The notes under the pieces: generated by a model
Databases searched by the model: none
The model's input: the letters and a program-made list of their open reading frames with translations, nothing else
Told to the model about the DNA's origin: nothing
Program-made: the position numbers and the translations under genes
DNA from: Pseudarthrobacter chlorophenolicus A6
Lineage (GTDB): Bacteria; Actinomycetota; Actinomycetes; Actinomycetales; Micrococcaceae
Direction of reading: 5' to 3'
Assembly: GCF_000022025.1 (NCBI RefSeq)
Contig: NC_011886.1
Span: 1,116,097 to 1,180,096, forward strand
Length of the DNA stretch: 64,000 nt
Shown: piece by piece, positions 1-64,000 of the stretch
Layout of the letters: every line of letters begins with the position of its first letter
How positions within the stretch are numbered: the first letter of the stretch is position 1

Positions 1-96
1 GGCTTCCGGGCCGGCCGCCCGCCGTCTGTGGAAATAAGGCCCGGCGGTGGCGGGTTACGCTTCACAGGTCTTGAACTGCAATGAAGGAGATTTCCC

Positions 97-450
97 TTGA
101 GCGACATCACCGTCCGTCATAACCCCGAGCGCGAACGCTTCGAAATCCTCGTGGCCGGCCACGTCATCGGCAAGGCCGTGTACAAGGAGTACGACGGCGA
201 CGCCTCGCCGCAGCGGATTTTCTACCACACGGTGATCAACGAGGAGTACGGCGGGCAGGGCCTTGCCGGCAAGCTCGCCGCGGTGGCGCTGGATGAAACG
301 GCCGAAGCCGGGATCGGCATCGTTCCGGTGTGCCCGTTCATCAAGAAGTTCATCGGCAAGCACCCCGAATATGTTGGCAACGCGGTTGCCATCACCCCGG
401 CCCACCTGGAGTTCTTGGACAACGCGCTCGCGGCCCGTACCAGGGGCTGA
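97..450 (+). CDS. GNAT-type N-acetyltransferase (short COG2388 type)
   Basis: A 117-residue protein of the short, single-domain GCN5-related acetyltransferase family, which transfers the acetyl group of acetyl-CoA to an amine; the acceptor is unknown. The acetyl-CoA loop EEYGGQGLAGKL lies at residues 49-60, and the family signature CPFIKKFIGKHPEY follows at 79-92. Length is normal for this minimal family. The start is TTG at 97, supported by GAAGGAGA seven bases upstream; no ATG is in frame near it. A TACGCT box at 56-61 could be its -10. Cytoplasmic, apparently single-gene. Family assignment is firm, the substrate is not known. Confidence 0.9.
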   Translation: MSDITVRHNPERERFEILVAGHVIGKAVYKEYDGDASPQRIFYHTVINEEYGGQGLAGKLAAVALDETAEAGIGIVPVCPFIKKFIGKHPEYVGNAVAITPAHLEFLDNALAARTRG

Positions 451-616
451 GGGTCCGCTCACCTGTCTTCGATGCACACTGCCGTCCCAGACGCGCTGAT
501 TCGATGACGCACCTTGTATCTGCGGGGCGCCGTCGAACATGCGCGTCGGGGACGCTTTTGCGTGCCGGGAGTGCCGCGAATCGCGCGGGCGCCACCCTGT
601 GCAGCAGACTGTTACC

Positions 617-1978
617 GTGAGCAACAACCCCCGGACTGGCCTGGCCGTCGCCGGGCTCAGCCTGGGCACGGCACTGAACCCCCTCAACTCCTCCATGATC
701 GCCGTGGCGCTGGTGGTGCTCCGGGCCGACTTCGGACTGGACGTCGCGGCCGTCACCTGGGTGGTGACGTCCTTCTACCTCGCTTCCGCCGCCGGCCAGC
801 CGGTCATGGGCAGGCTGGCGGACAGATTCGGCCCGCGCCGGATGTTTATGCTGGGCATGGCACTGGTGGCCCTCACCTGTGCGCTGGCTCCGCTGGCCCC
901 CAACTTCGCGTTGCTGTGCGTGGCCCGGGCCGTGATGGCGTTGGGAACGGCCACCGCCTATCCCAGCGCGGTGGTGATGGTGGGGGCCATCGCGCACCGC
1001 GCGAAGGTGGAGTCCGCCCGCCCGCTGGGCCGGCTGCAAATGGCGAACACGTCCGCAGCCGCCGTAGGTCCCGTGATCGGCGGCCTGCTGGTGAGCCTGG
1101 TGGGCTGGGAGGCGCTGTTCCTGATCAACGTGCCCTTCGCCTTGGCGGCACTGCTGATCGTGAGACAGGCCGCTCCGCCGGACGAGGCCCGGGAACGCGG
1201 CAGCCTGTCCGAGCTCCTGCGCGACTCGGACATCCCCGGCATCCTGGCGTTCGTGGGCGCTTTGCTGCTGGTGATGATGGCCGCCCTGAACGTGGCCCCC
1301 GGCTACCGCTGGTGGATGCTGGCGGCCGGAACCGGCATTGCTGCCATCTTTGCGTGGCGGGAACTGCGGTTTGCCCGGCCGTTCCTGGACCTGCGGCTGT
1401 TGGGCCGCAACAGGCCGCTGCTGCTGGTGTACCTGGCGTTCGCAGTGTTCAGCAGCGTCTACTACTTCGTCTTCTTTGGCCTGCCCCAGCTGCTGCAGGA
1501 ATCCGGCGAGTACGATCCCGGCGTGGTGGGCCTGCTGATGCTCCCGCTGGCTGCCATGTCCGTGGTGGCCACCCCATGGGCCGTGAAGGCCATGGGACGG
1601 TTTGGTGTGCGGCGGGTGCTGCTGGCCGGCGTCGTGCTCCTGACCGTGGCGGCTGCCCTGATGTGGCTGCTGACCGGAACGCTGGCCATCCCGCTGGTGG
1701 TGGTGATGACCGCGTTGATGGGCATCCCGTACGGCACCGTCAGTATCGCCACCAACCAGGGCATGTTCGTTTCCACCCGGCCGCAGGACCGGGGTGTGGC
1801 GGCTGGCATCTACCAGACCTGCCGGTACGTGGGCGCGATTACCGCCACGGTGATGATCGGCGTCTTCGCCTCGGGAGGGGTGCACCAGGACAGCTGGGCC
1901 CGGATGGTGGTGGCCATGCTGGTGCTGTGTGCCGCCACCTTCGGCGTGAGCCTGTTCTGGCGGCAGCGGAGCGCATAG
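617..1978 (+). CDS. MFS transporter, drug-exporter type
   Basis: A 453-residue membrane protein of the major facilitator superfamily with about 12-14 hydrophobic helices, likely a proton-coupled exporter. Motif A (GRLADRFGPRR) lies at about residues 65-75 after the second helix, and a proline/glycine-rich helix (AVGPVIGGLL) resembles the antiporter motif of drug-efflux members. An ATG at 539 is in frame, but the first 26 residues it would add are hydrophilic and cysteine-rich. GTG at 617 fits better because the protein then begins SNNPRTGLAVAGLSLG, and a weak CAGACT box ends 6 nt before it, as in the leaderless genes here. The substrate cannot be told from sequence. Confidence 0.88.
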   Translation: MSNNPRTGLAVAGLSLGTALNPLNSSMIAVALVVLRADFGLDVAAVTWVVTSFYLASAAGQPVMGRLADRFGPRRMFMLGMALVALTCALAPLAPNFALLCVARAVMALGTATAYPSAVVMVGAIAHRAKVESARPLGRLQMANTSAAAVGPVIGGLLVSLVGWEALFLINVPFALAALLIVRQAAPPDEARERGSLSELLRDSDIPGILAFVGALLLVMMAALNVAPGYRWWMLAAGTGIAAIFAWRELRFARPFLDLRLLGRNRPLLLVYLAFAVFSSVYYFVFFGLPQLLQESGEYDPGVVGLLMLPLAAMSVVATPWAVKAMGRFGVRRVLLAGVVLLTVAAALMWLLTGTLAIPLVVVMTALMGIPYGTVSIATNQGMFVSTRPQDRGVAAGIYQTCRYVGAITATVMIGVFASGGVHQDSWARMVVAMLVLCAATFGVSLFWRQRSA

Positions 1979-1981
1979 CCT
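1976..1981 (+). promoter_or_regulatory. -10 box (TAGCCT) of a leaderless gene, overlapping a stop codon
   Basis: TAGCCT ends 6 nt before the ATG at 1988, so transcription should start at or next to the start codon. Its first three bases are the TAG stop codon of the MFS gene upstream. No Shine-Dalgarno sequence precedes 1988. Confidence 0.6.
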
Positions 1982-1987
1982 GTCCTG

Positions 1988-2752
1988 ATGGGACACCTGA
2001 TGACCGTCGGCAACGCCGAAACCTCCGTCCAGGCCTACGTCAGCGAACCGCCCACCGGCCGTCTCCGGGACAAACCAAAAGGCGGGCTGCTGCTGATCTC
2101 CGAAATCTGGGGCATGGTGGACCACATCAAAGACGTGGCGGACAGGTTCGCCGCCGAGGGCTACCTGGTGCTGGCGCCGGACCTCCTGACCGATATTGGC
2201 ATGACGCCCGACGTTGCGGCTGAGGTGCTGGAGGGGCTCTCCGATCCCGATCCGGAGCAGCGCAGCAAGGTCCAGCCGAGGCTCCGCGAGATCACCTCGC
2301 CGCTGCACTCGCCGGAGTTTGCGGAGAAGGCCGTAGCTGCCCTCCGCGCCTGCTTCGACCATCTGGAAGGCATCCCGGTGCTGGCAGGACGGGTAGCGGT
2401 GGCAGGGTTCTGCTTCGGCGGTACCTACAGCTTCACCCTGGCCACCAGGGAACCCCGGCTGCGGGCCGCCGTACCCTTTTACGGCACATGCGACTTCAGC
2501 GAGGAGGAACTCGGCCGGATCACGTGCCCCGTCCTGGCTTTCTACGGCGAGGAAGACCATGCCCTGGTGGACAAACTGCCGCTGGTGAAGGCCAGAATGT
2601 TCGGTGCCGGAGTGGACTTCGACGCCGTGGTGTATCCGGGCACTGGCCACGCCTTCTTCAACGACAGCACCCCCATCCGGTACAACGCCGATGCCGCCAC
2701 AGACTCCTGGCAGCGCACCCTGGCGTTCCTGGAGCGGAGCCTCAACCGGTAG
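1988..2752 (+). CDS. Dienelactone hydrolase family protein
   Basis: A 254-residue alpha/beta hydrolase of the dienelactone hydrolase family, cytoplasmic enzymes that hydrolyse lactones or esters with a cysteine nucleophile. The catalytic triad is visible: Cys142 in GFCFGG, Asp190 in GEEDHAL and His221 in GTGHAFF. Glu39 in SEIWG matches the conserved active-site glutamate of the family. ATG at 1988 is chosen because a TAGCCT box ends 6 nt upstream; an alternative ATG lies at 2000. No catechol-degradation genes surround it, so a role in the beta-ketoadipate pathway is not implied. Confidence 0.9.
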   Translation: MGHLMTVGNAETSVQAYVSEPPTGRLRDKPKGGLLLISEIWGMVDHIKDVADRFAAEGYLVLAPDLLTDIGMTPDVAAEVLEGLSDPDPEQRSKVQPRLREITSPLHSPEFAEKAVAALRACFDHLEGIPVLAGRVAVAGFCFGGTYSFTLATREPRLRAAVPFYGTCDFSEEELGRITCPVLAFYGEEDHALVDKLPLVKARMFGAGVDFDAVVYPGTGHAFFNDSTPIRYNADAATDSWQRTLAFLERSLNR

Positions 2753-2782
2753 GGGTTCCCTGCAGGCCCAGGTGCGGCGCCG

Positions 2783-4417
2783 TCAGCTGCGGCGGAGCCA
2801 CACCGCGTTGTCCGGCTGCAGCCAGCCCTCCTTCTCCAGCGGGAAAGCGCTGAAGAGTACGACGCCGGCGGGCAGCTTCACCGGGCTGCTCCCCATAGCG
2901 ACGGCCACAAGGAAGCCGGGGCTGCGCTCGCAGAGCAGAAGGTTCCCGTCCTGCACGTGCCAGGTGCCGCCGTCGTGCGCGGTGAAGGTGCCGTCATCCC
3001 ACAACTGGCGGCGCATGGCGATCGCCCGGGTGGCCAGCGCGAGCATGGAGTCCGGGTCCCGCTGCTGCAGCTCGATGGCGTGGCTGCCCCAACCGTCCGG
3101 GACGGGAAGCCAGGGAATGGCGGGAGGCGCCGGATCCCGGGACGGCAGCGAGAAGCCGTGGCTCCGCGCCAGGCCCTCGGTCCAGGGGAGCGGGACGCGG
3201 GTGCCGTCGCGGGTGATCCCGCCGCGGGCCCACATCGGGTCCACGCGGGCTTCGACGGGGACGTCCACCTCTGGGAGCCCGAGCTCCTGGCCTTGGTAGA
3301 GGTAGGCCGAACCGGGCAAACCGAGCAACGCCACCAGCGCGGCCCGGGCACGGCGTCCGCCCACCTCTCCGGCGCCGAAGCGGGTGGCGGAGCGGACGAT
3401 GTCGTGGTTTTCGAGGGCCCAGGTGGGGGCCGCGCCGTGCAGTTTCCGGGCTTCCTCGAGTTCGTTGCCCGCGGCCGCCCACGATTCCGGGTCCCAGCCC
3501 AGCTTCACGAAGGCGAAGGCGAACGCCTGGTGCATTTCGTCGCTGCGCGTGTAACGGGCGGCGCGGGCAGGCTCGAGGTTTACCTCGCCCACCAGCAGGC
3601 GGTGCGGCTGGTACTTCTCCGCCAGCCGCCGCCACCGCCGGTACACCTCGTGCACGTCCTCCTGGTCTGAGACCAGCGGGTTGGCGCGCAGCCCGTCCAC
3701 CACCGCTTCGGCGGACGGGGCGTCCGGCAGGCCGTCGGCCTTGAAGAGCCCGTGGGCGACGTCGATCCGGAGGCCGTCCACGCCCTTGTCGAACCAGAAG
3801 CGCAGGACATTTTCGAAGTAGTCGCCCACAGCGGGGTTGCGCCAGTTCCAGTCCGGCTGGCCGGCTGAGAACAGGTGCAGGTACCACTCGGTGTCGGTTT
3901 CCGAGCCCGGGTTGGCCCGGGACCAGGCCCGGCCGCCGAAGACGCTCTGCCAGTTGTTGGGCGGCAGGTCGCTGACTGTTCCAAGGGAGGAGCTGCGTCC
4001 TTCGACGAAGTGGAACATCTCCCGCTCCGGGCTTCCCGGCCCGGACGCGAGGGCTTGCTGGAACAGCGGGTGGGCGGAGGAGCAGTGGTTGGGGACGACG
4101 TCGAGGAGGACCCGCAGGCCCAGCCCGTGGGCCTGCTCCAGCAGGGCGTCGAAGTCCGCCATGGTGCCGAACAGGGGGTCCACGCCGCAGTAGTCGCTGA
4201 CGTCGTACCCCTGGTCCACCTGGGGCGACGGCTGGAACGGGGTCAGCCAGATCCCGTCTACGCCTAGCGTGGCGATGTACGGCAGTCGGTGGAGCAGCCC
4301 GGTGAGGTCGCCCACGCCGTCGCCGTTCCCGTCTGCGAAGGAGCGCGGGTACACCTGGTAGATGACGGCGGACTGCCACCATTGCTCTGATGGGCTTTCG
4401 GGGTGGGCAAGGCTCAA
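2783..4417 (-). CDS. GH13 alpha-glucosidase / oligo-1,6-glucosidase-like
   Basis: A 544-residue retaining glycoside hydrolase of family GH13, likely cytoplasmic, splitting alpha-glucosidic bonds in small maltose- or isomaltose-type sugars. The conserved regions are all present: DVVPNH at 106-111, the nucleophile Asp219 in GLRIDVA, the acid/base Glu278 in GEVN and the transition-state stabiliser Asp339 in ENHD. Length suits an alpha-glucosidase rather than a secreted amylase, and there is no signal peptide. The start is TTG at 4417 with GGAAGG upstream. It follows the methyltransferase gene by 51 nt on the same strand. No sugar transporter is adjacent, so the substrate remains open. Confidence 0.92.
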   Translation of the reverse strand: MSLAHPESPSEQWWQSAVIYQVYPRSFADGNGDGVGDLTGLLHRLPYIATLGVDGIWLTPFQPSPQVDQGYDVSDYCGVDPLFGTMADFDALLEQAHGLGLRVLLDVVPNHCSSAHPLFQQALASGPGSPEREMFHFVEGRSSSLGTVSDLPPNNWQSVFGGRAWSRANPGSETDTEWYLHLFSAGQPDWNWRNPAVGDYFENVLRFWFDKGVDGLRIDVAHGLFKADGLPDAPSAEAVVDGLRANPLVSDQEDVHEVYRRWRRLAEKYQPHRLLVGEVNLEPARAARYTRSDEMHQAFAFAFVKLGWDPESWAAAGNELEEARKLHGAAPTWALENHDIVRSATRFGAGEVGGRRARAALVALLGLPGSAYLYQGQELGLPEVDVPVEARVDPMWARGGITRDGTRVPLPWTEGLARSHGFSLPSRDPAPPAIPWLPVPDGWGSHAIELQQRDPDSMLALATRAIAMRRQLWDDGTFTAHDGGTWHVQDGNLLLCERSPGFLVAVAMGSSPVKLPAGVVLFSAFPLEKEGWLQPDNAVWLRRS

Positions 4418-4468
4418 AGCCGGGCCGCCTTCCGTGGTCGGAATAATGGGGTCAAGGGGGTGGTGCCG

Positions 4469-5407
4469 CTACAGCCAGGCTGTCGCGAATCCGCCGCGGG
4501 ACTGGCCTTCAGCGGACGACGGCGGCTCCGCACCGGCGTCGGGCGCGTTGCCTGAAAGGGGCGGAGCCGGGGCGTCGGTCAGCGAGATGACCCGCCCGTA
4601 GGAGGCGCACAGGTCCGGCACCGAGTGCCGGGCGCAGCGCCAGCCGCTGGCTTCCAGGACGGACACGGGGTCCGGGGGATCCGCGCGGGCCAGCAGCTCG
4701 CTCATCGGCAGTCCCGTCTTGAGGCTGAACTCCTGCAGTTGTGCGTCAAGATCGTCGGTCTTCGGCAGGGGCACGGCGCGCTCAATGACGGCCCGCGAAC
4801 CCGGGGACGAGAGTGCTGCCACTTCGTCCAGCACCGATTGTTGGCCCGCGGCGTCGAGGTAGGGCAGGAGGCCTTCCAGGATCCAGGTGGTGGACCCTGC
4901 GGGGTCGAATCCGGCGGCCATAAGACTGCGCCGCCACGGTTGCGAGAGGTCGGCGTCGAGGATGGTGCGGTCCGTACCGGGTGTGGCGCCGAGCCCGGTC
5001 AGGACGCTGTCCTTGAAGTCCAGGACGCTGGCGCTGTCTATCTCGAAGATCCGGGAGCCCGCCGGCCACTCCAGCCGGAATGCCCGGGTGTCCAGGCCCG
5101 CACCCAGGATCACCGTCTGCGCCGTGGCGCCGTCCCGGAGGAAGTCGTCGATGAACCTGGTGCGCAGGCCGATGTAGATGGATGCCAGGAGCAATGGCTG
5201 CTGCAGGGGAGGTGCGTCCTCCGGGCTGGCGGGCCACTGGGTTGGCATCTCCACGTGCGATTTGGCGGCCCGCACCAGCTCCGCCGCGAACGGATCCACC
5301 ACCAGAGGGTCCGGCCGGGACGATTCAACAGCCCGCCCCGCGGCGACGGCCAAGGCCGTCAGCGGGAGGCCGTGGTCTTGGAATCCCGTGCCCTCAGCGT
5401 CCGCCAC
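4469..5407 (-). CDS. SAM-dependent methyltransferase (LCM/PPM-like)
   Basis: A 312-residue class I methyltransferase of the leucine-carboxyl-methyltransferase-like group common in actinobacteria. S-adenosylmethionine motif I is VILGAGLDTRAF at residues 99-110, followed by the acidic EID at 122-124. The family's DPLVVDPFA segment lies at 33-41 and the ILEGLLPYL motif follows in the second half. The start is GTG at 5407 with GAAAGG just upstream; a longer open frame exists but reads through the regulator region. The last 30 or so residues are low-complexity and rich in Pro and Ala. The acceptor is unknown. Confidence 0.87.
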   Translation of the reverse strand: MADAEGTGFQDHGLPLTALAVAAGRAVESSRPDPLVVDPFAAELVRAAKSHVEMPTQWPASPEDAPPLQQPLLLASIYIGLRTRFIDDFLRDGATAQTVILGAGLDTRAFRLEWPAGSRIFEIDSASVLDFKDSVLTGLGATPGTDRTILDADLSQPWRRSLMAAGFDPAGSTTWILEGLLPYLDAAGQQSVLDEVAALSSPGSRAVIERAVPLPKTDDLDAQLQEFSLKTGLPMSELLARADPPDPVSVLEASGWRCARHSVPDLCASYGRVISLTDAPAPPLSGNAPDAGAEPPSSAEGQSRGGFATAWL

Positions 5408-5481
5408 GGTGTGCCCTTTCGTCGGTGGTGGCACCAAGCGGCACCCAAGCCAGGTGCCGCCGTCGTGCGTGATGCGGTTGG

Positions 5482-6234
5482 TCAGGTGTACATGAGCGAG
5501 CCCGGAGTGGTGAGTTGCTCGCCGGTCTCCAGCCAGGTCTTCAGGCCGGAAAGGATCATTGGCCAGCCGCCGTAGAGTTGGTCGTTGGCGCCTTCGCGGA
5601 GGTCGCTGTGCGTGACGGTGAGGTGGCATGAATCGCCCACCGGCTCGATCTCCCAGGTGACCTTGGAGGTCCCCTCGGCCTTGACGTCCTCGCCCCACAG
5701 CGCCCGCATGGTCTGCACCAGCCGGTGCGGGGGATCGACCTCCAGGTTTTCGCCCTCGCCGAGGATCTGGCCTGCCTTGGGGTTGCCCATTTCGAAGCGG
5801 CCGCCGGGCGTCCAATCGGATTCCAGGGTGTTGCCGAACTGGTATTTGCTGCGGATATCGCTGTCGGTAATGGCTTCCCAGAGCTTCTCCGGGGTGGTCT
5901 TGATGTAGATCTCGAAGATTTTTTCCATGGGACTTTCCAATCTGGATTTGAGGTCGCTGAGGGCAGCGGCCCATGGTTCTGCGTATTTGCTGACCCAGCG
6001 GTCGTGGACCAGGCGGATGGGAACAGGGTTCAGGAAGTGCAGCTTTTCCCGCCCCCGACGACGGGTGGCCACCAGGCCTGCGTCCTCAAGGATGCGGAGG
6101 TGCTTGGCGATCCCGAACCGGGTCATGCTGAACCTCGCCTCAAGCGCACTGAGGCTCTGGCCGTCCTCGCGGAACAGCTCATCAAGCAGGTCCCTGCGGG
6201 TGGGGTCGGAGAGTGCTTTGAACACGTCGTCCAT
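5482..6234 (-). CDS. ArsR-type HTH regulator fused to an SRPBCC (AHSA1-like) domain
   Basis: A 250-residue two-domain protein. Residues 1-95 form an ArsR-type winged helix (SDPTRRDLLDELF, then FGIAKHLRILEDAGLV as the recognition region). From about residue 104 (MEKIFEIYIKTT) an SRPBCC domain follows, a hydrophobic ligand cavity of the AHSA1 type. In many actinobacteria these two are separate neighbouring genes; here they are one reading frame. ATG at 6234 is chosen over GTG at 6264, since the upstream codons lie inside the palindromic operator (6243-6270). The likely role is a ligand-responsive repressor that controls itself. It lacks the metal-binding cysteines of classic ArsR proteins. Confidence 0.88.
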   Translation of the reverse strand: MDDVFKALSDPTRRDLLDELFREDGQSLSALEARFSMTRFGIAKHLRILEDAGLVATRRRGREKLHFLNPVPIRLVHDRWVSKYAEPWAAALSDLKSRLESPMEKIFEIYIKTTPEKLWEAITDSDIRSKYQFGNTLESDWTPGGRFEMGNPKAGQILGEGENLEVDPPHRLVQTMRALWGEDVKAEGTSKVTWEIEPVGDSCHLTVTHSDLREGANDQLYGGWPMILSGLKTWLETGEQLTTPGSLMYT

Positions 6235-6242
6235 ACACACGA

Positions 6243-6270
6243 TGATAGGTGACCATATAGTCACCTATCA
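6243..6270. promoter_or_regulatory. Perfect palindromic operator of the ArsR-SRPBCC gene
   Basis: TGATAGGTGAC and its exact reverse complement GTCACCTATCA are separated by 6 nt (CATATA), ending 9 nt before the ATG at 6234. The AT-rich core could be the -10 region, so a bound repressor would block RNA polymerase directly. Confidence 0.75.
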
Positions 6271-6437
6271 AGGGGTTTGCTCCAACAATTCCGGCAACCT
6301 TGTGCGTTCCTCCCCGGTTACACGTCCGCCGATGCCGGCCCGGGCGGCCAGATCCGCGCCGTAGCAGGGGCTGCTGCGTACCGGGTCCGGGTCCGGAGGC
6401 AGTAACTGGGCAGGAACGTACAGCCGAAGCGGTCCAG

Positions 6438-6845
6438 TTACGGGCCAAACGGCAGGAAGGCCAGCGCCAGCAGAGCCGGGACCGTGGCGGCGAGGGTACC
6501 CGGGACGCTGTCCCAGCGTTTGGGGTAGTGGCCCTGGAGGTCGGCCAAAAGCATCGTGGGGGCGGTGAGCGCCATGTTGAGGCAGCAGTACACCACCAGG
6601 GTGTAGCCCACCACCGGTTCGCCGATGTTCACCGCCACCAGCCCGGCCATCACGCCGAGGGCAATCACCAGGTTCTTGTACCCGGTGGGGATGGCCCACA
6701 TCATCAAGGCCGGCACGTTTTCCGGCGGGGTGCTCAGGAACTTCTGCGCCCACCGGCTGCGCCGGAGCAGGAAGCTCTCCACCGGAAAGACCCCCACGTA
6801 GATGACCACCGCCAGCACCGCGAAGACCTGGGAAATGATGTTCAT
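6438..6845 (-). CDS. DUF1304 membrane protein
   Basis: A 135-residue integral membrane protein with about four hydrophobic helices, matching the DUF1304 family in length and in the conserved first helix (YVGVFPVESFLLRR) and central YKNLVIALG segment. Biochemical function is unknown for the family. A TACCCT box ends 6 nt before the ATG and there is no Shine-Dalgarno sequence, so the message is probably leaderless. It is divergent from the LuxR-type gene at 6933, with 87 nt between start codons. Confidence 0.85.
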   Translation of the reverse strand: MNIISQVFAVLAVVIYVGVFPVESFLLRRSRWAQKFLSTPPENVPALMMWAIPTGYKNLVIALGVMAGLVAVNIGEPVVGYTLVVYCCLNMALTAPTMLLADLQGHYPKRWDSVPGTLAATVPALLALAFLPFGP

Positions 6846-6851
6846 GCCGGA

Positions 6852-6857
6852 AGGGTA
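6852..6857 (-). promoter_or_regulatory. -10 box (TACCCT) of leaderless DUF1304 gene
   Basis: TACCCT on the minus strand ends 6 nt before the ATG at 6845. Confidence 0.5.
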
Positions 6858-6932
6858 GGCCCGCCCGGGAGCCTTGAGCTATCCCCGGATTGGGGGATTC
6901 CGTGCTGCACCGGCGGGCCGGATACTGGACGT

Positions 6933-7976
6933 ATGTGGGAGGAGCGCGCTGAGCGTGCCAGGCGGGACATCGCCACGCTGGCCACGGACGGACTGGACCT
7001 GGCCGCCCTCTACACCGCCGCCCTGGTGCTGGTGCACAAAGCGGTGCCGTTCGACCAAGCCTGCTGGGCCGGCGTCGACCCCGAAACGATGGTGATGAAC
7101 GCTGTGACCAACTGGCGGCCGTGGCCTGTCACCGACGAGTACGCGGCCAAATTCGCTCAGTCCGAATACCAAGGAAGCGAACCGAACTCGTTCGCGCAGC
7201 TCATGCTCAGGCCGCATCCGGTGGCGCGGATCTCGGACGCGCCCCGCAGCGAGGTGGCAGGGAGCATCCGGATCAACGAGTTGCTCCGTCCGCTGGGCCT
7301 GGTCCACGAGTTGCGCGGGGCGTTCCGTGTGGACCAGTCGTGCTGGGGCGTCGGCAGCCTGTTCCGGGAAGGTTCCGGGGATTTCAGCGACAGGGAGGTG
7401 GAGTTCCTTGCGGCAGTCACGGCTGCGCTCGCGGCCGCAACCCGCATTGCTGCCCGCTCGCACCACCGGCTGTGGCACCAGCCGGACGGGCCCGTGATCG
7501 TCCTCGCCGGCGAGCGCGGCGAGTTGCGTGCCGCCACCCCGGCAGCAACTACGTGGCTTCAGGCGCTGGAGGAAGCAGCGCCGGGCCAGTTCAGCATGGT
7601 GCTTTATGCCCTGGTGGCGCAGGCGAAGGCATCGCCCACCGGGACAGCAAGGACAAGGATGCGCGACGTCGATTCCGGCTGGGTGATCCTGCAGGCCAGC
7701 CGTCTCATCACCGGCGATGATCCCCAACAGATGGTGGTCACCGTGGAGCCGGCCACCTCCCGCCAGCTGCTGGCACTGCTCCTGTCCGCGTACGGGCTCA
7801 CCCCGCGGGAACAGGAAGTTTGCCTGGAACTTCTGGCCGGCAGCGCGGGCGCGGACGTAGCCCGGCACCTGTTCATCTCACCGCACACGGTCCACGATCA
7901 CCTGAAGTCGATCTTCGACAAAGTGGGGGTGAACAGCCGCGGGGAACTTGTCGCCAGGTTGACGGTCACTGGGTAG
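6933..7976 (+). CDS. LuxR-type transcriptional regulator
   Basis: A 347-residue DNA-binding regulator. The C-terminal 60 residues are a LuxR/NarL helix-turn-helix (LTPREQEVCLELLAG, then FISPHTVHDHLKSIFDKVGV). The N-terminal 280 residues have a GAF-like composition and presumably bind a small molecule; there is no phosphorylatable receiver domain. ATG at 6933 is chosen because a GATACT box ends 6 nt upstream and no Shine-Dalgarno sequence is present. It stands divergent to the DUF1304 gene, and its stop codon overlaps the -10 box of the cupin gene. Targets are unknown. Confidence 0.9.
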   Translation: MWEERAERARRDIATLATDGLDLAALYTAALVLVHKAVPFDQACWAGVDPETMVMNAVTNWRPWPVTDEYAAKFAQSEYQGSEPNSFAQLMLRPHPVARISDAPRSEVAGSIRINELLRPLGLVHELRGAFRVDQSCWGVGSLFREGSGDFSDREVEFLAAVTAALAAATRIAARSHHRLWHQPDGPVIVLAGERGELRAATPAATTWLQALEEAAPGQFSMVLYALVAQAKASPTGTARTRMRDVDSGWVILQASRLITGDDPQQMVVTVEPATSRQLLALLLSAYGLTPREQEVCLELLAGSAGADVARHLFISPHTVHDHLKSIFDKVGVNSRGELVARLTVTG

Positions 7977-7979
7977 CCT
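7974..7979 (+). promoter_or_regulatory. -10 box (TAGCCT) of leaderless cupin gene, overlapping a stop codon
   Basis: TAGCCT ends 6 nt before the ATG at 7986. Its TAG is the stop codon of the LuxR-type gene, the same arrangement as at 1976. Confidence 0.6.
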
Positions 7980-7985
7980 TGGCGC

Positions 7986-8321
7986 ATGCAGAAGATATCG
8001 GTGGAAGCGCTGGCCCGCCAGCAGCTCGAAGCGGCACTCGCATCTCCCAACGGCCGCGCCGCGGACACGGTCTACGGAGGGCACGAAAAGACCCTTCGCC
8101 AGTCCGTGATGGCGCTGAAAGCAGGTACCCGGCTCAGCGAACACCAGAACCCCGGGGACGCCACGGTGTTTGTGATCCGTGGCTGCGTTCGTCTGGTGGC
8201 AGGCGCGGATTCCTGGCAGGGCAAGGCGGGCGACCTGCTGATCGTCCCGCCGGGCCTGCACAGCCTGGAGGCAGAGGAGGACTCGGCGTTCCTGTTCACG
8301 GTGGCCAAGTACCGCGACTGA
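7986..8321 (+). CDS. Small cupin-domain protein
   Basis: A 111-residue single-domain beta-barrel protein of the cupin superfamily. The core pattern is visible from TRLSEHQNPGDATVFVIRGCVRLV (about residues 48-71) to GDLLIVPPGLHSLEA (about 82-96). Only some of the usual metal-ligand histidines remain (His54 and His93), so a metal-bound catalytic role is uncertain. A leaderless -10 box overlaps the stop codon of the upstream regulator gene, so this gene can be transcribed on its own. Function beyond the fold is unknown. Confidence 0.85.
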   Translation: MQKISVEALARQQLEAALASPNGRAADTVYGGHEKTLRQSVMALKAGTRLSEHQNPGDATVFVIRGCVRLVAGADSWQGKAGDLLIVPPGLHSLEAEEDSAFLFTVAKYRD

Positions 8322-8332
8322 CATCCATTTTC

Positions 8333-8376
8333 TCCGTAAATGCCGTTTAGAGCCCCCATAACGGCGTTTACGGAGC
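8333..8376. terminator. Bidirectional hairpin terminator
   Basis: CTCCGTAAATGCCGTT pairs with AACGGCGTTTACGGAG through 16 positions with one G-U pair and a 12-nt loop. It sits between the convergent cupin and MFS genes, with T-runs on the left side for the minus-strand message. An operator role is possible but less likely in a convergent gap. Confidence 0.7.
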
Positions 8377-8389
8377 AATCGATGGTGGG

Positions 8390-9688
8390 TTAGGCGGGAT
8401 CCTCCACCTTGTCGGTCGCTGCCTCCGGAGTGGTGTTCTGGGAGCCGCCGGCCGCGCATGGGGTGACCGGCCGGACCGGGCGCGGCTCCAGCCAGATGCG
8501 TTCCCGGGGTCCCGGCGGATAGGCGTGCTTCTTGCCCGCGATGGTGATCACCAGGGCGGCCAGCACCGGCAGCGCGGCGGCCACGGGCACCAGCATGGGA
8601 CCGCCCACTACCAGCGCGCCGGAACCATACAGGGCGCCCACGGTGATGCCCAGCTGGATGGTCAGCACCGTGAGGCCGTTGGCCGCTTCGCTGTACTCGC
8701 CGCCGGCGCGAAGGATGGCGGACTGGTTGTAGATGCCGATGGCCCCCAGACCGGCACCCCAGACCGTCATCAGGACCAGGGCCAGCGGAACGTTGCCCAC
8801 CGCCAAGGGCAGCAGCGCCATCGAGACGGCGATGGCCGCCGTCGTGATCATCAGCGAACGCCGGGGCCGCGAATCCACGGTGAGTCCCGCAACCCAGATG
8901 CCCAGCAGCCCCGAGGCGCCGAGCACGGTCAGCGCCAGGCTGGTGGCGTATTCCGGCAGCGCGGCTTCACGGATGAACGGGGCGATGTAGGTGAACAGCG
9001 CGAAGTGGGCCAGGACCAGGAGGGGCCACGCCGTGGCCACCGCCTTGACGCCGGGTTCGGCAATGGCGCGCCGGATGGACGGCCGGGCGGTATTGGAAAT
9101 CCGCTGAATGCGGGGCAGCAGGAAGAACGCCAGGACAGTGAGGAGCATCCCAAATCCGGCAAGGACCAGGAACGCGGCCCGCCAGCCGAGCAGCCCGCCC
9201 AGGGCCGTACCCACCGGTGCGCCGATGGCCAGGCCCAGGCTGTTGCCGCTGAATACGATGGCCAGCGCCTTGCCCACCTGGTTCGCCGGAACCACCCGGG
9301 TCACGAACGGCGCCATGGTGGTCCAGAGCAGACCGTGCGCCAGCCCGCCCACCATCCGGGCGATCATCGCTGTGGTGAAATCCGGGGAAAGCCCCACCCA
9401 GGCGTTGCTGGCCGCGAACGTCAGGACCAGCCCCACCAGCAGGGTGTGCCGGGGGATCCGTGCCAGCAGCCGGGCCACCGGCACCACGGTGACCACGATG
9501 ACGGCGGCATAGGCTGCGGCGAGGTATCCGGCCACGGGTTCGGTGATTTTCAGGCCGGCGCTGATCTGTGGCAGCAGGCCCGAGGGGAGGAGTTCTGTGG
9601 TGATGGCGGTGAAGGCAATGGTTGCCAGGACCAGGAGGGCGGCGTAGGGAAATCGGGCAGGGGCGGGCACGGAAGTCGCGGAGGACAT
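8390..9688 (-). CDS. MFS transporter, DHA1 family exporter
   Basis: A 432-residue integral membrane protein with 12 predicted helices, typical of sugar- or drug-efflux MFS members (TAITTELLPSGLLPQIS in helix 1 is characteristic of the SotB/AraJ-like group). The C-terminal 45 residues after the last helix are hydrophilic and Pro-rich. ATG at 9688 starts just before the first helix; upstream in-frame codons would add a Pro/Arg-rich stretch without support. The substrate is unknown. It is convergent with the cupin gene. Confidence 0.87.
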   Translation of the reverse strand: MSSATSVPAPARFPYAALLVLATIAFTAITTELLPSGLLPQISAGLKITEPVAGYLAAAYAAVIVVTVVPVARLLARIPRHTLLVGLVLTFAASNAWVGLSPDFTTAMIARMVGGLAHGLLWTTMAPFVTRVVPANQVGKALAIVFSGNSLGLAIGAPVGTALGGLLGWRAAFLVLAGFGMLLTVLAFFLLPRIQRISNTARPSIRRAIAEPGVKAVATAWPLLVLAHFALFTYIAPFIREAALPEYATSLALTVLGASGLLGIWVAGLTVDSRPRRSLMITTAAIAVSMALLPLAVGNVPLALVLMTVWGAGLGAIGIYNQSAILRAGGEYSEAANGLTVLTIQLGITVGALYGSGALVVGGPMLVPVAAALPVLAALVITIAGKKHAYPPGPRERIWLEPRPVRPVTPCAAGGSQNTTPEAATDKVEDPA

Positions 9689-9927
9689 GGGGGAGTGGAT
9701 CCATTCAAGGGGAGAGGTTGGAAAGCGGCTCGCTGGCCGGACAATTCCTCCCTTAAATTTACAGGATCCGGGGTCCCGGAATCGACAAGATGACGGCTTC
9801 GGCAGCGCGTCCGAAGGGTGGTCACGGCAGCCCTCCCCGGGCGGCAAGACAGTACGTTGATGGGGCCGCCGCTGCGGCTAACCGCAGTGGCGCCGTGGCG
9901 GCCTGTTCAGGGCTGCTTCCGGACTCC

Positions 9928-9933
9928 TATGCT
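9928..9933 (+). promoter_or_regulatory. -10 box (TATGCT) of leaderless SRPBCC gene
   Basis: TATGCT ends 6 nt before the ATG at 9940, and there is no Shine-Dalgarno sequence. Confidence 0.55.
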
Positions 9934-9939
9934 GGGTCC

Positions 9940-10410
9940 ATGTCTACGTATGAGGTCCACCGCAGCGCGGTCATCCCTGCCGCCCCGGAAGATATCTTTC
10001 CCCTGGTCAACAGCTTCCGCGAGTGGGGCGCCTGGTCCCCGTGGGAGAAGGTGGATCCCGGCATGAGCCGCCGCTACTACGGCCCGGGGTCGGGTGCCGG
10101 AGCGGGGTATGAGTGGAGCGGCAACCGGAAGGCCGGAAGCGGAACCATGGAGATCGTCGAGTCGGCGCCGTCCAGTTCCATCGGCATCCGCCTCCAGTTC
10201 ACCAAGCCGTTCAAGGCCCTGAACCCCACCACTTTCACGTTCACGCCCGTCCCCGGCGGCACCGAAGTCACGTGGAAGATGACCGGCGAAAACAAGGGCG
10301 CCGCGAAGATCTTTGCCCTGTTCGTCAACATGGACAAGATGGTGGGCTCGGACTTCGAACGCGGCCTCACCTCGCTGGCTTCGGCCGTGGCGGCAAAGAA
10401 GAGCAGCTGA
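9940..10410 (+). CDS. SRPBCC family protein
   Basis: A 156-residue single-domain protein of the START/Bet v1-like SRPBCC superfamily, which binds hydrophobic ligands. The typical start (YEVHRSAVIPAAPEDIFPLV), the FREWGAWSPWEK segment and the closing helix around DFERGLTSLASAV are all present. An upstream in-frame extension exists, but ATG at 9940 is chosen because a TATGCT box ends 6 nt before it. The DUF1801 gene follows 8 nt downstream, so the two are likely cotranscribed. The ligand is unknown. Confidence 0.88.
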   Translation: MSTYEVHRSAVIPAAPEDIFPLVNSFREWGAWSPWEKVDPGMSRRYYGPGSGAGAGYEWSGNRKAGSGTMEIVESAPSSSIGIRLQFTKPFKALNPTTFTFTPVPGGTEVTWKMTGENKGAAKIFALFVNMDKMVGSDFERGLTSLASAVAAKKSS

Positions 10411-10418
10411 GGCCACCC

Positions 10419-10763
10419 GTGGGCACCGTTGACGACGCGCTCGCTGACCTGCCCGAGCCTGGGCGGAGCTGCCTCCGGCACGTCGTGGCGGTGGCCCGGT
10501 CCGTAGCGCCGGAGGCCACCGAAGGCGTGAGCTACGGCATGCCCGCACTCAAGCTCGATGGCAAACCCCTGGTGGGAGTGGTGGCCGCCGCCAAGCACCT
10601 GTCCATTTTTCCGTTCTCGCCTGCCATCGTGGAGGCTGTGGCGGGGAGGCTGGACGGCTACTCGCTGTCCAAAGGGACTATCCGGTTCACCGCGGAGCAT
10701 CCCCTGCCGGACAGCGTGGTGGAAGAGATCGTCCGGCGCCGGCTGGCTGAGATCCGGCCCTGA
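10419..10763 (+). CDS. DUF1801 family protein (YdhG-like)
   Basis: A 114-residue protein of the DUF1801 family, small cytoplasmic proteins with no established biochemical role. Family features seen are EGVSYGMPALKLDGKPLVG, the AAKHLSIFPFSP segment and the SKGTIRF motif. The start is GTG at 10419, 8 nt after the SRPBCC stop codon, with GAGG formed across that junction as the ribosome-binding site. Translational coupling to the SRPBCC gene is likely. Confidence 0.87.
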   Translation: MGTVDDALADLPEPGRSCLRHVVAVARSVAPEATEGVSYGMPALKLDGKPLVGVVAAAKHLSIFPFSPAIVEAVAGRLDGYSLSKGTIRFTAEHPLPDSVVEEIVRRRLAEIRP

Positions 10764-10776
10764 GCTGAACCGCATG

Positions 10777-10836
10777 ACCGGCCCTGAACCGCATAACCGG
10801 TGCTGCCCGGCACCGGTTATGCGGGCGAGGGCCGGT
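10777..10836. repeat. Nested palindromic repeat, copy 1 (likely terminator)
   Basis: Two stems are nested. The inner stem is CCGCATAACCGGTGC (10789-10803) with its exact complement at 10810-10824. The outer stem is ACCGGCCCT (10777-10785) with AGGGCCGGT (10828-10836), followed by TTT. It lies between convergent genes, as a bidirectional terminator would. A second copy with the same architecture lies at 13627-13686. Confidence 0.8.
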
Positions 10837-10894
10837 TTTGGCGACGACGGCGGTGCCGGGTTGGCAGGTACGGCACCTTCACAGCCCAACCAGT

Positions 10895-11758
10895 TCAGCT
10901 GAGCAGCATCTGGACGGTGTTGCGCAGCGTGGTCGCCACCAGGTGGTCGTCGAGTTCGGCAACCTTGCCACAAAAGATTTCCGGGCAGTACCAGCCGTCA
11001 AAGCCGGTGGCCTTGCACGCGTCCACCCATTCCTGCAGCGGGATCTCTCCGGCCCCCGTCCAGACGTTCCGCGAGATGGACTGATCCGGGACTTCGCCGG
11101 CTGGAACGTGGAGGCCGTCGCAGACGTGGACGGCCGCGATCAGGTCGCCGGGCAGCGCCGCCACATCCTCCGGGGTGTCACCGGCGGCCCAGAAGTGCCA
11201 GAAGTCCACGCACATCTTTACGTTGGGCCGCTGGATGGACTCAATGATCTGCAGGGCCTGGCTGACCCGGTTCACGGGGGACCATGCCAGCGGTTCCAGG
11301 TACAGGCCCACCCCGTGGTCCGCGGCGATGTCAGCTGCGAGGGCCACGCGCTTGGCCGTTTCGGCAAGGGCGTCCTTGCCGCTGAGCCCCAGGGCGCCGC
11401 GGAACCGCAGGTCCGTCGGGTTCAGGGTGCCGGCCCGGAAGTCCTTGACCACACGGACGTCCACCGGTCCGGTGCACATCTGAACATAGGGCGCGCCCAC
11501 TACCTGGGCCACTTCCGCGAGCCGGGTGGCATCGCGGGTGAACTCATCGTGGGGCGCCTCCTGGATGGCGCCCACCCCGGAGACCGCGAACCCGTCCAGT
11601 GCCGGCACAAGATCGTGGGCCGTGAAGCCGGCGTCCAGGAAGCGGAACAGCTTCGGCGTTTGGAGTTCAACGGCGTCGAACCCTGCAGCCTTAGCCACGG
11701 CGATGTCCCGCAGGGTGGTGCCGTGGAACGCCACGGTCGAGTTCATGGAGATCTTCAT
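10895..11758 (-). CDS. Sugar phosphate isomerase/epimerase (TIM barrel, AP endonuclease family 2 fold)
   Basis: A 287-residue TIM-barrel protein of the xylose-isomerase-like group, divalent-metal enzymes that isomerise or epimerise sugars or inositols. Metal-ligand candidates are Glu in GLYLEPLAW, Asp-His in CVDFWHFW, His in AAVHVCD and Glu in YCPEIF. Length is normal. AAGGA lies upstream of ATG 11758. The leader contains two perfect palindromes (11785-11798 and 11815-11828), suggesting repression by a LacI-type regulator. No other sugar genes are adjacent, so the substrate cannot be named. Confidence 0.88.
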   Translation of the reverse strand: MKISMNSTVAFHGTTLRDIAVAKAAGFDAVELQTPKLFRFLDAGFTAHDLVPALDGFAVSGVGAIQEAPHDEFTRDATRLAEVAQVVGAPYVQMCTGPVDVRVVKDFRAGTLNPTDLRFRGALGLSGKDALAETAKRVALAADIAADHGVGLYLEPLAWSPVNRVSQALQIIESIQRPNVKMCVDFWHFWAAGDTPEDVAALPGDLIAAVHVCDGLHVPAGEVPDQSISRNVWTGAGEIPLQEWVDACKATGFDGWYCPEIFCGKVAELDDHLVATTLRNTVQMLLS

Positions 11759-11784
11759 GAGGGTCCTTGGGGCCGATGAGGTGG

Positions 11785-11798
11785 TTAGAGCGCTCTAA
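11785..11798. promoter_or_regulatory. LacI-type operator upstream of the sugar isomerase gene
   Basis: TTAGAGCGCTCTAA is a perfect 14-bp palindrome with the AGCGCT centre typical of LacI-family operators. It lies 27 nt before the ATG at 11758, downstream of a plausible promoter (TTGTCA, 16 nt, TACTTC, minus strand). Confidence 0.7.
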
Positions 11799-11814
11799 CG
11801 AAGTACAGTTGAAC

Positions 11815-11828
11815 TTTGTCATGACAAA
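11815..11828. promoter_or_regulatory. Second palindrome upstream of the sugar isomerase gene
   Basis: TTTGTCATGACAAA is a perfect 14-bp palindrome overlapping the candidate -35 box TTGTCA. It may be the site of a second regulator. Confidence 0.5.
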
Positions 11829-11909
11829 TGCGGCAGTGTCAACGAACTGGTGTCCGTCAGGGAAAAGCCGCGCTGCCGAAAGCCCTTACCGCCGCGTGGC
11901 CCAGGCGTT

Positions 11910-11915
11910 TACGCT
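11910..11915 (+). promoter_or_regulatory. -10 box (TACGCT) of leaderless GerW-like gene
   Basis: TACGCT ends 6 nt before the ATG at 11922. It decides that start over upstream in-frame codons. Confidence 0.55.
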
Positions 11916-11921
11916 GGCTCC

Positions 11922-12245
11922 ATGACTGATACTTTTGCGTCCCTCGTGGACACGTTCAAGAATGTGGGAGTCACCAAGGCTTACGGCACGCCGGTGAACG
12001 TGGGAGGCCAGGAGATCGTGCCCGTGGCGCTGGTGTCCTTCGGTTTCGGTGGCGGCAGCGAGCCCGGCGACGGCGCGTCCGGCGGTGGCGGTGGAGGCAT
12101 GGTGATGCCGGTGGGCGTCTACACCACCGCGAACGGCCGGACGGTCTTCCGGCCCAACACCCTCGCCCTGCTCGCCTGCCTCGTGCCGCTGGTTGCCGTG
12201 GCCGGGACCGCCGTGCGCCGCGCCATCGCCGCGGCCCGGAAGTAA
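11922..12245 (+). CDS. GerW/YtfJ family protein
   Basis: A 107-residue protein resembling the GerW (YtfJ) family, named for a Bacillus spore germination protein but also found in non-sporulating actinobacteria. Features are VTKAYGTPVNVGGQEIVPVA at residues 20-39, a Gly-rich tract of six glycines at about 59-64, and a hydrophobic segment near the C-terminus (LALLACLVPLVAVAGTAV) that may be a membrane anchor. A leaderless TACGCT box fixes the start. The function in this organism, which is not expected to sporulate, is unknown. Confidence 0.8.
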   Translation: MTDTFASLVDTFKNVGVTKAYGTPVNVGGQEIVPVALVSFGFGGGSEPGDGASGGGGGGMVMPVGVYTTANGRTVFRPNTLALLACLVPLVAVAGTAVRRAIAAARK

Positions 12246-12559
12246 CGCGGCCGACCACCCTCGGACGTTCCGTGGCCCGGCTAACCGCGTGCCGCCGTCG
12301 GACGTTCCATGGCACCCGCCCCACGCGATATTCCCCTATTTCGCTCTGGCCAAAGCAGTTCCATAATGGCCTCATAGGCTTCGGGGACCCTCGCCGCCAA
12401 TTCGACCTGTGATGGCCGGGCGCCGGAGAGTCCCAGGTGGCAGCCCCGGTGTCGGCGCAGCGGGCGGTCACGCGGCCCGCCAGATCTCCGGCAGGGACCT
12501 CTCGGACCGTTAAAGGGGGAGAGCACCGCCATCGCAAGATTGCACCAAGGAGATTTGTC
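12246..12559. other. Intergenic region without a recognisable gene
   Basis: It holds a short direct repeat (12261-12276 and 12298-12313) and the Shine-Dalgarno AAGGAGA of the next gene at 12547-12553. A 27-codon minus-strand frame near 12364 has no family resemblance. Confidence 0.6.
12261..12313. repeat. Short direct repeat pair
   Basis: TCGGACGTTCCGTGGC at 12261-12276 recurs as TCGGACGTTCCATGGC at 12298-12313, one mismatch in 16. Its role is unknown. Confidence 0.6.
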
Positions 12560-12946
12560 ATGCTCAAGGATTCGCAGGTCATGGCAGTACTGCCCGCCAA
12601 GGACATCGACCGGGCACGGGAGTTCTACCGCGACAAGCTGGGACTCGAGCCCAGCCAGACCATCGAAGGGGACAACCTCATCTACCAGTGCGGCAACGGC
12701 ACCGCATTCCTGCTCTACCAGACGGACAATGCCGGCACGGCGAAGAACACCCAGATGGGTTGGGGAGTGACGGACGTGGAGAAGGAAGTGGAGGAACTGC
12801 GCGGCCGCGGCGTGGTCTTCGAGGACTACGACATGCCCGGGCTCAAGACCGAGAACGGCATCGCCACCATGGAAGGCATGGGCCAGGGGGCCTGGTTCCT
12901 TGACAGCGAGGGCAACATCCTCAACATCTCGTCGATGCCGGTGTAG
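12560..12946 (+). CDS. VOC family protein (glyoxalase-like)
   Basis: A 128-residue protein of the vicinal oxygen chelate superfamily, the glyoxalase / bleomycin-resistance / dioxygenase fold. Typical elements are MAVLPAKDIDRAREFYRDKLG at residues 8-28 and the closing GAWFLDSEGNILNI. The usual metal-ligand histidine of the first strand is absent, and the late glutamate is replaced by Asn in GNILNI, so a metal-dependent reaction is doubtful. AAGGAGA 7 nt upstream supports ATG at 12560. The ligand is unknown. Confidence 0.88.
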   Translation: MLKDSQVMAVLPAKDIDRAREFYRDKLGLEPSQTIEGDNLIYQCGNGTAFLLYQTDNAGTAKNTQMGWGVTDVEKEVEELRGRGVVFEDYDMPGLKTENGIATMEGMGQGAWFLDSEGNILNISSMPV

Positions 12947-13074
12947 CCAGCGGCTCACCACACGGAAACGGACGACGCCGGCCGCCGCCTTCTGCAGCAC
13001 CCCCGCCCCGGGTGCCGGGCAGGCGAAGGCCGGAGCCGCCGTCGTGCGCCCCTTCCGGCCGTGCGCCCTCTTGG

Positions 13075-13572
13075 TCAGCCGTTGAGGATCTGCTCCCGGA
13101 GGATGTCCGCGTGGCCGCAGTGCTGTGCGACCTCCCGGATCATGTGCAGGTACACCCAGCGCAGGGGCAACGGGCCACGGCGGTTGCCCCGGACCACATC
13201 ATCAAGATCAAGGCCGGATGCCGCCTGCCGGGATGCCCCGCATGCCTGGCGGTAGGCATTCCGGATACTGGCGATGGTGTCCTCCCTGCCGAGGATGAAG
13301 GATTCGTCAGGGGTGGCCTGAATGCCGATCTCGGCACGGGACCGCCCGGTGACGGCTTCGTCGAACCAGACTTTTTCGACGAAAGTTGCGTGTTTTACCA
13401 GGCCCAGCAACGTGGTCCTGGACGGCACCAGGGGCCGGCGGGCCTGCTCCTCCGTGAGGCCATCCAGGCACGCTTCCAACATGGCCCGGTGCTGGTCCAG
13501 GAAGGCCTCGAACTGTTCGCGGGCGGGCTGGTTGATGGCGTCGTCGGGCGTCAGGGAAGAGACTGCAGGCAT
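13075..13572 (-). CDS. DinB / DUF664 family protein
   Basis: A 165-residue four-helix-bundle protein of the DinB-like superfamily, which in actinobacteria includes mycothiol-dependent thiol transferases. Family features include TTLLGLVKHATFVEKVWFDE and, near the end, LRWVYLHMIREVAQHCGHAD, where His residues at these conserved places form the usual metal triad (HATFVEK, REVAQHCGH). ATG at 13572 is chosen because a CATACT box ends 6 nt upstream without a Shine-Dalgarno sequence. A role in thiol transfer is an inference from the family. Confidence 0.85.
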   Translation of the reverse strand: MPAVSSLTPDDAINQPAREQFEAFLDQHRAMLEACLDGLTEEQARRPLVPSRTTLLGLVKHATFVEKVWFDEAVTGRSRAEIGIQATPDESFILGREDTIASIRNAYRQACGASRQAASGLDLDDVVRGNRRGPLPLRWVYLHMIREVAQHCGHADILREQILNG

Positions 13573-13578
13573 GGCTGC

Positions 13579-13584
13579 AGTATG
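13579..13584 (-). promoter_or_regulatory. -10 box (CATACT) of leaderless DinB gene
   Basis: CATACT on the minus strand ends 6 nt before the ATG at 13572. Confidence 0.45.
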
Positions 13585-13626
13585 CCACGGCCCTCCGGGA
13601 TGCCGTGGCCGGCGGGGCAACCCCTA

Positions 13627-13686
13627 ACCGGCCCCCAGCCGCATAACCGGTGGTGGGGAGCGCCGGTTATGCGGCTTCGGGCCGGT
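13627..13686. repeat. Nested palindromic repeat, copy 2
   Basis: The outer stem is ACCGGCCC (13627-13634) with GGGCCGGT (13679-13686). The inner stem is CCGCATAACCGG (13639-13650) with CCGGTTATGCGG (13663-13674). Both are identical in core sequence to the copy at 10777-10836. It sits just past the 3' end of the minus-strand MFS gene and before the DinB gene, where it could end the MFS message. Confidence 0.8.
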
Positions 13687-13722
13687 TGTGTTCCGGGGGA
13701 GTGCCCCAGCGGGGCCGGCAGG

Positions 13723-14982
13723 TCAGGCGGCGGCTTCGCGCTTGCCGCTGAACGCGATACGGACCGCCCTGCGGAGGCTGAGCTTGCTCCGGCGGCTGAC
13801 CACAATCACGGCGGCCAGCCCGGTCAGCAGGACCACCAGGCCACCCACCGCCACGGACCAGCGGGCGCCGAATTCGCTGCCCACCCACCCGATCAGCGGC
13901 GATCCCACGGCTGTGCCGCCCTGCAGGATGGCCAGGTAGAGGGCAAGTACCCGGCCGCGGAACTGCGGCTCCACGGACAGCTGGATGCTGGTGTTGCAGC
14001 TGTTCAGGAACGTGATGGATGCCAGGCCCACCGGAATCAGCACTGCGGTATACAGCCAGAACGACGGCGCCACGCTGGCTACCAGCGTGAAGATCCCCAA
14101 GCCAAGGGCGCCGCCCAGCAGGAACCGCAGTCGCGGCCGCGCGCGCCGGGCGGCCAGCAGTGCGCCGGCCAGGGTGCCAACGGCCATGATGGAGCCCAGC
14201 AGGCCGAACTCGCCCGGCCCGGCGTGGAATTCGGTGGTGGCCATGAGGGCGTTCGTGATGGGGAAATTCATGCCGAAGGCTCCGAGGATGCCCACCAGGA
14301 CCATGATCAGGACGAGGTCCGGCCGCTGCTTCACGTACCGCATGCCCTCCGTCACCTGGTGTTTGCCGCGCTCTGCCCGCACGGTGGGCACAAGCTCGGA
14401 GGTGCGGATCAGGAACAGGGACCAGATCACTGCGGCGTAGCTGGCGGCGTTGAGCAGGAACACCGGCCCGGTGCCCACCCAGGCGATCAGGACGCCGGCG
14501 ACGGCCGGGCCCGTGAGGCGGGCAGTGTTGAAGGATGCCGAGTTCAGGGCCACGGCATTGGAGATGTTGTCCTGGCCCACCAGTTCCGAGACAAAGGACT
14601 GCCGCGCCGGGGCGTCAATGGCGCTGGCAATGCCCAGGCACAAGGCGGCGACGTAGGCATGCCACAGCTGGGCGGTGCCGGTGACCACCAGCAGGCCGAT
14701 GGCCAGGCCGGTGAAGCCCATGGCCAGCTGGGTCCACAGCAGGATGACGCGTTTGCGGTAGCGGTCTGCCAGGACTCCGCCGTAAGGGCCCAGCAGCAGC
14801 ATCGGCAGGAATTGCAGGCCGGTGGTGATGCCGACGGCGGCGCCGTCATGGTTGGTCAGGACGGTGAGTACCAGCCAGTCCTGGGCGATGCGCTGCATCC
14901 AGGTGCCCACGTTGGAGACCAGGGCACCGCCGGCCCAGATCCGGTAGTTGCGGTTCTCGAGGGCGCGAAACATCTGGCTCAT
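13723..14982 (-). CDS. MFS transporter, EntS-like (DHA3) exporter
   Basis: A 419-residue membrane protein with about 12 helices of the EntS/macrolide-exporter branch of the MFS. It begins with FRALENRNYRIWAGGALVSN, a signature of that group, and has ADRYRKRVILL as motif A after helix 2. Its start codon overlaps the stop of the MarR-type gene by 4 nt (ATGA), so the two are translationally coupled and the exporter is very likely under MarR control. The exported compound is unknown. Confidence 0.9.
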   Translation of the reverse strand: MSQMFRALENRNYRIWAGGALVSNVGTWMQRIAQDWLVLTVLTNHDGAAVGITTGLQFLPMLLLGPYGGVLADRYRKRVILLWTQLAMGFTGLAIGLLVVTGTAQLWHAYVAALCLGIASAIDAPARQSFVSELVGQDNISNAVALNSASFNTARLTGPAVAGVLIAWVGTGPVFLLNAASYAAVIWSLFLIRTSELVPTVRAERGKHQVTEGMRYVKQRPDLVLIMVLVGILGAFGMNFPITNALMATTEFHAGPGEFGLLGSIMAVGTLAGALLAARRARPRLRFLLGGALGLGIFTLVASVAPSFWLYTAVLIPVGLASITFLNSCNTSIQLSVEPQFRGRVLALYLAILQGGTAVGSPLIGWVGSEFGARWSVAVGGLVVLLTGLAAVIVVSRRSKLSLRRAVRIAFSGKREAAA

Positions 14983-15437
14983 TTGCCGCTCATTTCCTGC
15001 ATGATGCGTGCGGCGCGGCTGAGGATGTCACGGTCTTCCGCGCTCAGGCCGGCCACGCGCTGTGCCAGCCAGGCGGTGCGCTGATCCCTAGCCTCGGCGA
15101 GGACGTCCCTGCCGGCATCGGTGATGTCGATCCGGACCTGCCGGCCGTCGTCGGGATGCTGGGTCCTGGTGACGAAGCCCTGCTCAGCGAGGGCGTTGAC
15201 GATGCGGGTCATGGACGGGGCCTGCACATGCTCGCGGTCGGCGAGTTCACGGAGGGTTCGGGCGCCGTCGCCGTGCAGGACAGCGAGGACGGTGTACTGG
15301 CCGGGGGTGATGACCTCACCGGTGGCCTCGACGCGGAGCCGGCGCGAGGTGCGCATCACGGCGGTGCGGAGGTCGATGGCGAGGGTGTCCGGGGTGATCT
15401 GCGTTGTTTCTTTGGTCTTGGTTTCGGTGGGGGCCAT
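14979..15437 (-). CDS. MarR family transcriptional regulator
   Basis: A 152-residue winged-helix repressor of the MarR family, which typically senses phenolic or other toxic small molecules. The DNA-binding part spans about residues 45-105 (GQYTVLAVLH, TLRELADREHVQAPSMTRIVNALAEQG, and the wing DDGRQVRI). The protein dimerises through its terminal helices in this family. It heads a two-gene operon with the downstream MFS exporter. Two tandem near-palindromic sites (15480-15505) lie upstream and are the likely operators. AGGAGG about 13 nt upstream serves ATG 15437. Confidence 0.92.
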   Translation of the reverse strand: MAPTETKTKETTQITPDTLAIDLRTAVMRTSRRLRVEATGEVITPGQYTVLAVLHGDGARTLRELADREHVQAPSMTRIVNALAEQGFVTRTQHPDDGRQVRIDITDAGRDVLAEARDQRTAWLAQRVAGLSAEDRDILSRAARIMQEMSGK

Positions 15438-15479
15438 ATGGGCGGGTGCGCCTCCTGGAGCGGTCGGCTCATGATTTGA

Positions 15480-15505
15480 TTAGCACTGCTAATTAGTTCT
15501 GCTAA
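15480..15505. promoter_or_regulatory. Tandem MarR-type operators
   Basis: TTAGCACTGCTAA (15480-15492) is a perfect 6-bp inverted repeat around one base. The next 13 bases, TTAGTTCTGCTAA (15493-15505), are a second, weaker copy directly abutting it. They precede the MarR-MFS operon and also face the divergent DUF3592 gene. Confidence 0.7.
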
Positions 15506-15586
15506 CTATCATCCTCCTTTTCGTTGCTGGCGGCAACCTTTTTGGGTGTGGTTCCGCTAACGTCCGGCCCGCGGCGTGGACCTTGG

Positions 15587-15592
15587 CACAAT
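15587..15592 (+). promoter_or_regulatory. -10 box (CACAAT) of leaderless DUF3592 gene
   Basis: CACAAT ends 6 nt before GTG 15599. It lies within reach of the MarR sites at 15480-15505. Confidence 0.45.
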
Positions 15593-15598
15593 GGACGC

Positions 15599-16108
15599 GT
15601 GACTGGGCGCAGAACTGATAGGAACCGCAAATCCGGGCTGACCTGGAAGGGGAAGCTGAACCTGGCGGTGACTGCGCTGGTTCTCCTGCTGGGTCCCGTC
15701 ATGATGGGCCTGGGCAGCTTCATGATCGGCGCTGACAAGGACCTGGAGCGGAGCGGCGTCCAGGCCGCAGGCACCATTGTGCATTTCGATGACGTCACCA
15801 AGGCCTCGGAGCGCAGGATGAAAGTGGAGTTCACATCCGCTGACGGTGCCAGCCATGCGACGTGGGCCACCGTGGACCACGACCAGTACCCCATAGTGGG
15901 TGACGCCACCACCGTCATTTACGCCGAGCAAGATCCCGGCAGGGCCATCGTTCCGGGCTACGAGAGCGACGGCGTCTGGGTCCGTGGCGTGGGCACCGTC
16001 CTGACCTGTATCTTCGCGGGCCTCGGCGTCATCTTCGTCCTGCTGATGGTGGGCGCCTACCTCAAGGGGCGCTCGCAGCGGGGCACGGATGCCCCCTCGC
16101 CTAAGTAA
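15599..16108 (+). CDS. DUF3592 membrane protein
   Basis: A 169-residue protein with one hydrophobic helix at about residues 17-41 and another at 137-157, and a beta-rich domain between them, the layout of DUF3592 proteins. The central part (GTIVHFDDV to DPGRAIVPG) matches the family. GTG at 15599 is chosen because the CACAAT box ends 6 nt upstream; an ATG further up would add an unsupported leader. Family function is unknown. It is divergent from the MarR operon and may share its regulator. Confidence 0.8.
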   Translation: MTGRRTDRNRKSGLTWKGKLNLAVTALVLLLGPVMMGLGSFMIGADKDLERSGVQAAGTIVHFDDVTKASERRMKVEFTSADGASHATWATVDHDQYPIVGDATTVIYAEQDPGRAIVPGYESDGVWVRGVGTVLTCIFAGLGVIFVLLMVGAYLKGRSQRGTDAPSPK

Positions 16109-16176
16109 AGGTGGTCGGCCCGGACCGCGGGCGGCTCTGGCAGGAGCTGCCGGACCGGCGTAGGCTCTGCTCCACC

Positions 16177-16755
16177 ATGACCGAGCAGCAGCCTTATGAA
16201 TCAGTCCGCCGCTATCCACACTTCGAGCTGCGCCGCTACCCGGATTACGTCGTTGCCGAAGTGGCGGTGGCAGCGGACTTCGACCGGGCCGGGAACGTGG
16301 CCTTCCGCCGCCTCTTCAACTACATCAGCGGGAACAACACAGGCGGCGCCAAGCTGGCAATGACCGCGCCCGTAGTCCAGGAAGCCGGGCAATCCCAAAA
16401 GCTTGCGTTGACCGCACCGGTCATCCAGGCCGGCCCGCTCTCCGGAGGCGGCGGATCTGCGGAGTTCGTGGTGGCTTTCGTCCTGCCAGCCGGGCTGACG
16501 GCGGAAACGGCTCCGGTCCCCTCCGATCCCACCGTAAAGATTCGTGCGGTGCCCGGCTCCTTGGCCGCGGTACTGCGATTCTCCGGCCGCGGCTCCGAGG
16601 CAAACTTCGAGCGACGTAACAACGGACTCCAGGCCGCGCTCAGCCTCGCCGGACTCACGCCCGTGGGGGCACCCCGTTTCGCCCGCTTCGACCCGCCCTT
16701 CAAGCCGTGGTTCCTGCGGCGAAACGAAGTGGTGCAGGACGTGCGCGAGGCATAA
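16177..16755 (+). CDS. SOUL family heme-binding protein
   Basis: A 192-residue protein of the SOUL/HEBP family, which binds heme or tetrapyrroles in eukaryotes and some bacteria. It begins with the family-typical YPHFELRRYPDYVVAEVAV and carries the repeated KLAMTAPVVQ / KLALTAPVIQ segments at about residues 59-87. Cytoplasmic; no signal peptide. TAGGCT ends 10 nt before the ATG, so a very short leader is likely. Heme binding is inferred from the family only. Confidence 0.9.
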   Translation: MTEQQPYESVRRYPHFELRRYPDYVVAEVAVAADFDRAGNVAFRRLFNYISGNNTGGAKLAMTAPVVQEAGQSQKLALTAPVIQAGPLSGGGGSAEFVVAFVLPAGLTAETAPVPSDPTVKIRAVPGSLAAVLRFSGRGSEANFERRNNGLQAALSLAGLTPVGAPRFARFDPPFKPWFLRRNEVVQDVREA

Positions 16756-16783
16756 TCGGGCTGACCGCTGCTTCGGCACTGAC

Positions 16784-16789
16784 TAGGCT
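16784..16789 (+). promoter_or_regulatory. -10 box (TAGGCT) of leaderless GNAT gene
   Basis: TAGGCT ends 6 nt before the ATG at 16796, with no Shine-Dalgarno sequence. Confidence 0.6.
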
Positions 16790-16795
16790 GGTGCC

Positions 16796-17305
16796 ATGGA
16801 TTATGTGCTGCGCCAGGCCACGCCGGATGACGCCGAGAACGTCGTGCTGATGCATACCGCCGCGCATGAGGAAAGCTACGGGCACCTGCTGTCGCCCGGC
16901 TTCTTCGCTGAACGGCGACGGTCCGTCCCGGAACGCGTGGCCCGCCGTCGGCCGTATCTTGACGCGCCGCAACCGCGGATCATTGCCGAAGACGCCAACG
17001 GTGAGATTGTGGGCCTTGCCGATGCCGGGCCGCCGCGGCATGAGGATGCGCCGTGTCCCTTGGAGCTCTACTCCATTTTCGTCCTGGCCAGGGCGCAGGG
17101 GACCGGACTGGGGACAGCGTTGCTGGCTGCCGCCCTTGGTGACGCTCCGGCATACCTGTGGGTGCTCGAGGACAACACGAAGGCGCAGGCCTTCTACCAC
17201 CGCCAGGGTTTTACGTTCGACGGCGGACGCGGCCACCTTCCGCCCGAATGGGAGAGTGTGCCGGAGCTGCGGATGGTCCGGGGGCTGCCGGGGCAGTACA
17301 CCTAG
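16796..17305 (+). CDS. GNAT family N-acetyltransferase
   Basis: A 169-residue acetyltransferase. The acetyl-CoA binding loop is ARAQGTGLGTALL at about residues 97-109, preceded by the beta-4 strand LYSIFVL, and NTKAQAFYHRQGF near 126-138 is the usual closing helix and strand. The substrate is unknown. The gene is probably leaderless (TAGGCT box) and its 3' end overlaps the 3' end of the convergent XRE regulator gene by 4 nt. Confidence 0.92.
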   Translation: MDYVLRQATPDDAENVVLMHTAAHEESYGHLLSPGFFAERRRSVPERVARRRPYLDAPQPRIIAEDANGEIVGLADAGPPRHEDAPCPLELYSIFVLARAQGTGLGTALLAAALGDAPAYLWVLEDNTKAQAFYHRQGFTFDGGRGHLPPEWESVPELRMVRGLPGQYT

Positions 17306-17529
17306 CTGGCAGGGTCCGTCACCAGCAGGTCTCCCACTTCGCAGTCCAGCGCGGTGCAGACCGCGGCGAGGGTGGAGAACCTGATGGCCTTGGCGCGGTC
17401 ATTTTTCAGGACTGAGAGGTTCACCAGGCTGACGCCCACCCGTTTGCTGAGCTCGGTCAGCGTCATGCCGCGCTGCTCCAGCAATTCATCAAGCCTGCAG
17501 TGAATGCCGGTGGTTTCCTCTGCCGGCAT
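17302..17529 (-). CDS. Small XRE-family (YozG-like) regulator
   Basis: A 75-residue DNA-binding protein consisting of little more than one helix-turn-helix of the Cro/CI type (MTLTELSKRVGVSLVNLSVLK). The closing FSTLAAVCTALDCEVGDLL is typical of the YozG-like subgroup, which is usually paired with a DUF2975 membrane protein. Exactly that pair is seen here: its ATG overlaps the stop codon of the DUF2975 gene by one base. The likely operator is the 33-bp palindrome upstream of that gene. Confidence 0.92.
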   Translation of the reverse strand: MPAEETTGIHCRLDELLEQRGMTLTELSKRVGVSLVNLSVLKNDRAKAIRFSTLAAVCTALDCEVGDLLVTDPAS

Positions 17530-18167
17530 CAGACAAGGCCCTCGGTGTCTTTCTGCAGCCGGCCGCCGAACTGGAAGACGCCGGCGATGAGGATCAGCGC
17601 GATTCCGGCCACTATGGGCAAGAGGCTGATGTTGCCTTCGAAGATGACGCTGCCGGGCTCCCGCCCGGGGTTCAGGCCGATCGCATCAGCCAGCCGGGTC
17701 CTCGCCAGCTGATCCAGCACCTGGCCCGCAGTGCCGGCAAGGGCAAGGGCTGCCCCGCAGGCGCCGATGATCCATACCGACCCACGGGTGAACAGTGCCT
17801 CGCCCCGCAGCCGGAACGCCAGCAGGAACAGCAAGGCCAGGACCGCCAGGACACCAACCTGGGTCAGCGCGCCCGCCCACGCCAGCTGCCCGGCTTCGGC
17901 GCCGGGAAGGGCAGGGATGGTCGCTTCGACGGCGGAGAAGCTGGCGTCCGCGCCAAGCTCCAGGCCTGCAGCTTTCCGGGTCGGCTCGACGGGCAGGGTC
18001 AGCGTGGCGGGCCCGGAAAAGAGGCCCACGATGCCGATGACGGACATGACGCTTGAGACGGCGGCGATCACGGCCGCGCCGACCATCAACACCAAAGCAT
18101 CCGTCCTGGACACCACCTCGCGCTTTTTGTCTCCAGACGGGCGTCCGGTGTGCTTGGCCAGCTTCAT
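17529..18167 (-). CDS. DUF2975 membrane protein
   Basis: A 212-residue membrane protein with four predicted helices in the layout of DUF2975, a family of unknown function that is nearly always next to a small XRE regulator, as here. ATG at 18167 is supported by GGGGGAG upstream; an open frame continues further 5' but runs through the operator. The pair starts downstream of a 33-bp near-perfect palindrome (18184-18216), consistent with autoregulation by the downstream XRE protein. Confidence 0.87.
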   Translation of the reverse strand: MKLAKHTGRPSGDKKREVVSRTDALVLMVGAAVIAAVSSVMSVIGIVGLFSGPATLTLPVEPTRKAAGLELGADASFSAVEATIPALPGAEAGQLAWAGALTQVGVLAVLALLFLLAFRLRGEALFTRGSVWIIGACGAALALAGTAGQVLDQLARTRLADAIGLNPGREPGSVIFEGNISLLPIVAGIALILIAGVFQFGGRLQKDTEGLV

Positions 18168-18183
18168 GTCTCCCCCAAAAAAG

Positions 18184-18216
18184 TTATCGAATTTCGTTAT
18201 TAACGATATTCGATAA
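18184..18216. promoter_or_regulatory. 33-bp palindromic operator of the DUF2975-XRE operon
   Basis: A 16-nt arm beginning TTATCGAAT is followed by one central base and a complementary arm ending ATTCGATAA; 15 of 16 positions pair. It lies 17 nt before the ATG at 18167. The size suits two XRE dimers. Confidence 0.75.
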
Positions 18217-18264
18217 TCTAGCGGGCGTGCCAGCCGACAGTCAATCCTTCGCGTCCGTTTGCGG

Positions 18265-18657
18265 CTACGCCGTGTGCGCGTCCCTGACGGCGGGCGGAGT
18301 CGCCCCCTGGAGCACCCAGCGGTTGCCGTCCGGATCGGCAAAGTGGGCAAACAGCACCCCGCCCATGTCCTGGACCTCGCTGATGTCCGCGCCGCGTTCC
18401 ACGAGCTCGGCGCGAAGTGCGGGGAGGTCCGGCGCGACCAGTTGCAGTCCTTCCAGGCTGCCCGGCTCCATGGCGGTCATCCCCGTGCCGATGACAACAG
18501 ATGTGGGCGAGCCCGGGGGAGTCAGCTGCACCACCCGCATTCCCGGGAAGTGCTCCACATCGTGGTCCAGCACGAAGCCCAGCTTTTCGGTGTAAAACGC
18601 TTTGGCCCGGTCAACGTCGGACACGGGAACCTGGACAACCTCAAGGCGCATTTCCAT
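18265..18657 (-). CDS. VOC family protein (glyoxalase-like)
   Basis: A 130-residue protein of the vicinal oxygen chelate superfamily. The N-terminal VQVPVSDVDRAKAFYTEKLGF and the C-terminal FAHFADPDGNRWVLQ are the classic matching halves of this fold. The usual metal-ligand residues are only partly present. Of three possible starts, ATG at 18657 is chosen because a TAGAGT box ends 7 nt before it. The ligand is unknown, and the gene appears to stand alone. Confidence 0.88.
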   Translation of the reverse strand: MEMRLEVVQVPVSDVDRAKAFYTEKLGFVLDHDVEHFPGMRVVQLTPPGSPTSVVIGTGMTAMEPGSLEGLQLVAPDLPALRAELVERGADISEVQDMGGVLFAHFADPDGNRWVLQGATPPAVRDAHTA

Positions 18658-18664
18658 GGGCGTC

Positions 18665-18670
18665 ACTCTA
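18665..18670 (-). promoter_or_regulatory. -10 box (TAGAGT) of leaderless VOC gene
   Basis: TAGAGT on the minus strand ends 7 nt before the ATG at 18657. Confidence 0.5.
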
Positions 18671-18783
18671 CCTTCGTGCCAGTGCTTTCGCGGGGGAATT
18701 CCGGGGATACTGCCGATGTGCTTTCCTCAGCGCAGCCATCGGTACTGTTGTTGAAAACCGGTGCAATCCGGGGATGCGCGGAG

Positions 18784-18789
18784 TATCTT
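18784..18789 (+). promoter_or_regulatory. -10 box (TATCTT) of leaderless DUF2231 gene
   Basis: TATCTT ends 7 nt before the ATG at 18797. Confidence 0.5.
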
Positions 18790-18796
18790 GTGGTGC

Positions 18797-19339
18797 ATGC
18801 ACAGCAAGGTGGCGGGCGGAAGCAACTACAGAAGGCTGCTTGCGGGACTTGAGACGGCCAGACCGTTGGACGCAGTGGTGGACAGGGCCCAGCCGGTAGC
18901 CAAACACCTCATGACTGACCGCCGGGTCAGGTCCGCCGTCCTGGGGGATACAACAGGAATTCCCCTGCACGGCATCCTCACGGACCTGCCTTTCGGAGCC
19001 TGGTGGATGGCCATCTTCCTGGACTTCTTCAAGGACGACGGTTCCCGCCAGGCCGCCAAGCGCCTCGTGGCGCTGGGCGTAGTGGGCGCCGTGCCCACAG
19101 CCCTCACCGGTTGGGCCCACTGGACTACCAAGGACCGGCCCATCCAGCGCGTCGGCGTCGTGCATGCCGCAGTCAACGCCACCGCCGTCGTCGTCTACCT
19201 GGCCTCGTGGACGGCGCGGCAACGAGGCCGGCACAAATTCGGTATCCGGCTGGCGCGGGCCGGAGCGGTCCTGCTGCTCGTCAGCGGCTTCCTGGGCGGG
19301 CACTTGAGCAGCGGGCGCACCGCCAGTCAAGGGCAATAG
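18797..19339 (+). CDS. DUF2231 membrane protein
   Basis: A 180-residue membrane protein with about four helices. The family-defining GIPLHGILTDLPFGAWWMAIFLD motif region lies at about residues 53-75, and a conserved His-containing helix (RVGVVHAAVNATAVVVY) follows. DUF2231 proteins are of unknown function but resemble small membrane cytochromes. A GTG/ATG upstream is in frame, but the TATCTT box 7 nt before 18797 marks this start. A 13-bp hairpin follows the stop codon. Confidence 0.87.
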   Translation: MHSKVAGGSNYRRLLAGLETARPLDAVVDRAQPVAKHLMTDRRVRSAVLGDTTGIPLHGILTDLPFGAWWMAIFLDFFKDDGSRQAAKRLVALGVVGAVPTALTGWAHWTTKDRPIQRVGVVHAAVNATAVVVYLASWTARQRGRHKFGIRLARAGAVLLLVSGFLGGHLSSGRTASQGQ

Positions 19340-19358
19340 CCACCAGGGGCACCAAAGC

Positions 19359-19405
19359 AAGATGCCGTGGACACCTCCGCCAGGCGTAGGGATCCACGGC
19401 ATCTT
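19359..19405. terminator. Bidirectional hairpin terminator
   Basis: AAGATGCCGTGGA (19359-19371) has its exact complement at 19393-19405, a 13-bp stem with a 21-nt loop between two convergent genes. Confidence 0.75.
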
Positions 19406-19437
19406 TGCGTGCGCCGGTGACGGGTTGGCCAAGGCGG

Positions 19438-19872
19438 TCAGTGCTCGGACATCTCCGGCATCAGCCCCAGCTGAGACAGGAACTCCACCTGGTCGAAGTA
19501 GAAGCGGTGCTCTGTGATTTCGCCGTCCTTAACAGTGGCGATGTCGCAGCTCTTCATCCTCAGCTGCTTACCGGTGGCCGGGAGGTTGTTCCCGGACGGG
19601 TGGGGCAGCGGACCGGTGTTGGTTCCGATGATGGTGCCTTCGTCGATGGCGACGTCCCCTGATTCATGCCGGGCGGCGTGTTCGTAGTGGACATCCGGCA
19701 TGGCATCCCAGAACTGGTAGAGGTAGGCGGTGATGGCGTCCCGTCCCCGCAGCTCGCCTCGGTCCGGGGTGTAGGCCACAGCGTCGGCGGCGTAGCATCC
19801 GGCCAGCGTGTCCCTGTCCTTCTGGTCCATAGCCGTGGTTAAGCGATCCATGACTTCGCGTGCCTGTCCCAT
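19438..19872 (-). CDS. SnoaL-like / nuclear transport factor 2 family protein
   Basis: A 144-residue protein of the NTF2-like cone fold, the SnoaL-type ester cyclase group. Evidence is the opening helix VMDRLTTAMDQKDRDTLAGCYAADAV, the GRDAITAYLYQFWDAMPDVH segment and the closing KDGEITEHRFYFDQVEFLSQLG. Such proteins range from polyketide cyclases to proteins of unknown role. Two ATG codons compete. The inner one at 19872 is preferred because GGAGG lies 5 nt before it, within the four extra codons that the outer one at 19884 would add. Confidence 0.87.
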   Translation of the reverse strand: MGQAREVMDRLTTAMDQKDRDTLAGCYAADAVAYTPDRGELRGRDAITAYLYQFWDAMPDVHYEHAARHESGDVAIDEGTIIGTNTGPLPHPSGNNLPATGKQLRMKSCDIATVKDGEITEHRFYFDQVEFLSQLGLMPEMSEH

Positions 19873-20172
19873 ATCGACCTCCATTTTTGGGCGGCCTTCC
19901 GGAAGCGGAGGCCGCTTCGTGGACTGGCTTCTGCTGCTGTAGGAGCCGCTTTAATTCCACTACTGCCGCGACCCCCGGTCAACGGCTGGGACTACCAACC
20001 CCGGCGCCGGTTCGGCGCCCGGCGCGCAGTCACATTCCGTTGGGGGCTGCCGGGCGGTGCCGTATCCGGGCGGGCGCGCTAGTCTGGCCACACCACGCCG
20101 GAACGCGTGACCTGGGAGCAGCAGGCAGGGTTGTAATGAGCTGACCGACCCGCCTGCGAGCCGAGGAAGCTG

Positions 20173-20430
20173 ATGCACCAGGACCACCAGACAGCACCGC
20201 CGCGGCCGCGGCGCAAGAAGACCCGGCACCCCCGGTTTGCGGTAGGGGACAGGGTGCACTTCGCCGAGGGGACCACCACCGGCACGGGCACCGTCGACGC
20301 CGTCACCTCCGACTACGCGATCGTCTGGGTATGGACGGACGAGGGCCAGGGCCGCCGCATGTTCCTGCAGGGCTGCGGCAGCATTATCTCGTCGGTGGCG
20401 GGCGAAGAAACGGACGACGCCGGCGCCTGA
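20173..20430 (+). CDS. Small hypothetical protein with an SH3-like core
   Basis: An 85-residue protein I do not recognise. After a basic, proline-rich start (PPRPRRKKTRHPR) comes FAVGDRVHFAEGTTTGTGTV, which has the spacing of KOW or SH3-like small beta barrels, then DAVTSDYAIVWVWTDEGQGRR. GAGGAAG lies a few bases upstream of ATG 20173. A TAGTCT box at 20083-20088 could be its -10 with a normal leader. The basic tail suggests nucleic-acid contact, an inference only. Confidence 0.65.
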   Translation: MHQDHQTAPPRPRRKKTRHPRFAVGDRVHFAEGTTTGTGTVDAVTSDYAIVWVWTDEGQGRRMFLQGCGSIISSVAGEETDDAGA

Positions 20431-20490
20431 GCAGGTGCCGCCGCTGCGGATGCCTTGATGCGCGGGCCGTCACGCGGAATGATGGCGCGC

Positions 20491-21255
20491 ATGGTTACCT
20501 TCACCGGATCCGATGACCTGCGCGGTGCCGCGTTCTCCGACGTGAGCCTCCGCGGGGCGCGGTTCATCCGGAGCAGCCTGTCCGGCGTCGTGATGCGCGG
20601 CGTGGAGATTGACGGCGCGGACATCGACGCGCCCTGGCTGCTGGAGGACGACGGGTCCCTGTACGTGAACGGCGTGAACGTGGCTCCGCTGATCGATGCC
20701 GAGCTCAACCGCCGCTTTCCCGGCCGGGAGCTTCGGCATGCGGCGGATCCCGCCGGCCTCCGTGACGCCTGGGACCGGCTGCAGGAAACGTGGGCTGCCA
20801 CCACCCAGCGCGCGGCCCGGATGCCGCCAGGTACCGAGGATGTATCGGTCGACGGCGAGTGGTCCTTCGCGCAGACGCTGCGGCATTTGGTGATGGCCAC
20901 GGACAAGTGGCTGCGCGGGGCGGTCCTGGGCATCGACAAGCCGTACCACCCGGCCGGCGAACCGAACGCCGAGTACGAGACGGACGGACTGGACATGTCC
21001 GTCTTCCAGGATGCCAAGCCCTCCTACGGTGAGTTGCTTGAGGTTCGGGCCGGTCGCGTGGCCATGGTGCGGGACTTCATCTCCGGCGCCACCGCCGAGG
21101 AGCTTCAAGCGACGCATCCCGCACCGGACGAACCGCGCTTCACCGTCACCACCCTCGAATGCCTGCACGTCATCCTGCACGAGGAATGGGAGCACCACCG
21201 GTTTGCGGTCCGCGACCTGGACGCGATCGACGCGGAAGCGCCGGGCCGCGGTTGA
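20491..21255 (+). CDS. Pentapeptide-repeat / DinB fusion protein
   Basis: A 254-residue protein of two parts. Residues 1-45 hold pentapeptide-like units (DLRGAAFSDVSLRGARFIRS, then GVVMRGVEIDGADIDAP) that would form about one and a half turns of a right-handed beta helix. Residues 90-250 form a DinB-like four-helix bundle with the conserved histidines in FAQTLRHLVMATDKWLR and VILHEEWEHHRFAVRDLD. ATG at 20491 is chosen since the repeats begin there; earlier in-frame ATGs at 20455 and 20479 remain possible. DinB relatives are often metal-dependent thiol transferases. The substrate is unknown. Confidence 0.85.
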   Translation: MVTFTGSDDLRGAAFSDVSLRGARFIRSSLSGVVMRGVEIDGADIDAPWLLEDDGSLYVNGVNVAPLIDAELNRRFPGRELRHAADPAGLRDAWDRLQETWAATTQRAARMPPGTEDVSVDGEWSFAQTLRHLVMATDKWLRGAVLGIDKPYHPAGEPNAEYETDGLDMSVFQDAKPSYGELLEVRAGRVAMVRDFISGATAEELQATHPAPDEPRFTVTTLECLHVILHEEWEHHRFAVRDLDAIDAEAPGRG

Positions 21256-21314
21256 GCAGCACGGTCAGACAGCAGGTCTGGGCACCAAAACTCGGCACCG
21301 CCCCCGCGCCCGGA

Positions 21315-22184
21315 TTACGCCTCGTGCGCTCCCTTGGCTGCGGGCTGGCGCCTTGAGACGAGCACCGGGCCCTTGGCATGGTGAAGGATGGCATGCGCGG
21401 TGGAACCGATGCTGCCCTTGATCACCCCATGTCCTTTGGTCCCGACGACGGTCAGGCGGGCGGCCTCGGCAGCGTGCAGGACGGCGCGGGGCACCGACGT
21501 GTCCGTGAGCAGCTGCTTCTCCACACTGAGTTCAGGTGCAAGCTCCCGGGCCTTTACGACGGCGGCATCGAGGAGTGCCTCCGCCGCGGCGCCGGGGTCC
21601 ACGGGGTCGCGGACCAGCCGGTAGCCGGACGGAACCGTTTGGACATGAGCGATGACCAGCCGGGTGCCCTCTGCCGCAGCCGCGCTGCAGGCATCTTCAA
21701 GTGCCGGCGAACTCAAATCATCGACAGCCACCAGCACGGGGCCGCCCGGATCGCCGCCTTCCCGGATCACGGCAACGGGACACGGCGCCGTAGCTGCCAG
21801 TTCCAGGCTTACGGAACCGACCAGCAGTCCCATGAACCCTCCCAGCCCGCGGCTTCCCACCACCAGCATTTCCTGGTCCGCCGCTATCTTGGGAAGTTGC
21901 ACGGCAGGGCTGCCGGACACCAGGCTGGTACGGACGTCTACGCCGGGGGAGGCCTGCTTCGCGTGGCCAACGCCCTCTTCGATCGTGATTTCGGCCGCCC
22001 GTTGCAGCCCGCTGTCCGCAATGCCGGGGACCGGGCCGAGGTTCTTGGTCAGCAGCGGCCAGAGGGTGCAGTGCACCAGGTGCAGCTGGACATTGCGCAG
22101 TGACGCCTGTTGCGCCGCCCACCGCACCGCCCGTGCGGCAGGTTCTGATCCGTCGTACCCCACCACGATGGCTTTGGATTCCAC
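21315..22184 (-). CDS. Universal stress protein, tandem UspA domains
   Basis: A 289-residue cytoplasmic protein made of two universal stress protein domains. The first (residues 1-140) starts IVVGYDGSEPAARAVRWA and ends with the ATP-loop motif GSRGLGGFMGLLVGSVS. The second (about 150-285) ends with GTKGHGVIKGSIGSTAHAIL. Both match the G-x2-G-x9-GS ATP-binding signature, so ATP binding is likely. Such proteins respond to starvation, hypoxia or redox stress in actinobacteria. The start is GTG at 22184 with GGGGG 5 nt upstream. Confidence 0.93.
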   Translation of the reverse strand: MESKAIVVGYDGSEPAARAVRWAAQQASLRNVQLHLVHCTLWPLLTKNLGPVPGIADSGLQRAAEITIEEGVGHAKQASPGVDVRTSLVSGSPAVQLPKIAADQEMLVVGSRGLGGFMGLLVGSVSLELAATAPCPVAVIREGGDPGGPVLVAVDDLSSPALEDACSAAAAEGTRLVIAHVQTVPSGYRLVRDPVDPGAAAEALLDAAVVKARELAPELSVEKQLLTDTSVPRAVLHAAEAARLTVVGTKGHGVIKGSIGSTAHAILHHAKGPVLVSRRQPAAKGAHEA

Positions 22185-22324
22185 GATTCCCCCATTCCCA
22201 GGTGCCGGCCGCCACGTCGTCGTGTAGTGCCGGGGCCGTTTGCCTTATGCCGATCCTAGGGCAGGCCGGGCTTGAGGGCAGTGCCAATGGCCCCTGAATC
22301 GGACAGAACCTCCGGACACAAGAT

Positions 22325-24001
22325 CTACAGCGTGCTCACCAGCGACCGTCCTACGGTCAGGCCGGTGAAGAGACAGCCGCCCAGGAACGTCCCTTCCAAC
22401 GCGTTATAGCCGTGGGCGCCACCGCCGCCGAACCCGGCCGCTTCCCCTGCGGCGTAGAGGCCGGGGATGGGGGAGCCGTCCTGCCTGAGAGCCTGGCCGG
22501 CAAGGTTGGTCTGGATCCCGCCGAGGCTCTTGCGGGTGACCACATGCAATCGGACAGCGATCAGCGGGCCCGCGGCGGGGTCGAGGATCCGGTGCGGCTT
22601 GGCGGTGCGGAATAGCCGGTCGCCCAGGAAGCGGCGGCTGTTGCGGATGCCCGCCACCTGCGCGTCCTTGGAGTAGGGATTCCGTACTTCGGCGTCGCGT
22701 TCTTCGATTTGCCGCCGAAGGTCCCCGTGGTCCAGCAACGCCTCGCCGGTCAGGCCATTCATGCTACGGACAAGGTCCGCCAGGTTGTTTGCCACGACGA
22801 AGTCGGCGCCGTGCTGCTTGAAGGCTTCGATGGGACCCCCTGCACCCTTGCCCAGGCGGCTGCGGAGCAGCAGCTTGAGGTCACGGCCGGTGATGTCCGG
22901 ATTCTGCTCGGACCCGGAGAGGGCAAACTCCTTCTCGATGATCCGCTGGTTGAGGATGAACCAGGAGTGGCTGTGCCGCTGGAGATCCGGGGTGGTCCGC
23001 AATAAGCGGAGCGTGCCAAGGGTGTCGTAGCCGGGCAACCCTGGCGCGGGCAGGCGGCGGCCCAAAGCATCGAACCAGAGAGACGACGGCCCTGGCAGGA
23101 TCCGGATGGCGTGCTCCGGCCAGATGGGGTCCCAGTTCTGGATGCCCTCGGTGTAGTGCCACATCCGGTCGCGGTTGACCAGCCGCACGCCGGATTCCCC
23201 AGCGATGTCCAGCATGCGCCCGTCGACGTGTTCGGGCACACCGGTCACCATCTTCTGCGGCGGTGTGCCCAGCCGTTCCGGCCACCAGCGCCGTACCAGG
23301 GTGTGGTTGCCGCCAATGCCTCCGCTGGCGATCACCACCGCCTGGGCCCGCAGCCCGAATTCGCCCACAATGTCCCGGTTCGAGGAAACGCCGCGCGGCG
23401 AAGCGTCAGGTGCCAGGACCGAGCCCCGCACCCCGGTGACCGTGCCGCCGTCGTACGTTAAACCGTCCACCCGGTGCCGGAAATGGAACCGGACGCTACC
23501 AGTGGACGCCGCCGCCCGCGCCTTGTCCGCGAAAGGTTCGGAGACGCCGGTACCGGTGCCCCACGGGACGTGGAAACGAGGCACCGAATTGCCGTGCCCG
23601 CCCGCGCGGCCGTCACCGCGCTCGGCCCAGCCCACCAGCGGCGTGAACCGGATGCCCTGCTGATGCAGCCAGGAACGCTTCTCGCCCGCGGCGAACTCGA
23701 CGTAGGCGCGGCCCCATTGCTGCGCCCACTCGTCCTCGGCGAGCGGTCCGGCCAGCCGGTCCCACTGCGCCGAGCCCTGCCAGTCCTGCCAGGCCAGGTC
23801 AAAGGAGTCCCGGACGCCAAGCCGGCGCTGCATGGGGCTGTCCACCAGGAAGAGCCCGCCCAGGGACCAGAACGCCTGGCCACCCAGGTTGGCTTCGCTC
23901 TCCTGCTCCACGACGGCCACGCGCTTGCCGGCCCGGACCAGCTCGTTGGCTGCCACCAGCCCTGCCAGCCCGCTGCCAATGATGATGACGTCAGCGTCCA
24001 T
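22325..24001 (-). CDS. FAD-binding dehydrogenase (KstD / fumarate-reductase-like flavoprotein)
   Basis: A 558-residue flavoprotein of the succinate dehydrogenase/fumarate reductase flavoprotein superfamily, most like the 3-ketosteroid delta-1-dehydrogenase-like predicted oxidoreductases. The FAD dinucleotide motif GSGLAGLVAANEL starts at residue 9, EANLGGQAFWSLGGLF follows, and the second FAD contact GLYAAGEAAGFGGGGAHGYNALEGTFLGGC closes the protein. No signal peptide. The gene stands alone with no steroid-degradation genes in the window, so the substrate is unknown. GGCGGA 8 nt upstream supports ATG 24001. Confidence 0.9.
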   Translation of the reverse strand: MDADVIIIGSGLAGLVAANELVRAGKRVAVVEQESEANLGGQAFWSLGGLFLVDSPMQRRLGVRDSFDLAWQDWQGSAQWDRLAGPLAEDEWAQQWGRAYVEFAAGEKRSWLHQQGIRFTPLVGWAERGDGRAGGHGNSVPRFHVPWGTGTGVSEPFADKARAAASTGSVRFHFRHRVDGLTYDGGTVTGVRGSVLAPDASPRGVSSNRDIVGEFGLRAQAVVIASGGIGGNHTLVRRWWPERLGTPPQKMVTGVPEHVDGRMLDIAGESGVRLVNRDRMWHYTEGIQNWDPIWPEHAIRILPGPSSLWFDALGRRLPAPGLPGYDTLGTLRLLRTTPDLQRHSHSWFILNQRIIEKEFALSGSEQNPDITGRDLKLLLRSRLGKGAGGPIEAFKQHGADFVVANNLADLVRSMNGLTGEALLDHGDLRRQIEERDAEVRNPYSKDAQVAGIRNSRRFLGDRLFRTAKPHRILDPAAGPLIAVRLHVVTRKSLGGIQTNLAGQALRQDGSPIPGLYAAGEAAGFGGGGAHGYNALEGTFLGGCLFTGLTVGRSLVSTL

Positions 24002-24065
24002 CTGTATATCCGCCCTGGTCGAGAGGCAAGTGAGAGTCCATCATCAACCTACAGCAGCGGCAGGA

Positions 24066-24071
24066 TAGGGT
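24066..24071 (+). promoter_or_regulatory. -10 box (TAGGGT) of leaderless GNAT gene
   Basis: TAGGGT ends 7 nt before the ATG at 24079. It favours this ATG over the in-frame GTG at 24073. Confidence 0.55.
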
Positions 24072-24078
24072 CGTGGAC

Positions 24079-24636
24079 ATGCTTGAACTGGTCTCACCGA
24101 ATGTTTCCTTCTACCGTTCCTTTGCCGAGTCGCACCAGGAGTGGGCCGGCGCCCATCAGGACGGTGCCGGGCTGTTCGCGGGGGACGATGTCAGCAGCCT
24201 GGCGGGTTTCGAGGCCTGGGTGGACAAGCTGGCGAACGCCGAACAGGCGGACGGGACGGGCGGCATTGTTCCGTGCACCTACTGGTGGATCACCAGGGGT
24301 TCCCGGTACGTGGGGTCCATCGCTTTCCGCCATTACCTCACGCCGGCGCTGCTGAACTCGGGCGGCCACATTGGTTATGGCGTTCGCCCGGCCGACCGCG
24401 GCCAGGGCGTTGCCACCTGGGCACTGCGTGAAGTCTGCACCCGCCTGGCTGAACGGGGTGAACCGGACCGCGTCCTCCTGACCTGTGACGATGACAATGC
24501 TGCCTCTGCCCGGACCATCGAACGGTGCGGAGGCAAACTGGAGGACGTCCGGCCGGATGAGGACGGCGGGCGCTTCCGTCGGTACTGGATCGACCTGGCC
24601 AACGGCGCCCGGGAAGACGGTACGAACCCGCGGTGA
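24079..24636 (+). CDS. GNAT family N-acetyltransferase
   Basis: A 185-residue acetyltransferase similar in layout to YesJ/RimJ-like enzymes. The beta-4 and acetyl-CoA loop region is HIGYGVRPADRGQGVATWALR at about residues 97-117, and the closing helix is DDDNAASARTIERCGGKLE. An extended N-terminal region (1-60) precedes the core. The acceptor is unknown. A TAGGGT box 7 nt upstream of the ATG points to a leaderless transcript. Confidence 0.9.
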   Translation: MLELVSPNVSFYRSFAESHQEWAGAHQDGAGLFAGDDVSSLAGFEAWVDKLANAEQADGTGGIVPCTYWWITRGSRYVGSIAFRHYLTPALLNSGGHIGYGVRPADRGQGVATWALREVCTRLAERGEPDRVLLTCDDDNAASARTIERCGGKLEDVRPDEDGGRFRRYWIDLANGAREDGTNPR

Positions 24637-24829
24637 CCGCCAGCGCGAATGCAGGGGGAGTCCACCGCTCACCGTGAATCCTCCACCACTCACCGCAGAA
24701 ATCCTACGTTTGCTGATCATGTGGCGGACGATGGCCGGAGGCGTGTTGAGGTGCCAAAAGGTCCGATGGTAGGGCCATGAGCCTCTGGACTGCCGGACAC
24801 TGACGTCTATCGAGCAGGGGAAATCATCC

Positions 24830-26224
24830 ATGGGCTTCCTGGACCGTGAAAGAACCATCGCGCCGGCGGGTTTCAACCGCTGGCTGGTACCGCCGGCGGC
24901 GCTCGCCGTCCACCTCTGCATCGGCCAGGCCTACGCCACCAGCGTGTACAAGACGGCGCTGGTCAAGCACTTCGGCGCCAGCCTCACCGAGATCGGCCTG
25001 ATCTTCTCCATCGCCATCGTGATGCTGGGCCTGTCCGCCGCGATCATGGGCACGTGGGTGGACCGGAACGGCCCGCGGAAGGCGATGTTCACCTCCGCCA
25101 TGTTCTGGGTGGGCGGGTTCCTCATCGGCTCGCTGGGCATCTTCACCCACCAGCTGTGGCTCGTCTACCTGGGTTACGGCGTGGTAGGCGGCATTGGCCT
25201 GGGCATCGGCTACATTTCGCCGGTGTCCACACTGATCAAGTGGTTCCCGGACCGGCCCGGCCTGGCTACCGGCATGGCCATCATGGGCTTTGGCGGCGGG
25301 GCGCTCATCGCCAGTCCGGTGTCCACGGCGCTGCTCAAGGCGTACGACCCCAACTCCGGCGCGCAGGGCTGGGTGGCCAGCGGTGATGCCGTGGGCAGGC
25401 TCTTCCTGACCCTCGCCGTCGCCTACCTCGTGTACATGCTGTTCGGCGCCTTCACCATCAAAGTCCCCGCGGACGGCTGGCGCCCGGCCGGGTTCGACCC
25501 CGCCAAGGTCAAGGCCGCCAAACTCGTGACCACCGAGAATGTCTCCGCCAAGAACGCCGTGAAGACCCCGCAGTTCTGGCTGGTGTGGGTGGCCCTGTTC
25601 TGCAACGTCACCGCGGGCATCGGCATCCTGGAGCAGGCTGCGCCCATGATCCAGGACTTCTTCAGGACGTCCGACGGCGCCTCCGCGGTGAGTGCCGCCG
25701 TCGCCGCAGGGTTCGTGGGGCTGCTGTCCATCGGCAACATGGCGGGCCGGTTCGCCTGGAGTGCCACCTCGGACATCACCGGCCGCAAGCGCATCTACAT
25801 GCTGTACCTGGGCGTCGGGGCGCTGCTGTACACGGTGCTGGCGCTGGCAGGATCCAGCACCACCATCCTGTACGTGGCGCTGGCGTTCCTCATCATCTCG
25901 TTCTACGGCGGCGGGTTCGCCACCGTCCCCGCCTACCTCCGCGACCTCTTCGGCACCTTCCAGGTGGGTGCCATCCACGGGCGGCTGCTGACCGCGTGGT
26001 CTGCTGCCGGCGTCGCAGGCCCTTTGATCGTCAACGCGTTCTTGGATGCCCAGGGCAAGCCGGGCCAGCTGACCGCCGCGTCCTACCAGCCCGCGCTGCT
26101 CACCATGGTGGCGCTGCTGGTGGTCGGGTTTGCGGCGAACCTGCTGGTCAAACCCGTCAGCGCACGGTTCCACGAACCCCGCCCGGACCGCGAACGCCCG
26201 CACGAACCCGCCATGGAGGCCTGA
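24830..26224 (+). CDS. OFA-family MFS transporter
   Basis: A 464-residue membrane protein with 12 predicted helices of the oxalate:formate antiporter (OFA) branch of the MFS, which moves small carboxylates. The helix 1 region (PPAALAVHLCIGQAYATSVYK) and the loop GTWVDRNGPRKAMF (motif A) are typical. AGGGGA lies 9 nt upstream of the ATG. A 47-residue membrane protein gene begins 2 nt after its stop codon and is almost certainly cotranscribed. The carboxylate carried is unknown. Confidence 0.92.
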   Translation: MGFLDRERTIAPAGFNRWLVPPAALAVHLCIGQAYATSVYKTALVKHFGASLTEIGLIFSIAIVMLGLSAAIMGTWVDRNGPRKAMFTSAMFWVGGFLIGSLGIFTHQLWLVYLGYGVVGGIGLGIGYISPVSTLIKWFPDRPGLATGMAIMGFGGGALIASPVSTALLKAYDPNSGAQGWVASGDAVGRLFLTLAVAYLVYMLFGAFTIKVPADGWRPAGFDPAKVKAAKLVTTENVSAKNAVKTPQFWLVWVALFCNVTAGIGILEQAAPMIQDFFRTSDGASAVSAAVAAGFVGLLSIGNMAGRFAWSATSDITGRKRIYMLYLGVGALLYTVLALAGSSTTILYVALAFLIISFYGGGFATVPAYLRDLFGTFQVGAIHGRLLTAWSAAGVAGPLIVNAFLDAQGKPGQLTAASYQPALLTMVALLVVGFAANLLVKPVSARFHEPRPDRERPHEPAMEA

Positions 26225-26225
26225 G

Positions 26226-26369
26226 ATGAGCAACAATCCCGCTTCACCGGACAACACGGCCGTGAACACCGCCACCGGAAAGCTAGCACTCGGCTGGGCC
26301 CTGGTGGGGGTGCCGCTGGCCTACGGCGTCTACGAAACCCTCACCCGGGTGGCGGCCCTGTTCGGCTGA
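26226..26369 (+). CDS. Small one-helix protein, putative MFS transporter small subunit
   Basis: A 47-residue protein with a hydrophilic first third (MSNNPASPDNTAVNTAT) and a single hydrophobic helix (LALGWALVGVPLAYGVYETL) covering most of the rest. It begins one base after the TGA of the OFA transporter gene (TGAG ATG), so it should be translated by coupling. The position and one-helix shape fit small partner proteins kept next to OFA-type transporters in actinobacteria, from memory of such annotations. Whether it helps assembly or gating is not known. Confidence 0.75.
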   Translation: MSNNPASPDNTAVNTATGKLALGWALVGVPLAYGVYETLTRVAALFG

Positions 26370-26407
26370 GCCTTCGGCGCTCGACGGCGACCCGCGCCTG
26401 TGCCCCA

Positions 26408-30011
<3,604 letters not shown>

Positions 30012-30046
30012 CGGCCATTGGGCTCCCCAAACACCAGGATGCCCGA

Positions 30047-30877
30047 GTGCACACGATTAAGAAGGTTCTCAACTCCAGCGTCGTGCTCGTCGAAGACGGG
30101 CGCGGCGTGGAGCGGGTGCTCCTGGGCAAGGGGATCGGCTACGGCCAGAAGGCAGGGCAACAGATTGCCGCGTCCGAGGGCGAACGGGTGTTCGTCGCCC
30201 TCGACGACGCTGACAAGCGCAACCTGGTGGAGCTGCTGGCCCAGATTCCTGCCGAGTTCATCGACCTCACCCGCAGCATCGTGCACGACGCCGAACAGGC
30301 CGGCCTGGCACTTGACCCGCACATCTACCTGGCGCTGACCGACCACCTGCACTTCGCCGTCGACCGGCAGCGGCGCGGGCTCAAAATCGTGAACAAACTG
30401 GCCTGGGAGATGCGGACCATCTACCCCAAGCAGTACGAGATCGGCGTCAAGGCCCTCGCGGCGATGCAGGACCGGCTCGGTGTATCGCTGCCGGACGACG
30501 AGGCAGCCAACATCGCCTTCCACCTGGCCAATGCGGACGAAGGCAGGGCCGGCGTGGATTCACTGCAGGTGGTCCAGCTCATCCGTGAGATCACCACCAT
30601 CGTGTCCCACACGGCCGCCATCCAGCTTAACCGCGAGGACCTCCACTCCGCCCGGTTCGTCGCGCACCTGCAGTACCTGGTGGAACGGTTCTTCACCAGC
30701 AAGCTCCTGCACAGTAACGACGACTTCCTGTTCCACAGCCTGAGCCAGCGGTACCCGCGGGCCGTTGCCTCGGCCGAGCGGGTGCGCGCCTTTGTCCACG
30801 GCAAACACGGGGTCATGCTGCCCAATGAGGAAGTCGCGTTCCTTGCCCTTCACATTGCCCGCGCCGCACCCGAATAA
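30047..30877 (+). CDS. BglG/LicT-type PRD transcriptional antiterminator
   Basis: A 276-residue RNA-binding antiterminator. Residues 1-55 are the CAT RNA-binding domain (IKKVLNSSVVLVEDGRGVERVLLGKGIGYG), followed by PRD1 (about 70-165) and PRD2 (about 175-276). PRD histidines that PTS proteins phosphorylate in this family are visible in TDHLHFAVDR, IAFHLAN, VAHLQYLVERFF and ALHIARA. It should bind the RAT at 26554-26584 and keep the operon on when sugar is present, giving positive autoregulation. The start is GTG at 30047, 35 nt after the glucosidase. Confidence 0.94.
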   Translation: MHTIKKVLNSSVVLVEDGRGVERVLLGKGIGYGQKAGQQIAASEGERVFVALDDADKRNLVELLAQIPAEFIDLTRSIVHDAEQAGLALDPHIYLALTDHLHFAVDRQRRGLKIVNKLAWEMRTIYPKQYEIGVKALAAMQDRLGVSLPDDEAANIAFHLANADEGRAGVDSLQVVQLIREITTIVSHTAAIQLNREDLHSARFVAHLQYLVERFFTSKLLHSNDDFLFHSLSQRYPRAVASAERVRAFVHGKHGVMLPNEEVAFLALHIARAAPE

Positions 30878-30916
30878 GTCTTTCCGATTCAACACCACCC
30901 ACTGAAAGGCCATCCC

Positions 30917-31183
30917 TTGGCACAACGCATCACGTCCATCGCTTCCGCCGTCGGACTCCACGCCCGTCCCGCATCGATCCTCGCCAACGCCGCCTCGGAG
31001 TCCGGGCACGACGTCACGCTCACTGCCAAGGGCCGGACGGTCGACGCCGAAAGCCTCCTTTCCGTGCTCAGCCTCGGCATCGTGCACGGAGACGAAGTAG
31101 TGATCACCGTGGAGGGCGCCGAGGACGAACGCGTGGCCGACGAGATCACCGCGCTGCTCGCCACGGACCTCGACAACGACTGA
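30917..31183 (+). CDS. HPr phosphocarrier protein
   Basis: An 88-residue cytoplasmic phosphocarrier that passes phosphate from enzyme I to PTS permeases. The active-site His15 is in VGLHARPAS. A serine in DAESLLSVLSLG lies at the regulatory Ser46 region known from low-GC Gram-positives, though HPr kinase is generally absent in actinobacteria. The start is TTG at 30917 with GAAAGG upstream. It sits inside the beta-glucoside operon rather than beside enzyme I, so HPr supply may rise with the permease. Confidence 0.94.
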   Translation: MAQRITSIASAVGLHARPASILANAASESGHDVTLTAKGRTVDAESLLSVLSLGIVHGDEVVITVEGAEDERVADEITALLATDLDND

Positions 31184-31872
31184 TGCCGGCTGCCCGCATC
31201 CACTTCGTCCGCCACGCGGAGACGCTGTTTAACGTCAACGGGCAGCTGCAGGGCTGGTGCGACTCTCCGCTCACCGACCGGGGAGAACGCCAGGCAGCAG
31301 CCCTGGGCGAGCGGCTGCGGCAGGTTCCGCTGGCCGCGGCCTTCTGCAGCGACCTCACCCGGACCCGTACCACCGCCGCGGCGGCACTGGCCGGGCACCC
31401 GGACGTGGCCCTTAAGGAGATGCCTGAGCTGCGGGAGTGGCACTTCGGCGCTTGGGAGGGCCAGCCCAATGCCTCCCTCTGGGGCCCGGTCTTCCGGGAC
31501 CACGGCTACACCTACGCCCCTGCCTCGCCCGACTGGCCACAGATGACGGCCGGCGGCTATGACACCGTGATCGACGCCGTGCACCGGCACGATCCGAGCT
31601 GCCGGGCAGAAAACGCCCGGCAGGTCCGCGACCGGCTGGCGAAGGGGCTGGACGTGGTCACGGCGGCCGCCGGACACGCCGCCGCCACCGGCGCCGGCGA
31701 AATTCTGGTGGTCACGCATGGTGTTGTCCTGGGAACGCTGCTCCGCCAGATCGCACCAGACCACGTCCTGGCCGGCGGATTTCCCAACTGCGGGCTGGTC
31801 ACCGTCACATGGCGCGACGGCACCGTTACTGTCGGAGAGACGGACGATTCCTGTGCCGTGGCACCCGCCTAA
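31183..31872 (+). CDS. Histidine phosphatase family protein
   Basis: A 229-residue enzyme of the phosphoglycerate mutase-like histidine phosphatase superfamily. The catalytic RHAE motif is at residues 10-13 (His11) with LFNVNGQLQGW just after, and the second histidine is in VVTHGVVLG. Its ATG overlaps the HPr stop codon by one base. A substrate is not evident; a sugar phosphate made in this operon is a reasonable guess, since such phosphatases relieve sugar-phosphate stress in other bacteria. That is inference only. Confidence 0.88.
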   Translation: MPAARIHFVRHAETLFNVNGQLQGWCDSPLTDRGERQAAALGERLRQVPLAAAFCSDLTRTRTTAAAALAGHPDVALKEMPELREWHFGAWEGQPNASLWGPVFRDHGYTYAPASPDWPQMTAGGYDTVIDAVHRHDPSCRAENARQVRDRLAKGLDVVTAAAGHAAATGAGEILVVTHGVVLGTLLRQIAPDHVLAGGFPNCGLVTVTWRDGTVTVGETDDSCAVAPA

Positions 31873-31914
31873 ACCGGGATCAACCCAAACACCAGAACTG
31901 CGAAGGAACTGCAC

Positions 31915-33327
31915 ATGATTGAGCCGGCGGTGCTGACCGAGACACTCTCCCACGACCTCGCCGCGCTGGCACCGGGCGGGCAGGTCCTCACCGATGACGC
32001 GTCGCTGGCGGAATACAGCCATGACGACGCCGAGTGGGCGCCCTTCGAGGCACCCCTCGCCGTCGTCCTCGCAACCAGCACCACGGAAGTCGCCGCCATC
32101 GTCAAATATGCGCGCAAACGGGGGATCCGCATCGTTCCCCGCGGTTCCGGGACTGGACTGTCCGGGGGAGCGAACGGAGTGCGGAACTGCATCGTCGTTT
32201 CGCTGGAACTCATGCGCGAGGTCGTCGAGATCAACGTCGACGAGCGGTACGCCGTGGCCCAGGCCGGCGTCATCAACGACGCGCTCCGGGAGGCCGCGGC
32301 TGCCGTCGGGCTTTGGTATCCGCCGGACCCGGCCAGCTCGGCCATCTCCACCATCGGAGGCAATGCCGCCACAAACGCCGGCGGCATTTGCTGCGTGAAG
32401 TACGGCGTCACCCGCGACTACGTGCTGGGACTGACGGTGGTCCTCGCCGACGGGGAAACCGTTCATCTGGGCCGGCGCACCGCCAAGGGCGTCACCGGCT
32501 ATGACCTGACCGGGCTGATGGTGGGCTCCGAAGGCACCCTGGGCATCATCACCGAGGTGACGGTGAAGCTCCTGCCGCTGGCCGGCCGCGTGGAACAGGG
32601 CATCATCGGCTACTTCCCCTCGCTGCCGGCCGCGGGAGCCGCCGTCGCCGCCGTCTCGTCGGAGGGGATCGTCCCGGCAGCCCTCGAACTCATCGACCGG
32701 ACCTGCCTGCGCGCGGTGGACGACTGGCTGCAGCTAGGCCTTCCGGCAGACGCGCACGTCCTGCTGCTCGCCAAGGTGGACGAACCCGGTGCCGCCGGCC
32801 GTGAACTGGCGGACCGCGTCGCGGCGATCTTCACGGCCGCCGGGGGAGTGGACGTTGAACAAGCCGCCGACTCGGACGACGTTGCCCGGCTGTTCCTCGC
32901 GCGCCGCATGGCCTACCCGTCGCTGGAACGCCTTGGCCCGGTCCTGACCGAGGACGTCTGCGTGCCGCGCTCGGCCGTGCCGGAGATGCTGTCCCGGATC
33001 CAGGCTTCGGCCGCGAGGCACGACGTTGTCATCGCGAACATCGCCCACGCCGGCGACGGGAATTTGCACCCGCTCATCATCGCTCCCGAGGGCGACCTCG
33101 ACGCGAAGGCCCGGGCCAAGGCTGCGTTCGACGAAATCGTCGATGACTGCCGGGCCCTCGGCGGCACCGTCACCGGCGAACACGGCGTGGGCCTGCTGAA
33201 GCTGCCGGGCGCCGCCGTCGAACTTGAACCTCGGGTGATCGGCATGCACCAGGCGGTGAAGGATGCGCTGCACCCGGACGGACTGTTCAACCCGGGCAAG
33301 GCGTTCCCGCAAACTGCTAAGGCTTAG
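31915..33327 (+). CDS. FAD-binding oxidase (GlcD / D-lactate dehydrogenase-like)
   Basis: A 470-residue flavoprotein of the glycolate oxidase subunit D / D-2-hydroxyacid dehydrogenase group. The FAD-binding (PCMH-type) domain spans about residues 40-220 with PRGSGTGLSGGANG at 76-89 and SEGTLGIITEVTVKL near 200. The C-terminal domain contains the conserved IAHAGDGNLHP and TGEHGVGLLK, whose histidines bind metal or substrate. It follows the phosphatase by 42 nt on the same strand, so it may be the last gene of the PTS operon. How a hydroxyacid oxidase serves beta-glucoside use is unclear. Confidence 0.92.
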   Translation: MIEPAVLTETLSHDLAALAPGGQVLTDDASLAEYSHDDAEWAPFEAPLAVVLATSTTEVAAIVKYARKRGIRIVPRGSGTGLSGGANGVRNCIVVSLELMREVVEINVDERYAVAQAGVINDALREAAAAVGLWYPPDPASSAISTIGGNAATNAGGICCVKYGVTRDYVLGLTVVLADGETVHLGRRTAKGVTGYDLTGLMVGSEGTLGIITEVTVKLLPLAGRVEQGIIGYFPSLPAAGAAVAAVSSEGIVPAALELIDRTCLRAVDDWLQLGLPADAHVLLLAKVDEPGAAGRELADRVAAIFTAAGGVDVEQAADSDDVARLFLARRMAYPSLERLGPVLTEDVCVPRSAVPEMLSRIQASAARHDVVIANIAHAGDGNLHPLIIAPEGDLDAKARAKAAFDEIVDDCRALGGTVTGEHGVGLLKLPGAAVELEPRVIGMHQAVKDALHPDGLFNPGKAFPQTAKA

Positions 33328-33348
33328 CGTCCAGGCGCTTTTGGTGAT

Positions 33349-34068
33349 TTACGACGCCGGCTCCGCAACAGGAGCCGCCGCATCCTGCCGGGTCACCGCA
33401 TTCCAACCCACCACGGCCACGAAGAGGGTGATCAGGGCGGTCATCAGCACGCCGAGGCCGATGTGGATCTGCAGCAGCACGGTGCCCAGCGCCGCCCCGG
33501 CCATGATCAGCCCCACCGCCGCGAGCCGTCGGCCCCAGAACGGATGGGTGCCGGCACCCAGGCGCGAATCGGCTGCCAGCCCGGTGATGGTGGAGGTAAC
33601 CACCACGGTGGACACATCCTTGACGTTGAGGTGGCGGGCAGTGGCGGCCTGGACGCCCATCGCGACGGCCAGGGCACCCGTGATCGCCACCGTCAGGAGC
33701 TCGTTGTCCCGCGGTGTAACCCCGCTGAGCAGTGCTATGGCCACGGCGGCCATCACGGCGCCCACGCCCGCCAGCAGCCCGGTGGTTCGGTGCGTCCAGC
33801 CTGACTTGATGGTGCGCAGGGTCCGCCCGGACACCAGGGCGCCCGCCATGAATCCTGCCAGCGCCACGATCGGCCCCAGGACCGGCAGGTTGTCGCCGCC
33901 CATCAGCGCCATGCCCAGGATCACCACATTGCCGGTCATGTTCGCCGTGAAGACGCGGTCCAGGCCGAGATAACCCACCGCATCGATCACCCCCGTGGAA
34001 AACGTCAGCATCAGCATGAGCACCAGGTGCAGCCGGGACGGGTCGGCGGGGAAGAAGCGTGCGGGCAT
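33349..34068 (-). CDS. DUF1275 (YoaK-like) membrane protein
   Basis: A 239-residue membrane protein with about six helices, matching DUF1275 by the opening LTFSTGVIDAVGYLGLDRVFTANMTGN (about residues 21-47) and the later ARHLNVKDVSTVVVTSTITGL. Function in the family is unknown; a transporter role is assumed by some. AAAGG lies 7-8 nt upstream of ATG 34068. It is convergent with the PTS operon, whose last gene ends 22 nt away. Confidence 0.88.
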   Translation of the reverse strand: MPARFFPADPSRLHLVLMLMLTFSTGVIDAVGYLGLDRVFTANMTGNVVILGMALMGGDNLPVLGPIVALAGFMAGALVSGRTLRTIKSGWTHRTTGLLAGVGAVMAAVAIALLSGVTPRDNELLTVAITGALAVAMGVQAATARHLNVKDVSTVVVTSTITGLAADSRLGAGTHPFWGRRLAAVGLIMAGAALGTVLLQIHIGLGVLMTALITLFVAVVGWNAVTRQDAAAPVAEPAS

Positions 34069-34137
34069 GCGGTGGCCTTTCACGGGTCCGGGAACGGGGG
34101 GGAGGCCGGTTGGCCGGCTTTTCCAGTATGCGCCCGT

Positions 34138-34235
34138 GTCACGCAGAGCACGCTTTAGATGACGCACGACGGCGGAGCCTTGGTATTTGCTGGGTCTGCC
34201 GCCGTCGGGCGGGCCAACAGTATGCCCTGCGTGAC
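34138..34235. repeat. 98-99 bp element with inverted ends, copy 2
   Basis: The left arm GTCACGCAGAGCACGCTTT (34138-34156) matches copy 1 at 17 of 19 bases. The right arm (34217-34235, ending GCCCTGCGTGAC) pairs with it at about 14 of 19. CACGACGGCGGAGCC lies at the same inner place as in copy 1. It sits between the divergent-facing ends of DUF1275 and DUF2177 genes. Confidence 0.65.
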
Positions 34236-34262
34236 GCCGGGTGCGCGGAACCTAAGGCGGGG

Positions 34263-34691
34263 TCAGGCAGCCCGCTCCGCCAGCCGCCGTCGTAATACCA
34301 GGGAGGTCAGCCAAGTGACGAGGCTGCAGGCCGCGGCGCCCCAGAGAATGTCCGTTACCGCCACGAGGGCGGTGAAGTCCTTAAGGACGGCCAGCGCGGT
34401 GAGCGCCCAGGTGGCGTAGGTGAAAAACCCGAACAGTGCCGCACCGGTCACGCGTTGCCGGAGGGTTAGGCCGGTGCTGTTGGGCCGGACCCCGAAGTGC
34501 ACCATCCCGGCCACGAAGATGACGTAGAACAGGACGGCTGCCACAAAGTTGGTCTCCTCCGCGAGGATGCCCCCGATGGCCGATTTGTACAGCGGATTCG
34601 CCACTCCCAGGATCCACACCACGTCCAGTACTGCGAAGATGAGGGCGGCGACGGCATAGGCTGTCAGCCAGTTTTTGGTTCGATGGCTCAT
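34263..34691 (-). CDS. DUF2177 membrane protein
   Basis: A 142-residue membrane protein with four helices. DUF2177 features are LIFAVLDVVWILGV in helix 1, the NFVAAVLFYVIFVAGMVHFGV stretch, and FGFFTYATWALTALAVLKDF followed by VAVTDILWGA. The family has no known function. AGGAG lies 7 nt upstream of ATG 34691. It is divergent from the DUF1295 gene, with 166 nt of shared upstream region. Confidence 0.88.
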   Translation of the reverse strand: MSHRTKNWLTAYAVAALIFAVLDVVWILGVANPLYKSAIGGILAEETNFVAAVLFYVIFVAGMVHFGVRPNSTGLTLRQRVTGAALFGFFTYATWALTALAVLKDFTALVAVTDILWGAAACSLVTWLTSLVLRRRLAERAA

Positions 34692-34857
34692 GCTGTGCTC
34701 CTGGAATCGGTGGACGGCTGCAGTGGCAGTTCGGCGCCGACGGGGTGTCCGGACGGGTTCACCCATACAAAACCGGTTTGGCTCCGAAGACTGGGTGGGC
34801 GGGCAGACCGCGCCGCGCAGCAGCGTGCGGCAGGCCAGGGGAAAGGACCTTGAAGCA

Positions 34858-35727
34858 ATGAAGGACAAGAGCCGTAAGGCGCTCATCAGTGTAGGGCTCG
34901 CGGTGGTGGCCGCAGTGCTCATCGCCTGGGCGGGAAGCCAGGGCGGGTCGGAAATCGGCGGCTTCCCTGTGTTCGCTCTGGGTGTGGCGGCCGCAATGCT
35001 GATCCAGTGGCTGGTGTTCATCCCTTCCTTCGCGAAGCAGACCGAGAAGTTCTACGACCTCACCGGCGCCCTGACCTACATCTCCATCACGGTGTTCCTG
35101 GTGCTGGCCAGCCCGGGAATCGACGCCCGCGGCATGCTGCTGGCGGCAATGGTGGTGCTGTGGTCCCTCAGGCTGGGCGGCTTCCTCTTCCTCCGCGTCA
35201 TGAAGCACGGCAAGGACGACCGCTTCGATGAACTGAAGCCCGATTTCGCCCGCTACCTCAACACGTGGACCCTTCAGGGGCTGTGGGTGGTGCTCACCGC
35301 CGCTCTGGTCTGGGTGGCCATCACCTCGGACAAGAAAGTGGGCCTGGACGCGTTCTTCTGGGTCGGCCTTGCCGTGTGGATCCTGGGCATCACCGTGGAA
35401 ATCATCGCCGACGTGCAGAAGACCCGGTTCAAGAACAACCCCGACAACCAGGGCCACTTTATCTCCACGGGGCTCTGGTCCAAGAGCCGGCACCCCAACT
35501 ACTTCGGCGAAATCACGCTCTGGGTAGGCGTCGCCATCATCGCCCTGCCAGTGCTCCAGGGCTGGCAGTGGGCTGCCCTCGTCTCGCCGGTCTTCGTCAC
35601 CCTGCTGCTCACCAAGGGCAGCGGCGTCCCGCCGCTCGAGGAGAAGGCGGACAGGAAGTGGGGCGGCCAGCCGGACTACGAGGAGTACAAGAAGAGCACC
35701 CCGGTACTGGTGCCCAAACTCTCGTAG
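34858..35727 (+). CDS. DUF1295 membrane protein (steroid 5-alpha-reductase-like)
   Basis: A 289-residue membrane protein with about seven helices of the DUF1295 family, related to the NADPH-dependent steroid reductase / isoprenylcysteine methyltransferase fold. The C-terminal signature GLWSKSRHPNYFGEITLWVG (about residues 206-225) is the cofactor-binding region of that superfamily. The ATG at 34858 is preceded by AAAGGA 12 nt away. The substrate in bacteria is unknown. A short GC-rich hairpin (35750-35783) follows the stop codon. Confidence 0.9.
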   Translation: MKDKSRKALISVGLAVVAAVLIAWAGSQGGSEIGGFPVFALGVAAAMLIQWLVFIPSFAKQTEKFYDLTGALTYISITVFLVLASPGIDARGMLLAAMVVLWSLRLGGFLFLRVMKHGKDDRFDELKPDFARYLNTWTLQGLWVVLTAALVWVAITSDKKVGLDAFFWVGLAVWILGITVEIIADVQKTRFKNNPDNQGHFISTGLWSKSRHPNYFGEITLWVGVAIIALPVLQGWQWAALVSPVFVTLLLTKGSGVPPLEEKADRKWGGQPDYEEYKKSTPVLVPKLS

Positions 35728-35749
35728 GCGGTTCCGCCGCGGAGAAGCG

Positions 35750-35783
35750 TACGACGGCGGCACTTGAGCGGGTGCCGCCGCGC
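35750..35783. terminator. ACGACGGCGG-type hairpin after the DUF1295 gene
   Basis: CGGCGGCAC (35755-35763) pairs exactly with GTGCCGCCG (35772-35780) over an 8-nt loop. It has no T-run. The same start, TACGACGGCGGC, occurs at 52274 and 56764. Confidence 0.55.
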
Positions 35784-35789
35784 ATAGGT

Positions 35790-35795
35790 TAGAAT
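35790..35795 (+). promoter_or_regulatory. -10 box (TAGAAT) of the riboswitch-terC unit
   Basis: TAGAAT lies 7-8 nt upstream of the first riboswitch bases and no good -35 is seen. Transcription would start just ahead of the aptamer. Confidence 0.5.
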
Positions 35796-35802
35796 TGACG
35801 CA

Positions 35803-35902
35803 TCAAGGGGAGTACTCCCGTCTGTGATAGGCCCGTCAATACGGATGCAGCGAAGCGTCCCGGGCCATCGGCTCCGGTTCAACCGGGCGGAGGAGACCTT
35901 GG
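35803..35902 (+). ncRNA. yybP-ykoY manganese riboswitch
   Basis: The leader between the promoter and the TerC-family gene carries both hallmark strands of the yybP-ykoY class: AAGGGGAGTA at its 5' end and GGAGACCTT at its 3' end, which close P1 (AAGG with CCTT). Internal GC helices (for example CGGATGCAGCGAAGCGTCC and CCGGTTCAACCGG) fill the aptamer. The class binds Mn2+ and commonly precedes Mn exporters and TerC/Alx proteins, exactly as here. Translation control is likely, since only 35 nt separate it from the ATG and no terminator is seen. Confidence 0.85.
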
Positions 35903-35937
35903 CGTATCTGTCAGCGCCAACCCCTTGGAGTACCCAA

Positions 35938-37020
35938 ATGCAGGTAACACCACTCATCTGGATCATCACCCTTGCGGTGACCGTCCTGTTCTTCGTTTAC
36001 GAGTTCTTCGCGCATGTGCGCAAACCCCACGAGCCGTCCATCGGTGAATCAGCCCGCTGGTCCGCCTTCTATATCGGACTGGCGTTGCTGTTCGGTGTGG
36101 GGATCGGTATGGTCTTCGGCTGGAACTTTGGCGGTGAGTACTTTGCCGGCTACCTCACCGAGAAAGCCCTCTCGATCGACAACCTGTTTGTCTTCCTCAT
36201 CGTGATGAGCGGGTTCGCTGTCCCGAAGAAGTACCAGCAGAAGGTGCTGATGATCGGCATCGTCATTGCGCTGATCCTGCGCGGCGGCTTCATCGCCATC
36301 GGCGCGGGCCTGATCGAGAACTTCTCCTGGATCTTCTACATCTTCGGCGCGCTGCTGCTGTTCCTGGCTTACAAGCAGGCGTTCGGCAGCCACGAGTCCA
36401 ACCCCGCCGATGGCAAGTTCATGCAGCTGGTGCGCCGCGTCCTGCCCGTCACTGACGAGTACCACGGTGACAAGCTCACGGTGAAGAAGGACGGCAGCCG
36501 CTTCTTCACCCCCATGATGCTCACCATCATCGCCATCGGCTTCGTGGACCTGATCTTCGCCGTTGATTCCATCCCAGCCATTTACGGGCTGACCAACGAG
36601 GCGTACATCGTCTTCACCGCCAACGCGTTCGCCCTGATGGGCCTGCGCCAGCTGTTCTTCCTGATCGGCGGTTTGCTGGAACGCCTGGTGTACCTGGCCC
36701 AGGGCCTGGCAGTGATCCTCGCCTTCATCGGCGTGAAGCTCGTCTTCCACGCTCTGCACGTCAACGAGCTGTCCTTCATCAACGGCGGCCAGCCGCTCCT
36801 GTGGGTCCCGGAAATTCCCATCTGGTTCTCGCTGGTGTTCATCGCCGCCACCATTGCAGTGGCCACGGTTGCCAGCCTGATGAAGACGCGTGGCGATGGC
36901 GACAAGAACGACCGCCACACGGTGAAGGGCGGCCCGGTTACCGCTACGTCCGAGGAGGACCGGGAAACTGGTTCTTCTTCCGACGACGACATGAGCCCGA
37001 CTGTCCGCGCGCAGAAGTAG
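35938..37020 (+). CDS. TerC family integral membrane protein
   Basis: A 360-residue membrane protein with about nine helices, of the TerC/Alx family linked to manganese export and to metalation of secreted enzymes. Conserved acidic motifs in helices are visible: EKALSIDNLFVFLIV at about residues 75-89 and GFVDLIFAVDSIPAI at about 202-216. The last 40 residues are hydrophilic. The yybP-ykoY riboswitch directly upstream is strong support for a manganese-related role. A tellurium role, after which the family is named, is not supported by neighbours. Confidence 0.94.
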   Translation: MQVTPLIWIITLAVTVLFFVYEFFAHVRKPHEPSIGESARWSAFYIGLALLFGVGIGMVFGWNFGGEYFAGYLTEKALSIDNLFVFLIVMSGFAVPKKYQQKVLMIGIVIALILRGGFIAIGAGLIENFSWIFYIFGALLLFLAYKQAFGSHESNPADGKFMQLVRRVLPVTDEYHGDKLTVKKDGSRFFTPMMLTIIAIGFVDLIFAVDSIPAIYGLTNEAYIVFTANAFALMGLRQLFFLIGGLLERLVYLAQGLAVILAFIGVKLVFHALHVNELSFINGGQPLLWVPEIPIWFSLVFIAATIAVATVASLMKTRGDGDKNDRHTVKGGPVTATSEEDRETGSSSDDDMSPTVRAQK

Positions 37021-37144
37021 CCGCTGTGACCCACCGCATATCAGGCAGTTTCGGCCGCTAGGGCGGTTGGGGAGTGCTGATGGCCCTCAGGATCCCTGTG
37101 TTTGTGGGGGTTTTGGGGGCTGTTGGCTGTTGTGGGGGACCGAT

Positions 37145-37173
37145 TTGCGGTGGGGTTGGTGGGCGTGTATTGT
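37145..37173 (+). promoter_or_regulatory. Candidate rrn promoter, upstream
   Basis: TTGCGG (37145-37150), 17 nt, TATTGT (37168-37173). Spacing is ideal, sequence fit moderate. Confidence 0.45.
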
Positions 37174-37312
37174 TTTCTGAGTCGCCGCCGCTGATGCGGA
37201 AAGAAAGCGACCGACCCCCTTTCTGAACAGCCTGAAAATGGTTCGCAGATTTGCGTGCCGGATTAGGGTGGGGGCCCTTCCTGTGGTGCTTGTGGATGGC
37301 GGAAACGCCGGT

Positions 37313-37341
37313 TTGCAAAGCTTCCGGGGATCGGGTAAGTT
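37313..37341 (+). promoter_or_regulatory. Candidate rrn promoter, downstream
   Basis: TTGCAA (37313-37318), 17 nt, TAAGTT (37336-37341), followed by TGAAAAG. It lies about 240 nt before the 16S gene. Confidence 0.55.
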
Positions 37342-37400
37342 TGAAAAGTTGCTCCGGAGCGATCCTGAACAGAAATTGTTTGGGTGGTGCCGGGTGTGTC

Positions 37401-37415
37401 TGTTGTTTGAGAACT
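37401..37415 (+). promoter_or_regulatory. boxA-like rrn antitermination site, leader copy
   Basis: TGTTGTTTGAGAACT occurs here and again, identical over 15 nt, in the 16S-23S spacer at 39467-39481. Nus-factor boxA sites are placed like this. Confidence 0.65.
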
Positions 37416-37429
37416 CAATAGTGTGCCAA
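37416..37429 (+). other. 5' arm of the pre-16S processing stem
   Basis: CAATAGTGTGCCAA pairs with TTGGCACACTGTTG at 39324-39337 (13 Watson-Crick pairs and one G-U), the double strand cut by RNase III when 16S is released. Confidence 0.7.
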
Positions 37430-37581
37430 GTTTGTTGATACCAATTTATCGTAATTGGTTGAATTTGCTGAATCGTGCCGCCCCTGTGGCGTGGTTTGGT
37501 GTTTTTAGCTGGTTTCAAATTTTGTGCAGCTTTTATCGCCGTTATTTCCGGTGGTTTTGGTTGTGTCTGTTTTTGTTTTAC

Positions 37582-39110
<1,529 letters not shown>

Positions 39111-39323
39111 AGCACCTACAACCATCCGCTCATCGTGTATGCGGTGGGGTTGGGGGTTGTCAGGAGAATGCCCGTTGCACGGACGAATGTTTCGTGGCGG
39201 GTGCTCAAGGGTGGAATATCAGCGAATAGGTGCCCGGTGTTGCCGGTGGTGTTGTGAGTACGGACTGATCCTTCGGGGTTGGGTTCCAGGAAAGCGGCTG
39301 CTGCTGGTGGTGGTGGGTAGTGT

Positions 39324-39337
39324 TTGGCACACTGTTG
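39324..39337 (+). other. 3' arm of the pre-16S processing stem
   Basis: TTGGCACACTGTTG pairs with the leader arm at 37416-37429. Confidence 0.7.
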
Positions 39338-39466
39338 GGTCCTGAAGCAACAGGACCATGCCGGTTGGCTCTTCTTTGTGGGGGGTTGCGGGTGTGGGAC
39401 GTTTGTTTCTGGTTTCCCTGCTGCACCGATCACGCACATATGTGTGTGGGGTGTGTGGTGTGGGGT

Positions 39467-39481
39467 TGTTGTTTGAGAACT
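39467..39481 (+). promoter_or_regulatory. boxA-like rrn antitermination site, spacer copy
   Basis: TGTTGTTTGAGAACT, identical to the leader copy at 37401-37415. Confidence 0.65.
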
Positions 39482-39498
39482 ACATAGTGGACGCGAGC
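39477..39498 (+). other. 5' arm of the pre-23S processing stem
   Basis: Twenty-two bases from GAACTACATAG to GACGCGAGC pair with 42770-42791 without gaps, with two G-U pairs. Confidence 0.75.
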
Positions 39499-39625
39499 AT
39501 CTTGTATAAGAAGCAATTTCCAAGATATATGAACCTGGATCTGGTTCGTGCGCTGTGCCCCTTTTTGGGGTTGTGGTGTGCGGGACGGTTTCATGGTTCT
39601 CTCGAAATTAGTTTTTGATCTTTGT

Positions 39626-42750
<3,125 letters not shown>

Positions 42751-42769
42751 CACAGAAAACACACATTCT

Positions 42770-42791
42770 GCTTGCGTCCACTATGTGGTTC
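42770..42791 (+). other. 3' arm of the pre-23S processing stem
   Basis: It pairs with 39477-39498 in the spacer, closing a 22-bp stem around the 23S RNA. Confidence 0.75.
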
Positions 42792-42903
42792 CCAACCAAC
42801 AACCCAACACGTTGCTGGCCGGAACCAAACAACTAAATACACAACACCACAATGTTGTAACCACACAGATTTCCCAACCCCGCCACGGGGTTCGGGTATT
42901 AGG

Positions 42904-43022
42904 GTTACGGCGGTCATAGCGTGGGGGAAACGCCCGGTCCCATTCCGAACCCGGAAGCTAAGACCCACAGCGCCGATGGTACTGCACCCGGGAGGGTGTG
43001 GGAGAGTAGGACACCGCCGGAC
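42904..43022 (+). rRNA. 5S ribosomal RNA
   Basis: About 119 nt starting GTTACGGCGGTCATAGCG, with the conserved CCCGGTCCCATTCCGAACCC loop region and a closing helix ACGGCGGT / ACCGCCGG. It ends the rrn operon. Confidence 0.96.
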
Positions 43023-43034
43023 AACCATTCGGTC

Positions 43035-43070
43035 GAGGCCCCAACCAGCAACGGTTGGGGCCTCCCACAT
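43035..43070 (+). terminator. rrn operon terminator
   Basis: GAGGCCCCAACC (43035-43046) pairs exactly with GGTTGGGGCCTC (43053-43064) over a 6-nt loop, followed by CCACATTT. Confidence 0.85.
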
Positions 43071-43216
43071 TTAACACACCAACCCCCACGGATGCCCCAT
43101 CACATACCGCACCTAACATCCACTGTTAGGCGCTAAACCTGATAGCGCAACAGGAGTTGGTGCGGCCAACTAGGCTGGAGCCACAGGTGAACCACGATCG
43201 AAGGGCTGGTTGCGTT

Positions 43217-44113
43217 ATGGCTGACGATGCGGCACTGGCTGCAGCTTTTGACCGTGTGGTCCTAATATTCAATCCCGGCAAACCTGGCATGCATGCCAGG
43301 ATCGAGGACCTTCAAAGCATGCTCAACCGGGAATTTCCGTCGCTCCCGGTCAGCGTGCTGCCCACCACTCACGCTGGGCACGCCCGCGAGCTTGCGCGGA
43401 CAGAAGCAGGGTTGGGCGCGCCGCTGATGGTGTCCGTAAGCGGAGACGGCGGGTACAACGAGGTGGTGAACGGCGTCATGGACGTCGCAGGAAGCAGGGC
43501 GGTGTGTGCCGTGCAGCCGGCGGGCAACGCCAACGATCATCATCGAAGCCTGCCGGATCAGTCGCTCCCGCAGGCGATCCGGGAGGCGAGTGTCCGCCGC
43601 ATCGACCTGCTCCGCGTCACGTTCCGGGACGGTGACCGCCAGGACGTACGGTACGCCCACTCCTATGTCGGGTTCGGGCTCACGCCGCTGATGGCAGTGG
43701 GGATCGAAAAGGGCGGCAAGGGGAAAGTCCTGGAACTCGTCTCCGTGGCGCGGACGTTGTCCAAGCTCAGGCCTTTTGAGCTGGTCCGCGCGGATGGTGC
43801 CACCGCCCGGTTCGACAGCTTGATCCTGGCCAACATCTCCCGGATGGCGAAGTATGGGACGGTCAGTGAGTCTGACCAACCGGATGACGGGCGTTTCGAA
43901 GTGGTGACTCTACCGCACGCCGGGCGGTGGAAGATGGCGTTGATGACGCTGCGCGCGGTCACGCTGGGATTGGGGCGGCAGCCGAGCGTCAGCACGTATG
44001 AGTTCACCATGCGGGACGCTGCGCCGTGTCAGATTGACGGCGAAGTGGTGCACTGCCAGGCAGGAACGCAGGTACTGGTTGAGAGCGCCCATGGAGCCCT
44101 CGCCACCATTTGA
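43217..44113 (+). CDS. Diacylglycerol kinase / lipid kinase family protein
   Basis: A 298-residue protein of the diacylglycerol-kinase catalytic family (YegS-like lipid and sphingosine kinases), which phosphorylates lipid alcohols with ATP. The nucleotide-binding motif is SGDGGYNEVVNG at about residues 75-86, where the canonical form is GGDGT. The opening VVLIFNPGKPG and AVQPAGNANDHHR match the family. The changed residues (SGDGGYNE, GNANDHHR instead of GTGNDFAR) make full activity uncertain. ATG at 43217 with GAAGG 12 nt upstream is preferred; a GTG at 43187 is possible. Confidence 0.82.
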   Translation: MADDAALAAAFDRVVLIFNPGKPGMHARIEDLQSMLNREFPSLPVSVLPTTHAGHARELARTEAGLGAPLMVSVSGDGGYNEVVNGVMDVAGSRAVCAVQPAGNANDHHRSLPDQSLPQAIREASVRRIDLLRVTFRDGDRQDVRYAHSYVGFGLTPLMAVGIEKGGKGKVLELVSVARTLSKLRPFELVRADGATARFDSLILANISRMAKYGTVSESDQPDDGRFEVVTLPHAGRWKMALMTLRAVTLGLGRQPSVSTYEFTMRDAAPCQIDGEVVHCQAGTQVLVESAHGALATI

Positions 44114-44191
44114 GCGCCTAACCCATTGTGCTCTGAGGAGCACCAGCTGGCCAGGCAGCCGACGCAGAGGAGCCGGCTGCCTTCCACTATG

Positions 44192-44458
44192 TCAGGGCTG
44201 CACGGAGTCGAAGAACGTGTAACCGGTATCCTGCTTCCCGGAGCTGTGTTCGTGCGCCTTCATGCGGATGAATTTCACGTCTTCGTCGCTGAGGCTGGTC
44301 TCCCCGTGGACGTCCCAGGTGAGTGGCTGATCGAGGGCGGCGCTGATCTCCGCGGATACTGTCCGCGGGATGATCACACAGCCGGGGTTGTCGAACAGCC
44401 AATCCGTCACAGTCGCGGGAAGCCGGTGCCACTGGTCTCGGAGGCGTGTCTCTGTCAT
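44192..44458 (-). CDS. Hypothetical protein
   Basis: An 88-residue protein I do not recognise, hydrophilic and without a signal peptide or helix of membrane type. It has a mixed composition with TETRLRDQWHRLPATVTDWL at the start and SDEDVKFIRMKAHEHSSGK near the end. AAAGG 6 nt upstream of ATG 44458 is a good ribosome-binding site. It follows the 146-residue hypothetical gene by 38 nt on the same strand, suggesting a two-gene unit in an accessory patch behind the rrn operon. Confidence 0.6.
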   Translation of the reverse strand: MTETRLRDQWHRLPATVTDWLFDNPGCVIIPRTVSAEISAALDQPLTWDVHGETSLSDEDVKFIRMKAHEHSSGKQDTGYTFFDSVQP

Positions 44459-44496
44459 GGCTAGCCTTTCGGGTTGTCTGTCAGTGGACGGGACGG

Positions 44497-44937
44497 TCAG
44501 TCGAAATGGATTTCGGCGGCAGCATTACGCAAGAATTCGAGGCGCTGTTCTTCGACCATTCCCAAGGCGTCAAGTTCCTCGGTGCGGTCCTGGCGTTCCT
44601 GGGCTGCTTGCGCTGACACGCCCGCGAGGATGTCCCCCACCAGATGCGCCAGGCCCGACTTGAGCTCCGCCAGGTTGGTGTTGCCAATCAGCAGCCGTCG
44701 GTCAGAAACAGAGAGGTCGATGTGGCTGTAGCCCGCCTCTTCGAGATCTTTCCGGGTACCGCTCCCGTGCAGGAGATCGATCTCCCGTGGCTGCGGACGG
44801 CGGGAGAACACGGCTGGGACTGTGTAGCGGGTGGGACCCTGTGCCGTGTGGAGATCATGTGGCAAGGCCGACGCAAGGACGCCGCTGAGTGTGAGCGCCG
44901 AATCGGCGCGGGAAGGAGAGGTTTGTAGGGTGGTCAT
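44497..44937 (-). CDS. Hypothetical protein
   Basis: A 146-residue cytoplasmic protein without recognised domains. It is mostly helical in composition, with a long charged helix from ELKSGLAHLVGDILAG through AQAAQERQDRTEELDALG in its second half. The middle GSGTRKDLEEAGYSHIDLSVSDRRLL could be a small alpha/beta unit. The start is taken as ATG 44937; an in-frame ATG at 44967 has no better signal. It appears to form an operon with the 88-residue gene downstream. Not assigned. Confidence 0.6.
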   Translation of the reverse strand: MTTLQTSPSRADSALTLSGVLASALPHDLHTAQGPTRYTVPAVFSRRPQPREIDLLHGSGTRKDLEEAGYSHIDLSVSDRRLLIGNTNLAELKSGLAHLVGDILAGVSAQAAQERQDRTEELDALGMVEEQRLEFLRNAAAEIHFD

Positions 44938-45343
44938 GGCGCTCGGCCTGCGTTCTTGGGAATGCACCGTCGGACCCGTGGTTCACGGAACGGCTGTGAC
45001 TGGTGAGGCAGGGCCCGGGGCCGGGCCGCTGCGGAGGAGGGAACAAGCCGCTTACGATAATGCTGGCCGCCCTCAATGTCCCAGGTCACCGCTGCTGCCG
45101 TATTCAGCCTGGAGGCTGGACCGGCGGCAGGCAGCGAAGGGGCTGCAGGAGAACTGGGCTCGTTGATCGGAGAATCGGATGTCCAGTCACGACGTCCCGA
45201 AGTACTTTGAGTCTACGCCCTCTTGCCGTCAGAAGGACCGGAATATGGCAGCACCGAAAATTCGCTCGGCGACGTACTGCCAGTTCGGGACGGGACGGGA
45301 CGGAAAGGCAGGCACCAGGTCAGGCCGGGCGGCCGCGCGTGCG
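44938..45343. other. Intergenic region of about 400 nt with no convincing gene
   Basis: I see only weak open frames and a simple GGGAC-type tandem stretch near 45290-45305. A plus-strand frame from 45179 overlaps the phage-type gene and lacks any family resemblance. Confidence 0.5.
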
Positions 45344-45811
45344 CTACGGCAGGACGGGATGGTCGAAGGACAGGCGCAGCCCGGAACGGTAGGCAGAATC
45401 GATGACGGACTCAAGTTCGTCCAGGACTGTCTGGTTCCCGGGGAGGACCACATGGGCCAGGAATTCCGACTCAAGTGAGGCGATACCTGCCGACGCTGCT
45501 CCGAGCTTGGCATCAATCGCGGCGGCCAGGGCATGCCAGGATTTTCGATTCACGCGCTCCAGGACTTTCGCGTTTGTTTCACGAAGGTGGCTGTCCGCGA
45601 CGTCCACCCGTAACGCCAGCGGCCCTTCGGACTGCAGCAGCGGCATGACAATGCGGAACTGCCGGCCGTCACCCTTGAAAGCGACAGCGCCGAGCACTCC
45701 CCGCTGACCGAAGATGATGTCAGTTGCACCGTAATTCTCGAGCGCCAGCTTGATATGTTTCCGGGAAGCCTCGCTGCTGTAGGAATCGCCCCGGGTGTAA
45801 GGAACTGTCAT
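45344..45811 (-). CDS. Phage/plasmid-type conserved protein
   Basis: A 155-residue protein matching, by memory, a hypothetical family abundant in actinobacteriophages and plasmids. That family shares a start like SRKHIKLALENYGATDIIFG, a beta strand ending RFRIVMPL, a helix like RKSWHALAAAIDAKLGAASAGI and the near-constant ESEFLAHVVLPGNQTVLDEL. All four are present in order. The phage members have no known biochemical role. The start is ATG 45811, with a CATAGT box ending 6 nt upstream. It suggests mobile-element remnants downstream of the rrn operon. Confidence 0.75.
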   Translation of the reverse strand: MTVPYTRGDSYSSEASRKHIKLALENYGATDIIFGQRGVLGAVAFKGDGRQFRIVMPLLQSEGPLALRVDVADSHLRETNAKVLERVNRKSWHALAAAIDAKLGAASAGIASLESEFLAHVVLPGNQTVLDELESVIDSAYRSGLRLSFDHPVLP

Positions 45812-45920
45812 CTTCCAACTATGCGCCCTCTTAGCTGGACATGGGTACGCCTTTTGAAGTCGCATCCGCGGCAAAGGTTACTGGGTGCCGGCGGTTTGGT
45901 CATGGGCTGTCGCGCCAGGG

Positions 45921-47150
45921 TCAGACCAGCTGGAGCCCGTCCGCCACCACGTTGCCGCGGTGGATCACCGTGCGGCCCGGGAGCCTGTCCATGACGGCGG
46001 CGGCCACAGTGTCGCCCTCCACGAGGACCAGCTCCGCGGGCTCTCCCACCGCAAGTCCTGGCCGGTCCGCCGTAGAGGACAGCCGCGTAGCCGCCGGATC
46101 GATGACGCTGGCCCCGCCAATCGTCGCCACCGCCACGCAGTGTTCTATCAGTTCGTCAGCCCGGAACCTGTTGGTGAACGCCAGCTGCCAGGTACGGTCC
46201 AACATGTCCGCGTTGCCATACGGCGACCAGTAATCGCGCTGCCCATCCTCGCCCAGGCCTACCCGGATGCCCGCCGCAGTCACTCGTTCCAGGGGCAGCG
46301 GCGTTGCCGGAGCTACGGTGGCCACCGAGACATCCAGCTCAGCCATTTCCGCGAGCAGCCCGTCCAGCTTGCCGTCTGGCAGGTCCGCAAGCGCAAATGC
46401 GTGGGAGACGGTGACCAGCCCCTGCATACCCAGCGCGCGCGTTCGCTCCAGGATCAGCTCGATACTGAAAAGGCCCAGCTGCCCGGGCTCGTGCAGGTGG
46501 ATGTCCACCGGCTTGCGGTACTCTTCCGCGAGGCCAAACACGATGTCCAGGTGCTTCACCGGATCGCGGTCCAACGCGCACGGGTCGATCCCGCCCACCA
46601 CGTCCGCACCCAGTTTCAGGGCTTCCTCCAGCACCTCAGTGCTGCCAGCCTCGCGCAGCAGCCCCGCCTGCGGAAACGCGATCACTGCAACGTCCGCGCG
46701 GCTGCGGTGCGTTTCACGCGCGGCAAGGACCGCCTCGAAACGCTCCAGGCCGGCGTCGGCATCCACCTGGGCGTAGCTGCGCACGCGCGTGGTGCCGCGC
46801 TTGATCATGGCGCCCAGCGTGTGGGTGGCACGCTCCGTGATGGAGGCTTCCGCGTCCCGCCAGTTATTGCGGTCGTTAAGCATCATGTTCCACACGCCCG
46901 GCGAACCCGAATGCGGGCGGAACGGCAGCCCCAGCCGGGTGGAGTCCAGGTGGACGTGGACATCGGAGAAGGATGGCAGCAGGATCCGGCCCCGCCCGTC
47001 CACGACGCCGGCACCCAGCTCAGTGTCCCCGTCCGGCGCAGCAGCCCCCGGCTGCGCGGCGGGCACGACGGCGGTGATCGCCCCGCCGTCGAGCGTCACG
47101 TCGGCGGGGTCCCCGCCCCAGGGGCGGACGTTGCGGAGGACGAGGGTCAT
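45921..47150 (-). CDS. Amidohydrolase family protein (cytosine-deaminase-like)
   Basis: A 409-residue TIM-barrel metal-dependent hydrolase of the amidohydrolase superfamily, closest in pattern to cytosine deaminase (CodA)-like enzymes. Metal-ligand signatures are SFSDVHVHLDSTRLG at about residues 60-74, VDIHLHEPGQLG (about 210-221), VTVSHAFAL and the catalytic-Asp region GLGEDGQRDYW. AGGA is about 9 nt upstream of ATG 47150. The gene stands alone. Related members act on diverse ring amides, so the substrate is not assigned. Confidence 0.88.
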   Translation of the reverse strand: MTLVLRNVRPWGGDPADVTLDGGAITAVVPAAQPGAAAPDGDTELGAGVVDGRGRILLPSFSDVHVHLDSTRLGLPFRPHSGSPGVWNMMLNDRNNWRDAEASITERATHTLGAMIKRGTTRVRSYAQVDADAGLERFEAVLAARETHRSRADVAVIAFPQAGLLREAGSTEVLEEALKLGADVVGGIDPCALDRDPVKHLDIVFGLAEEYRKPVDIHLHEPGQLGLFSIELILERTRALGMQGLVTVSHAFALADLPDGKLDGLLAEMAELDVSVATVAPATPLPLERVTAAGIRVGLGEDGQRDYWSPYGNADMLDRTWQLAFTNRFRADELIEHCVAVATIGGASVIDPAATRLSSTADRPGLAVGEPAELVLVEGDTVAAAVMDRLPGRTVIHRGNVVADGLQLV

Positions 47151-47230
47151 GGGTGCGGTCCTGTCGTCGAGTAGGGGCAAAGCCGCTTTTCAGTCTAGGG
47201 GCCTGCGCATCTTCCGGCTCCGGCCGGGCT

Positions 47231-47236
47231 TAGACT
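47231..47236 (+). promoter_or_regulatory. -10 box (TAGACT) of leaderless lipoprotein gene
   Basis: TAGACT ends 7 nt before the ATG at 47244. Confidence 0.55.
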
Positions 47237-47243
47237 CGAACGC

Positions 47244-48089
47244 ATGTCAGCTTCTGGGGGAAAGCCGGCTCGGCGCCGGGGTGTCATCGGTGCTTGGGCG
47301 GTTGCGGTCACGCTCCTTGCAGCGTGCGAGTACAGCGGGCCGGACGAACAGCAACCGGCATCGCCCGCGGTCGCCGCAACACCGGAGCCGCGCTCCTTCG
47401 AGGAGAACGCAGGCGAGGTTGCCCGCCTGCTCGGGACCGCGCCCGACGAACCGGGCATGCCATCGGACGAGGAACCGGCCGGCAAGCTGACCCTGGTGCT
47501 GGCGCCGGGGGACTACATGGTCACCGGTGCGTGCGCGGGAACCTACGGAGCCAAGCTCACCATCACCGGCGAGGACGGCGTGCCGGAGCTTTCGTACTTC
47601 GAGTGCACTGACACCCTGGACCGCTTCATGAGGCACGACGGCGGCCCCGTCACCATCAGCGCCGTTCCGTCCACAGGCAAGCCGTCCGCCACCGGCGTCA
47701 AGATCCAGGCAAACCCGGATCCGCGGGCGTCGGAGCTGAAGGACCTGTCGGAGTGGTCGTCACAGCAGCTGCAGCCGCGGATTCCCGGTGAACTGAGCGG
47801 CAGCCACCGCGGGAACACGGTTTTCACGTCGACTCTGATGGCCAAACCCGGTAGGTACGAGCTCCACATTGTCTGTGACGGGACCCCGTACGCCGGGTTG
47901 GCACTGGCCACCGCCGCAGGTGCTGAGATCCAGGCGCCGGTAAACATCATTTGTGAGGGGACGGTGCTGAAGTCGCCGGTGGTGCTGCCCACCGAGGGAC
48001 TGGACATCACCATCGACCCTGTCGGCAGTCCGTCAGCCCGGTTCGCCTACCGGCTGGTCCCGGCCGCCGAAGCTACACCGTCCGGATAG
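47244..48089 (+). CDS. Hypothetical lipoprotein
   Basis: A 281-residue predicted lipoprotein. The signal sequence has a basic start (KPARRRG), a hydrophobic core (VIGAWAVAVTL) and a lipobox LLAAC with the acylated Cys28, after which the chain should be anchored on the outer face of the membrane. The mature part is Pro/Ala-rich at first, then contains two beta-rich segments with paired cysteines (TGACAGTY...FECTD, HIVCDG...NIICEG) that could form disulfides. No family is recognised. Its 3' end overlaps the convergent DUF2306 gene by 17 nt. Confidence 0.8.
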   Translation: MSASGGKPARRRGVIGAWAVAVTLLAACEYSGPDEQQPASPAVAATPEPRSFEENAGEVARLLGTAPDEPGMPSDEEPAGKLTLVLAPGDYMVTGACAGTYGAKLTITGEDGVPELSYFECTDTLDRFMRHDGGPVTISAVPSTGKPSATGVKIQANPDPRASELKDLSEWSSQQLQPRIPGELSGSHRGNTVFTSTLMAKPGRYELHIVCDGTPYAGLALATAAGAEIQAPVNIICEGTVLKSPVVLPTEGLDITIDPVGSPSARFAYRLVPAAEATPSG

Positions 48090-48768
48090 AGGTGCGGGGC
48101 CGGCGGGCAGCCTTATGCGCCCGGCGGTAAATGAAGTACTCGGCCACCGCCAGGCTGAGCACCCACGACGCCCCGATCAGGAGGCCGCGGCTCAGCTCGG
48201 TCACCGGCCCCACCAGCGCAATCCAGGGGATGGTCACCACCACGATGGTGCCCTGGGCGATACCGATGGCGTACGCCCGGGACATCCACTCGCTGTGCCG
48301 GACAAAGTTACGGCGCCGAACCTCGAGGAACCCGAGGACCAGGAACGCTACCATCGCGGACCCGAATACCAGCCGCAGGGCCAGCAGCAGCGGTCCGTCC
48401 AGGGGAGGCAGGTCGTAGAACACGGCCATCCACAAACCGGACAGGGCCGCCAGCAGGCCGGCGGGCACCAGGATGCGGCCCGCCACCTTGTGCCAGCTCC
48501 GTTTGCCGCGCTTGCCCCGGCGCAGTGAAGGGACGAACTGGAACGCGCCCAGCAGCAGGTACAACGTGACCGTGGGCACATGGATCAGCACCGGAACGGG
48601 TGAATCGAAGAACCGGGCGTTGTCCGGCCGCACCTCGCCTCCGGCCAGGTCGGTGAGGCGGACCGTGCCGGCGATGAGGGGAACCAGGCTGAGGAGGATG
48701 AGGCTGGCAGGAACCAGCCAGCGGGTCCTGGGCTGCGGGCGGGTGTGCGGAACAGATGCGGTGGCCAT
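48073..48768 (-). CDS. DUF2306 membrane protein
   Basis: A 231-residue membrane protein with about six helices of the DUF2306 family. Typical features are the SPVPVLIHVPTVTLYLLLGAFQF segment, SWHKVAGRILVPAGLLAALSGLWMA and RHSEWMSRAYAIGIAQGT, whose histidines resemble heme or metal ligands of membrane cytochromes. The function is unknown. ATG 48768 is preceded by GGCGA at a short spacing, a weak site. Confidence 0.87.
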   Translation of the reverse strand: MATASVPHTRPQPRTRWLVPASLILLSLVPLIAGTVRLTDLAGGEVRPDNARFFDSPVPVLIHVPTVTLYLLLGAFQFVPSLRRGKRGKRSWHKVAGRILVPAGLLAALSGLWMAVFYDLPPLDGPLLLALRLVFGSAMVAFLVLGFLEVRRRNFVRHSEWMSRAYAIGIAQGTIVVVTIPWIALVGPVTELSRGLLIGASWVLSLAVAEYFIYRRAHKAARRPRTSIRTV

Positions 48769-48963
48769 GGGAGTCGCCTCTTTGCTGGGTCAGAATTGCG
48801 CGGGCGTGGGCCCACCCTACTGCCCCGGCGCCGGAACCGCGATAGGCCGGAAGCCCTAAAGCCGGGTGCCCATTGCACCGCCCGGGCGCCGGGTCCAGTA
48901 TTAAGGCGCGGGACGGCTGGGGCCTTCTGAAAGTGCTCACCGCCTGAGGATCAAGGATTCGCC

Positions 48964-50598
48964 ATGACCAGTGGTTCTGTTTTCCCCACCCGCCGCACCG
49001 TCCTCAAGACCGCCGGGATCGGTGCTGCCGGAGTGCCCCTCCTGGCCGCCGGCAACGCACCGCGGCAGCAGACCGCGTCGGTGCCATCCGCTTTGCTTCC
49101 CGCCCCGCCGGGACAGGTGCCGCCGCGGCTGGACCGGGCCAAGGTGGACAGGGCGCTGGAAAGGCTGGATGACTTGGCCGGGTACGTGCTCGCCGAAACC
49201 GGACTGCCTGGCCTGGCTGTCGCCGTCGTCTATCAGGACGAGGTGCTGTACGCGAAGGGCTTCGGCGTCCGGGAAGTGGGCAAGCCCGCCCAGGTCACGC
49301 CGGAGACGGTGTTCCAGGTGGCGTCGGTGTCCAAGCCGCTGGCATCCACCGTTATCGCGGGCGTGGTGGGCCGGAAAGTGGTCGCGTGGACGGACCCGGT
49401 GATCAAGTACAACAGGGACTTCGCCCTCAACAACGATTACGTCACCCGGAACGCCACTTTCGCCGACCTGCTGTCCCACCGCAGCGGACTGCAGACCGGC
49501 GCGGGCGACCTGCTGGAGGACCTCGGCTTCGACCGGGACTACATCCTGTCCCACCTCCACCAGCAGCCACTCGATGCCTTCCGGTCCAGCTACCACTACA
49601 GCAATTTCGGCTACACCGAGGGCGGGCAGGCGGCGGCCGATGCCATGGACACACCGTGGGAGGACCTGGCGGACAAGCTCCTGTTCGGCCCGCTGGGCAT
49701 GGCCTCCTCCAGCTACCGGCTGGCCGACTATGAAAAGGCGGCCAACCGGGCCGTCCTGCACGTGCCGGTGGGGGACAAGCAGTGGGCTGCGAAGTACCGC
49801 AGGGATCCCGACGCCGAAGCCCCGGCCGGCGGCGCGAGCTCCTCCGTGCGGGACCTGGCCCAGTGGCTCCGGCTGCAGCTGGGCAACGGCACCTACGCCG
49901 GCACCCCACTGATTGACGCCGCCGCGCTGCAGACCACCCGGGTGCCGCACTCCGTCTCCGGGCCGGCCGCGGCCCCGGCGGCCAGGTCTCGCTTCTACGG
50001 GCTGGGCTGGAACGTCTCCTACGACGACGAAGGCCGCGTGCAGCTGGGGCACTCGGGTGCCTTCAACCTCGGAGCGGCGACTGCCGTGTCCATGCTGCCC
50101 GGCGAACAGCTGGCCATCGTGACCCTGACCAACGGCCGGCCGCAGGGCATCCCGGAGGCCATCAACGCCGACTTCATGGACACGGCCCAGAACGGTGCGC
50201 CCACCGTGGACTGGCTGCCCTTCATCGCCGGCATCTTCCGCCAGCAGGATGAGGCGGACAAACCGGAGATCGACTACGGCAAACTCCCGGCCAACCCCAC
50301 ATCGGCCGGGCCGAACCGCCGGTACACGGGCACCTATGCCAACTCCTACTACGGCCCGCTGATGGTCTTCGAGCAGGACGGCGGGCTCGCCATGAGGATG
50401 GGCCCGGACGGGAATCAGACCACCTTCCCGTTGACGCATTTCGACGGCGACACCTTCAGTTTCGAGAGCATCGGCGAGAACGGCAACGGCCTGGCCGGGG
50501 CGGTCTTCGCTGAGCCGCGCCGTGGCTCGTCCCAGGAGGTGGTCCTGGACTTCTACAACAGGACGGGCCTGGGGACCTTTACCCGGCGCGCGAGGTAG
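48964..50598 (+). CDS. Exported serine hydrolase (class C beta-lactamase family)
   Basis: A 544-residue exported enzyme of the class C beta-lactamase / DD-peptidase / esterase family. A twin-arginine signal (TRRTVLKTAGIGAAG) begins at residue 9, so the protein is likely exported folded. The catalytic signature has Ser-x-x-Lys in VASVSKPLAS (near residue 122), Tyr-x-Asn in YSNFGY and His-Ser-Gly in LGHSGAFNLG. A C-terminal extra domain of about 100 residues follows the core. Most members are esterases or peptidases, so antibiotic resistance is not implied. Confidence 0.9.
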   Translation: MTSGSVFPTRRTVLKTAGIGAAGVPLLAAGNAPRQQTASVPSALLPAPPGQVPPRLDRAKVDRALERLDDLAGYVLAETGLPGLAVAVVYQDEVLYAKGFGVREVGKPAQVTPETVFQVASVSKPLASTVIAGVVGRKVVAWTDPVIKYNRDFALNNDYVTRNATFADLLSHRSGLQTGAGDLLEDLGFDRDYILSHLHQQPLDAFRSSYHYSNFGYTEGGQAAADAMDTPWEDLADKLLFGPLGMASSSYRLADYEKAANRAVLHVPVGDKQWAAKYRRDPDAEAPAGGASSSVRDLAQWLRLQLGNGTYAGTPLIDAAALQTTRVPHSVSGPAAAPAARSRFYGLGWNVSYDDEGRVQLGHSGAFNLGAATAVSMLPGEQLAIVTLTNGRPQGIPEAINADFMDTAQNGAPTVDWLPFIAGIFRQQDEADKPEIDYGKLPANPTSAGPNRRYTGTYANSYYGPLMVFEQDGGLAMRMGPDGNQTTFPLTHFDGDTFSFESIGENGNGLAGAVFAEPRRGSSQEVVLDFYNRTGLGTFTRRAR

Positions 50599-50754
50599 GA
50601 GACCCGCCTGACGGCCGCGCCGCCGTCGTGCCTAATTCATGCTTGCGGCACTCCCGTAGCGGCGGGATGATCGGAAGAGTTGGGCTGCCGCCGGCCACAC
50701 GGGCCGGAGATGACGACGGCGCGTGCCCGGCTTTGAGCGATGCGGCGGTGAGCC

Positions 50755-52263
50755 ATGACAGAGCACAACAGGCAGCGGCGGCTGAAGATCAGCGACGTCA
50801 ACGTGGTGAACCGCAAGACGCTCAAAAAAGCGCTCGGCGGCACCATCGTGGGCAACACGATGGAGTGGTACGACGTCGGCGTGTTCGGCTACCTGATCAC
50901 CACCATGGGCCCGGTGTTCCTGCCTGAGGCGGACCGGGCCGTGCAGAACCTGTTCCTGCTGGGTACCTTCGCCGCCACCTTCATCGCCAGGCCGCTGGGC
51001 GGGGTCTTCTTCGGCTGGCTCGGGGACAAGATCGGCCGGCAGAAGGTCCTGGCCATGACGCTGATGATCATGGCCGCCGCCACGTTCGCCGTCGGCCTGC
51101 TGCCCGGCTACGCGGTGCTGGGCATCTGGGCGGCGGTGCTGCTGGTGGTCCTGAAGCTGGTGCAGGGTTTCTCCACCGGCGGCGAGTACTCCGGGGCCAC
51201 CACGTTCGTGTGCGAGCACGCCCCGGACCGGCGCCGCGGCTTCTACGTCAGCTTCCTGGACATGGGCAGTTACCTGGGGTTCGCGGCCGGCGGGCTGGTG
51301 GTGTCCATTCTGCAGCTGGTGCTGGGCCAGGAGCAGATGGAGGCGTGGGGCTGGCGGCTGCCGTTCCTGGTGGCCGGACCGCTGGGTGCCGTGGCCGTGT
51401 ACTTCCGGATGAAGATCGAGGAATCTGCCGCGTTCAAGGCCACCATGGAAGCCGAGGCCGTGGCGGCCACGCATCCGGAAACGGGGGAGGAGCTCAAGCC
51501 CGTTGGCCCGCTGGGCATTCTGAAGGCGCACTGGCGGCCCATCCTTTTGGCCATGATCCTGGCCGCGGCCGCCAACACCGTTGCTTACGCCCTCACCTCG
51601 TACATGCCCACGTACCTGACCAGCAACAAGGGGTACAGCGAGGTGGACGGCACGCTGCTGACTATCCCGGTGCTGGTGGCGATGGCGCTCTGCATTCCGT
51701 TCACGGGCCGGCTCTCGGACCGGATCGGCCGTCGCAAGGTCCTGTGGATTGGTGCGCTGAGCACGGCGGTGTTCGCGATTCCTGCGTTCCTGGCGATCGC
51801 GGCCGGCAGTGTTCCCATGACATTCCTGGGCCTGGCGCTGATCGCTTTCCCGGTGGCGTTCTCGGTGCCGAACCTCGCCTCCGCGCTGCCGGCGCTGTTC
51901 CCCACGGAGCACCGCTATTCCGCCATGGGCATCGCCTACAACTTCGCCGTGGCCATCTTCGGCGGCACGGCACCGTTCATCATCGCGGCGCTCATCGAAC
52001 TGACCGGCAACGACATGACCATCGCCTACTACCTCATGGGCGTGGCCGTGATCGCCGCCGTCGCCATCTACTTCCTGCCCGAATCCGCAGGCCGGCACCT
52101 GCCCGGGTCCATGCCCAGCGTCGACTCGCAGGAGGAGGCCCGGAGGCTGGTGGAGAACCAGGACAACGATCCGCTGCTGGACCTTGAATCGCTGCCGTTC
52201 GAGGAGAGCTTCGAAGCCGCACGGGCGTCCCACAACCGGCCGGACAAGCCGACCGTCATGTAG
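50755..52263 (+). CDS. MHS-family MFS transporter (ProP-like)
   Basis: A 502-residue membrane transporter of the metabolite:H+ symporter branch of the MFS, which imports osmolytes or small carboxylates. The typical start (GGTIVGNTMEWYDVGVFGYL, near residues 28-47), motif A (GWLGDKIGRQKVL) and GEYSGATTFVCEHAP are present, with 12 helices. The hydrophilic C-terminal tail is about 50 residues. The start is ATG 50755 with GGCGG a few bases upstream. It is convergent with the SulP gene over a short hairpin (52274-52305). The substrate is unknown. Confidence 0.92.
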   Translation: MTEHNRQRRLKISDVNVVNRKTLKKALGGTIVGNTMEWYDVGVFGYLITTMGPVFLPEADRAVQNLFLLGTFAATFIARPLGGVFFGWLGDKIGRQKVLAMTLMIMAAATFAVGLLPGYAVLGIWAAVLLVVLKLVQGFSTGGEYSGATTFVCEHAPDRRRGFYVSFLDMGSYLGFAAGGLVVSILQLVLGQEQMEAWGWRLPFLVAGPLGAVAVYFRMKIEESAAFKATMEAEAVAATHPETGEELKPVGPLGILKAHWRPILLAMILAAAANTVAYALTSYMPTYLTSNKGYSEVDGTLLTIPVLVAMALCIPFTGRLSDRIGRRKVLWIGALSTAVFAIPAFLAIAAGSVPMTFLGLALIAFPVAFSVPNLASALPALFPTEHRYSAMGIAYNFAVAIFGGTAPFIIAALIELTGNDMTIAYYLMGVAVIAAVAIYFLPESAGRHLPGSMPSVDSQEEARRLVENQDNDPLLDLESLPFEESFEAARASHNRPDKPTVM

Positions 52264-52273
52264 GGCAACGGCA

Positions 52274-52305
52274 TACGACGGCGGCGCCCGGGTGGGGTGC
52301 CGCGG
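52274..52305. terminator. ACGACGGCGG-type hairpin between convergent genes
   Basis: TACGACGGCGGCGCC (52274-52288) folds back on GGTGCCGCGG over a short G-rich loop with one G-U pair. It lies between the convergent MFS and SulP genes, like its relatives at 35750 and 56764. Confidence 0.55.
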
Positions 52306-54000
52306 CTACGCCTGGCGCTTCTCCCGCTGGTAAGCCCGCACGGCCTCGCTGGTGGTGGGATAGAAGTGCGCGGGGGAGAAGCGGGCGCCCATGCCGTACC
52401 GCAGCAGCCTGTCCTTGACCGGGCCCTTCATTTCCGCGAACACCAGGTCCACGCCGTGCCGTTCCAGCCATTCGTCGAGTTCCACCAGCTCGTCCAGGGC
52501 GGTGGTGTCGATGCCGGTCACGGGCTCGGCCGCCAGTACTACGCGGTCGGTGCCGGGCGGGGCGTCGTCCAGTTCGTCGCGCACGAAGGATCCCAGCAGC
52601 GCGCCGTTGCCGAAAAACAGCGGGGCGTCGAAGCGCAGGATCAGCAGGCCGGGGATGCGCTCGCCCTCGGGGTGGCGGGTGACGTCGTGGTAGCCGGGCA
52701 CGCCGGGGACATCCACCAGTTCGGCGCGGTAGGGGTCCCAGGCCCGCCGCAGGAAGTCCAGGATGGCCAGCCCGACGGCCACGACGATGCCCGGCAGGAC
52801 GCCCAGGATGGTGACGCCGAGGAAGGCCGCCAGCATCACCAGCGATTCGCTGCGGCTCATGCTGACCAGCCGGCGCACCCCGGCGGGGTCGGCGATTCCG
52901 GCGGCCGCGGCGATGACGATGGCGGCCAGCGTGGCGGCGGGCAGGAACTCGGTGACGCCGGGCGCCGCCAGCATGAAGGCCAGGACCAGGAGGGCGCCCA
53001 CCACACCTGTCAGCTGGGATTTCGATCCGGAATCCACTGCCACCGGGGTGCGGGAGGTGCTGGCGGAGATGGGGAAGCCGCCGAAGAGGCCGCTGGCTGC
53101 GTTGGCCGCGCCGAGGGCCGCCATCTCGTGGTTGCCGGAGACCTTGCCGTTCCGGGCCGCAGCCAAAGATTGGGACAGGGTTCCGGTGTCCACGAAGACG
53201 ATCAGGGCGATGCCGGCGGCGGCGGGAAGCAGTGCCAGGACGTCGGCCCAGCCGATGCCGCCAAGGGCCGGGGACGGGAGCCCCTGCGGCAGGGCACCGG
53301 TGACCTTGACGCTGTCGCGGAGTCCCAGCAGGCCCACGGCCAGGCAGGATACGACGACGGCGATCAGCACGCCGGGGACCTTCCACTTCAGCCACCGCGG
53401 CACCAGGATGAGTGCCAGCGAGGCGAGCCCCAGCAGCAGCGCCGTCAGGTTGGTTTCGCCGTCGAGCACCTTCGGCACAGCGGCCAGGAGCTTGTCCCAA
53501 GGGGTGTCACCGTCCACGGAAATGCCCAGGAGGACGGGCAGCTGGGAGGCAACCACCAGCAGGGCGATGCCGTTGAGGTAGCCCAGCCGGATGGGCTTGG
53601 ACAGCAGCCCCGTGACGATGCCCAGCCGCAGCGCCGAACCGATGAGCATGATGGCGCCGATCAGTATGGCAAGGAGGCCCGCGAGGGCGACGGACCGCTG
53701 TTCATCCGCCGCGGCCAGGGGAATCAGGGCGGCGACGATCATCGGGGCGAGCGCCGAGTCCGGGCCCAGCACCAGCACCCGGGATGGACCCACGATCGCG
53801 TAGGCGATCAGGGGCACCACCGTGGCATAAAGTCCGGTCACCGGCGGGAGCCCGGCGGCCTGCGCGTAGGCCATGCCCGCGGGGACCAGCACCGCGAAGA
53901 GCGCGGCCCCTGCCACCGCATCGTGCCGCAGCCACCCGGCTTTGTAACCGCGCAGGGCCGGCGGGATCCACCAGGACTGGGGTTTACCGGAGCGGCTCAT
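52306..54000 (-). CDS. SulP family anion transporter with STAS domain
   Basis: A 564-residue membrane protein of the SulP/SLC26 family (sulfate, bicarbonate or other anions). The N-terminal membrane part opens with YKAGWLRHDAVAGAALFAVLVPAGMAYAQAAGLPPVTGLY, the SulP signature spread over about residues 18-57, and ends near 430. A cytoplasmic STAS domain follows (VVLAAEPVTGIDTTALDELVEL and VDLVFAEMKGPVKDRLLRYG). The start is uncertain among ATG codons at 54000, 54018 and 54036. The ion carried is not evident from sequence. Confidence 0.92.
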   Translation of the reverse strand: MSRSGKPQSWWIPPALRGYKAGWLRHDAVAGAALFAVLVPAGMAYAQAAGLPPVTGLYATVVPLIAYAIVGPSRVLVLGPDSALAPMIVAALIPLAAADEQRSVALAGLLAILIGAIMLIGSALRLGIVTGLLSKPIRLGYLNGIALLVVASQLPVLLGISVDGDTPWDKLLAAVPKVLDGETNLTALLLGLASLALILVPRWLKWKVPGVLIAVVVSCLAVGLLGLRDSVKVTGALPQGLPSPALGGIGWADVLALLPAAAGIALIVFVDTGTLSQSLAAARNGKVSGNHEMAALGAANAASGLFGGFPISASTSRTPVAVDSGSKSQLTGVVGALLVLAFMLAAPGVTEFLPAATLAAIVIAAAAGIADPAGVRRLVSMSRSESLVMLAAFLGVTILGVLPGIVVAVGLAILDFLRRAWDPYRAELVDVPGVPGYHDVTRHPEGERIPGLLILRFDAPLFFGNGALLGSFVRDELDDAPPGTDRVVLAAEPVTGIDTTALDELVELDEWLERHGVDLVFAEMKGPVKDRLLRYGMGARFSPAHFYPTTSEAVRAYQREKRQA

Positions 54001-54063
54001 GCTCCGATCATGGCCCATCCCGGCGGTGCTTGCCATCGGTCCGCCGGCAGGCAGGCTCCCTGC

Positions 54064-54993
54064 CTAGGAGTCCTGGTCCACCGCGACGACGATCTTGCCG
54101 CGGGTGTGGCCTTCCATGTTGGAGCGGAAGGCATCCGCGGCCTTCGTCAGCGGGAAGACCTCGGCAACTTCCACGCGCATGTTCCGGCTGTCCACCAGGT
54201 CCGCGAGTTTCTGCAGGTCGGCGCCTACCGGGTTCACCCACATCCAGTCGCCGCCGTGCTGTTCCACCTCGTTGTCGGCGATGGAGGCGTGCCGGCCGTT
54301 CTCGGCGAGCACCGCCAGGGTGGCGTCGAGGTTTCCGCCCACGAAGTCGGCCACCACCTCCACGCCGTCGGGACGCAGCGCGCGGACCCTGTCTGCCAGC
54401 CCGTCGCCGTAGGCCACAGGCTCGGCGCCCATGGAGCGGAGGAACTCGTGGTTCTTCGCCGAGGCGGTGGCGATGACGCTGGCGCCCAGGGCCACGGCGA
54501 TCTGGATGCCCAGCGAGCCGACGCCGCCGGAGCCCCCGTGGATCAGGACTGTTTCGCCGTCCTTCAGACCCAGCCGGTGGAGGACCTGGTAGGCCGTGAG
54601 GCCGGCCAGCGGCAGGCCGGCCGACTCGTTCCAGTCGAGGGTGGCAGGCTTGCGGGCCAGGAGGCGTTCCGGCAGGGCGATGTATTCCGCGAAGCTGCCG
54701 CCGTGGACGTAGTCCTTGCGGGCGTAGGAGATGACCTCGTCGCCGGGCTGGAACTGCCGGGCGTCAATGCCCACTGATTCCACCACTCCGGCGACATCCC
54801 AGCCGGGGATGGCGGGGAACTGCAGGTCCATGACGGCGTCCAGGCCGCCGGCCATGATCTTCCAGTCCACCGGGTTCACGGCCGCTGCCTTGACCTTGAC
54901 CAGGACCATGCCGGGCCCCACCTTCGGCATCGGCTGGTCGCCGTATTCGAGGACGTCCGGGTTTCCGTATTCGCTGTAAGTGATTGCCTTCAT
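54064..54993 (-). CDS. NADP-dependent oxidoreductase (quinone oxidoreductase-like MDR)
   Basis: A 309-residue medium-chain dehydrogenase/reductase without the structural zinc lobe, of the quinone oxidoreductase-like group. The catalytic domain opens with ITYSEYGNPDVLEYGDQPMP, and the nucleotide-binding fold has GGSGGVGSLGIQIAVALGA near residues 150-168. It would reduce an alkenal or quinone with NAD(P)H in the cytoplasm. The gene stands alone between the SulP gene and the exported DUF1906 gene. The substrate is unknown. Confidence 0.9.
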   Translation of the reverse strand: MKAITYSEYGNPDVLEYGDQPMPKVGPGMVLVKVKAAAVNPVDWKIMAGGLDAVMDLQFPAIPGWDVAGVVESVGIDARQFQPGDEVISYARKDYVHGGSFAEYIALPERLLARKPATLDWNESAGLPLAGLTAYQVLHRLGLKDGETVLIHGGSGGVGSLGIQIAVALGASVIATASAKNHEFLRSMGAEPVAYGDGLADRVRALRPDGVEVVADFVGGNLDATLAVLAENGRHASIADNEVEQHGGDWMWVNPVGADLQKLADLVDSRNMRVEVAEVFPLTKAADAFRSNMEGHTRGKIVVAVDQDS

Positions 54994-55079
54994 GCTTGGG
55001 GCAACCGCGTGGGCAGGTGCCGGTATTCCTGACGCGCGCGGGAAGTGGCCTATCGCACGGGCCGGCGGCTCTGGTGACC

Positions 55080-56690
55080 CTAGCCCGCCTTGGGGGCCAG
55101 GAGGATCTGTACCGCCTCGATCCGCTTGCCCGCGCCCGTGGTACCGGCGGTGCCGCCGTCGGCCGTCCAGGGCTGCCAGCCCACGTCCTGGACGTGCGCG
55201 CGGTAGTAGATGCGGTAATGGTCAGCCAGCGCACCGGTCAGCCGGAGCTCGAAAGCTTCGAGGCGGAGTCCCGTCCCGGTGGTGCCGATGGGGTTGGCCG
55301 AGGAGACCCACGGCTGCCAGCCCACGTTCTCCACATGCCCGCGCCACTGGATGTCCCCGGCGTAGGCGGTGCTCGCGACGGTGAGGCGCAGGGCCTCCAC
55401 CCTCAGGGCCAGGCCGGTGGTGCCTGCCACGGTCCCGTCCGCAACGGTGGGTGTCCAGCCGATGTTTTGGACGTGGGCGGTGTACTGGGCGGTGAACGCC
55501 GCCGGGATCCGTGGAACCAGCTCGATGGTGACGGCCTCAACCCGCAGGCCCTGACCGACCGTGCCGGCTGTAGCCCCGTCGACGGCGAAGGGCTGCCAGC
55601 CGATGTTCTGGACGTGGGCGCGGTACCTGATGCTGTACTGCGAGGCGAGATCGCCCGTGAGCCGCACCTGGAAAGCCTCGAGGCGCAGGCCGAGACCTGT
55701 CGTACCAATAGCGGACGCCGCCGTCGTCCATTCCTGCCAGCCCACGTTCTGGACGTGCCCGCGCCAGAGGATGTCACCGGACAGGCGGTCTCCGGCGACC
55801 GATAGGCGCAGCGCTTCCATGGGACGTGCCTGGCCGGTGGTCCCTGCGGTGGCACCGTCGGCGACGCTGGGCTGCCAGCCGACGCCAGCGACGTGGGCCT
55901 GGTAAACGCCGGTGCAGGTCATGTTGTAGTCGTAGGTGCCGTCCGTCCATTGCGTGAGGTGGACGGTGCCGCCGGAGAAGCTGGGGTTGACGCAGAGGTC
56001 GGAGGCTTCGCTGGGAAAGTCGAGGCGGCCGGCCGGCGACCAGACGGGGATGCCGGGGAGCTGCCACGATCCGGTGATGGCGTCCCAGGCGCTCGCATAG
56101 GAGTAGAAACCGTACGGGAATCCGGCGTCCGACAGGGCTGCCAGGAGCCCGGAAATGACGTACCGGTTGTCCTGCCGTTCGGCTGCTGTGGAGCTGGGCC
56201 AGGGCTGCGCCGGGCGGGGCTCGACGTCCACCCAGATCCGTTCCGGCCGCCACCCGATCGTGTTGAGGGAGGCGAGGGCGGCGCGGCCTTCGGCGTACCC
56301 CACGTTGCGGAGCCGGTCCGGCCGGGTGGTGGCGGGGTAGGGCCCGCTGCCGCCGTAGGTGTCGTACTGGGCGGCGGTGGGGAACGTGGCCATGGCGTAG
56401 GCCTGGGCGCGGATGCCGCGGTCCAGCACCCACTGGTACTGCTGCTGCAGGCAGGGGTTCTCGGTGAAGGCGAGCCCGCGCGTCAGGCCCACCACCAGGA
56501 ACTCGGTGGTGTCCGGCGGCATCGGCAGGCCGCCGGGACACTGCGGCCACGAGACGTCGTGCCCGTAGTCGACGGCCCGCGCCAGCGGAGCGAACAGCAC
56601 CCCCAGCGCGAGCACCAGCAATGCCGCCAGGAGCCGGGGCGTGAATGCCCGGGAGCGGCGGCCAGGTCGAAGAGCACCAAGGCCGGCCAT
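55080..56690 (-). CDS. Exported DUF1906 glycoside-hydrolase-like protein with six ChW repeats
   Basis: A 536-residue exported protein. A signal peptide (about residues 1-39, ending LARA) precedes a domain of about 225 residues resembling the DUF1906 / Rv2525c glycoside-hydrolase-like TIM barrel (GHDVSWPQCPGGLP, IWVDVEPRP, FYSYASAWDAI). From about residue 266, six tandem hydrophobic-W repeats follow, each with V/I-GW-x-x-W/F and then DG or S/A, A-G-T and R-x-E-A (for example HVQNIGWQPFAVDGATAGT). Such repeats are thought to mediate cell-surface attachment. AGGAGG is 9 nt upstream of ATG 56690. Confidence 0.88.
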   Translation of the reverse strand: MAGLGALRPGRRSRAFTPRLLAALLVLALGVLFAPLARAVDYGHDVSWPQCPGGLPMPPDTTEFLVVGLTRGLAFTENPCLQQQYQWVLDRGIRAQAYAMATFPTAAQYDTYGGSGPYPATTRPDRLRNVGYAEGRAALASLNTIGWRPERIWVDVEPRPAQPWPSSTAAERQDNRYVISGLLAALSDAGFPYGFYSYASAWDAITGSWQLPGIPVWSPAGRLDFPSEASDLCVNPSFSGGTVHLTQWTDGTYDYNMTCTGVYQAHVAGVGWQPSVADGATAGTTGQARPMEALRLSVAGDRLSGDILWRGHVQNVGWQEWTTAASAIGTTGLGLRLEAFQVRLTGDLASQYSIRYRAHVQNIGWQPFAVDGATAGTVGQGLRVEAVTIELVPRIPAAFTAQYTAHVQNIGWTPTVADGTVAGTTGLALRVEALRLTVASTAYAGDIQWRGHVENVGWQPWVSSANPIGTTGTGLRLEAFELRLTGALADHYRIYYRAHVQDVGWQPWTADGGTAGTTGAGKRIEAVQILLAPKAG

Positions 56691-56763
56691 GATGGCCCCT
56701 CCTGTCCGAAGGATGGACAGAATTATCCCACCGGGGGTGCGGCGGGGCCAGAGAGGAAGGGCG

Positions 56764-56792
56764 TACGACGGCGGCGCCCGGGCGGGTGCCGG
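56764..56792. terminator. ACGACGGCGG-type hairpin after the metallohydrolase gene
   Basis: TACGACGGCGGCGCC (56764-56778) pairs with the following GGGTGCCGG. It lies past the 3' end of the minus-strand gene at 56880. Confidence 0.5.
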
Positions 56793-56879
56793 ACCATCCC
56801 TTTCCTGCTACCAACCGGCAGTCGGGCCACCTGCGTGACCCGGCTGCCGGGAGGTCGCTCCGTAGGCCGGAAGCGACTG

Positions 56880-58466
56880 CTACTTGCTGACCTCCACGAA
56901 GACCGGGTTCGTGTAGAACCACAGGTCCTCCCAGGGATCGGCATTCCCGATCTCATCGATGGCCGGGCCGGCGGGGTCGATGTCTGCGCCGAGGAAGCCG
57001 GGCTGGGACTTCTTTCCGTCCGTTCCGCGAAGGCGGACGTAGAAGTTGTCGAAGGGGGTTTCGAGTTCCTGGGTCCAGGTATAGGTGCCGTTCCGGAGCG
57101 TCAGGTCCTTGATGGGCATTTGGGTGATCACGCGGGTATCGGGTGCTGTCATGGTGTCAGCGTCCGCCACGGGACCGGTCACCTTGCCCAGGATGACATC
57201 AACCCGGGCCAGTTCAGGAACGAAGCCTGCGAAGTTCGGCTGGGATGCCGGGGTGACGGACACCGTGAGCGTGACCTTCCGGCCGCGCCTGGTTGCCAGC
57301 TTCCCACCCAGCGTGGCCGACTTGGCCTGGTCCGCAACACTCACATCAATGGCGTCGATCAGGCAGCCGTGGTCCACCCAGACCCGCCCTTCACGAAGGC
57401 CCTGCATCACGGAGGCGTGGCTGACTTTTTCGGCTCCCACGTGCGTGCGGCTGTAGTAGCCGGGCCAGAAGTCGTTTTCCGTGAGGTCCACGGCTCCGCT
57501 GTAGACAGGGTCCTCGGTGCGGCCCTTGGCGTCGAAGTCGCTGCCCGGGCCGCGGGTGGTGGTGTCCAGGTAGACGTTGTGGCTGTCCGAGGTGGCGGTG
57601 ACGGAAAACAGCCGGCCTTCGGCGAGCAGGCTGTCCCACACGCCGCCCACGGTGGCAGTCATCCAGTCGAAGCCGCCCCACGTGCGGTACGCCTCCGTGG
57701 GGTACCCATTGAAGGCGAAGGTGCCGGGGCCGCCGTCGTAAAGTCCCCGTGCGCGGCTGCCGACGTGCGGCGCGGGCAGTCCGCCGGCCTGGTGCCCGGG
57801 CGCGCCTTCCATGCCGATGACCACGTCCGGTGCGGCCTGGATCCAGGCCCGGATTTCGTGCGGTGAGTCGATGCCCTGCCGTGAGGGGTGGTTGGGAATC
57901 ATGAGGATGTCCTCAACCCGTTTCCTGGCGCGGGCCTCGCCCATGAAGCGGATGCCCTCCAGGGCCAGGGCTTCGTTGGCGGCGGTTCCGTCGCGGGTGC
58001 CCTTCACCCGGGCGTCCCAGCGCGCTTCGACTTCCTTCATGACGGCGACATCGTCGCGGCCCGGTGCCACGAAGACCGTGGCATGCTCGGCGCCCGGGAT
58101 GTTCCACTCCAGGCCGTGGTAGATCAGGATCGAATCGCCGAACTCCTTGCGGACTTCCTCGATCAGGGGCACGATCTGTTCGGTGCTGAGCTGGGAGTGG
58201 GCAACGTTTCCGTGGTCGGTGAGGACCAGCCAGTCGACGCCGTAGCGGATGGCCTGCCGGACGTGGTCCTGGACGCGGTATTTCCCGTCGTTGCTGAAGA
58301 GAGTGTGGACATGGTGGTCGCCGTTCAGCCAGAAGTACTTGCCCTTCTTGGCGCGCTGGGACGTCGGAGCGAGGGCGTGGGCGGGAGTGACCGCTGCTAC
58401 CGAAGCGCCGAGTCCTAGGACCGAGCCGGTCTTCAAAATTCCGCGGCGGGGCATACCGTTTGTCAT
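56880..58466 (-). CDS. CehA/McbA-type PHP metallohydrolase, exported
   Basis: A 528-residue metal-dependent hydrolase of the PHP superfamily, in the group named after the carbaryl hydrolases CehA and McbA. A twin-arginine-like signal (PRRGILKTGSVLGLGASVAAV) opens the protein. Metal-binding motifs are GDHHVHTLFSNDG near residues 49-61, LVLTDHGNVAHS near 80-91, the HGLEWN segment and IPNHPSRQGIDSP. The C-terminal third is beta-rich. A carbamate or amide substrate is possible by family, not shown. The gene stands alone, with a hairpin at 56764-56792 downstream. Confidence 0.87.
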   Translation of the reverse strand: MTNGMPRRGILKTGSVLGLGASVAAVTPAHALAPTSQRAKKGKYFWLNGDHHVHTLFSNDGKYRVQDHVRQAIRYGVDWLVLTDHGNVAHSQLSTEQIVPLIEEVRKEFGDSILIYHGLEWNIPGAEHATVFVAPGRDDVAVMKEVEARWDARVKGTRDGTAANEALALEGIRFMGEARARKRVEDILMIPNHPSRQGIDSPHEIRAWIQAAPDVVIGMEGAPGHQAGGLPAPHVGSRARGLYDGGPGTFAFNGYPTEAYRTWGGFDWMTATVGGVWDSLLAEGRLFSVTATSDSHNVYLDTTTRGPGSDFDAKGRTEDPVYSGAVDLTENDFWPGYYSRTHVGAEKVSHASVMQGLREGRVWVDHGCLIDAIDVSVADQAKSATLGGKLATRRGRKVTLTVSVTPASQPNFAGFVPELARVDVILGKVTGPVADADTMTAPDTRVITQMPIKDLTLRNGTYTWTQELETPFDNFYVRLRGTDGKKSQPGFLGADIDPAGPAIDEIGNADPWEDLWFYTNPVFVEVSK

Positions 58467-58731
58467 GAGAGCCTTACTGCTGTGTGCGAGATACGGAGGG
58501 GCGGGCGCATCATCTGGAAACCTGGTACCGCGCCCCTCACGAGGTCTCCCTCAGTCAATACACGGCACATGAACATTCGGGTGGCCGCACCTGTCCGGGC
58601 GGTGAACGGGCCGTTGCGCCCGTTCGCCTTCGTGGCGCGGCTTGGCCGCGGGAGTATTCGACGGCGGCCCGGCGCTCTCCCGGGCAAGCCTTGCAGGCGT
58701 GTCCTGCGCGATGGACCGGTCCCGTGGCCGT

Positions 58732-58737
58732 TAGCGT
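58732..58737 (+). promoter_or_regulatory. -10 box (TAGCGT) of leaderless small gene
   Basis: TAGCGT ends 7 nt before the ATG at 58745. Confidence 0.5.
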
Positions 58738-58744
58738 CGACTGC

Positions 58745-58888
58745 ATGGGCAACAAACGGAACGGCGAACTGGAAGGGCAGAGCTCCATCAACGAGCTGCT
58801 CGACCAGCCCATCGGCGACAAGCCGATCCAGCTGCCGCTGCCCTTCCATCTCCAGGTCCGGCCGGGGGAGTTCCGCCGAGCGTCCTGA
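58745..58888 (+). CDS. Small hypothetical protein, 47 residues
   Basis: A 47-residue hydrophilic protein, MGNKRNGELEGQSSINELLD at its start, with QPIGDKPIQLPLPFHLQVRPG after it. It has no membrane helix or signal. A TAGCGT box ends 7 nt before the ATG, matching the leaderless pattern of many confirmed genes here, and this supports it as a real gene despite its size. It ends 11 nt from the 3' end of the convergent alpha/beta hydrolase gene. Function unknown. Confidence 0.6.
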   Translation: MGNKRNGELEGQSSINELLDQPIGDKPIQLPLPFHLQVRPGEFRRAS

Positions 58889-58899
58889 CGCGCTCGCAG

Positions 58900-59697
58900 T
58901 CAGCCGACCGGGCTGATGAACCCGATGATGTCTGTTGCCACCCGCTCGGGGCATTCCCACAGGACCAGGTGTGCCACGTCCGGGTAGACCTTCAGCACGG
59001 CGCCCGGAATCCGCCCGGCCAGTGTTTCCTGGTCCGTTCGCGGCAACAGGTTGTCCTGCCCGCCCCAGAGGAGGAGCGTGGGCGACTGGATGGTTCCGGA
59101 TTCCGTGGGCGGGTTGGCTTGGCAGAGTCCGTTGAGGATCGCTTTCCAGGCATGCGCGGGCATGTTGAGGCCGTCGCGGACGCGGTCCTCGACGTACCAG
59201 GCGGGGACGTCGTGGACCCGGGGGAACCAGGCCAGCGACTCTCGCACCCACGCCTCGTCGAGAGGGTCGGTCAGAGCGTCCACCTCGTCGGCGAAGGCGG
59301 GCCGTCCCAGTATGCTCAGCGGAGACCCGACCAGCACGAGGGCAGCGACCTTTTCGGGGTGTGCGACGGCGAGTTGCTGGGCCACGTACCCGCCGCTGGA
59401 GGAGCCGACGACGGCGGCGTGCGGCAGGTCGAGCGCGTCCAGGATTGCGGCGGCGTCCTCAGCCTGCTCCGCCAGGGAGTAGCCGTTCAGTGGCTTGTCC
59501 GCGTCGCCTTGGCCGCGGAGGTCCGGCGCATAGACTTTGCAGCCGGTCAGCAGGGGGATCAGCCGGTCGAAGCTCTTGCGGGATTCGCCCCAGGCGTGGA
59601 GCAACAGCAGGGGAGTGCCGGTCCTGCCAGTGTCCTGAACGAGACACGGCACCGTGATGCCGGTGCGGAGCCGGAGCTGCCGGATGTCGGCGTCCAT
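58900..59697 (-). CDS. Alpha/beta hydrolase
   Basis: A 265-residue cytoplasmic alpha/beta hydrolase of the esterase/lactonase type. The nucleophile is Ser in GSSSGGYVAQQ near residue 98, the acid is Asp in WGGQDNLLPR, and the catalytic His is in VAHLVLWECP near the end. The opening VPCLVQDTGRTGTPLLLLHAWG with the oxyanion-hole HAWG is typical. A TAGCCT box ends 6 nt before ATG 59697, and its TAG is the stop codon of the small frame upstream. The substrate is unknown. Confidence 0.92.
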   Translation of the reverse strand: MDADIRQLRLRTGITVPCLVQDTGRTGTPLLLLHAWGESRKSFDRLIPLLTGCKVYAPDLRGQGDADKPLNGYSLAEQAEDAAAILDALDLPHAAVVGSSSGGYVAQQLAVAHPEKVAALVLVGSPLSILGRPAFADEVDALTDPLDEAWVRESLAWFPRVHDVPAWYVEDRVRDGLNMPAHAWKAILNGLCQANPPTESGTIQSPTLLLWGGQDNLLPRTDQETLAGRIPGAVLKVYPDVAHLVLWECPERVATDIIGFISPVG

Positions 59698-59703
59698 GGG
59701 TTC

Positions 59704-59709
59704 AGGCTA
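59704..59709 (-). promoter_or_regulatory. -10 box (TAGCCT) of leaderless hydrolase gene, overlapping a stop codon
   Basis: TAGCCT on the minus strand ends 6 nt before the ATG at 59697 and includes the TAG of the 56-codon frame at 59707-59877. Confidence 0.55.
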
Positions 59710-59877
59710 CGCCGCTGGACTCTCTTGTGTCAGCCGATCCAGCTCGTCCAGCTTAGGCGTGGCATTCACCGCCGCATAGTGCGTGACAGCGCACTCGAAC
59801 AGCAGCCGCCAATTCAACAGCCGGTTCACGGCCTGTGGCTCGGCGGGGGACGTCGAGGACATCGGCAGGCGGCCCAT
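59707..59877 (-). CDS. Small hypothetical protein or gene remnant, 56 residues
   Basis: A 56-codon frame encoding a plausible helical peptide (AVNRLLNWRLLFECAVTHYA, then KLDELDRLTQES). A second in-frame ATG gives 51 residues starting MSSTSPAEPQ. There is no clear ribosome-binding site. The composition looks protein-like rather than random, and the stop codon doubles as the -10 of the next gene. It could be a small real gene or the end of a decayed larger one; I cannot name a family. Confidence 0.4.
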   Translation of the reverse strand: MGRLPMSSTSPAEPQAVNRLLNWRLLFECAVTHYAAVNATPKLDELDRLTQESPAA

Positions 59878-60141
59878 CCGCCACGCTGATTACACATGAC
59901 CGTGTCCGCTTAGAGGAAACGTCAATCGCTCACCCTCGGTCTAGTCATTCGTGAACCCTAAGTTTGCTGGAATCGATGGCCGCAAGGCCCTTTCCTCCGC
60001 CGCAGCTGCCAAGACAAGGGGATTCCACCCAGGTGAAACCAGCTGTCCGCGCCCGAGGCGAATCCCATCCGCGTTCTATCTATGCCGCGTTGGAGCATTG
60101 AGTGCATTAGCGGTCACTCGCCGGGCCACCACTCTGCGCTG

Positions 60142-61536
60142 TTAGAGCGGAGCTTCATGAGGGATGCCTAGCGGACGGTCCGGATGCGGCTGCTCACAAA
60201 TAATTCTGCAGTCTCGCTGGACGATGGAGAACAACTTCCAAATGGAATTATCCAGATCGGGGCACGCTGATTTGGATTCGGCGAAGGTTGCACCGTGCCA
60301 ATTTGCAAGAAGCTGTGATTTAAATGGCCGACCCGTTCTCCTCGCCAAAGAAGCGCGGCTAAAGGCGGGATCCTTCTTGAACTCAACATGAGCGAACAAC
60401 ATAGCTCCTCCAAAAGAAGCGCCAGTAAAGTCCGCGTTAAGATTAAACTGCGCTGCTCGGAAGGACACGCCTTTGGCAAATGTGACGCCAGTGAACGTAG
60501 CATTATGGTTGAAGTAGCAACCTGTGAATTGAGCTTGCTGAGCAAAGTGCGCACGGCGCATGTCAACGGAGCTTATAAAGGTGACCGCGTTGAAATTCAC
60601 TCGCTCAAGGAACTGGCAATCAGCCAAGTCAACGCTCGGAAGGAAGCATTCACCAAAATCGAAGGACATTTTCGACCAGCTGGATTTATCTTCCAATGGT
60701 CTTTTGGTTCCACGCGCTATAGATGACAAAACGGCGCGCCGAATCGCAAGTTCGTCGACTGCTGCCCGTTTGTACTGGCTTGCAAGATCGGCCCGGGCTT
60801 GTCGATATTTCTGGACTAACCCAAGGGTTGGCGTGCTCTGTTCTGCAGGCTCTGGAACCATAAATCTGGGGATGGATGCGGGTGGAGGAAGCTCAATTTT
60901 CTGTGCACTTGCTTGCTGCGACGAGGAGGTAGGCAAGCTCCGCTGCATGGGTGTTCGGAGATAACCGCAAAGTAAATCAACGCATTGCTGCCGGTTCTCT
61001 TCCCATTCATCGGCCAGTGCGGCAAGTGCATATACGCCACCCATTCGTGTGGCTGCCCTTTCAGACCCCATCATTTCAGCGGCCTGTGCAAAACGTCCAC
61101 TGAAATGATCGGCCGTCTCTAGTTGAGAGGCGCGTTGTTCGATACGCAGTTTCTCATCTGCCTGGACGTGGCTTCGGTACTTAAGCACTGTGAAGGCGAT
61201 GAACAGAACACCCCCAAATAGGCCTGCGGCAACTGTGATTGGTGCAATCCGTAGTCCAGCGGCAGGAGTGGCGCCCGACGACTCCTGAGCTTTGATGTCG
61301 GGCGATGATGGCGATGCGAGAAATTCCGATGAGCCAAAGGCGAGGGCAAAGAAGATTAGGAAGAGTGAGGAGCATCCAGCGGCCACCAAAATCATAAGCG
61401 GCAGAGTGCGGAAGCGCTTCCGAGCATGACCTGGAGGCTGTTCTGCGGAAAGGGAGCCCCAAATCAGGCACAGCGCAGAAATTGTTGCCGTAACTAGAAC
61501 TCCTACACCTACTGGCGTGGAGAGGAAGTTGAACAT
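60142..61536 (-). CDS. Membrane pentapeptide-repeat protein
   Basis: A 464-residue protein with two N-terminal membrane helices (about residues 9-26 and 46-67), a third near 98-117, a helical linker, and a C-terminal right-handed beta-helix of pentapeptide repeats from about residue 295 to 385 (for example NFNAVTFISSVDMRRAHFAQ, then NATFTGVTF and NADFTGASF). GAAGGAG lies a few bases upstream of ATG 61536. GC content and codon use are visibly lower than in neighbours, suggesting acquisition. Homologues of this two-helix plus pentapeptide layout are often in phage-defence or island regions; the role here is unknown. Confidence 0.82.
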   Translation of the reverse strand: MFNFLSTPVGVGVLVTATISALCLIWGSLSAEQPPGHARKRFRTLPLMILVAAGCSSLFLIFFALAFGSSEFLASPSSPDIKAQESSGATPAAGLRIAPITVAAGLFGGVLFIAFTVLKYRSHVQADEKLRIEQRASQLETADHFSGRFAQAAEMMGSERAATRMGGVYALAALADEWEENRQQCVDLLCGYLRTPMQRSLPTSSSQQASAQKIELPPPASIPRFMVPEPAEQSTPTLGLVQKYRQARADLASQYKRAAVDELAIRRAVLSSIARGTKRPLEDKSSWSKMSFDFGECFLPSVDLADCQFLERVNFNAVTFISSVDMRRAHFAQQAQFTGCYFNHNATFTGVTFAKGVSFRAAQFNLNADFTGASFGGAMLFAHVEFKKDPAFSRASLARRTGRPFKSQLLANWHGATFAESKSACPDLDNSIWKLFSIVQRDCRIICEQPHPDRPLGIPHEAPL

Positions 61537-62769
61537 TTGGCTCCTTCTTTTGAGGCCTCCAATAAGCCTTCAGTGGCCTAGGCCCCAACAGGCCTACAGT
61601 TCGACTATAGGAGGCCGTGGTCATTTCTTTTGCATTCGATGTGGGTCATGGAACATGCCTAAGATTCCGCTACGATGGCTGAAATATGGAGCTGTCTTGG
61701 CTGGCGAACTGGGCAACCTGCATTCGTGATGAGTCGGCGATTCCTCCGCATCTTAAGTCCGACGAGGACGTCATGGTCCTTAAGGTGACCCGGCGGCTGA
61801 CATCCAGGCCAAGATCCTCGGCTTCGATTGGAGCTCCATGCTGATGGTCGCCTGCCCGAAGTGAACTTCAGGCCCAAGACCATCGACAGCTGGCTTTACT
61901 TGCCGAACGTTGCCTTTCCTAACGCTGTGGCTATCTCGCCTAGGGCCGGCGAGTTCAGCCTCACGCCGGGTTCGTCTTCGGCATCTGGTGAGGAGCCAAA
62001 GTCTTGCTCTGCAAATCCTGCTCCCGTCTGCTCATGCTGTTCCTTGCCCTCAACGGGGTCTATGTAACCATTGAAGGTCAGCAGTTGGTTTTTGATATCG
62101 CTTGCCCAGGTGCTCTTCATCAGTATGGTAAGCAGCCTGCCTGCCGAAGTTGGTTGTAAGCCCTAAGTACTCCGCCTAGTAATGACAATCGGAGGGGGGC
62201 CTTGGTCGGTGCATTGCGCGTGCCTTGCATCGCGTCGGCATGGACAGGCCCCAAGAATGCAGCCGAGCACCCCAGTGGCTGTATGAAATCGAAAAGGTAA
62301 CTGCTCTAGAATTTCTTTCTAAAGCATCGAATTTCTTAGTTAGCTTGGATCCCCCAGGGCAACCTAATTGTATTCTGCGCGGTTTCTGCTGCTTTATCGC
62401 CTTCCTAATCGCACTTTGGCCACCAATCGGCTTATGGAGCCAGTTGGACAGGTTAGGTTGTTCTAAGCGCCCGGGGAGGAATACAATAGTGGGCGCACGC
62501 TCTGATCCGGGATGGCCGCCGGTGAAAGAGATGGTTTTTCAATTTCTTTCGGTATTTCTGGAGAACCTAGGGCAGCCTTGGGCGCAAGACCTCTACTTTT
62601 TGTGTTGATTTTTTCTGCCCCCGCCAACTGCTCGAGTGCCCTACTTTGAGCAACGGAGTATTTTGGGACCGGAAGAATATAGTAGAACTCGAGTCGGCAA
62701 ATTCGTAATCATTGCTGATTGCCTCGCGCGAAAGTTGAATTAGACTGACATCGCGCACTGAATTCGGCG
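61537..62769. other. 1.2-kb low-GC region with no confident gene
   Basis: Visibly more A and T than elsewhere. Open frames on both strands are short and overlapping. The longest plus frame (62225-62608) and a minus frame (61896-62120) have no family resemblance or good ribosome-binding site. A frameshifted remnant is noted at 61686-61863. It may be decayed mobile DNA. Confidence 0.6.
61686..61863 (+). pseudogene. Possible frameshifted gene remnant
   Basis: From ATG 61686 the frame reads MELSWLANWATCIRDESAIP, then IPPHLKSDEDVMVLK, which looks like real protein. A one-base shift near 61784 is needed to continue into GDPAADIQAKILGFDWSSML, which ends at TGA 61861-61863. Both halves look coding but no single frame covers them. 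The parent gene is not recognised. Read error or chance cannot be excluded. Confidence 0.3.
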
Positions 62770-64000
62770 CTAGCCAGCCACGACCGCCTTCGCTTCCTGG
62801 GATGCCGCCATCCACTCGGATAGCCATGGGGCGCGGACGGAGGGGGTGATCCGGCAGTCGGCCACGAAAGTCCCACGCGCGTCGGCGTCGATCCAGTCCT
62901 GCACCGCGGAGAGGTCATCGAGCGAGCGAATAACGGCTGACTCGGCACCCAAAGCCCGTGCAACGCCGCTGAAGTCCACCTCGGGGATCAGCATGGGCTT
63001 CTCGGTCAGGCCCTGCGAGCCGTACTGGTGGATTTCGGCCCCGTAAGCGGCGTCGTTGAAGATCACCACGACGGCGCTGCGGGCCGCACCAATCAGCGAT
63101 TCGAGGTCGGACAGGCCCATCAGGAAGCCGCCGTCGCCGGAGGCCAGCACGAGGGTTCGGTCGTCCTCCACGGCACGGGCTGCCCCGACGGCGCTGGCCA
63201 GGCCCAGCCCGATTGACTGGAATGCGGTACCCACCATCACCAGGTCCTGCGGCCGCGGGATGTTCCAGTACATGGGCGCCCACCCGATGAAGTGCCCGCC
63301 GTCCTGGACAACCGTGCGGCGCTCCGGCAGCACGACATCGAGCGCAGAGGCGAGGGCGCGGGGGTCCAGCCGCCCGTCCACAGTCGAAGTAGAACCTGCA
63401 GCGTGGCCCGGCCCGGAGGCCAGACGCCGCGATGCTTCAGCTCGCCATGCCCCGGCAGCGTCACCGTCCAGCAGAGACAACAGCCCGGAAGCAGCAACTT
63501 TCACATCCGCACGAACAAACACATCCACCCGCGGATTCGTCGGCACCACCGCGGTGTCGATCTGGATAACCGTCGCATCCGGACCGATCAGGTGCCCGAA
63601 CCGCATGGTGAATGGGCTCAGGCTCGCCCCGGCCACCAGGACCACATCAGCCTCGCCCATGAGCCCGGCCGCGGTGTCGGTGCCGAAACCGCCGGCCACG
63701 CCCAGGTACCCCTCGCCGTTGAGGAGGTTGAGCGCGAGGGCGCTCCCGGCGGTCAGTGCGCCGAGCCGGTCGGCGAGTTCGCGGAGTTCCGGCCCGGCCC
63801 CGGCGAGGTGCGCACCCCGGCCGGCCAGGATCAGCGGCCGCCTGGCACCGGCGAGCAGGCGGGCAACCCGCGCAAGGTCCGTGCCGCCGTCGTCCGTCAC
63901 CTTCAAAGCCGTCGGCTCCGGAAGGTCCCCGTCCTCAGCCTTGAGTGCGGCGAGGTCGTAGGGGATGGCAAGCACGACGGCGGTGCGCCGGGAGAGTGCG
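62770..64000 (-). CDS. Acetolactate synthase-like ThDP enzyme, 3' part (5' end outside window)
   Basis: The C-terminal 409 residues of a thiamine-diphosphate enzyme of the acetolactate synthase / benzoylformate decarboxylase family; the open frame continues to the window edge, so the start lies beyond it. The fragment begins in the end of the N-terminal pyrimidine-binding domain (RRTAVVLAIPYDLAALK), contains the central domain, then the ThDP/Mg2+ motif GDGGFLMGLSDLESL...VIFNDAAYG in the C-terminal domain. Substrate is uncertain; the missing N-terminal third carries the catalytic glutamate. It lies next to the low-GC patch. Confidence 0.9.
   Translation of the reverse strand, partial: ALSRRTAVVLAIPYDLAALKAEDGDLPEPTALKVTDDGGTDLARVARLLAGARRPLILAGRGAHLAGAGPELRELADRLGALTAGSALALNLLNGEGYLGVAGGFGTDTAAGLMGEADVVLVAGASLSPFTMRFGHLIGPDATVIQIDTAVVPTNPRVDVFVRADVKVAASGLLSLLDGDAAGAWRAEASRRLASGPGHAAGSTSTVDGRLDPRALASALDVVLPERRTVVQDGGHFIGWAPMYWNIPRPQDLVMVGTAFQSIGLGLASAVGAARAVEDDRTLVLASGDGGFLMGLSDLESLIGAARSAVVVIFNDAAYGAEIHQYGSQGLTEKPMLIPEVDFSGVARALGAESAVIRSLDDLSAVQDWIDADARGTFVADCRITPSVRAPWLSEWMAASQEAKAVVAG

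Follow-up and report, generated by a model that had tools for sequence, protein, structure and literature searches.

Leaderless transcripts in actinobacteria, given as established in the original prediction, have long been described (Zheng 2011, Cortes 2013, Pfeifer-Sancar 2013, Shell 2015). According to Zheng et al. 2011, TANNNT lies approximately 12 bp ahead of the start codon (counted from its first T), and the genes concerned make up 19.2% on average across 86 of the 89 actinobacterial genomes (PMC3160421); Arthrobacter is not mentioned in the main text of that article. For M. tuberculosis, Cortes et al. 2013 describe a TANNNT -10 element and no conserved -35 element, with a purine preferred at +1 and C at -1 (PMC3898074), and Shell et al. 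2015 report ATG and GTG starts, many small leaderless ORFs and a preferred -1 cytosine in mycobacteria (PMC4633059). The sigma-A promoters of C. glutamicum carry a TAnnnT -10 element and ~33% of the mRNAs are leaderless, beginning with AUG (~79%) or GUG (~21%) (Pfeifer-Sancar et al. 2013, PMC3890552). In the -10-adjacent ORFs of Deinococcus-Thermus, TANNNT placed right before the ORF was identified by reporter substitutions as the promoter of a leaderless mRNA (PMC12340547). No transcription-start map of the genus studied here was found among the matches listed for leaderless and transcription-start literature on Arthrobacter and Micrococcales, and one may still be in print.

Boxed start codons in the window

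The window is a stretch of 64,000 nucleotides from Pseudarthrobacter chlorophenolicus A6, for which the original prediction listed 17 gene starts. All 17 are in-frame ATG or GTG codons, each preceded by a -10-like box at a distance of exactly 6 nt in 12 cases and 7 nt in five, spacing being counted as the nucleotides between the end of the box and the start codon. The claimed lack of a Shine-Dalgarno sequence was borne out, since a Shine-Dalgarno-like word (AGGA, GGAG or GAGG 3-12 nt upstream of the start) was found at none of the 17. The description of the box as TANNNT is exact for 12 sites, while the other five (617, 6933, 13572, 15599 and 45811) have variant first letters. The boxes, with their counterparts in tblastn rows from fetched stretches of related genomes, are as follows.

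605..617, forward strand: CAGACT, 6 nt before the GTG of an MFS transporter gene (617-1978; PF07690); CAGACT at 7 nt in the G012 ortholog
1976..1988, forward strand: TAGCCT, 6 nt before the ATG of a dienelactone hydrolase-family gene (1988-2752); no ortholog in the fetched stretches
6234..6247, reverse strand: TATCAT, 7 nt before the ATG of an ArsR/SmtB-type regulator gene (5482-6234), not cited in the original prediction; TANNNT at 6 or 7 nt in 10/10 orthologs
6845..6857, reverse strand: TACCCT, 6 nt before the ATG of a DUF1304 gene (6438-6845); box kept in 2/3 matches (TAATCT, TACGCT)
6921..6933, forward strand: GATACT (not TANNNT), 6 nt before the ATG of a LuxR-type regulator gene (6933-7976; PF00196); GATACT kept in G001 and G006
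7974..7986, forward strand: TAGCCT, 6 nt before the ATG of a cupin-like gene (7986-8321; PF07883 barely above the cut-off); box at 6 or 7 nt in 7/7 orthologs
9928..9940, forward strand: TATGCT, 6 nt before the ATG of a polyketide cyclase-like gene (9940-10410; PF10604); TATGCT at 6 nt in 4/4 orthologs
11910..11922, forward strand: TACGCT, 6 nt before the ATG of a 107-aa gene (11922-12245); TANNNT with differing letters in 4/4 orthologs
13572..13584, reverse strand: CATACT, 6 nt before the ATG of a mycothiol-S-transferase/DinB-like gene (13075-13572); TAGGGT at 6 nt in the sole ortholog, with the ATG one codon downstream
15587..15599, forward strand: CACAAT, 6 nt before the GTG of a 169-aa gene (15599-16108); GTG with CAGAAT at 7 nt in the G001 ortholog
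16784..16796, forward strand: TAGGCT, 6 nt before the ATG of a GNAT acetyltransferase gene (16796-17305); TAGGCT at 6 nt in 2/2 orthologs
18657..18670, reverse strand: TAGAGT, 7 nt before the ATG of a glyoxalase-family gene (18265-18657); TAGAGT at 6 nt in the sole ortholog (G009)
18784..18797, forward strand: TATCTT, 7 nt before the ATG of a DUF2231 gene (18797-19339); no ortholog in the fetched stretches
24066..24079, forward strand: TAGGGT, 7 nt before the ATG of a GNAT acetyltransferase gene (24079-24636); no ortholog in the fetched stretches
45811..45823, reverse strand: CATAGT, 6 nt before the ATG of a 155-aa gene (45344-45811); CATAGT at 6 nt in the sole ortholog (G006)
47231..47244, forward strand: TAGACT, 7 nt before the ATG of a 281-aa gene (47244-48089); TAGACT at 6 nt in the sole ortholog (G011)
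58732..58745, forward strand: TAGCGT, 7 nt before the ATG of a 47-aa gene (58745-58888); family described below
59697..59709, reverse strand: TAGCCT, 6 nt before the ATG of an alpha/beta hydrolase gene (58900-59697); no ortholog in the fetched stretches

Matches were obtained for 13 of the 17 cited sites, and for 12 of these one or more matches have [TC]ANNNT at 6 or 7 nt. Overall, the box is kept in 27 of 33 ortholog rows, its letters and its spacing (6 or 7) drifting. A GTGAC/GTCAC palindrome adjoins the TATCAT box of the ArsR/SmtB-type gene (6234, reverse strand). Start codons can be called by eye, as had been proposed, when frame and coding context are considered as well; the spacing rule alone fails, as only 13 of the 24 TANNNT-N6/7-RTG sites heading an ORF of at least 20 codons in the window are plausible starts (12 cited ones and 6234), three being internal to called genes and eight lying in frames not called as genes. 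Many genes between 605 and 59709 have no box; the same range includes an rRNA operon (37583-43022).

The usefulness of the rule for tiny genes was confirmed for the 47-aa gene at 58745, which belongs to a family almost uniformly of the leaderless type: strict TANNNT is present at 6 or 7 nt in 33 of 36 loci. Of 16 protein homologs, 13 are 47 aa long and two (P0003 and P0004) are predicted at 54 aa, starting 7 codons upstream of the start of the 47-aa form. The conserved reading frame of the family is indirect support for translation of the presumed leaderless mRNA. The family illustrates the practical value of the pattern, which lies in annotation, since in about one tenth of the genes sampled the start is preceded by a putative promoter box rather than by a Shine-Dalgarno sequence. 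Tools relying on ribosome-binding sites can therefore misplace such starts or miss small genes. Starts called by StartLink+ and PGAP are reported to differ for ~10% of genes on average in Actinobacteria (PMC9581028).

Box spacing in the genome and its relatives

Box spacing was analysed in 1.264 Mb of the P. chlorophenolicus A6 genome with a home-made gene caller based on periodic hexamers, in which no motif is used; 1017 genes were called. In its first run, the caller chose other starts for the genes at 617, 7986, 15599, 47244, 58745 and 59697 and missed those at 16796 and 18797, and because of this disagreement with cited starts the box counts given here are likely too low. The predicted regular spacing was recovered: TANNNT was found at 6 nt before 81 and at 7 nt before 28 of the 1017 called starts, compared to means of 4.2 (maximum 13) and 3.9 (maximum 10) in 200 dinucleotide shuffles. 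Each of the remaining spacings within 0-45 nt accounts for 0 to 11 starts, and 8 nt is at background level (4 versus 4.3). The strict-motif class thus comprises 109 of 1017 genes, about one in nine of those sampled, approximately 8 of the 109 being expected by chance. CANNNT and GANNNT are also enriched at 6 nt (31 versus a mean of 12.9 and 24 versus 9.8 at 12-40 nt, respectively), both below the TANNNT excess (81 versus 4.1).

The pattern extends to related genomes. In a separate sample of 20 stretches of the same genus, 17 (6 nt) and 12 (7 nt) of 290 starts are boxed, compared to approximately one expected. TANNNT-N6-ATG is more frequent than TANNNT-N12-ATG in all 60 genomes of the class counted, A6 included; the latter is a phase-matched baseline for the 6-nt but not for the 7-nt spacing, so that N13 and a local phase-matched count were added. 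Relative to baseline, about 420 ATG sites are in excess at 6 and 7 nt. In the relative G013, an apparent 8-nt peak in the first 100 kb (6 of 75 genes) levelled out in 500 kb, with 14, 14 and 12 of 399 genes at 6, 7 and 8 nt. Only 13 and 24 genes were called in the samples of G014 and G015 (GC ~0.62), the training rule presuming a high GC content at third codon positions (GC3).

A chance or compositional artefact, e.g. upstream TAG stop codons landing before starts, has a negligible probability. It is true that an upstream stop at distance 9 overlaps the box in 4 of 64 same-strand boxed genes, among them 1988, where the TAG of TAGCCT doubles as the stop codon of the preceding gene. Only these four boxed genes have such a stop, and 41 of the 109 have a divergent upstream neighbour; upstream stops were accordingly rejected as the source of the boxes. 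Neither the shuffles nor out-of-frame ATGs yield a peak: among ATGs near called starts with a box at 6/7 nt, 87/45 are in frame, 4/1 in frame +1 and 1/1 in frame +2. Dual use of the overlapping box and stop codon as a signal was considered as well and dropped, as the gene pairs at distance 9, six in all and four of them boxed, are too few for such a claim.

Shine-Dalgarno-like words are rare in the boxed class (8 of 109 versus 355 of 908 other starts, P = 1e-12). The fixed distance to the start codon, in a position possible for a ribosome-binding element, would also be compatible with TANNNT as a translational signal, i.e. an AT-rich non-Shine-Dalgarno element on a leadered mRNA. Several findings make this highly improbable. 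Boxes are absent from starts overlapping the same-strand upstream gene (0 of 64 boxed versus 128 of 586 other genes overlap, P = 5e-7), which may partly reflect the rarity of T/A-rich words in high-GC coding sequence. They precede 81 of 647 ATG and 28 of 349 GTG starts and none of the 21 called TTG starts. Furthermore, the second base downstream of the box is preferentially G whichever the spacing (share of 0.69 for 6 nt and 0.64 for 7 nt), and this G hence tracks the box rather than the start codon. This G presumably resembles a promoter discriminator. Moreover, measurements in M. tuberculosis (PMC3898074) and C. glutamicum (PMC3890552) identified TANNNT as the -10 word of promoters.

The spacing peak, the scarcity of Shine-Dalgarno words, the lack of TTG starts, the promoter-like placement and the conservation of the box in orthologs thus support the leaderless reading of the original prediction, and the boxes are very probably promoters whose first transcribed base is that of the start codon. 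A promoter of the housekeeping sigma factor, putatively recognised by sigma-A, would head the gene, its -10 element ending 6-7 bp ahead of ATG or GTG. RNA polymerase would begin transcription at the first base of the start codon (A or G), so that the mRNA would have no 5' leader, and the ribosome would recognise the 5'-terminal AUG or GUG in place of a Shine-Dalgarno sequence.

The base preceding the start codon

A purine at -1 precedes 2 of 28 starts at the 7-nt spacing; the count is 34 of 81 for the 6-nt spacing and 374 of 908 for other starts. Such a low share is expected if the polymerase would otherwise begin one base early. The share at 6 nt does not differ from that of other starts (P = 0.91), so that the -1 base adds nothing at this spacing. 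The contrast between the spacings was weaker in other selections of starts, both with ATG only (1/22 at 7 nt versus 18/59 at 6 nt, P = 0.017) and in a relaxed start set (11/63 versus 50/122, P = 0.0016). No significant difference was obtained for the same-genus stretches (1/20 versus 6/27, P = 0.21) and no contrast for G013 (8/30 versus 7/23, P = 0.77). In the local phase-matched count, the excess of ATG at 7 nt (37.6) has no purine part (-5.2), that of ATG at 6 nt (77.1) has a purine part of 16.5, and that of GTG at 6 nt (20.6) is nearly all purine (17.8); raw pattern counts gave little excess for GTG at 7 nt (75 versus 72.8). Class-wide, the purine share is 0.30 at 6 nt and 0.26 at 7 nt, compared to 0.57 at 12 nt (a baseline of all ATGs, not gene starts), and it is lower at 7 than at 6 nt in 46 of 60 genomes. 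Since the class-wide share is low at both spacings, the contrast between them is mainly a trait of P. chlorophenolicus A6.

These data bear on the alternative that the promoters give leaders as short as 1-5 nt, translated by near-leaderless initiation. A G or A at -1 is frequent among GTG starts with the 6-nt spacing (16 of 22), which would allow a 1-nt leader, and all three G013 genes with a 9-nt spacing have G at -1. Short leaders are nevertheless unlikely, given the pyrimidine at -1 in 26 of 28 starts at 7 nt, the low class-wide purine shares and the background level of the 8-nt spacing in A6. For truly leaderless starts, the -1 base provides indirect evidence that is mixed but mostly supporting.

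A start-choice rule is conceivable, if on balance doubtful, in which RNA polymerase takes the first purine from approximately 7 nt past the -10 box, so that gaps of 7 nt (8 nt in some lineages) would have to keep pyrimidines before the start; 0 of 15 G013 starts at 8 nt have a purine at -1. The range would differ by lineage, being 6-7 nt in A6 and 6-8 nt in G013. The lack of a difference from other starts at 6 nt and the non-significant result in the same-genus stretches weigh against the rule. If true, genome sequence alone could map leaderless starts and the polymerase start window across a phylum, and small leaderless gene families like the 47-aa one could be found.

Comparison with known leaderless systems

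The pattern is the already known actinobacterial leaderless arrangement, the biology of which is established in other actinobacteria. The scarcity of purines before the start at 7 nt, the 8-nt spacing in one relative and the leaderless-type 47-aa family are modest additions. The boxed genes resemble the TA-like signal genes of Zheng et al. 2011, with TANNNT approximately 12 bp upstream above chance as the high-GC form of the motif, whereas the strict-motif share is lower here (109 of 1017) than reported there (PMC3160421), as expected with a strict word and motif-blind starts. While Cortes et al. 2013 and Shell et al. 2015 had measurements of RNA ends as well as ribosome-profiling and N-terminal peptide data (PMC3898074, PMC4633059), the present analysis is based on sequence alone. 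The -10-adjacent ORFs of Deinococcus-Thermus show the same arrangement in a different phylum (PMC12340547). The ratio of ATG to GTG among boxed starts (81 to 28, 74% and 26%) resembles that of C. glutamicum leaderless mRNAs (79% and 21%), where the spacer between box and transcription start is 3-11 nt for all promoters, in comparison to 6-7 nt between box and start codon in the leaderless class described here (PMC3890552).

Box-marked starts in the window and its genome

All 17 cited positions, inspected on both strands, are an ATG or GTG that heads an open frame, the shortest 47 and the longest 453 codons in length. The box ends exactly 6 nt before the start codon in 12 and exactly 7 nt before it in five, and no Shine-Dalgarno-like word (AGGA, GGAG or GAGG) was found 3–12 nt upstream of any of these starts, so that the original observation of many genes with such a box and without a Shine-Dalgarno sequence was confirmed at 17 of 17 positions. 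Twelve boxes are strict TANNNT; the remaining five are variants.

Variant boxes at cited starts (start position, box)
617, CAGACT
6933, GATACT
13572, CATACT
15599, CACAAT
45811, CATAGT

The genome (4.98 Mb, three contigs) was sampled by the window and 60 further 20-kb stretches. A periodic hexamer model, blind to promoters and ribosome-binding sites, called 1047 genes, of which 1017 starts had sufficient upstream sequence and were used. TANNNT was found at 6 nt before 81 and at 7 nt before 28 of the 1017 starts, far above the means of 200 dinucleotide shuffles (4.2 and 3.9; maxima 13 and 10), and the predicted peaks in the spacing histogram were thus recovered; every other spacing from 0 to 45 nt gave 0 to 11. 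Near called starts, in-frame ATGs carried TANNNT in 87 (6 nt) and 45 (7 nt) cases, compared to 4/1 and 1/1 in the two other frames. None of the 21 called TTG starts had a box at 6 or 7 nt. CANNNT (31 vs. 12.9) and GANNNT (24 vs. 9.8) were also enriched at 6 nt; the box is variable at its first base, and the five variant boxes are therefore credible, though not certain.

Scanning the window mechanically for TANNNT, 6 or 7 nt and RTG opening a frame of at least 20 codons gave 24 hits: the 12 strict cited starts, one additional plausible start (6234, minus strand, ArsR-type regulator), three hits within called genes and eight in uncalled frames. The coding score was negative in seven of the latter and +4.7 in one, located within the 23S rRNA gene. 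Because of this breakdown, the proposal that starts can be called from the word stands for positions within a coding frame, where TANNNT is a good marker, but not for the word on its own.

The products of the 17 cited genes were searched by tblastn against 23 loci, with one row per locus; 20 of the loci are stretches from the same genus and three belong to the 47-aa family encoded at 58745, including a paralog in the window's own genome. Matches were obtained for 13 sites, and for 12 of these at least one row shows [TC]ANNNT ending 6 or 7 nt upstream of the aligned start. In the 13572 ortholog, the box is placed relative to a start one codon off. [TC]ANNNT was retained in 27 of 33 rows.

Rows without [TC]ANNNT (site, match)
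6845, distant match, 37% identity
6933, both orthologs (two rows), GATACT kept
6933, partial match
15599, partial match
58745, paralog

Box letters drift between relatives (TACCCT, TAATCT and TACGCT at 6845), and the spacing switches between 6 and 7 nt at 617, 7986, 15599, 18657, 47244 and 58745.

Nature of the signal and the base at -1

Shine-Dalgarno-like words precede 8 of 109 strict-box starts compared to 355 of 908 other starts (P = 1e-12). As expected of promoters, strict-box starts never overlap a same-strand upstream gene (0/64 vs. 128/586 for the others, P = 5e-7). The commonest letters of the box at 6-nt spacing spell TAGGCT, G is frequent at the second base past the box (0.69 at 6 nt, 0.64 at 7 nt), and the -35 region has only a weak T (0.33). 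Judged by these features, the shape of the signal is that of a -10 element followed by a discriminator, and not that of a ribosome-binding site. As a separate observation in the same sample, 9 of the 11 upstream stop codons with a distance of 6 to the following start are TAG, probably a TAGGAG-type overlap of stop codon and Shine-Dalgarno sequence.

C at -1 has a share of 0.54 at 6-nt and 0.75 at 7-nt spacing, compared to 0.46 at other starts. Purines at -1 are rare with 7-nt spacing (2/28) compared to 6-nt spacing (34/81, Fisher P = 4e-4) and to other starts (374/908, Fisher P = 1e-4), while the latter two do not differ (P = 0.91). The same was seen with ATG only (1/22 vs. 18/59, P = 0.017) and in a relaxed start set (11/63 vs. 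50/122, P = 0.0016). Raw counts with phase matching put the ATG excess at 37.6 for 7 nt, with no purine excess in it (-5.2), and at 77.1 for 6 nt, of which 16.5 have a purine. The 7-nt and 6-nt values were 1/20 and 6/27 in the same-genus stretches (P = 0.21) and 8/30 and 7/23 in G013, a relative in another family (P = 0.77), where purine at -1 was found in 0 of 15 cases at 8-nt spacing. Class-wide purine shares are 0.30, 0.26 and 0.57 at 6, 7 and 12 nt. If the polymerase chooses the first purine it meets some 7 nt past the box, a purine at -1 with 7-nt spacing would yield a 1-nt leader; the rarity of such purines thus suggests that the A or G of the start codon itself serves as base +1. Among GTG starts with the box at 6 nt in the 60 further stretches, 16 of 22 have a purine at -1 compared to 18 of 59 ATG starts (P = 9e-4), and a 1-nt leader is possible for these.

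The 47-aa gene and neighbouring elements

For the 47-aa product of 58745, the protein collection contains 16 homologs. Of these, 13 are 47 aa long, and any homolog that carries a name is called hypothetical; no family was found in Pfam or NCBIfam. Alignment located 32 genome loci, all in Arthrobacter or Pseudarthrobacter records, and three plasmid loci. Together with the window's own locus, 33 of 36 have strict TANNNT at 6 or 7 nt before the in-frame N-terminal RTG; the box lies at 8 nt in one and is absent in two. Two more loci fall outside this count: L065 carries the box with 6-nt spacing, and L066 (G000:C3:1901412-1901522), a second, more distant copy in the window's genome (54% identity across residues 9–45), has no box near the aligned start. 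As originally proposed, 58745 is very likely a real small gene of the leaderless type.

Regulator gene with box
5482-6247, minus strand, ArsR/SmtB-type regulator gene, start at 6234

Directly upstream of the 6234 box lies a GTGAC/GTCAC palindrome kept in ten relatives, and TANNNT is found beside it at 6 or 7 nt in 10 of 10 matches. It resembles an operator belonging to a leaderless promoter, possibly for autoregulation.

Other elements were observed in the window. In the interval 6921-7986, a LuxR-type gene lies between the genes starting at 6845 (minus strand) and 7986 (plus strand). In the related genome G001, the blocks matching these two neighbours are separated by 77 bp with no LuxR gene between them; that gene is located about 60 kb away. 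The TAG stop of the LuxR gene in the window is the TAG of the 7986 box, which is also present in relatives lacking the gene there. An approximately 57-nt palindromic intergenic repeat (8329-8385) between two convergent genes recurs many times, on either strand, in genomes of the genus and resembles a dispersed element of terminator-like or REP-like type. A complete 16S-23S-5S rRNA operon (37583-43022, plus strand) probably accounts for the GC dip at 36–44 kb. ARAGORN found no tRNA in the whole window.

Breadth across the class and known systems

Whole-genome counts of TANNNT before ATG in 60 genomes of the class, own included, were higher at spacing 6 than at 12 in all 60 (at least 1.5-fold in 59) and higher at 7 than at 13 in all 60 (at least 1.5-fold in 50). 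The window's genome gave 436, 346, 178, 177 and 184 at spacings 6, 7, 8, 12 and 13. In G013 (GC 0.736), 14, 14, 12 and 3 of 399 genes have the box at 6, 7, 8 and 9 nt (loci L087-L091 and L107-L126), the three 9-nt genes all with G before the start codon; its spacing is spread evenly over 6, 7 and 8 nt, unlike the 6–7 nt of the window's genome.

Leaderless transcription, as originally claimed, is supported by the sequence, and the mechanism would be that established in relatives. In earlier work, TANNNT is described around 12 bp before the start in 19.2% of actinobacterial genes on average (Zheng 2011, PMC3160421). Leaderless transcripts were measured in M. tuberculosis, for 26% of the genes that have a primary transcription start site (Cortes 2013, PMC3898074), and in C. 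glutamicum, where they make up about 33% of the mRNAs (Pfeifer-Sancar 2013, PMC3890552). In mycobacteria, an RTG placed at the transcription start is reported to be both required and enough for leaderless translation, and a preferred -1 cytosine and small proteins are named as well (Shell 2015, PMC4633059). The phenomenon is thus already known, the novelty of the pattern is low and the window's genome is one more case, with 81 ATG and 28 GTG among its strict-box starts compared to about 79% AUG and 21% GUG in leaderless mRNAs of C. glutamicum (Pfeifer-Sancar 2013, PMC3890552).
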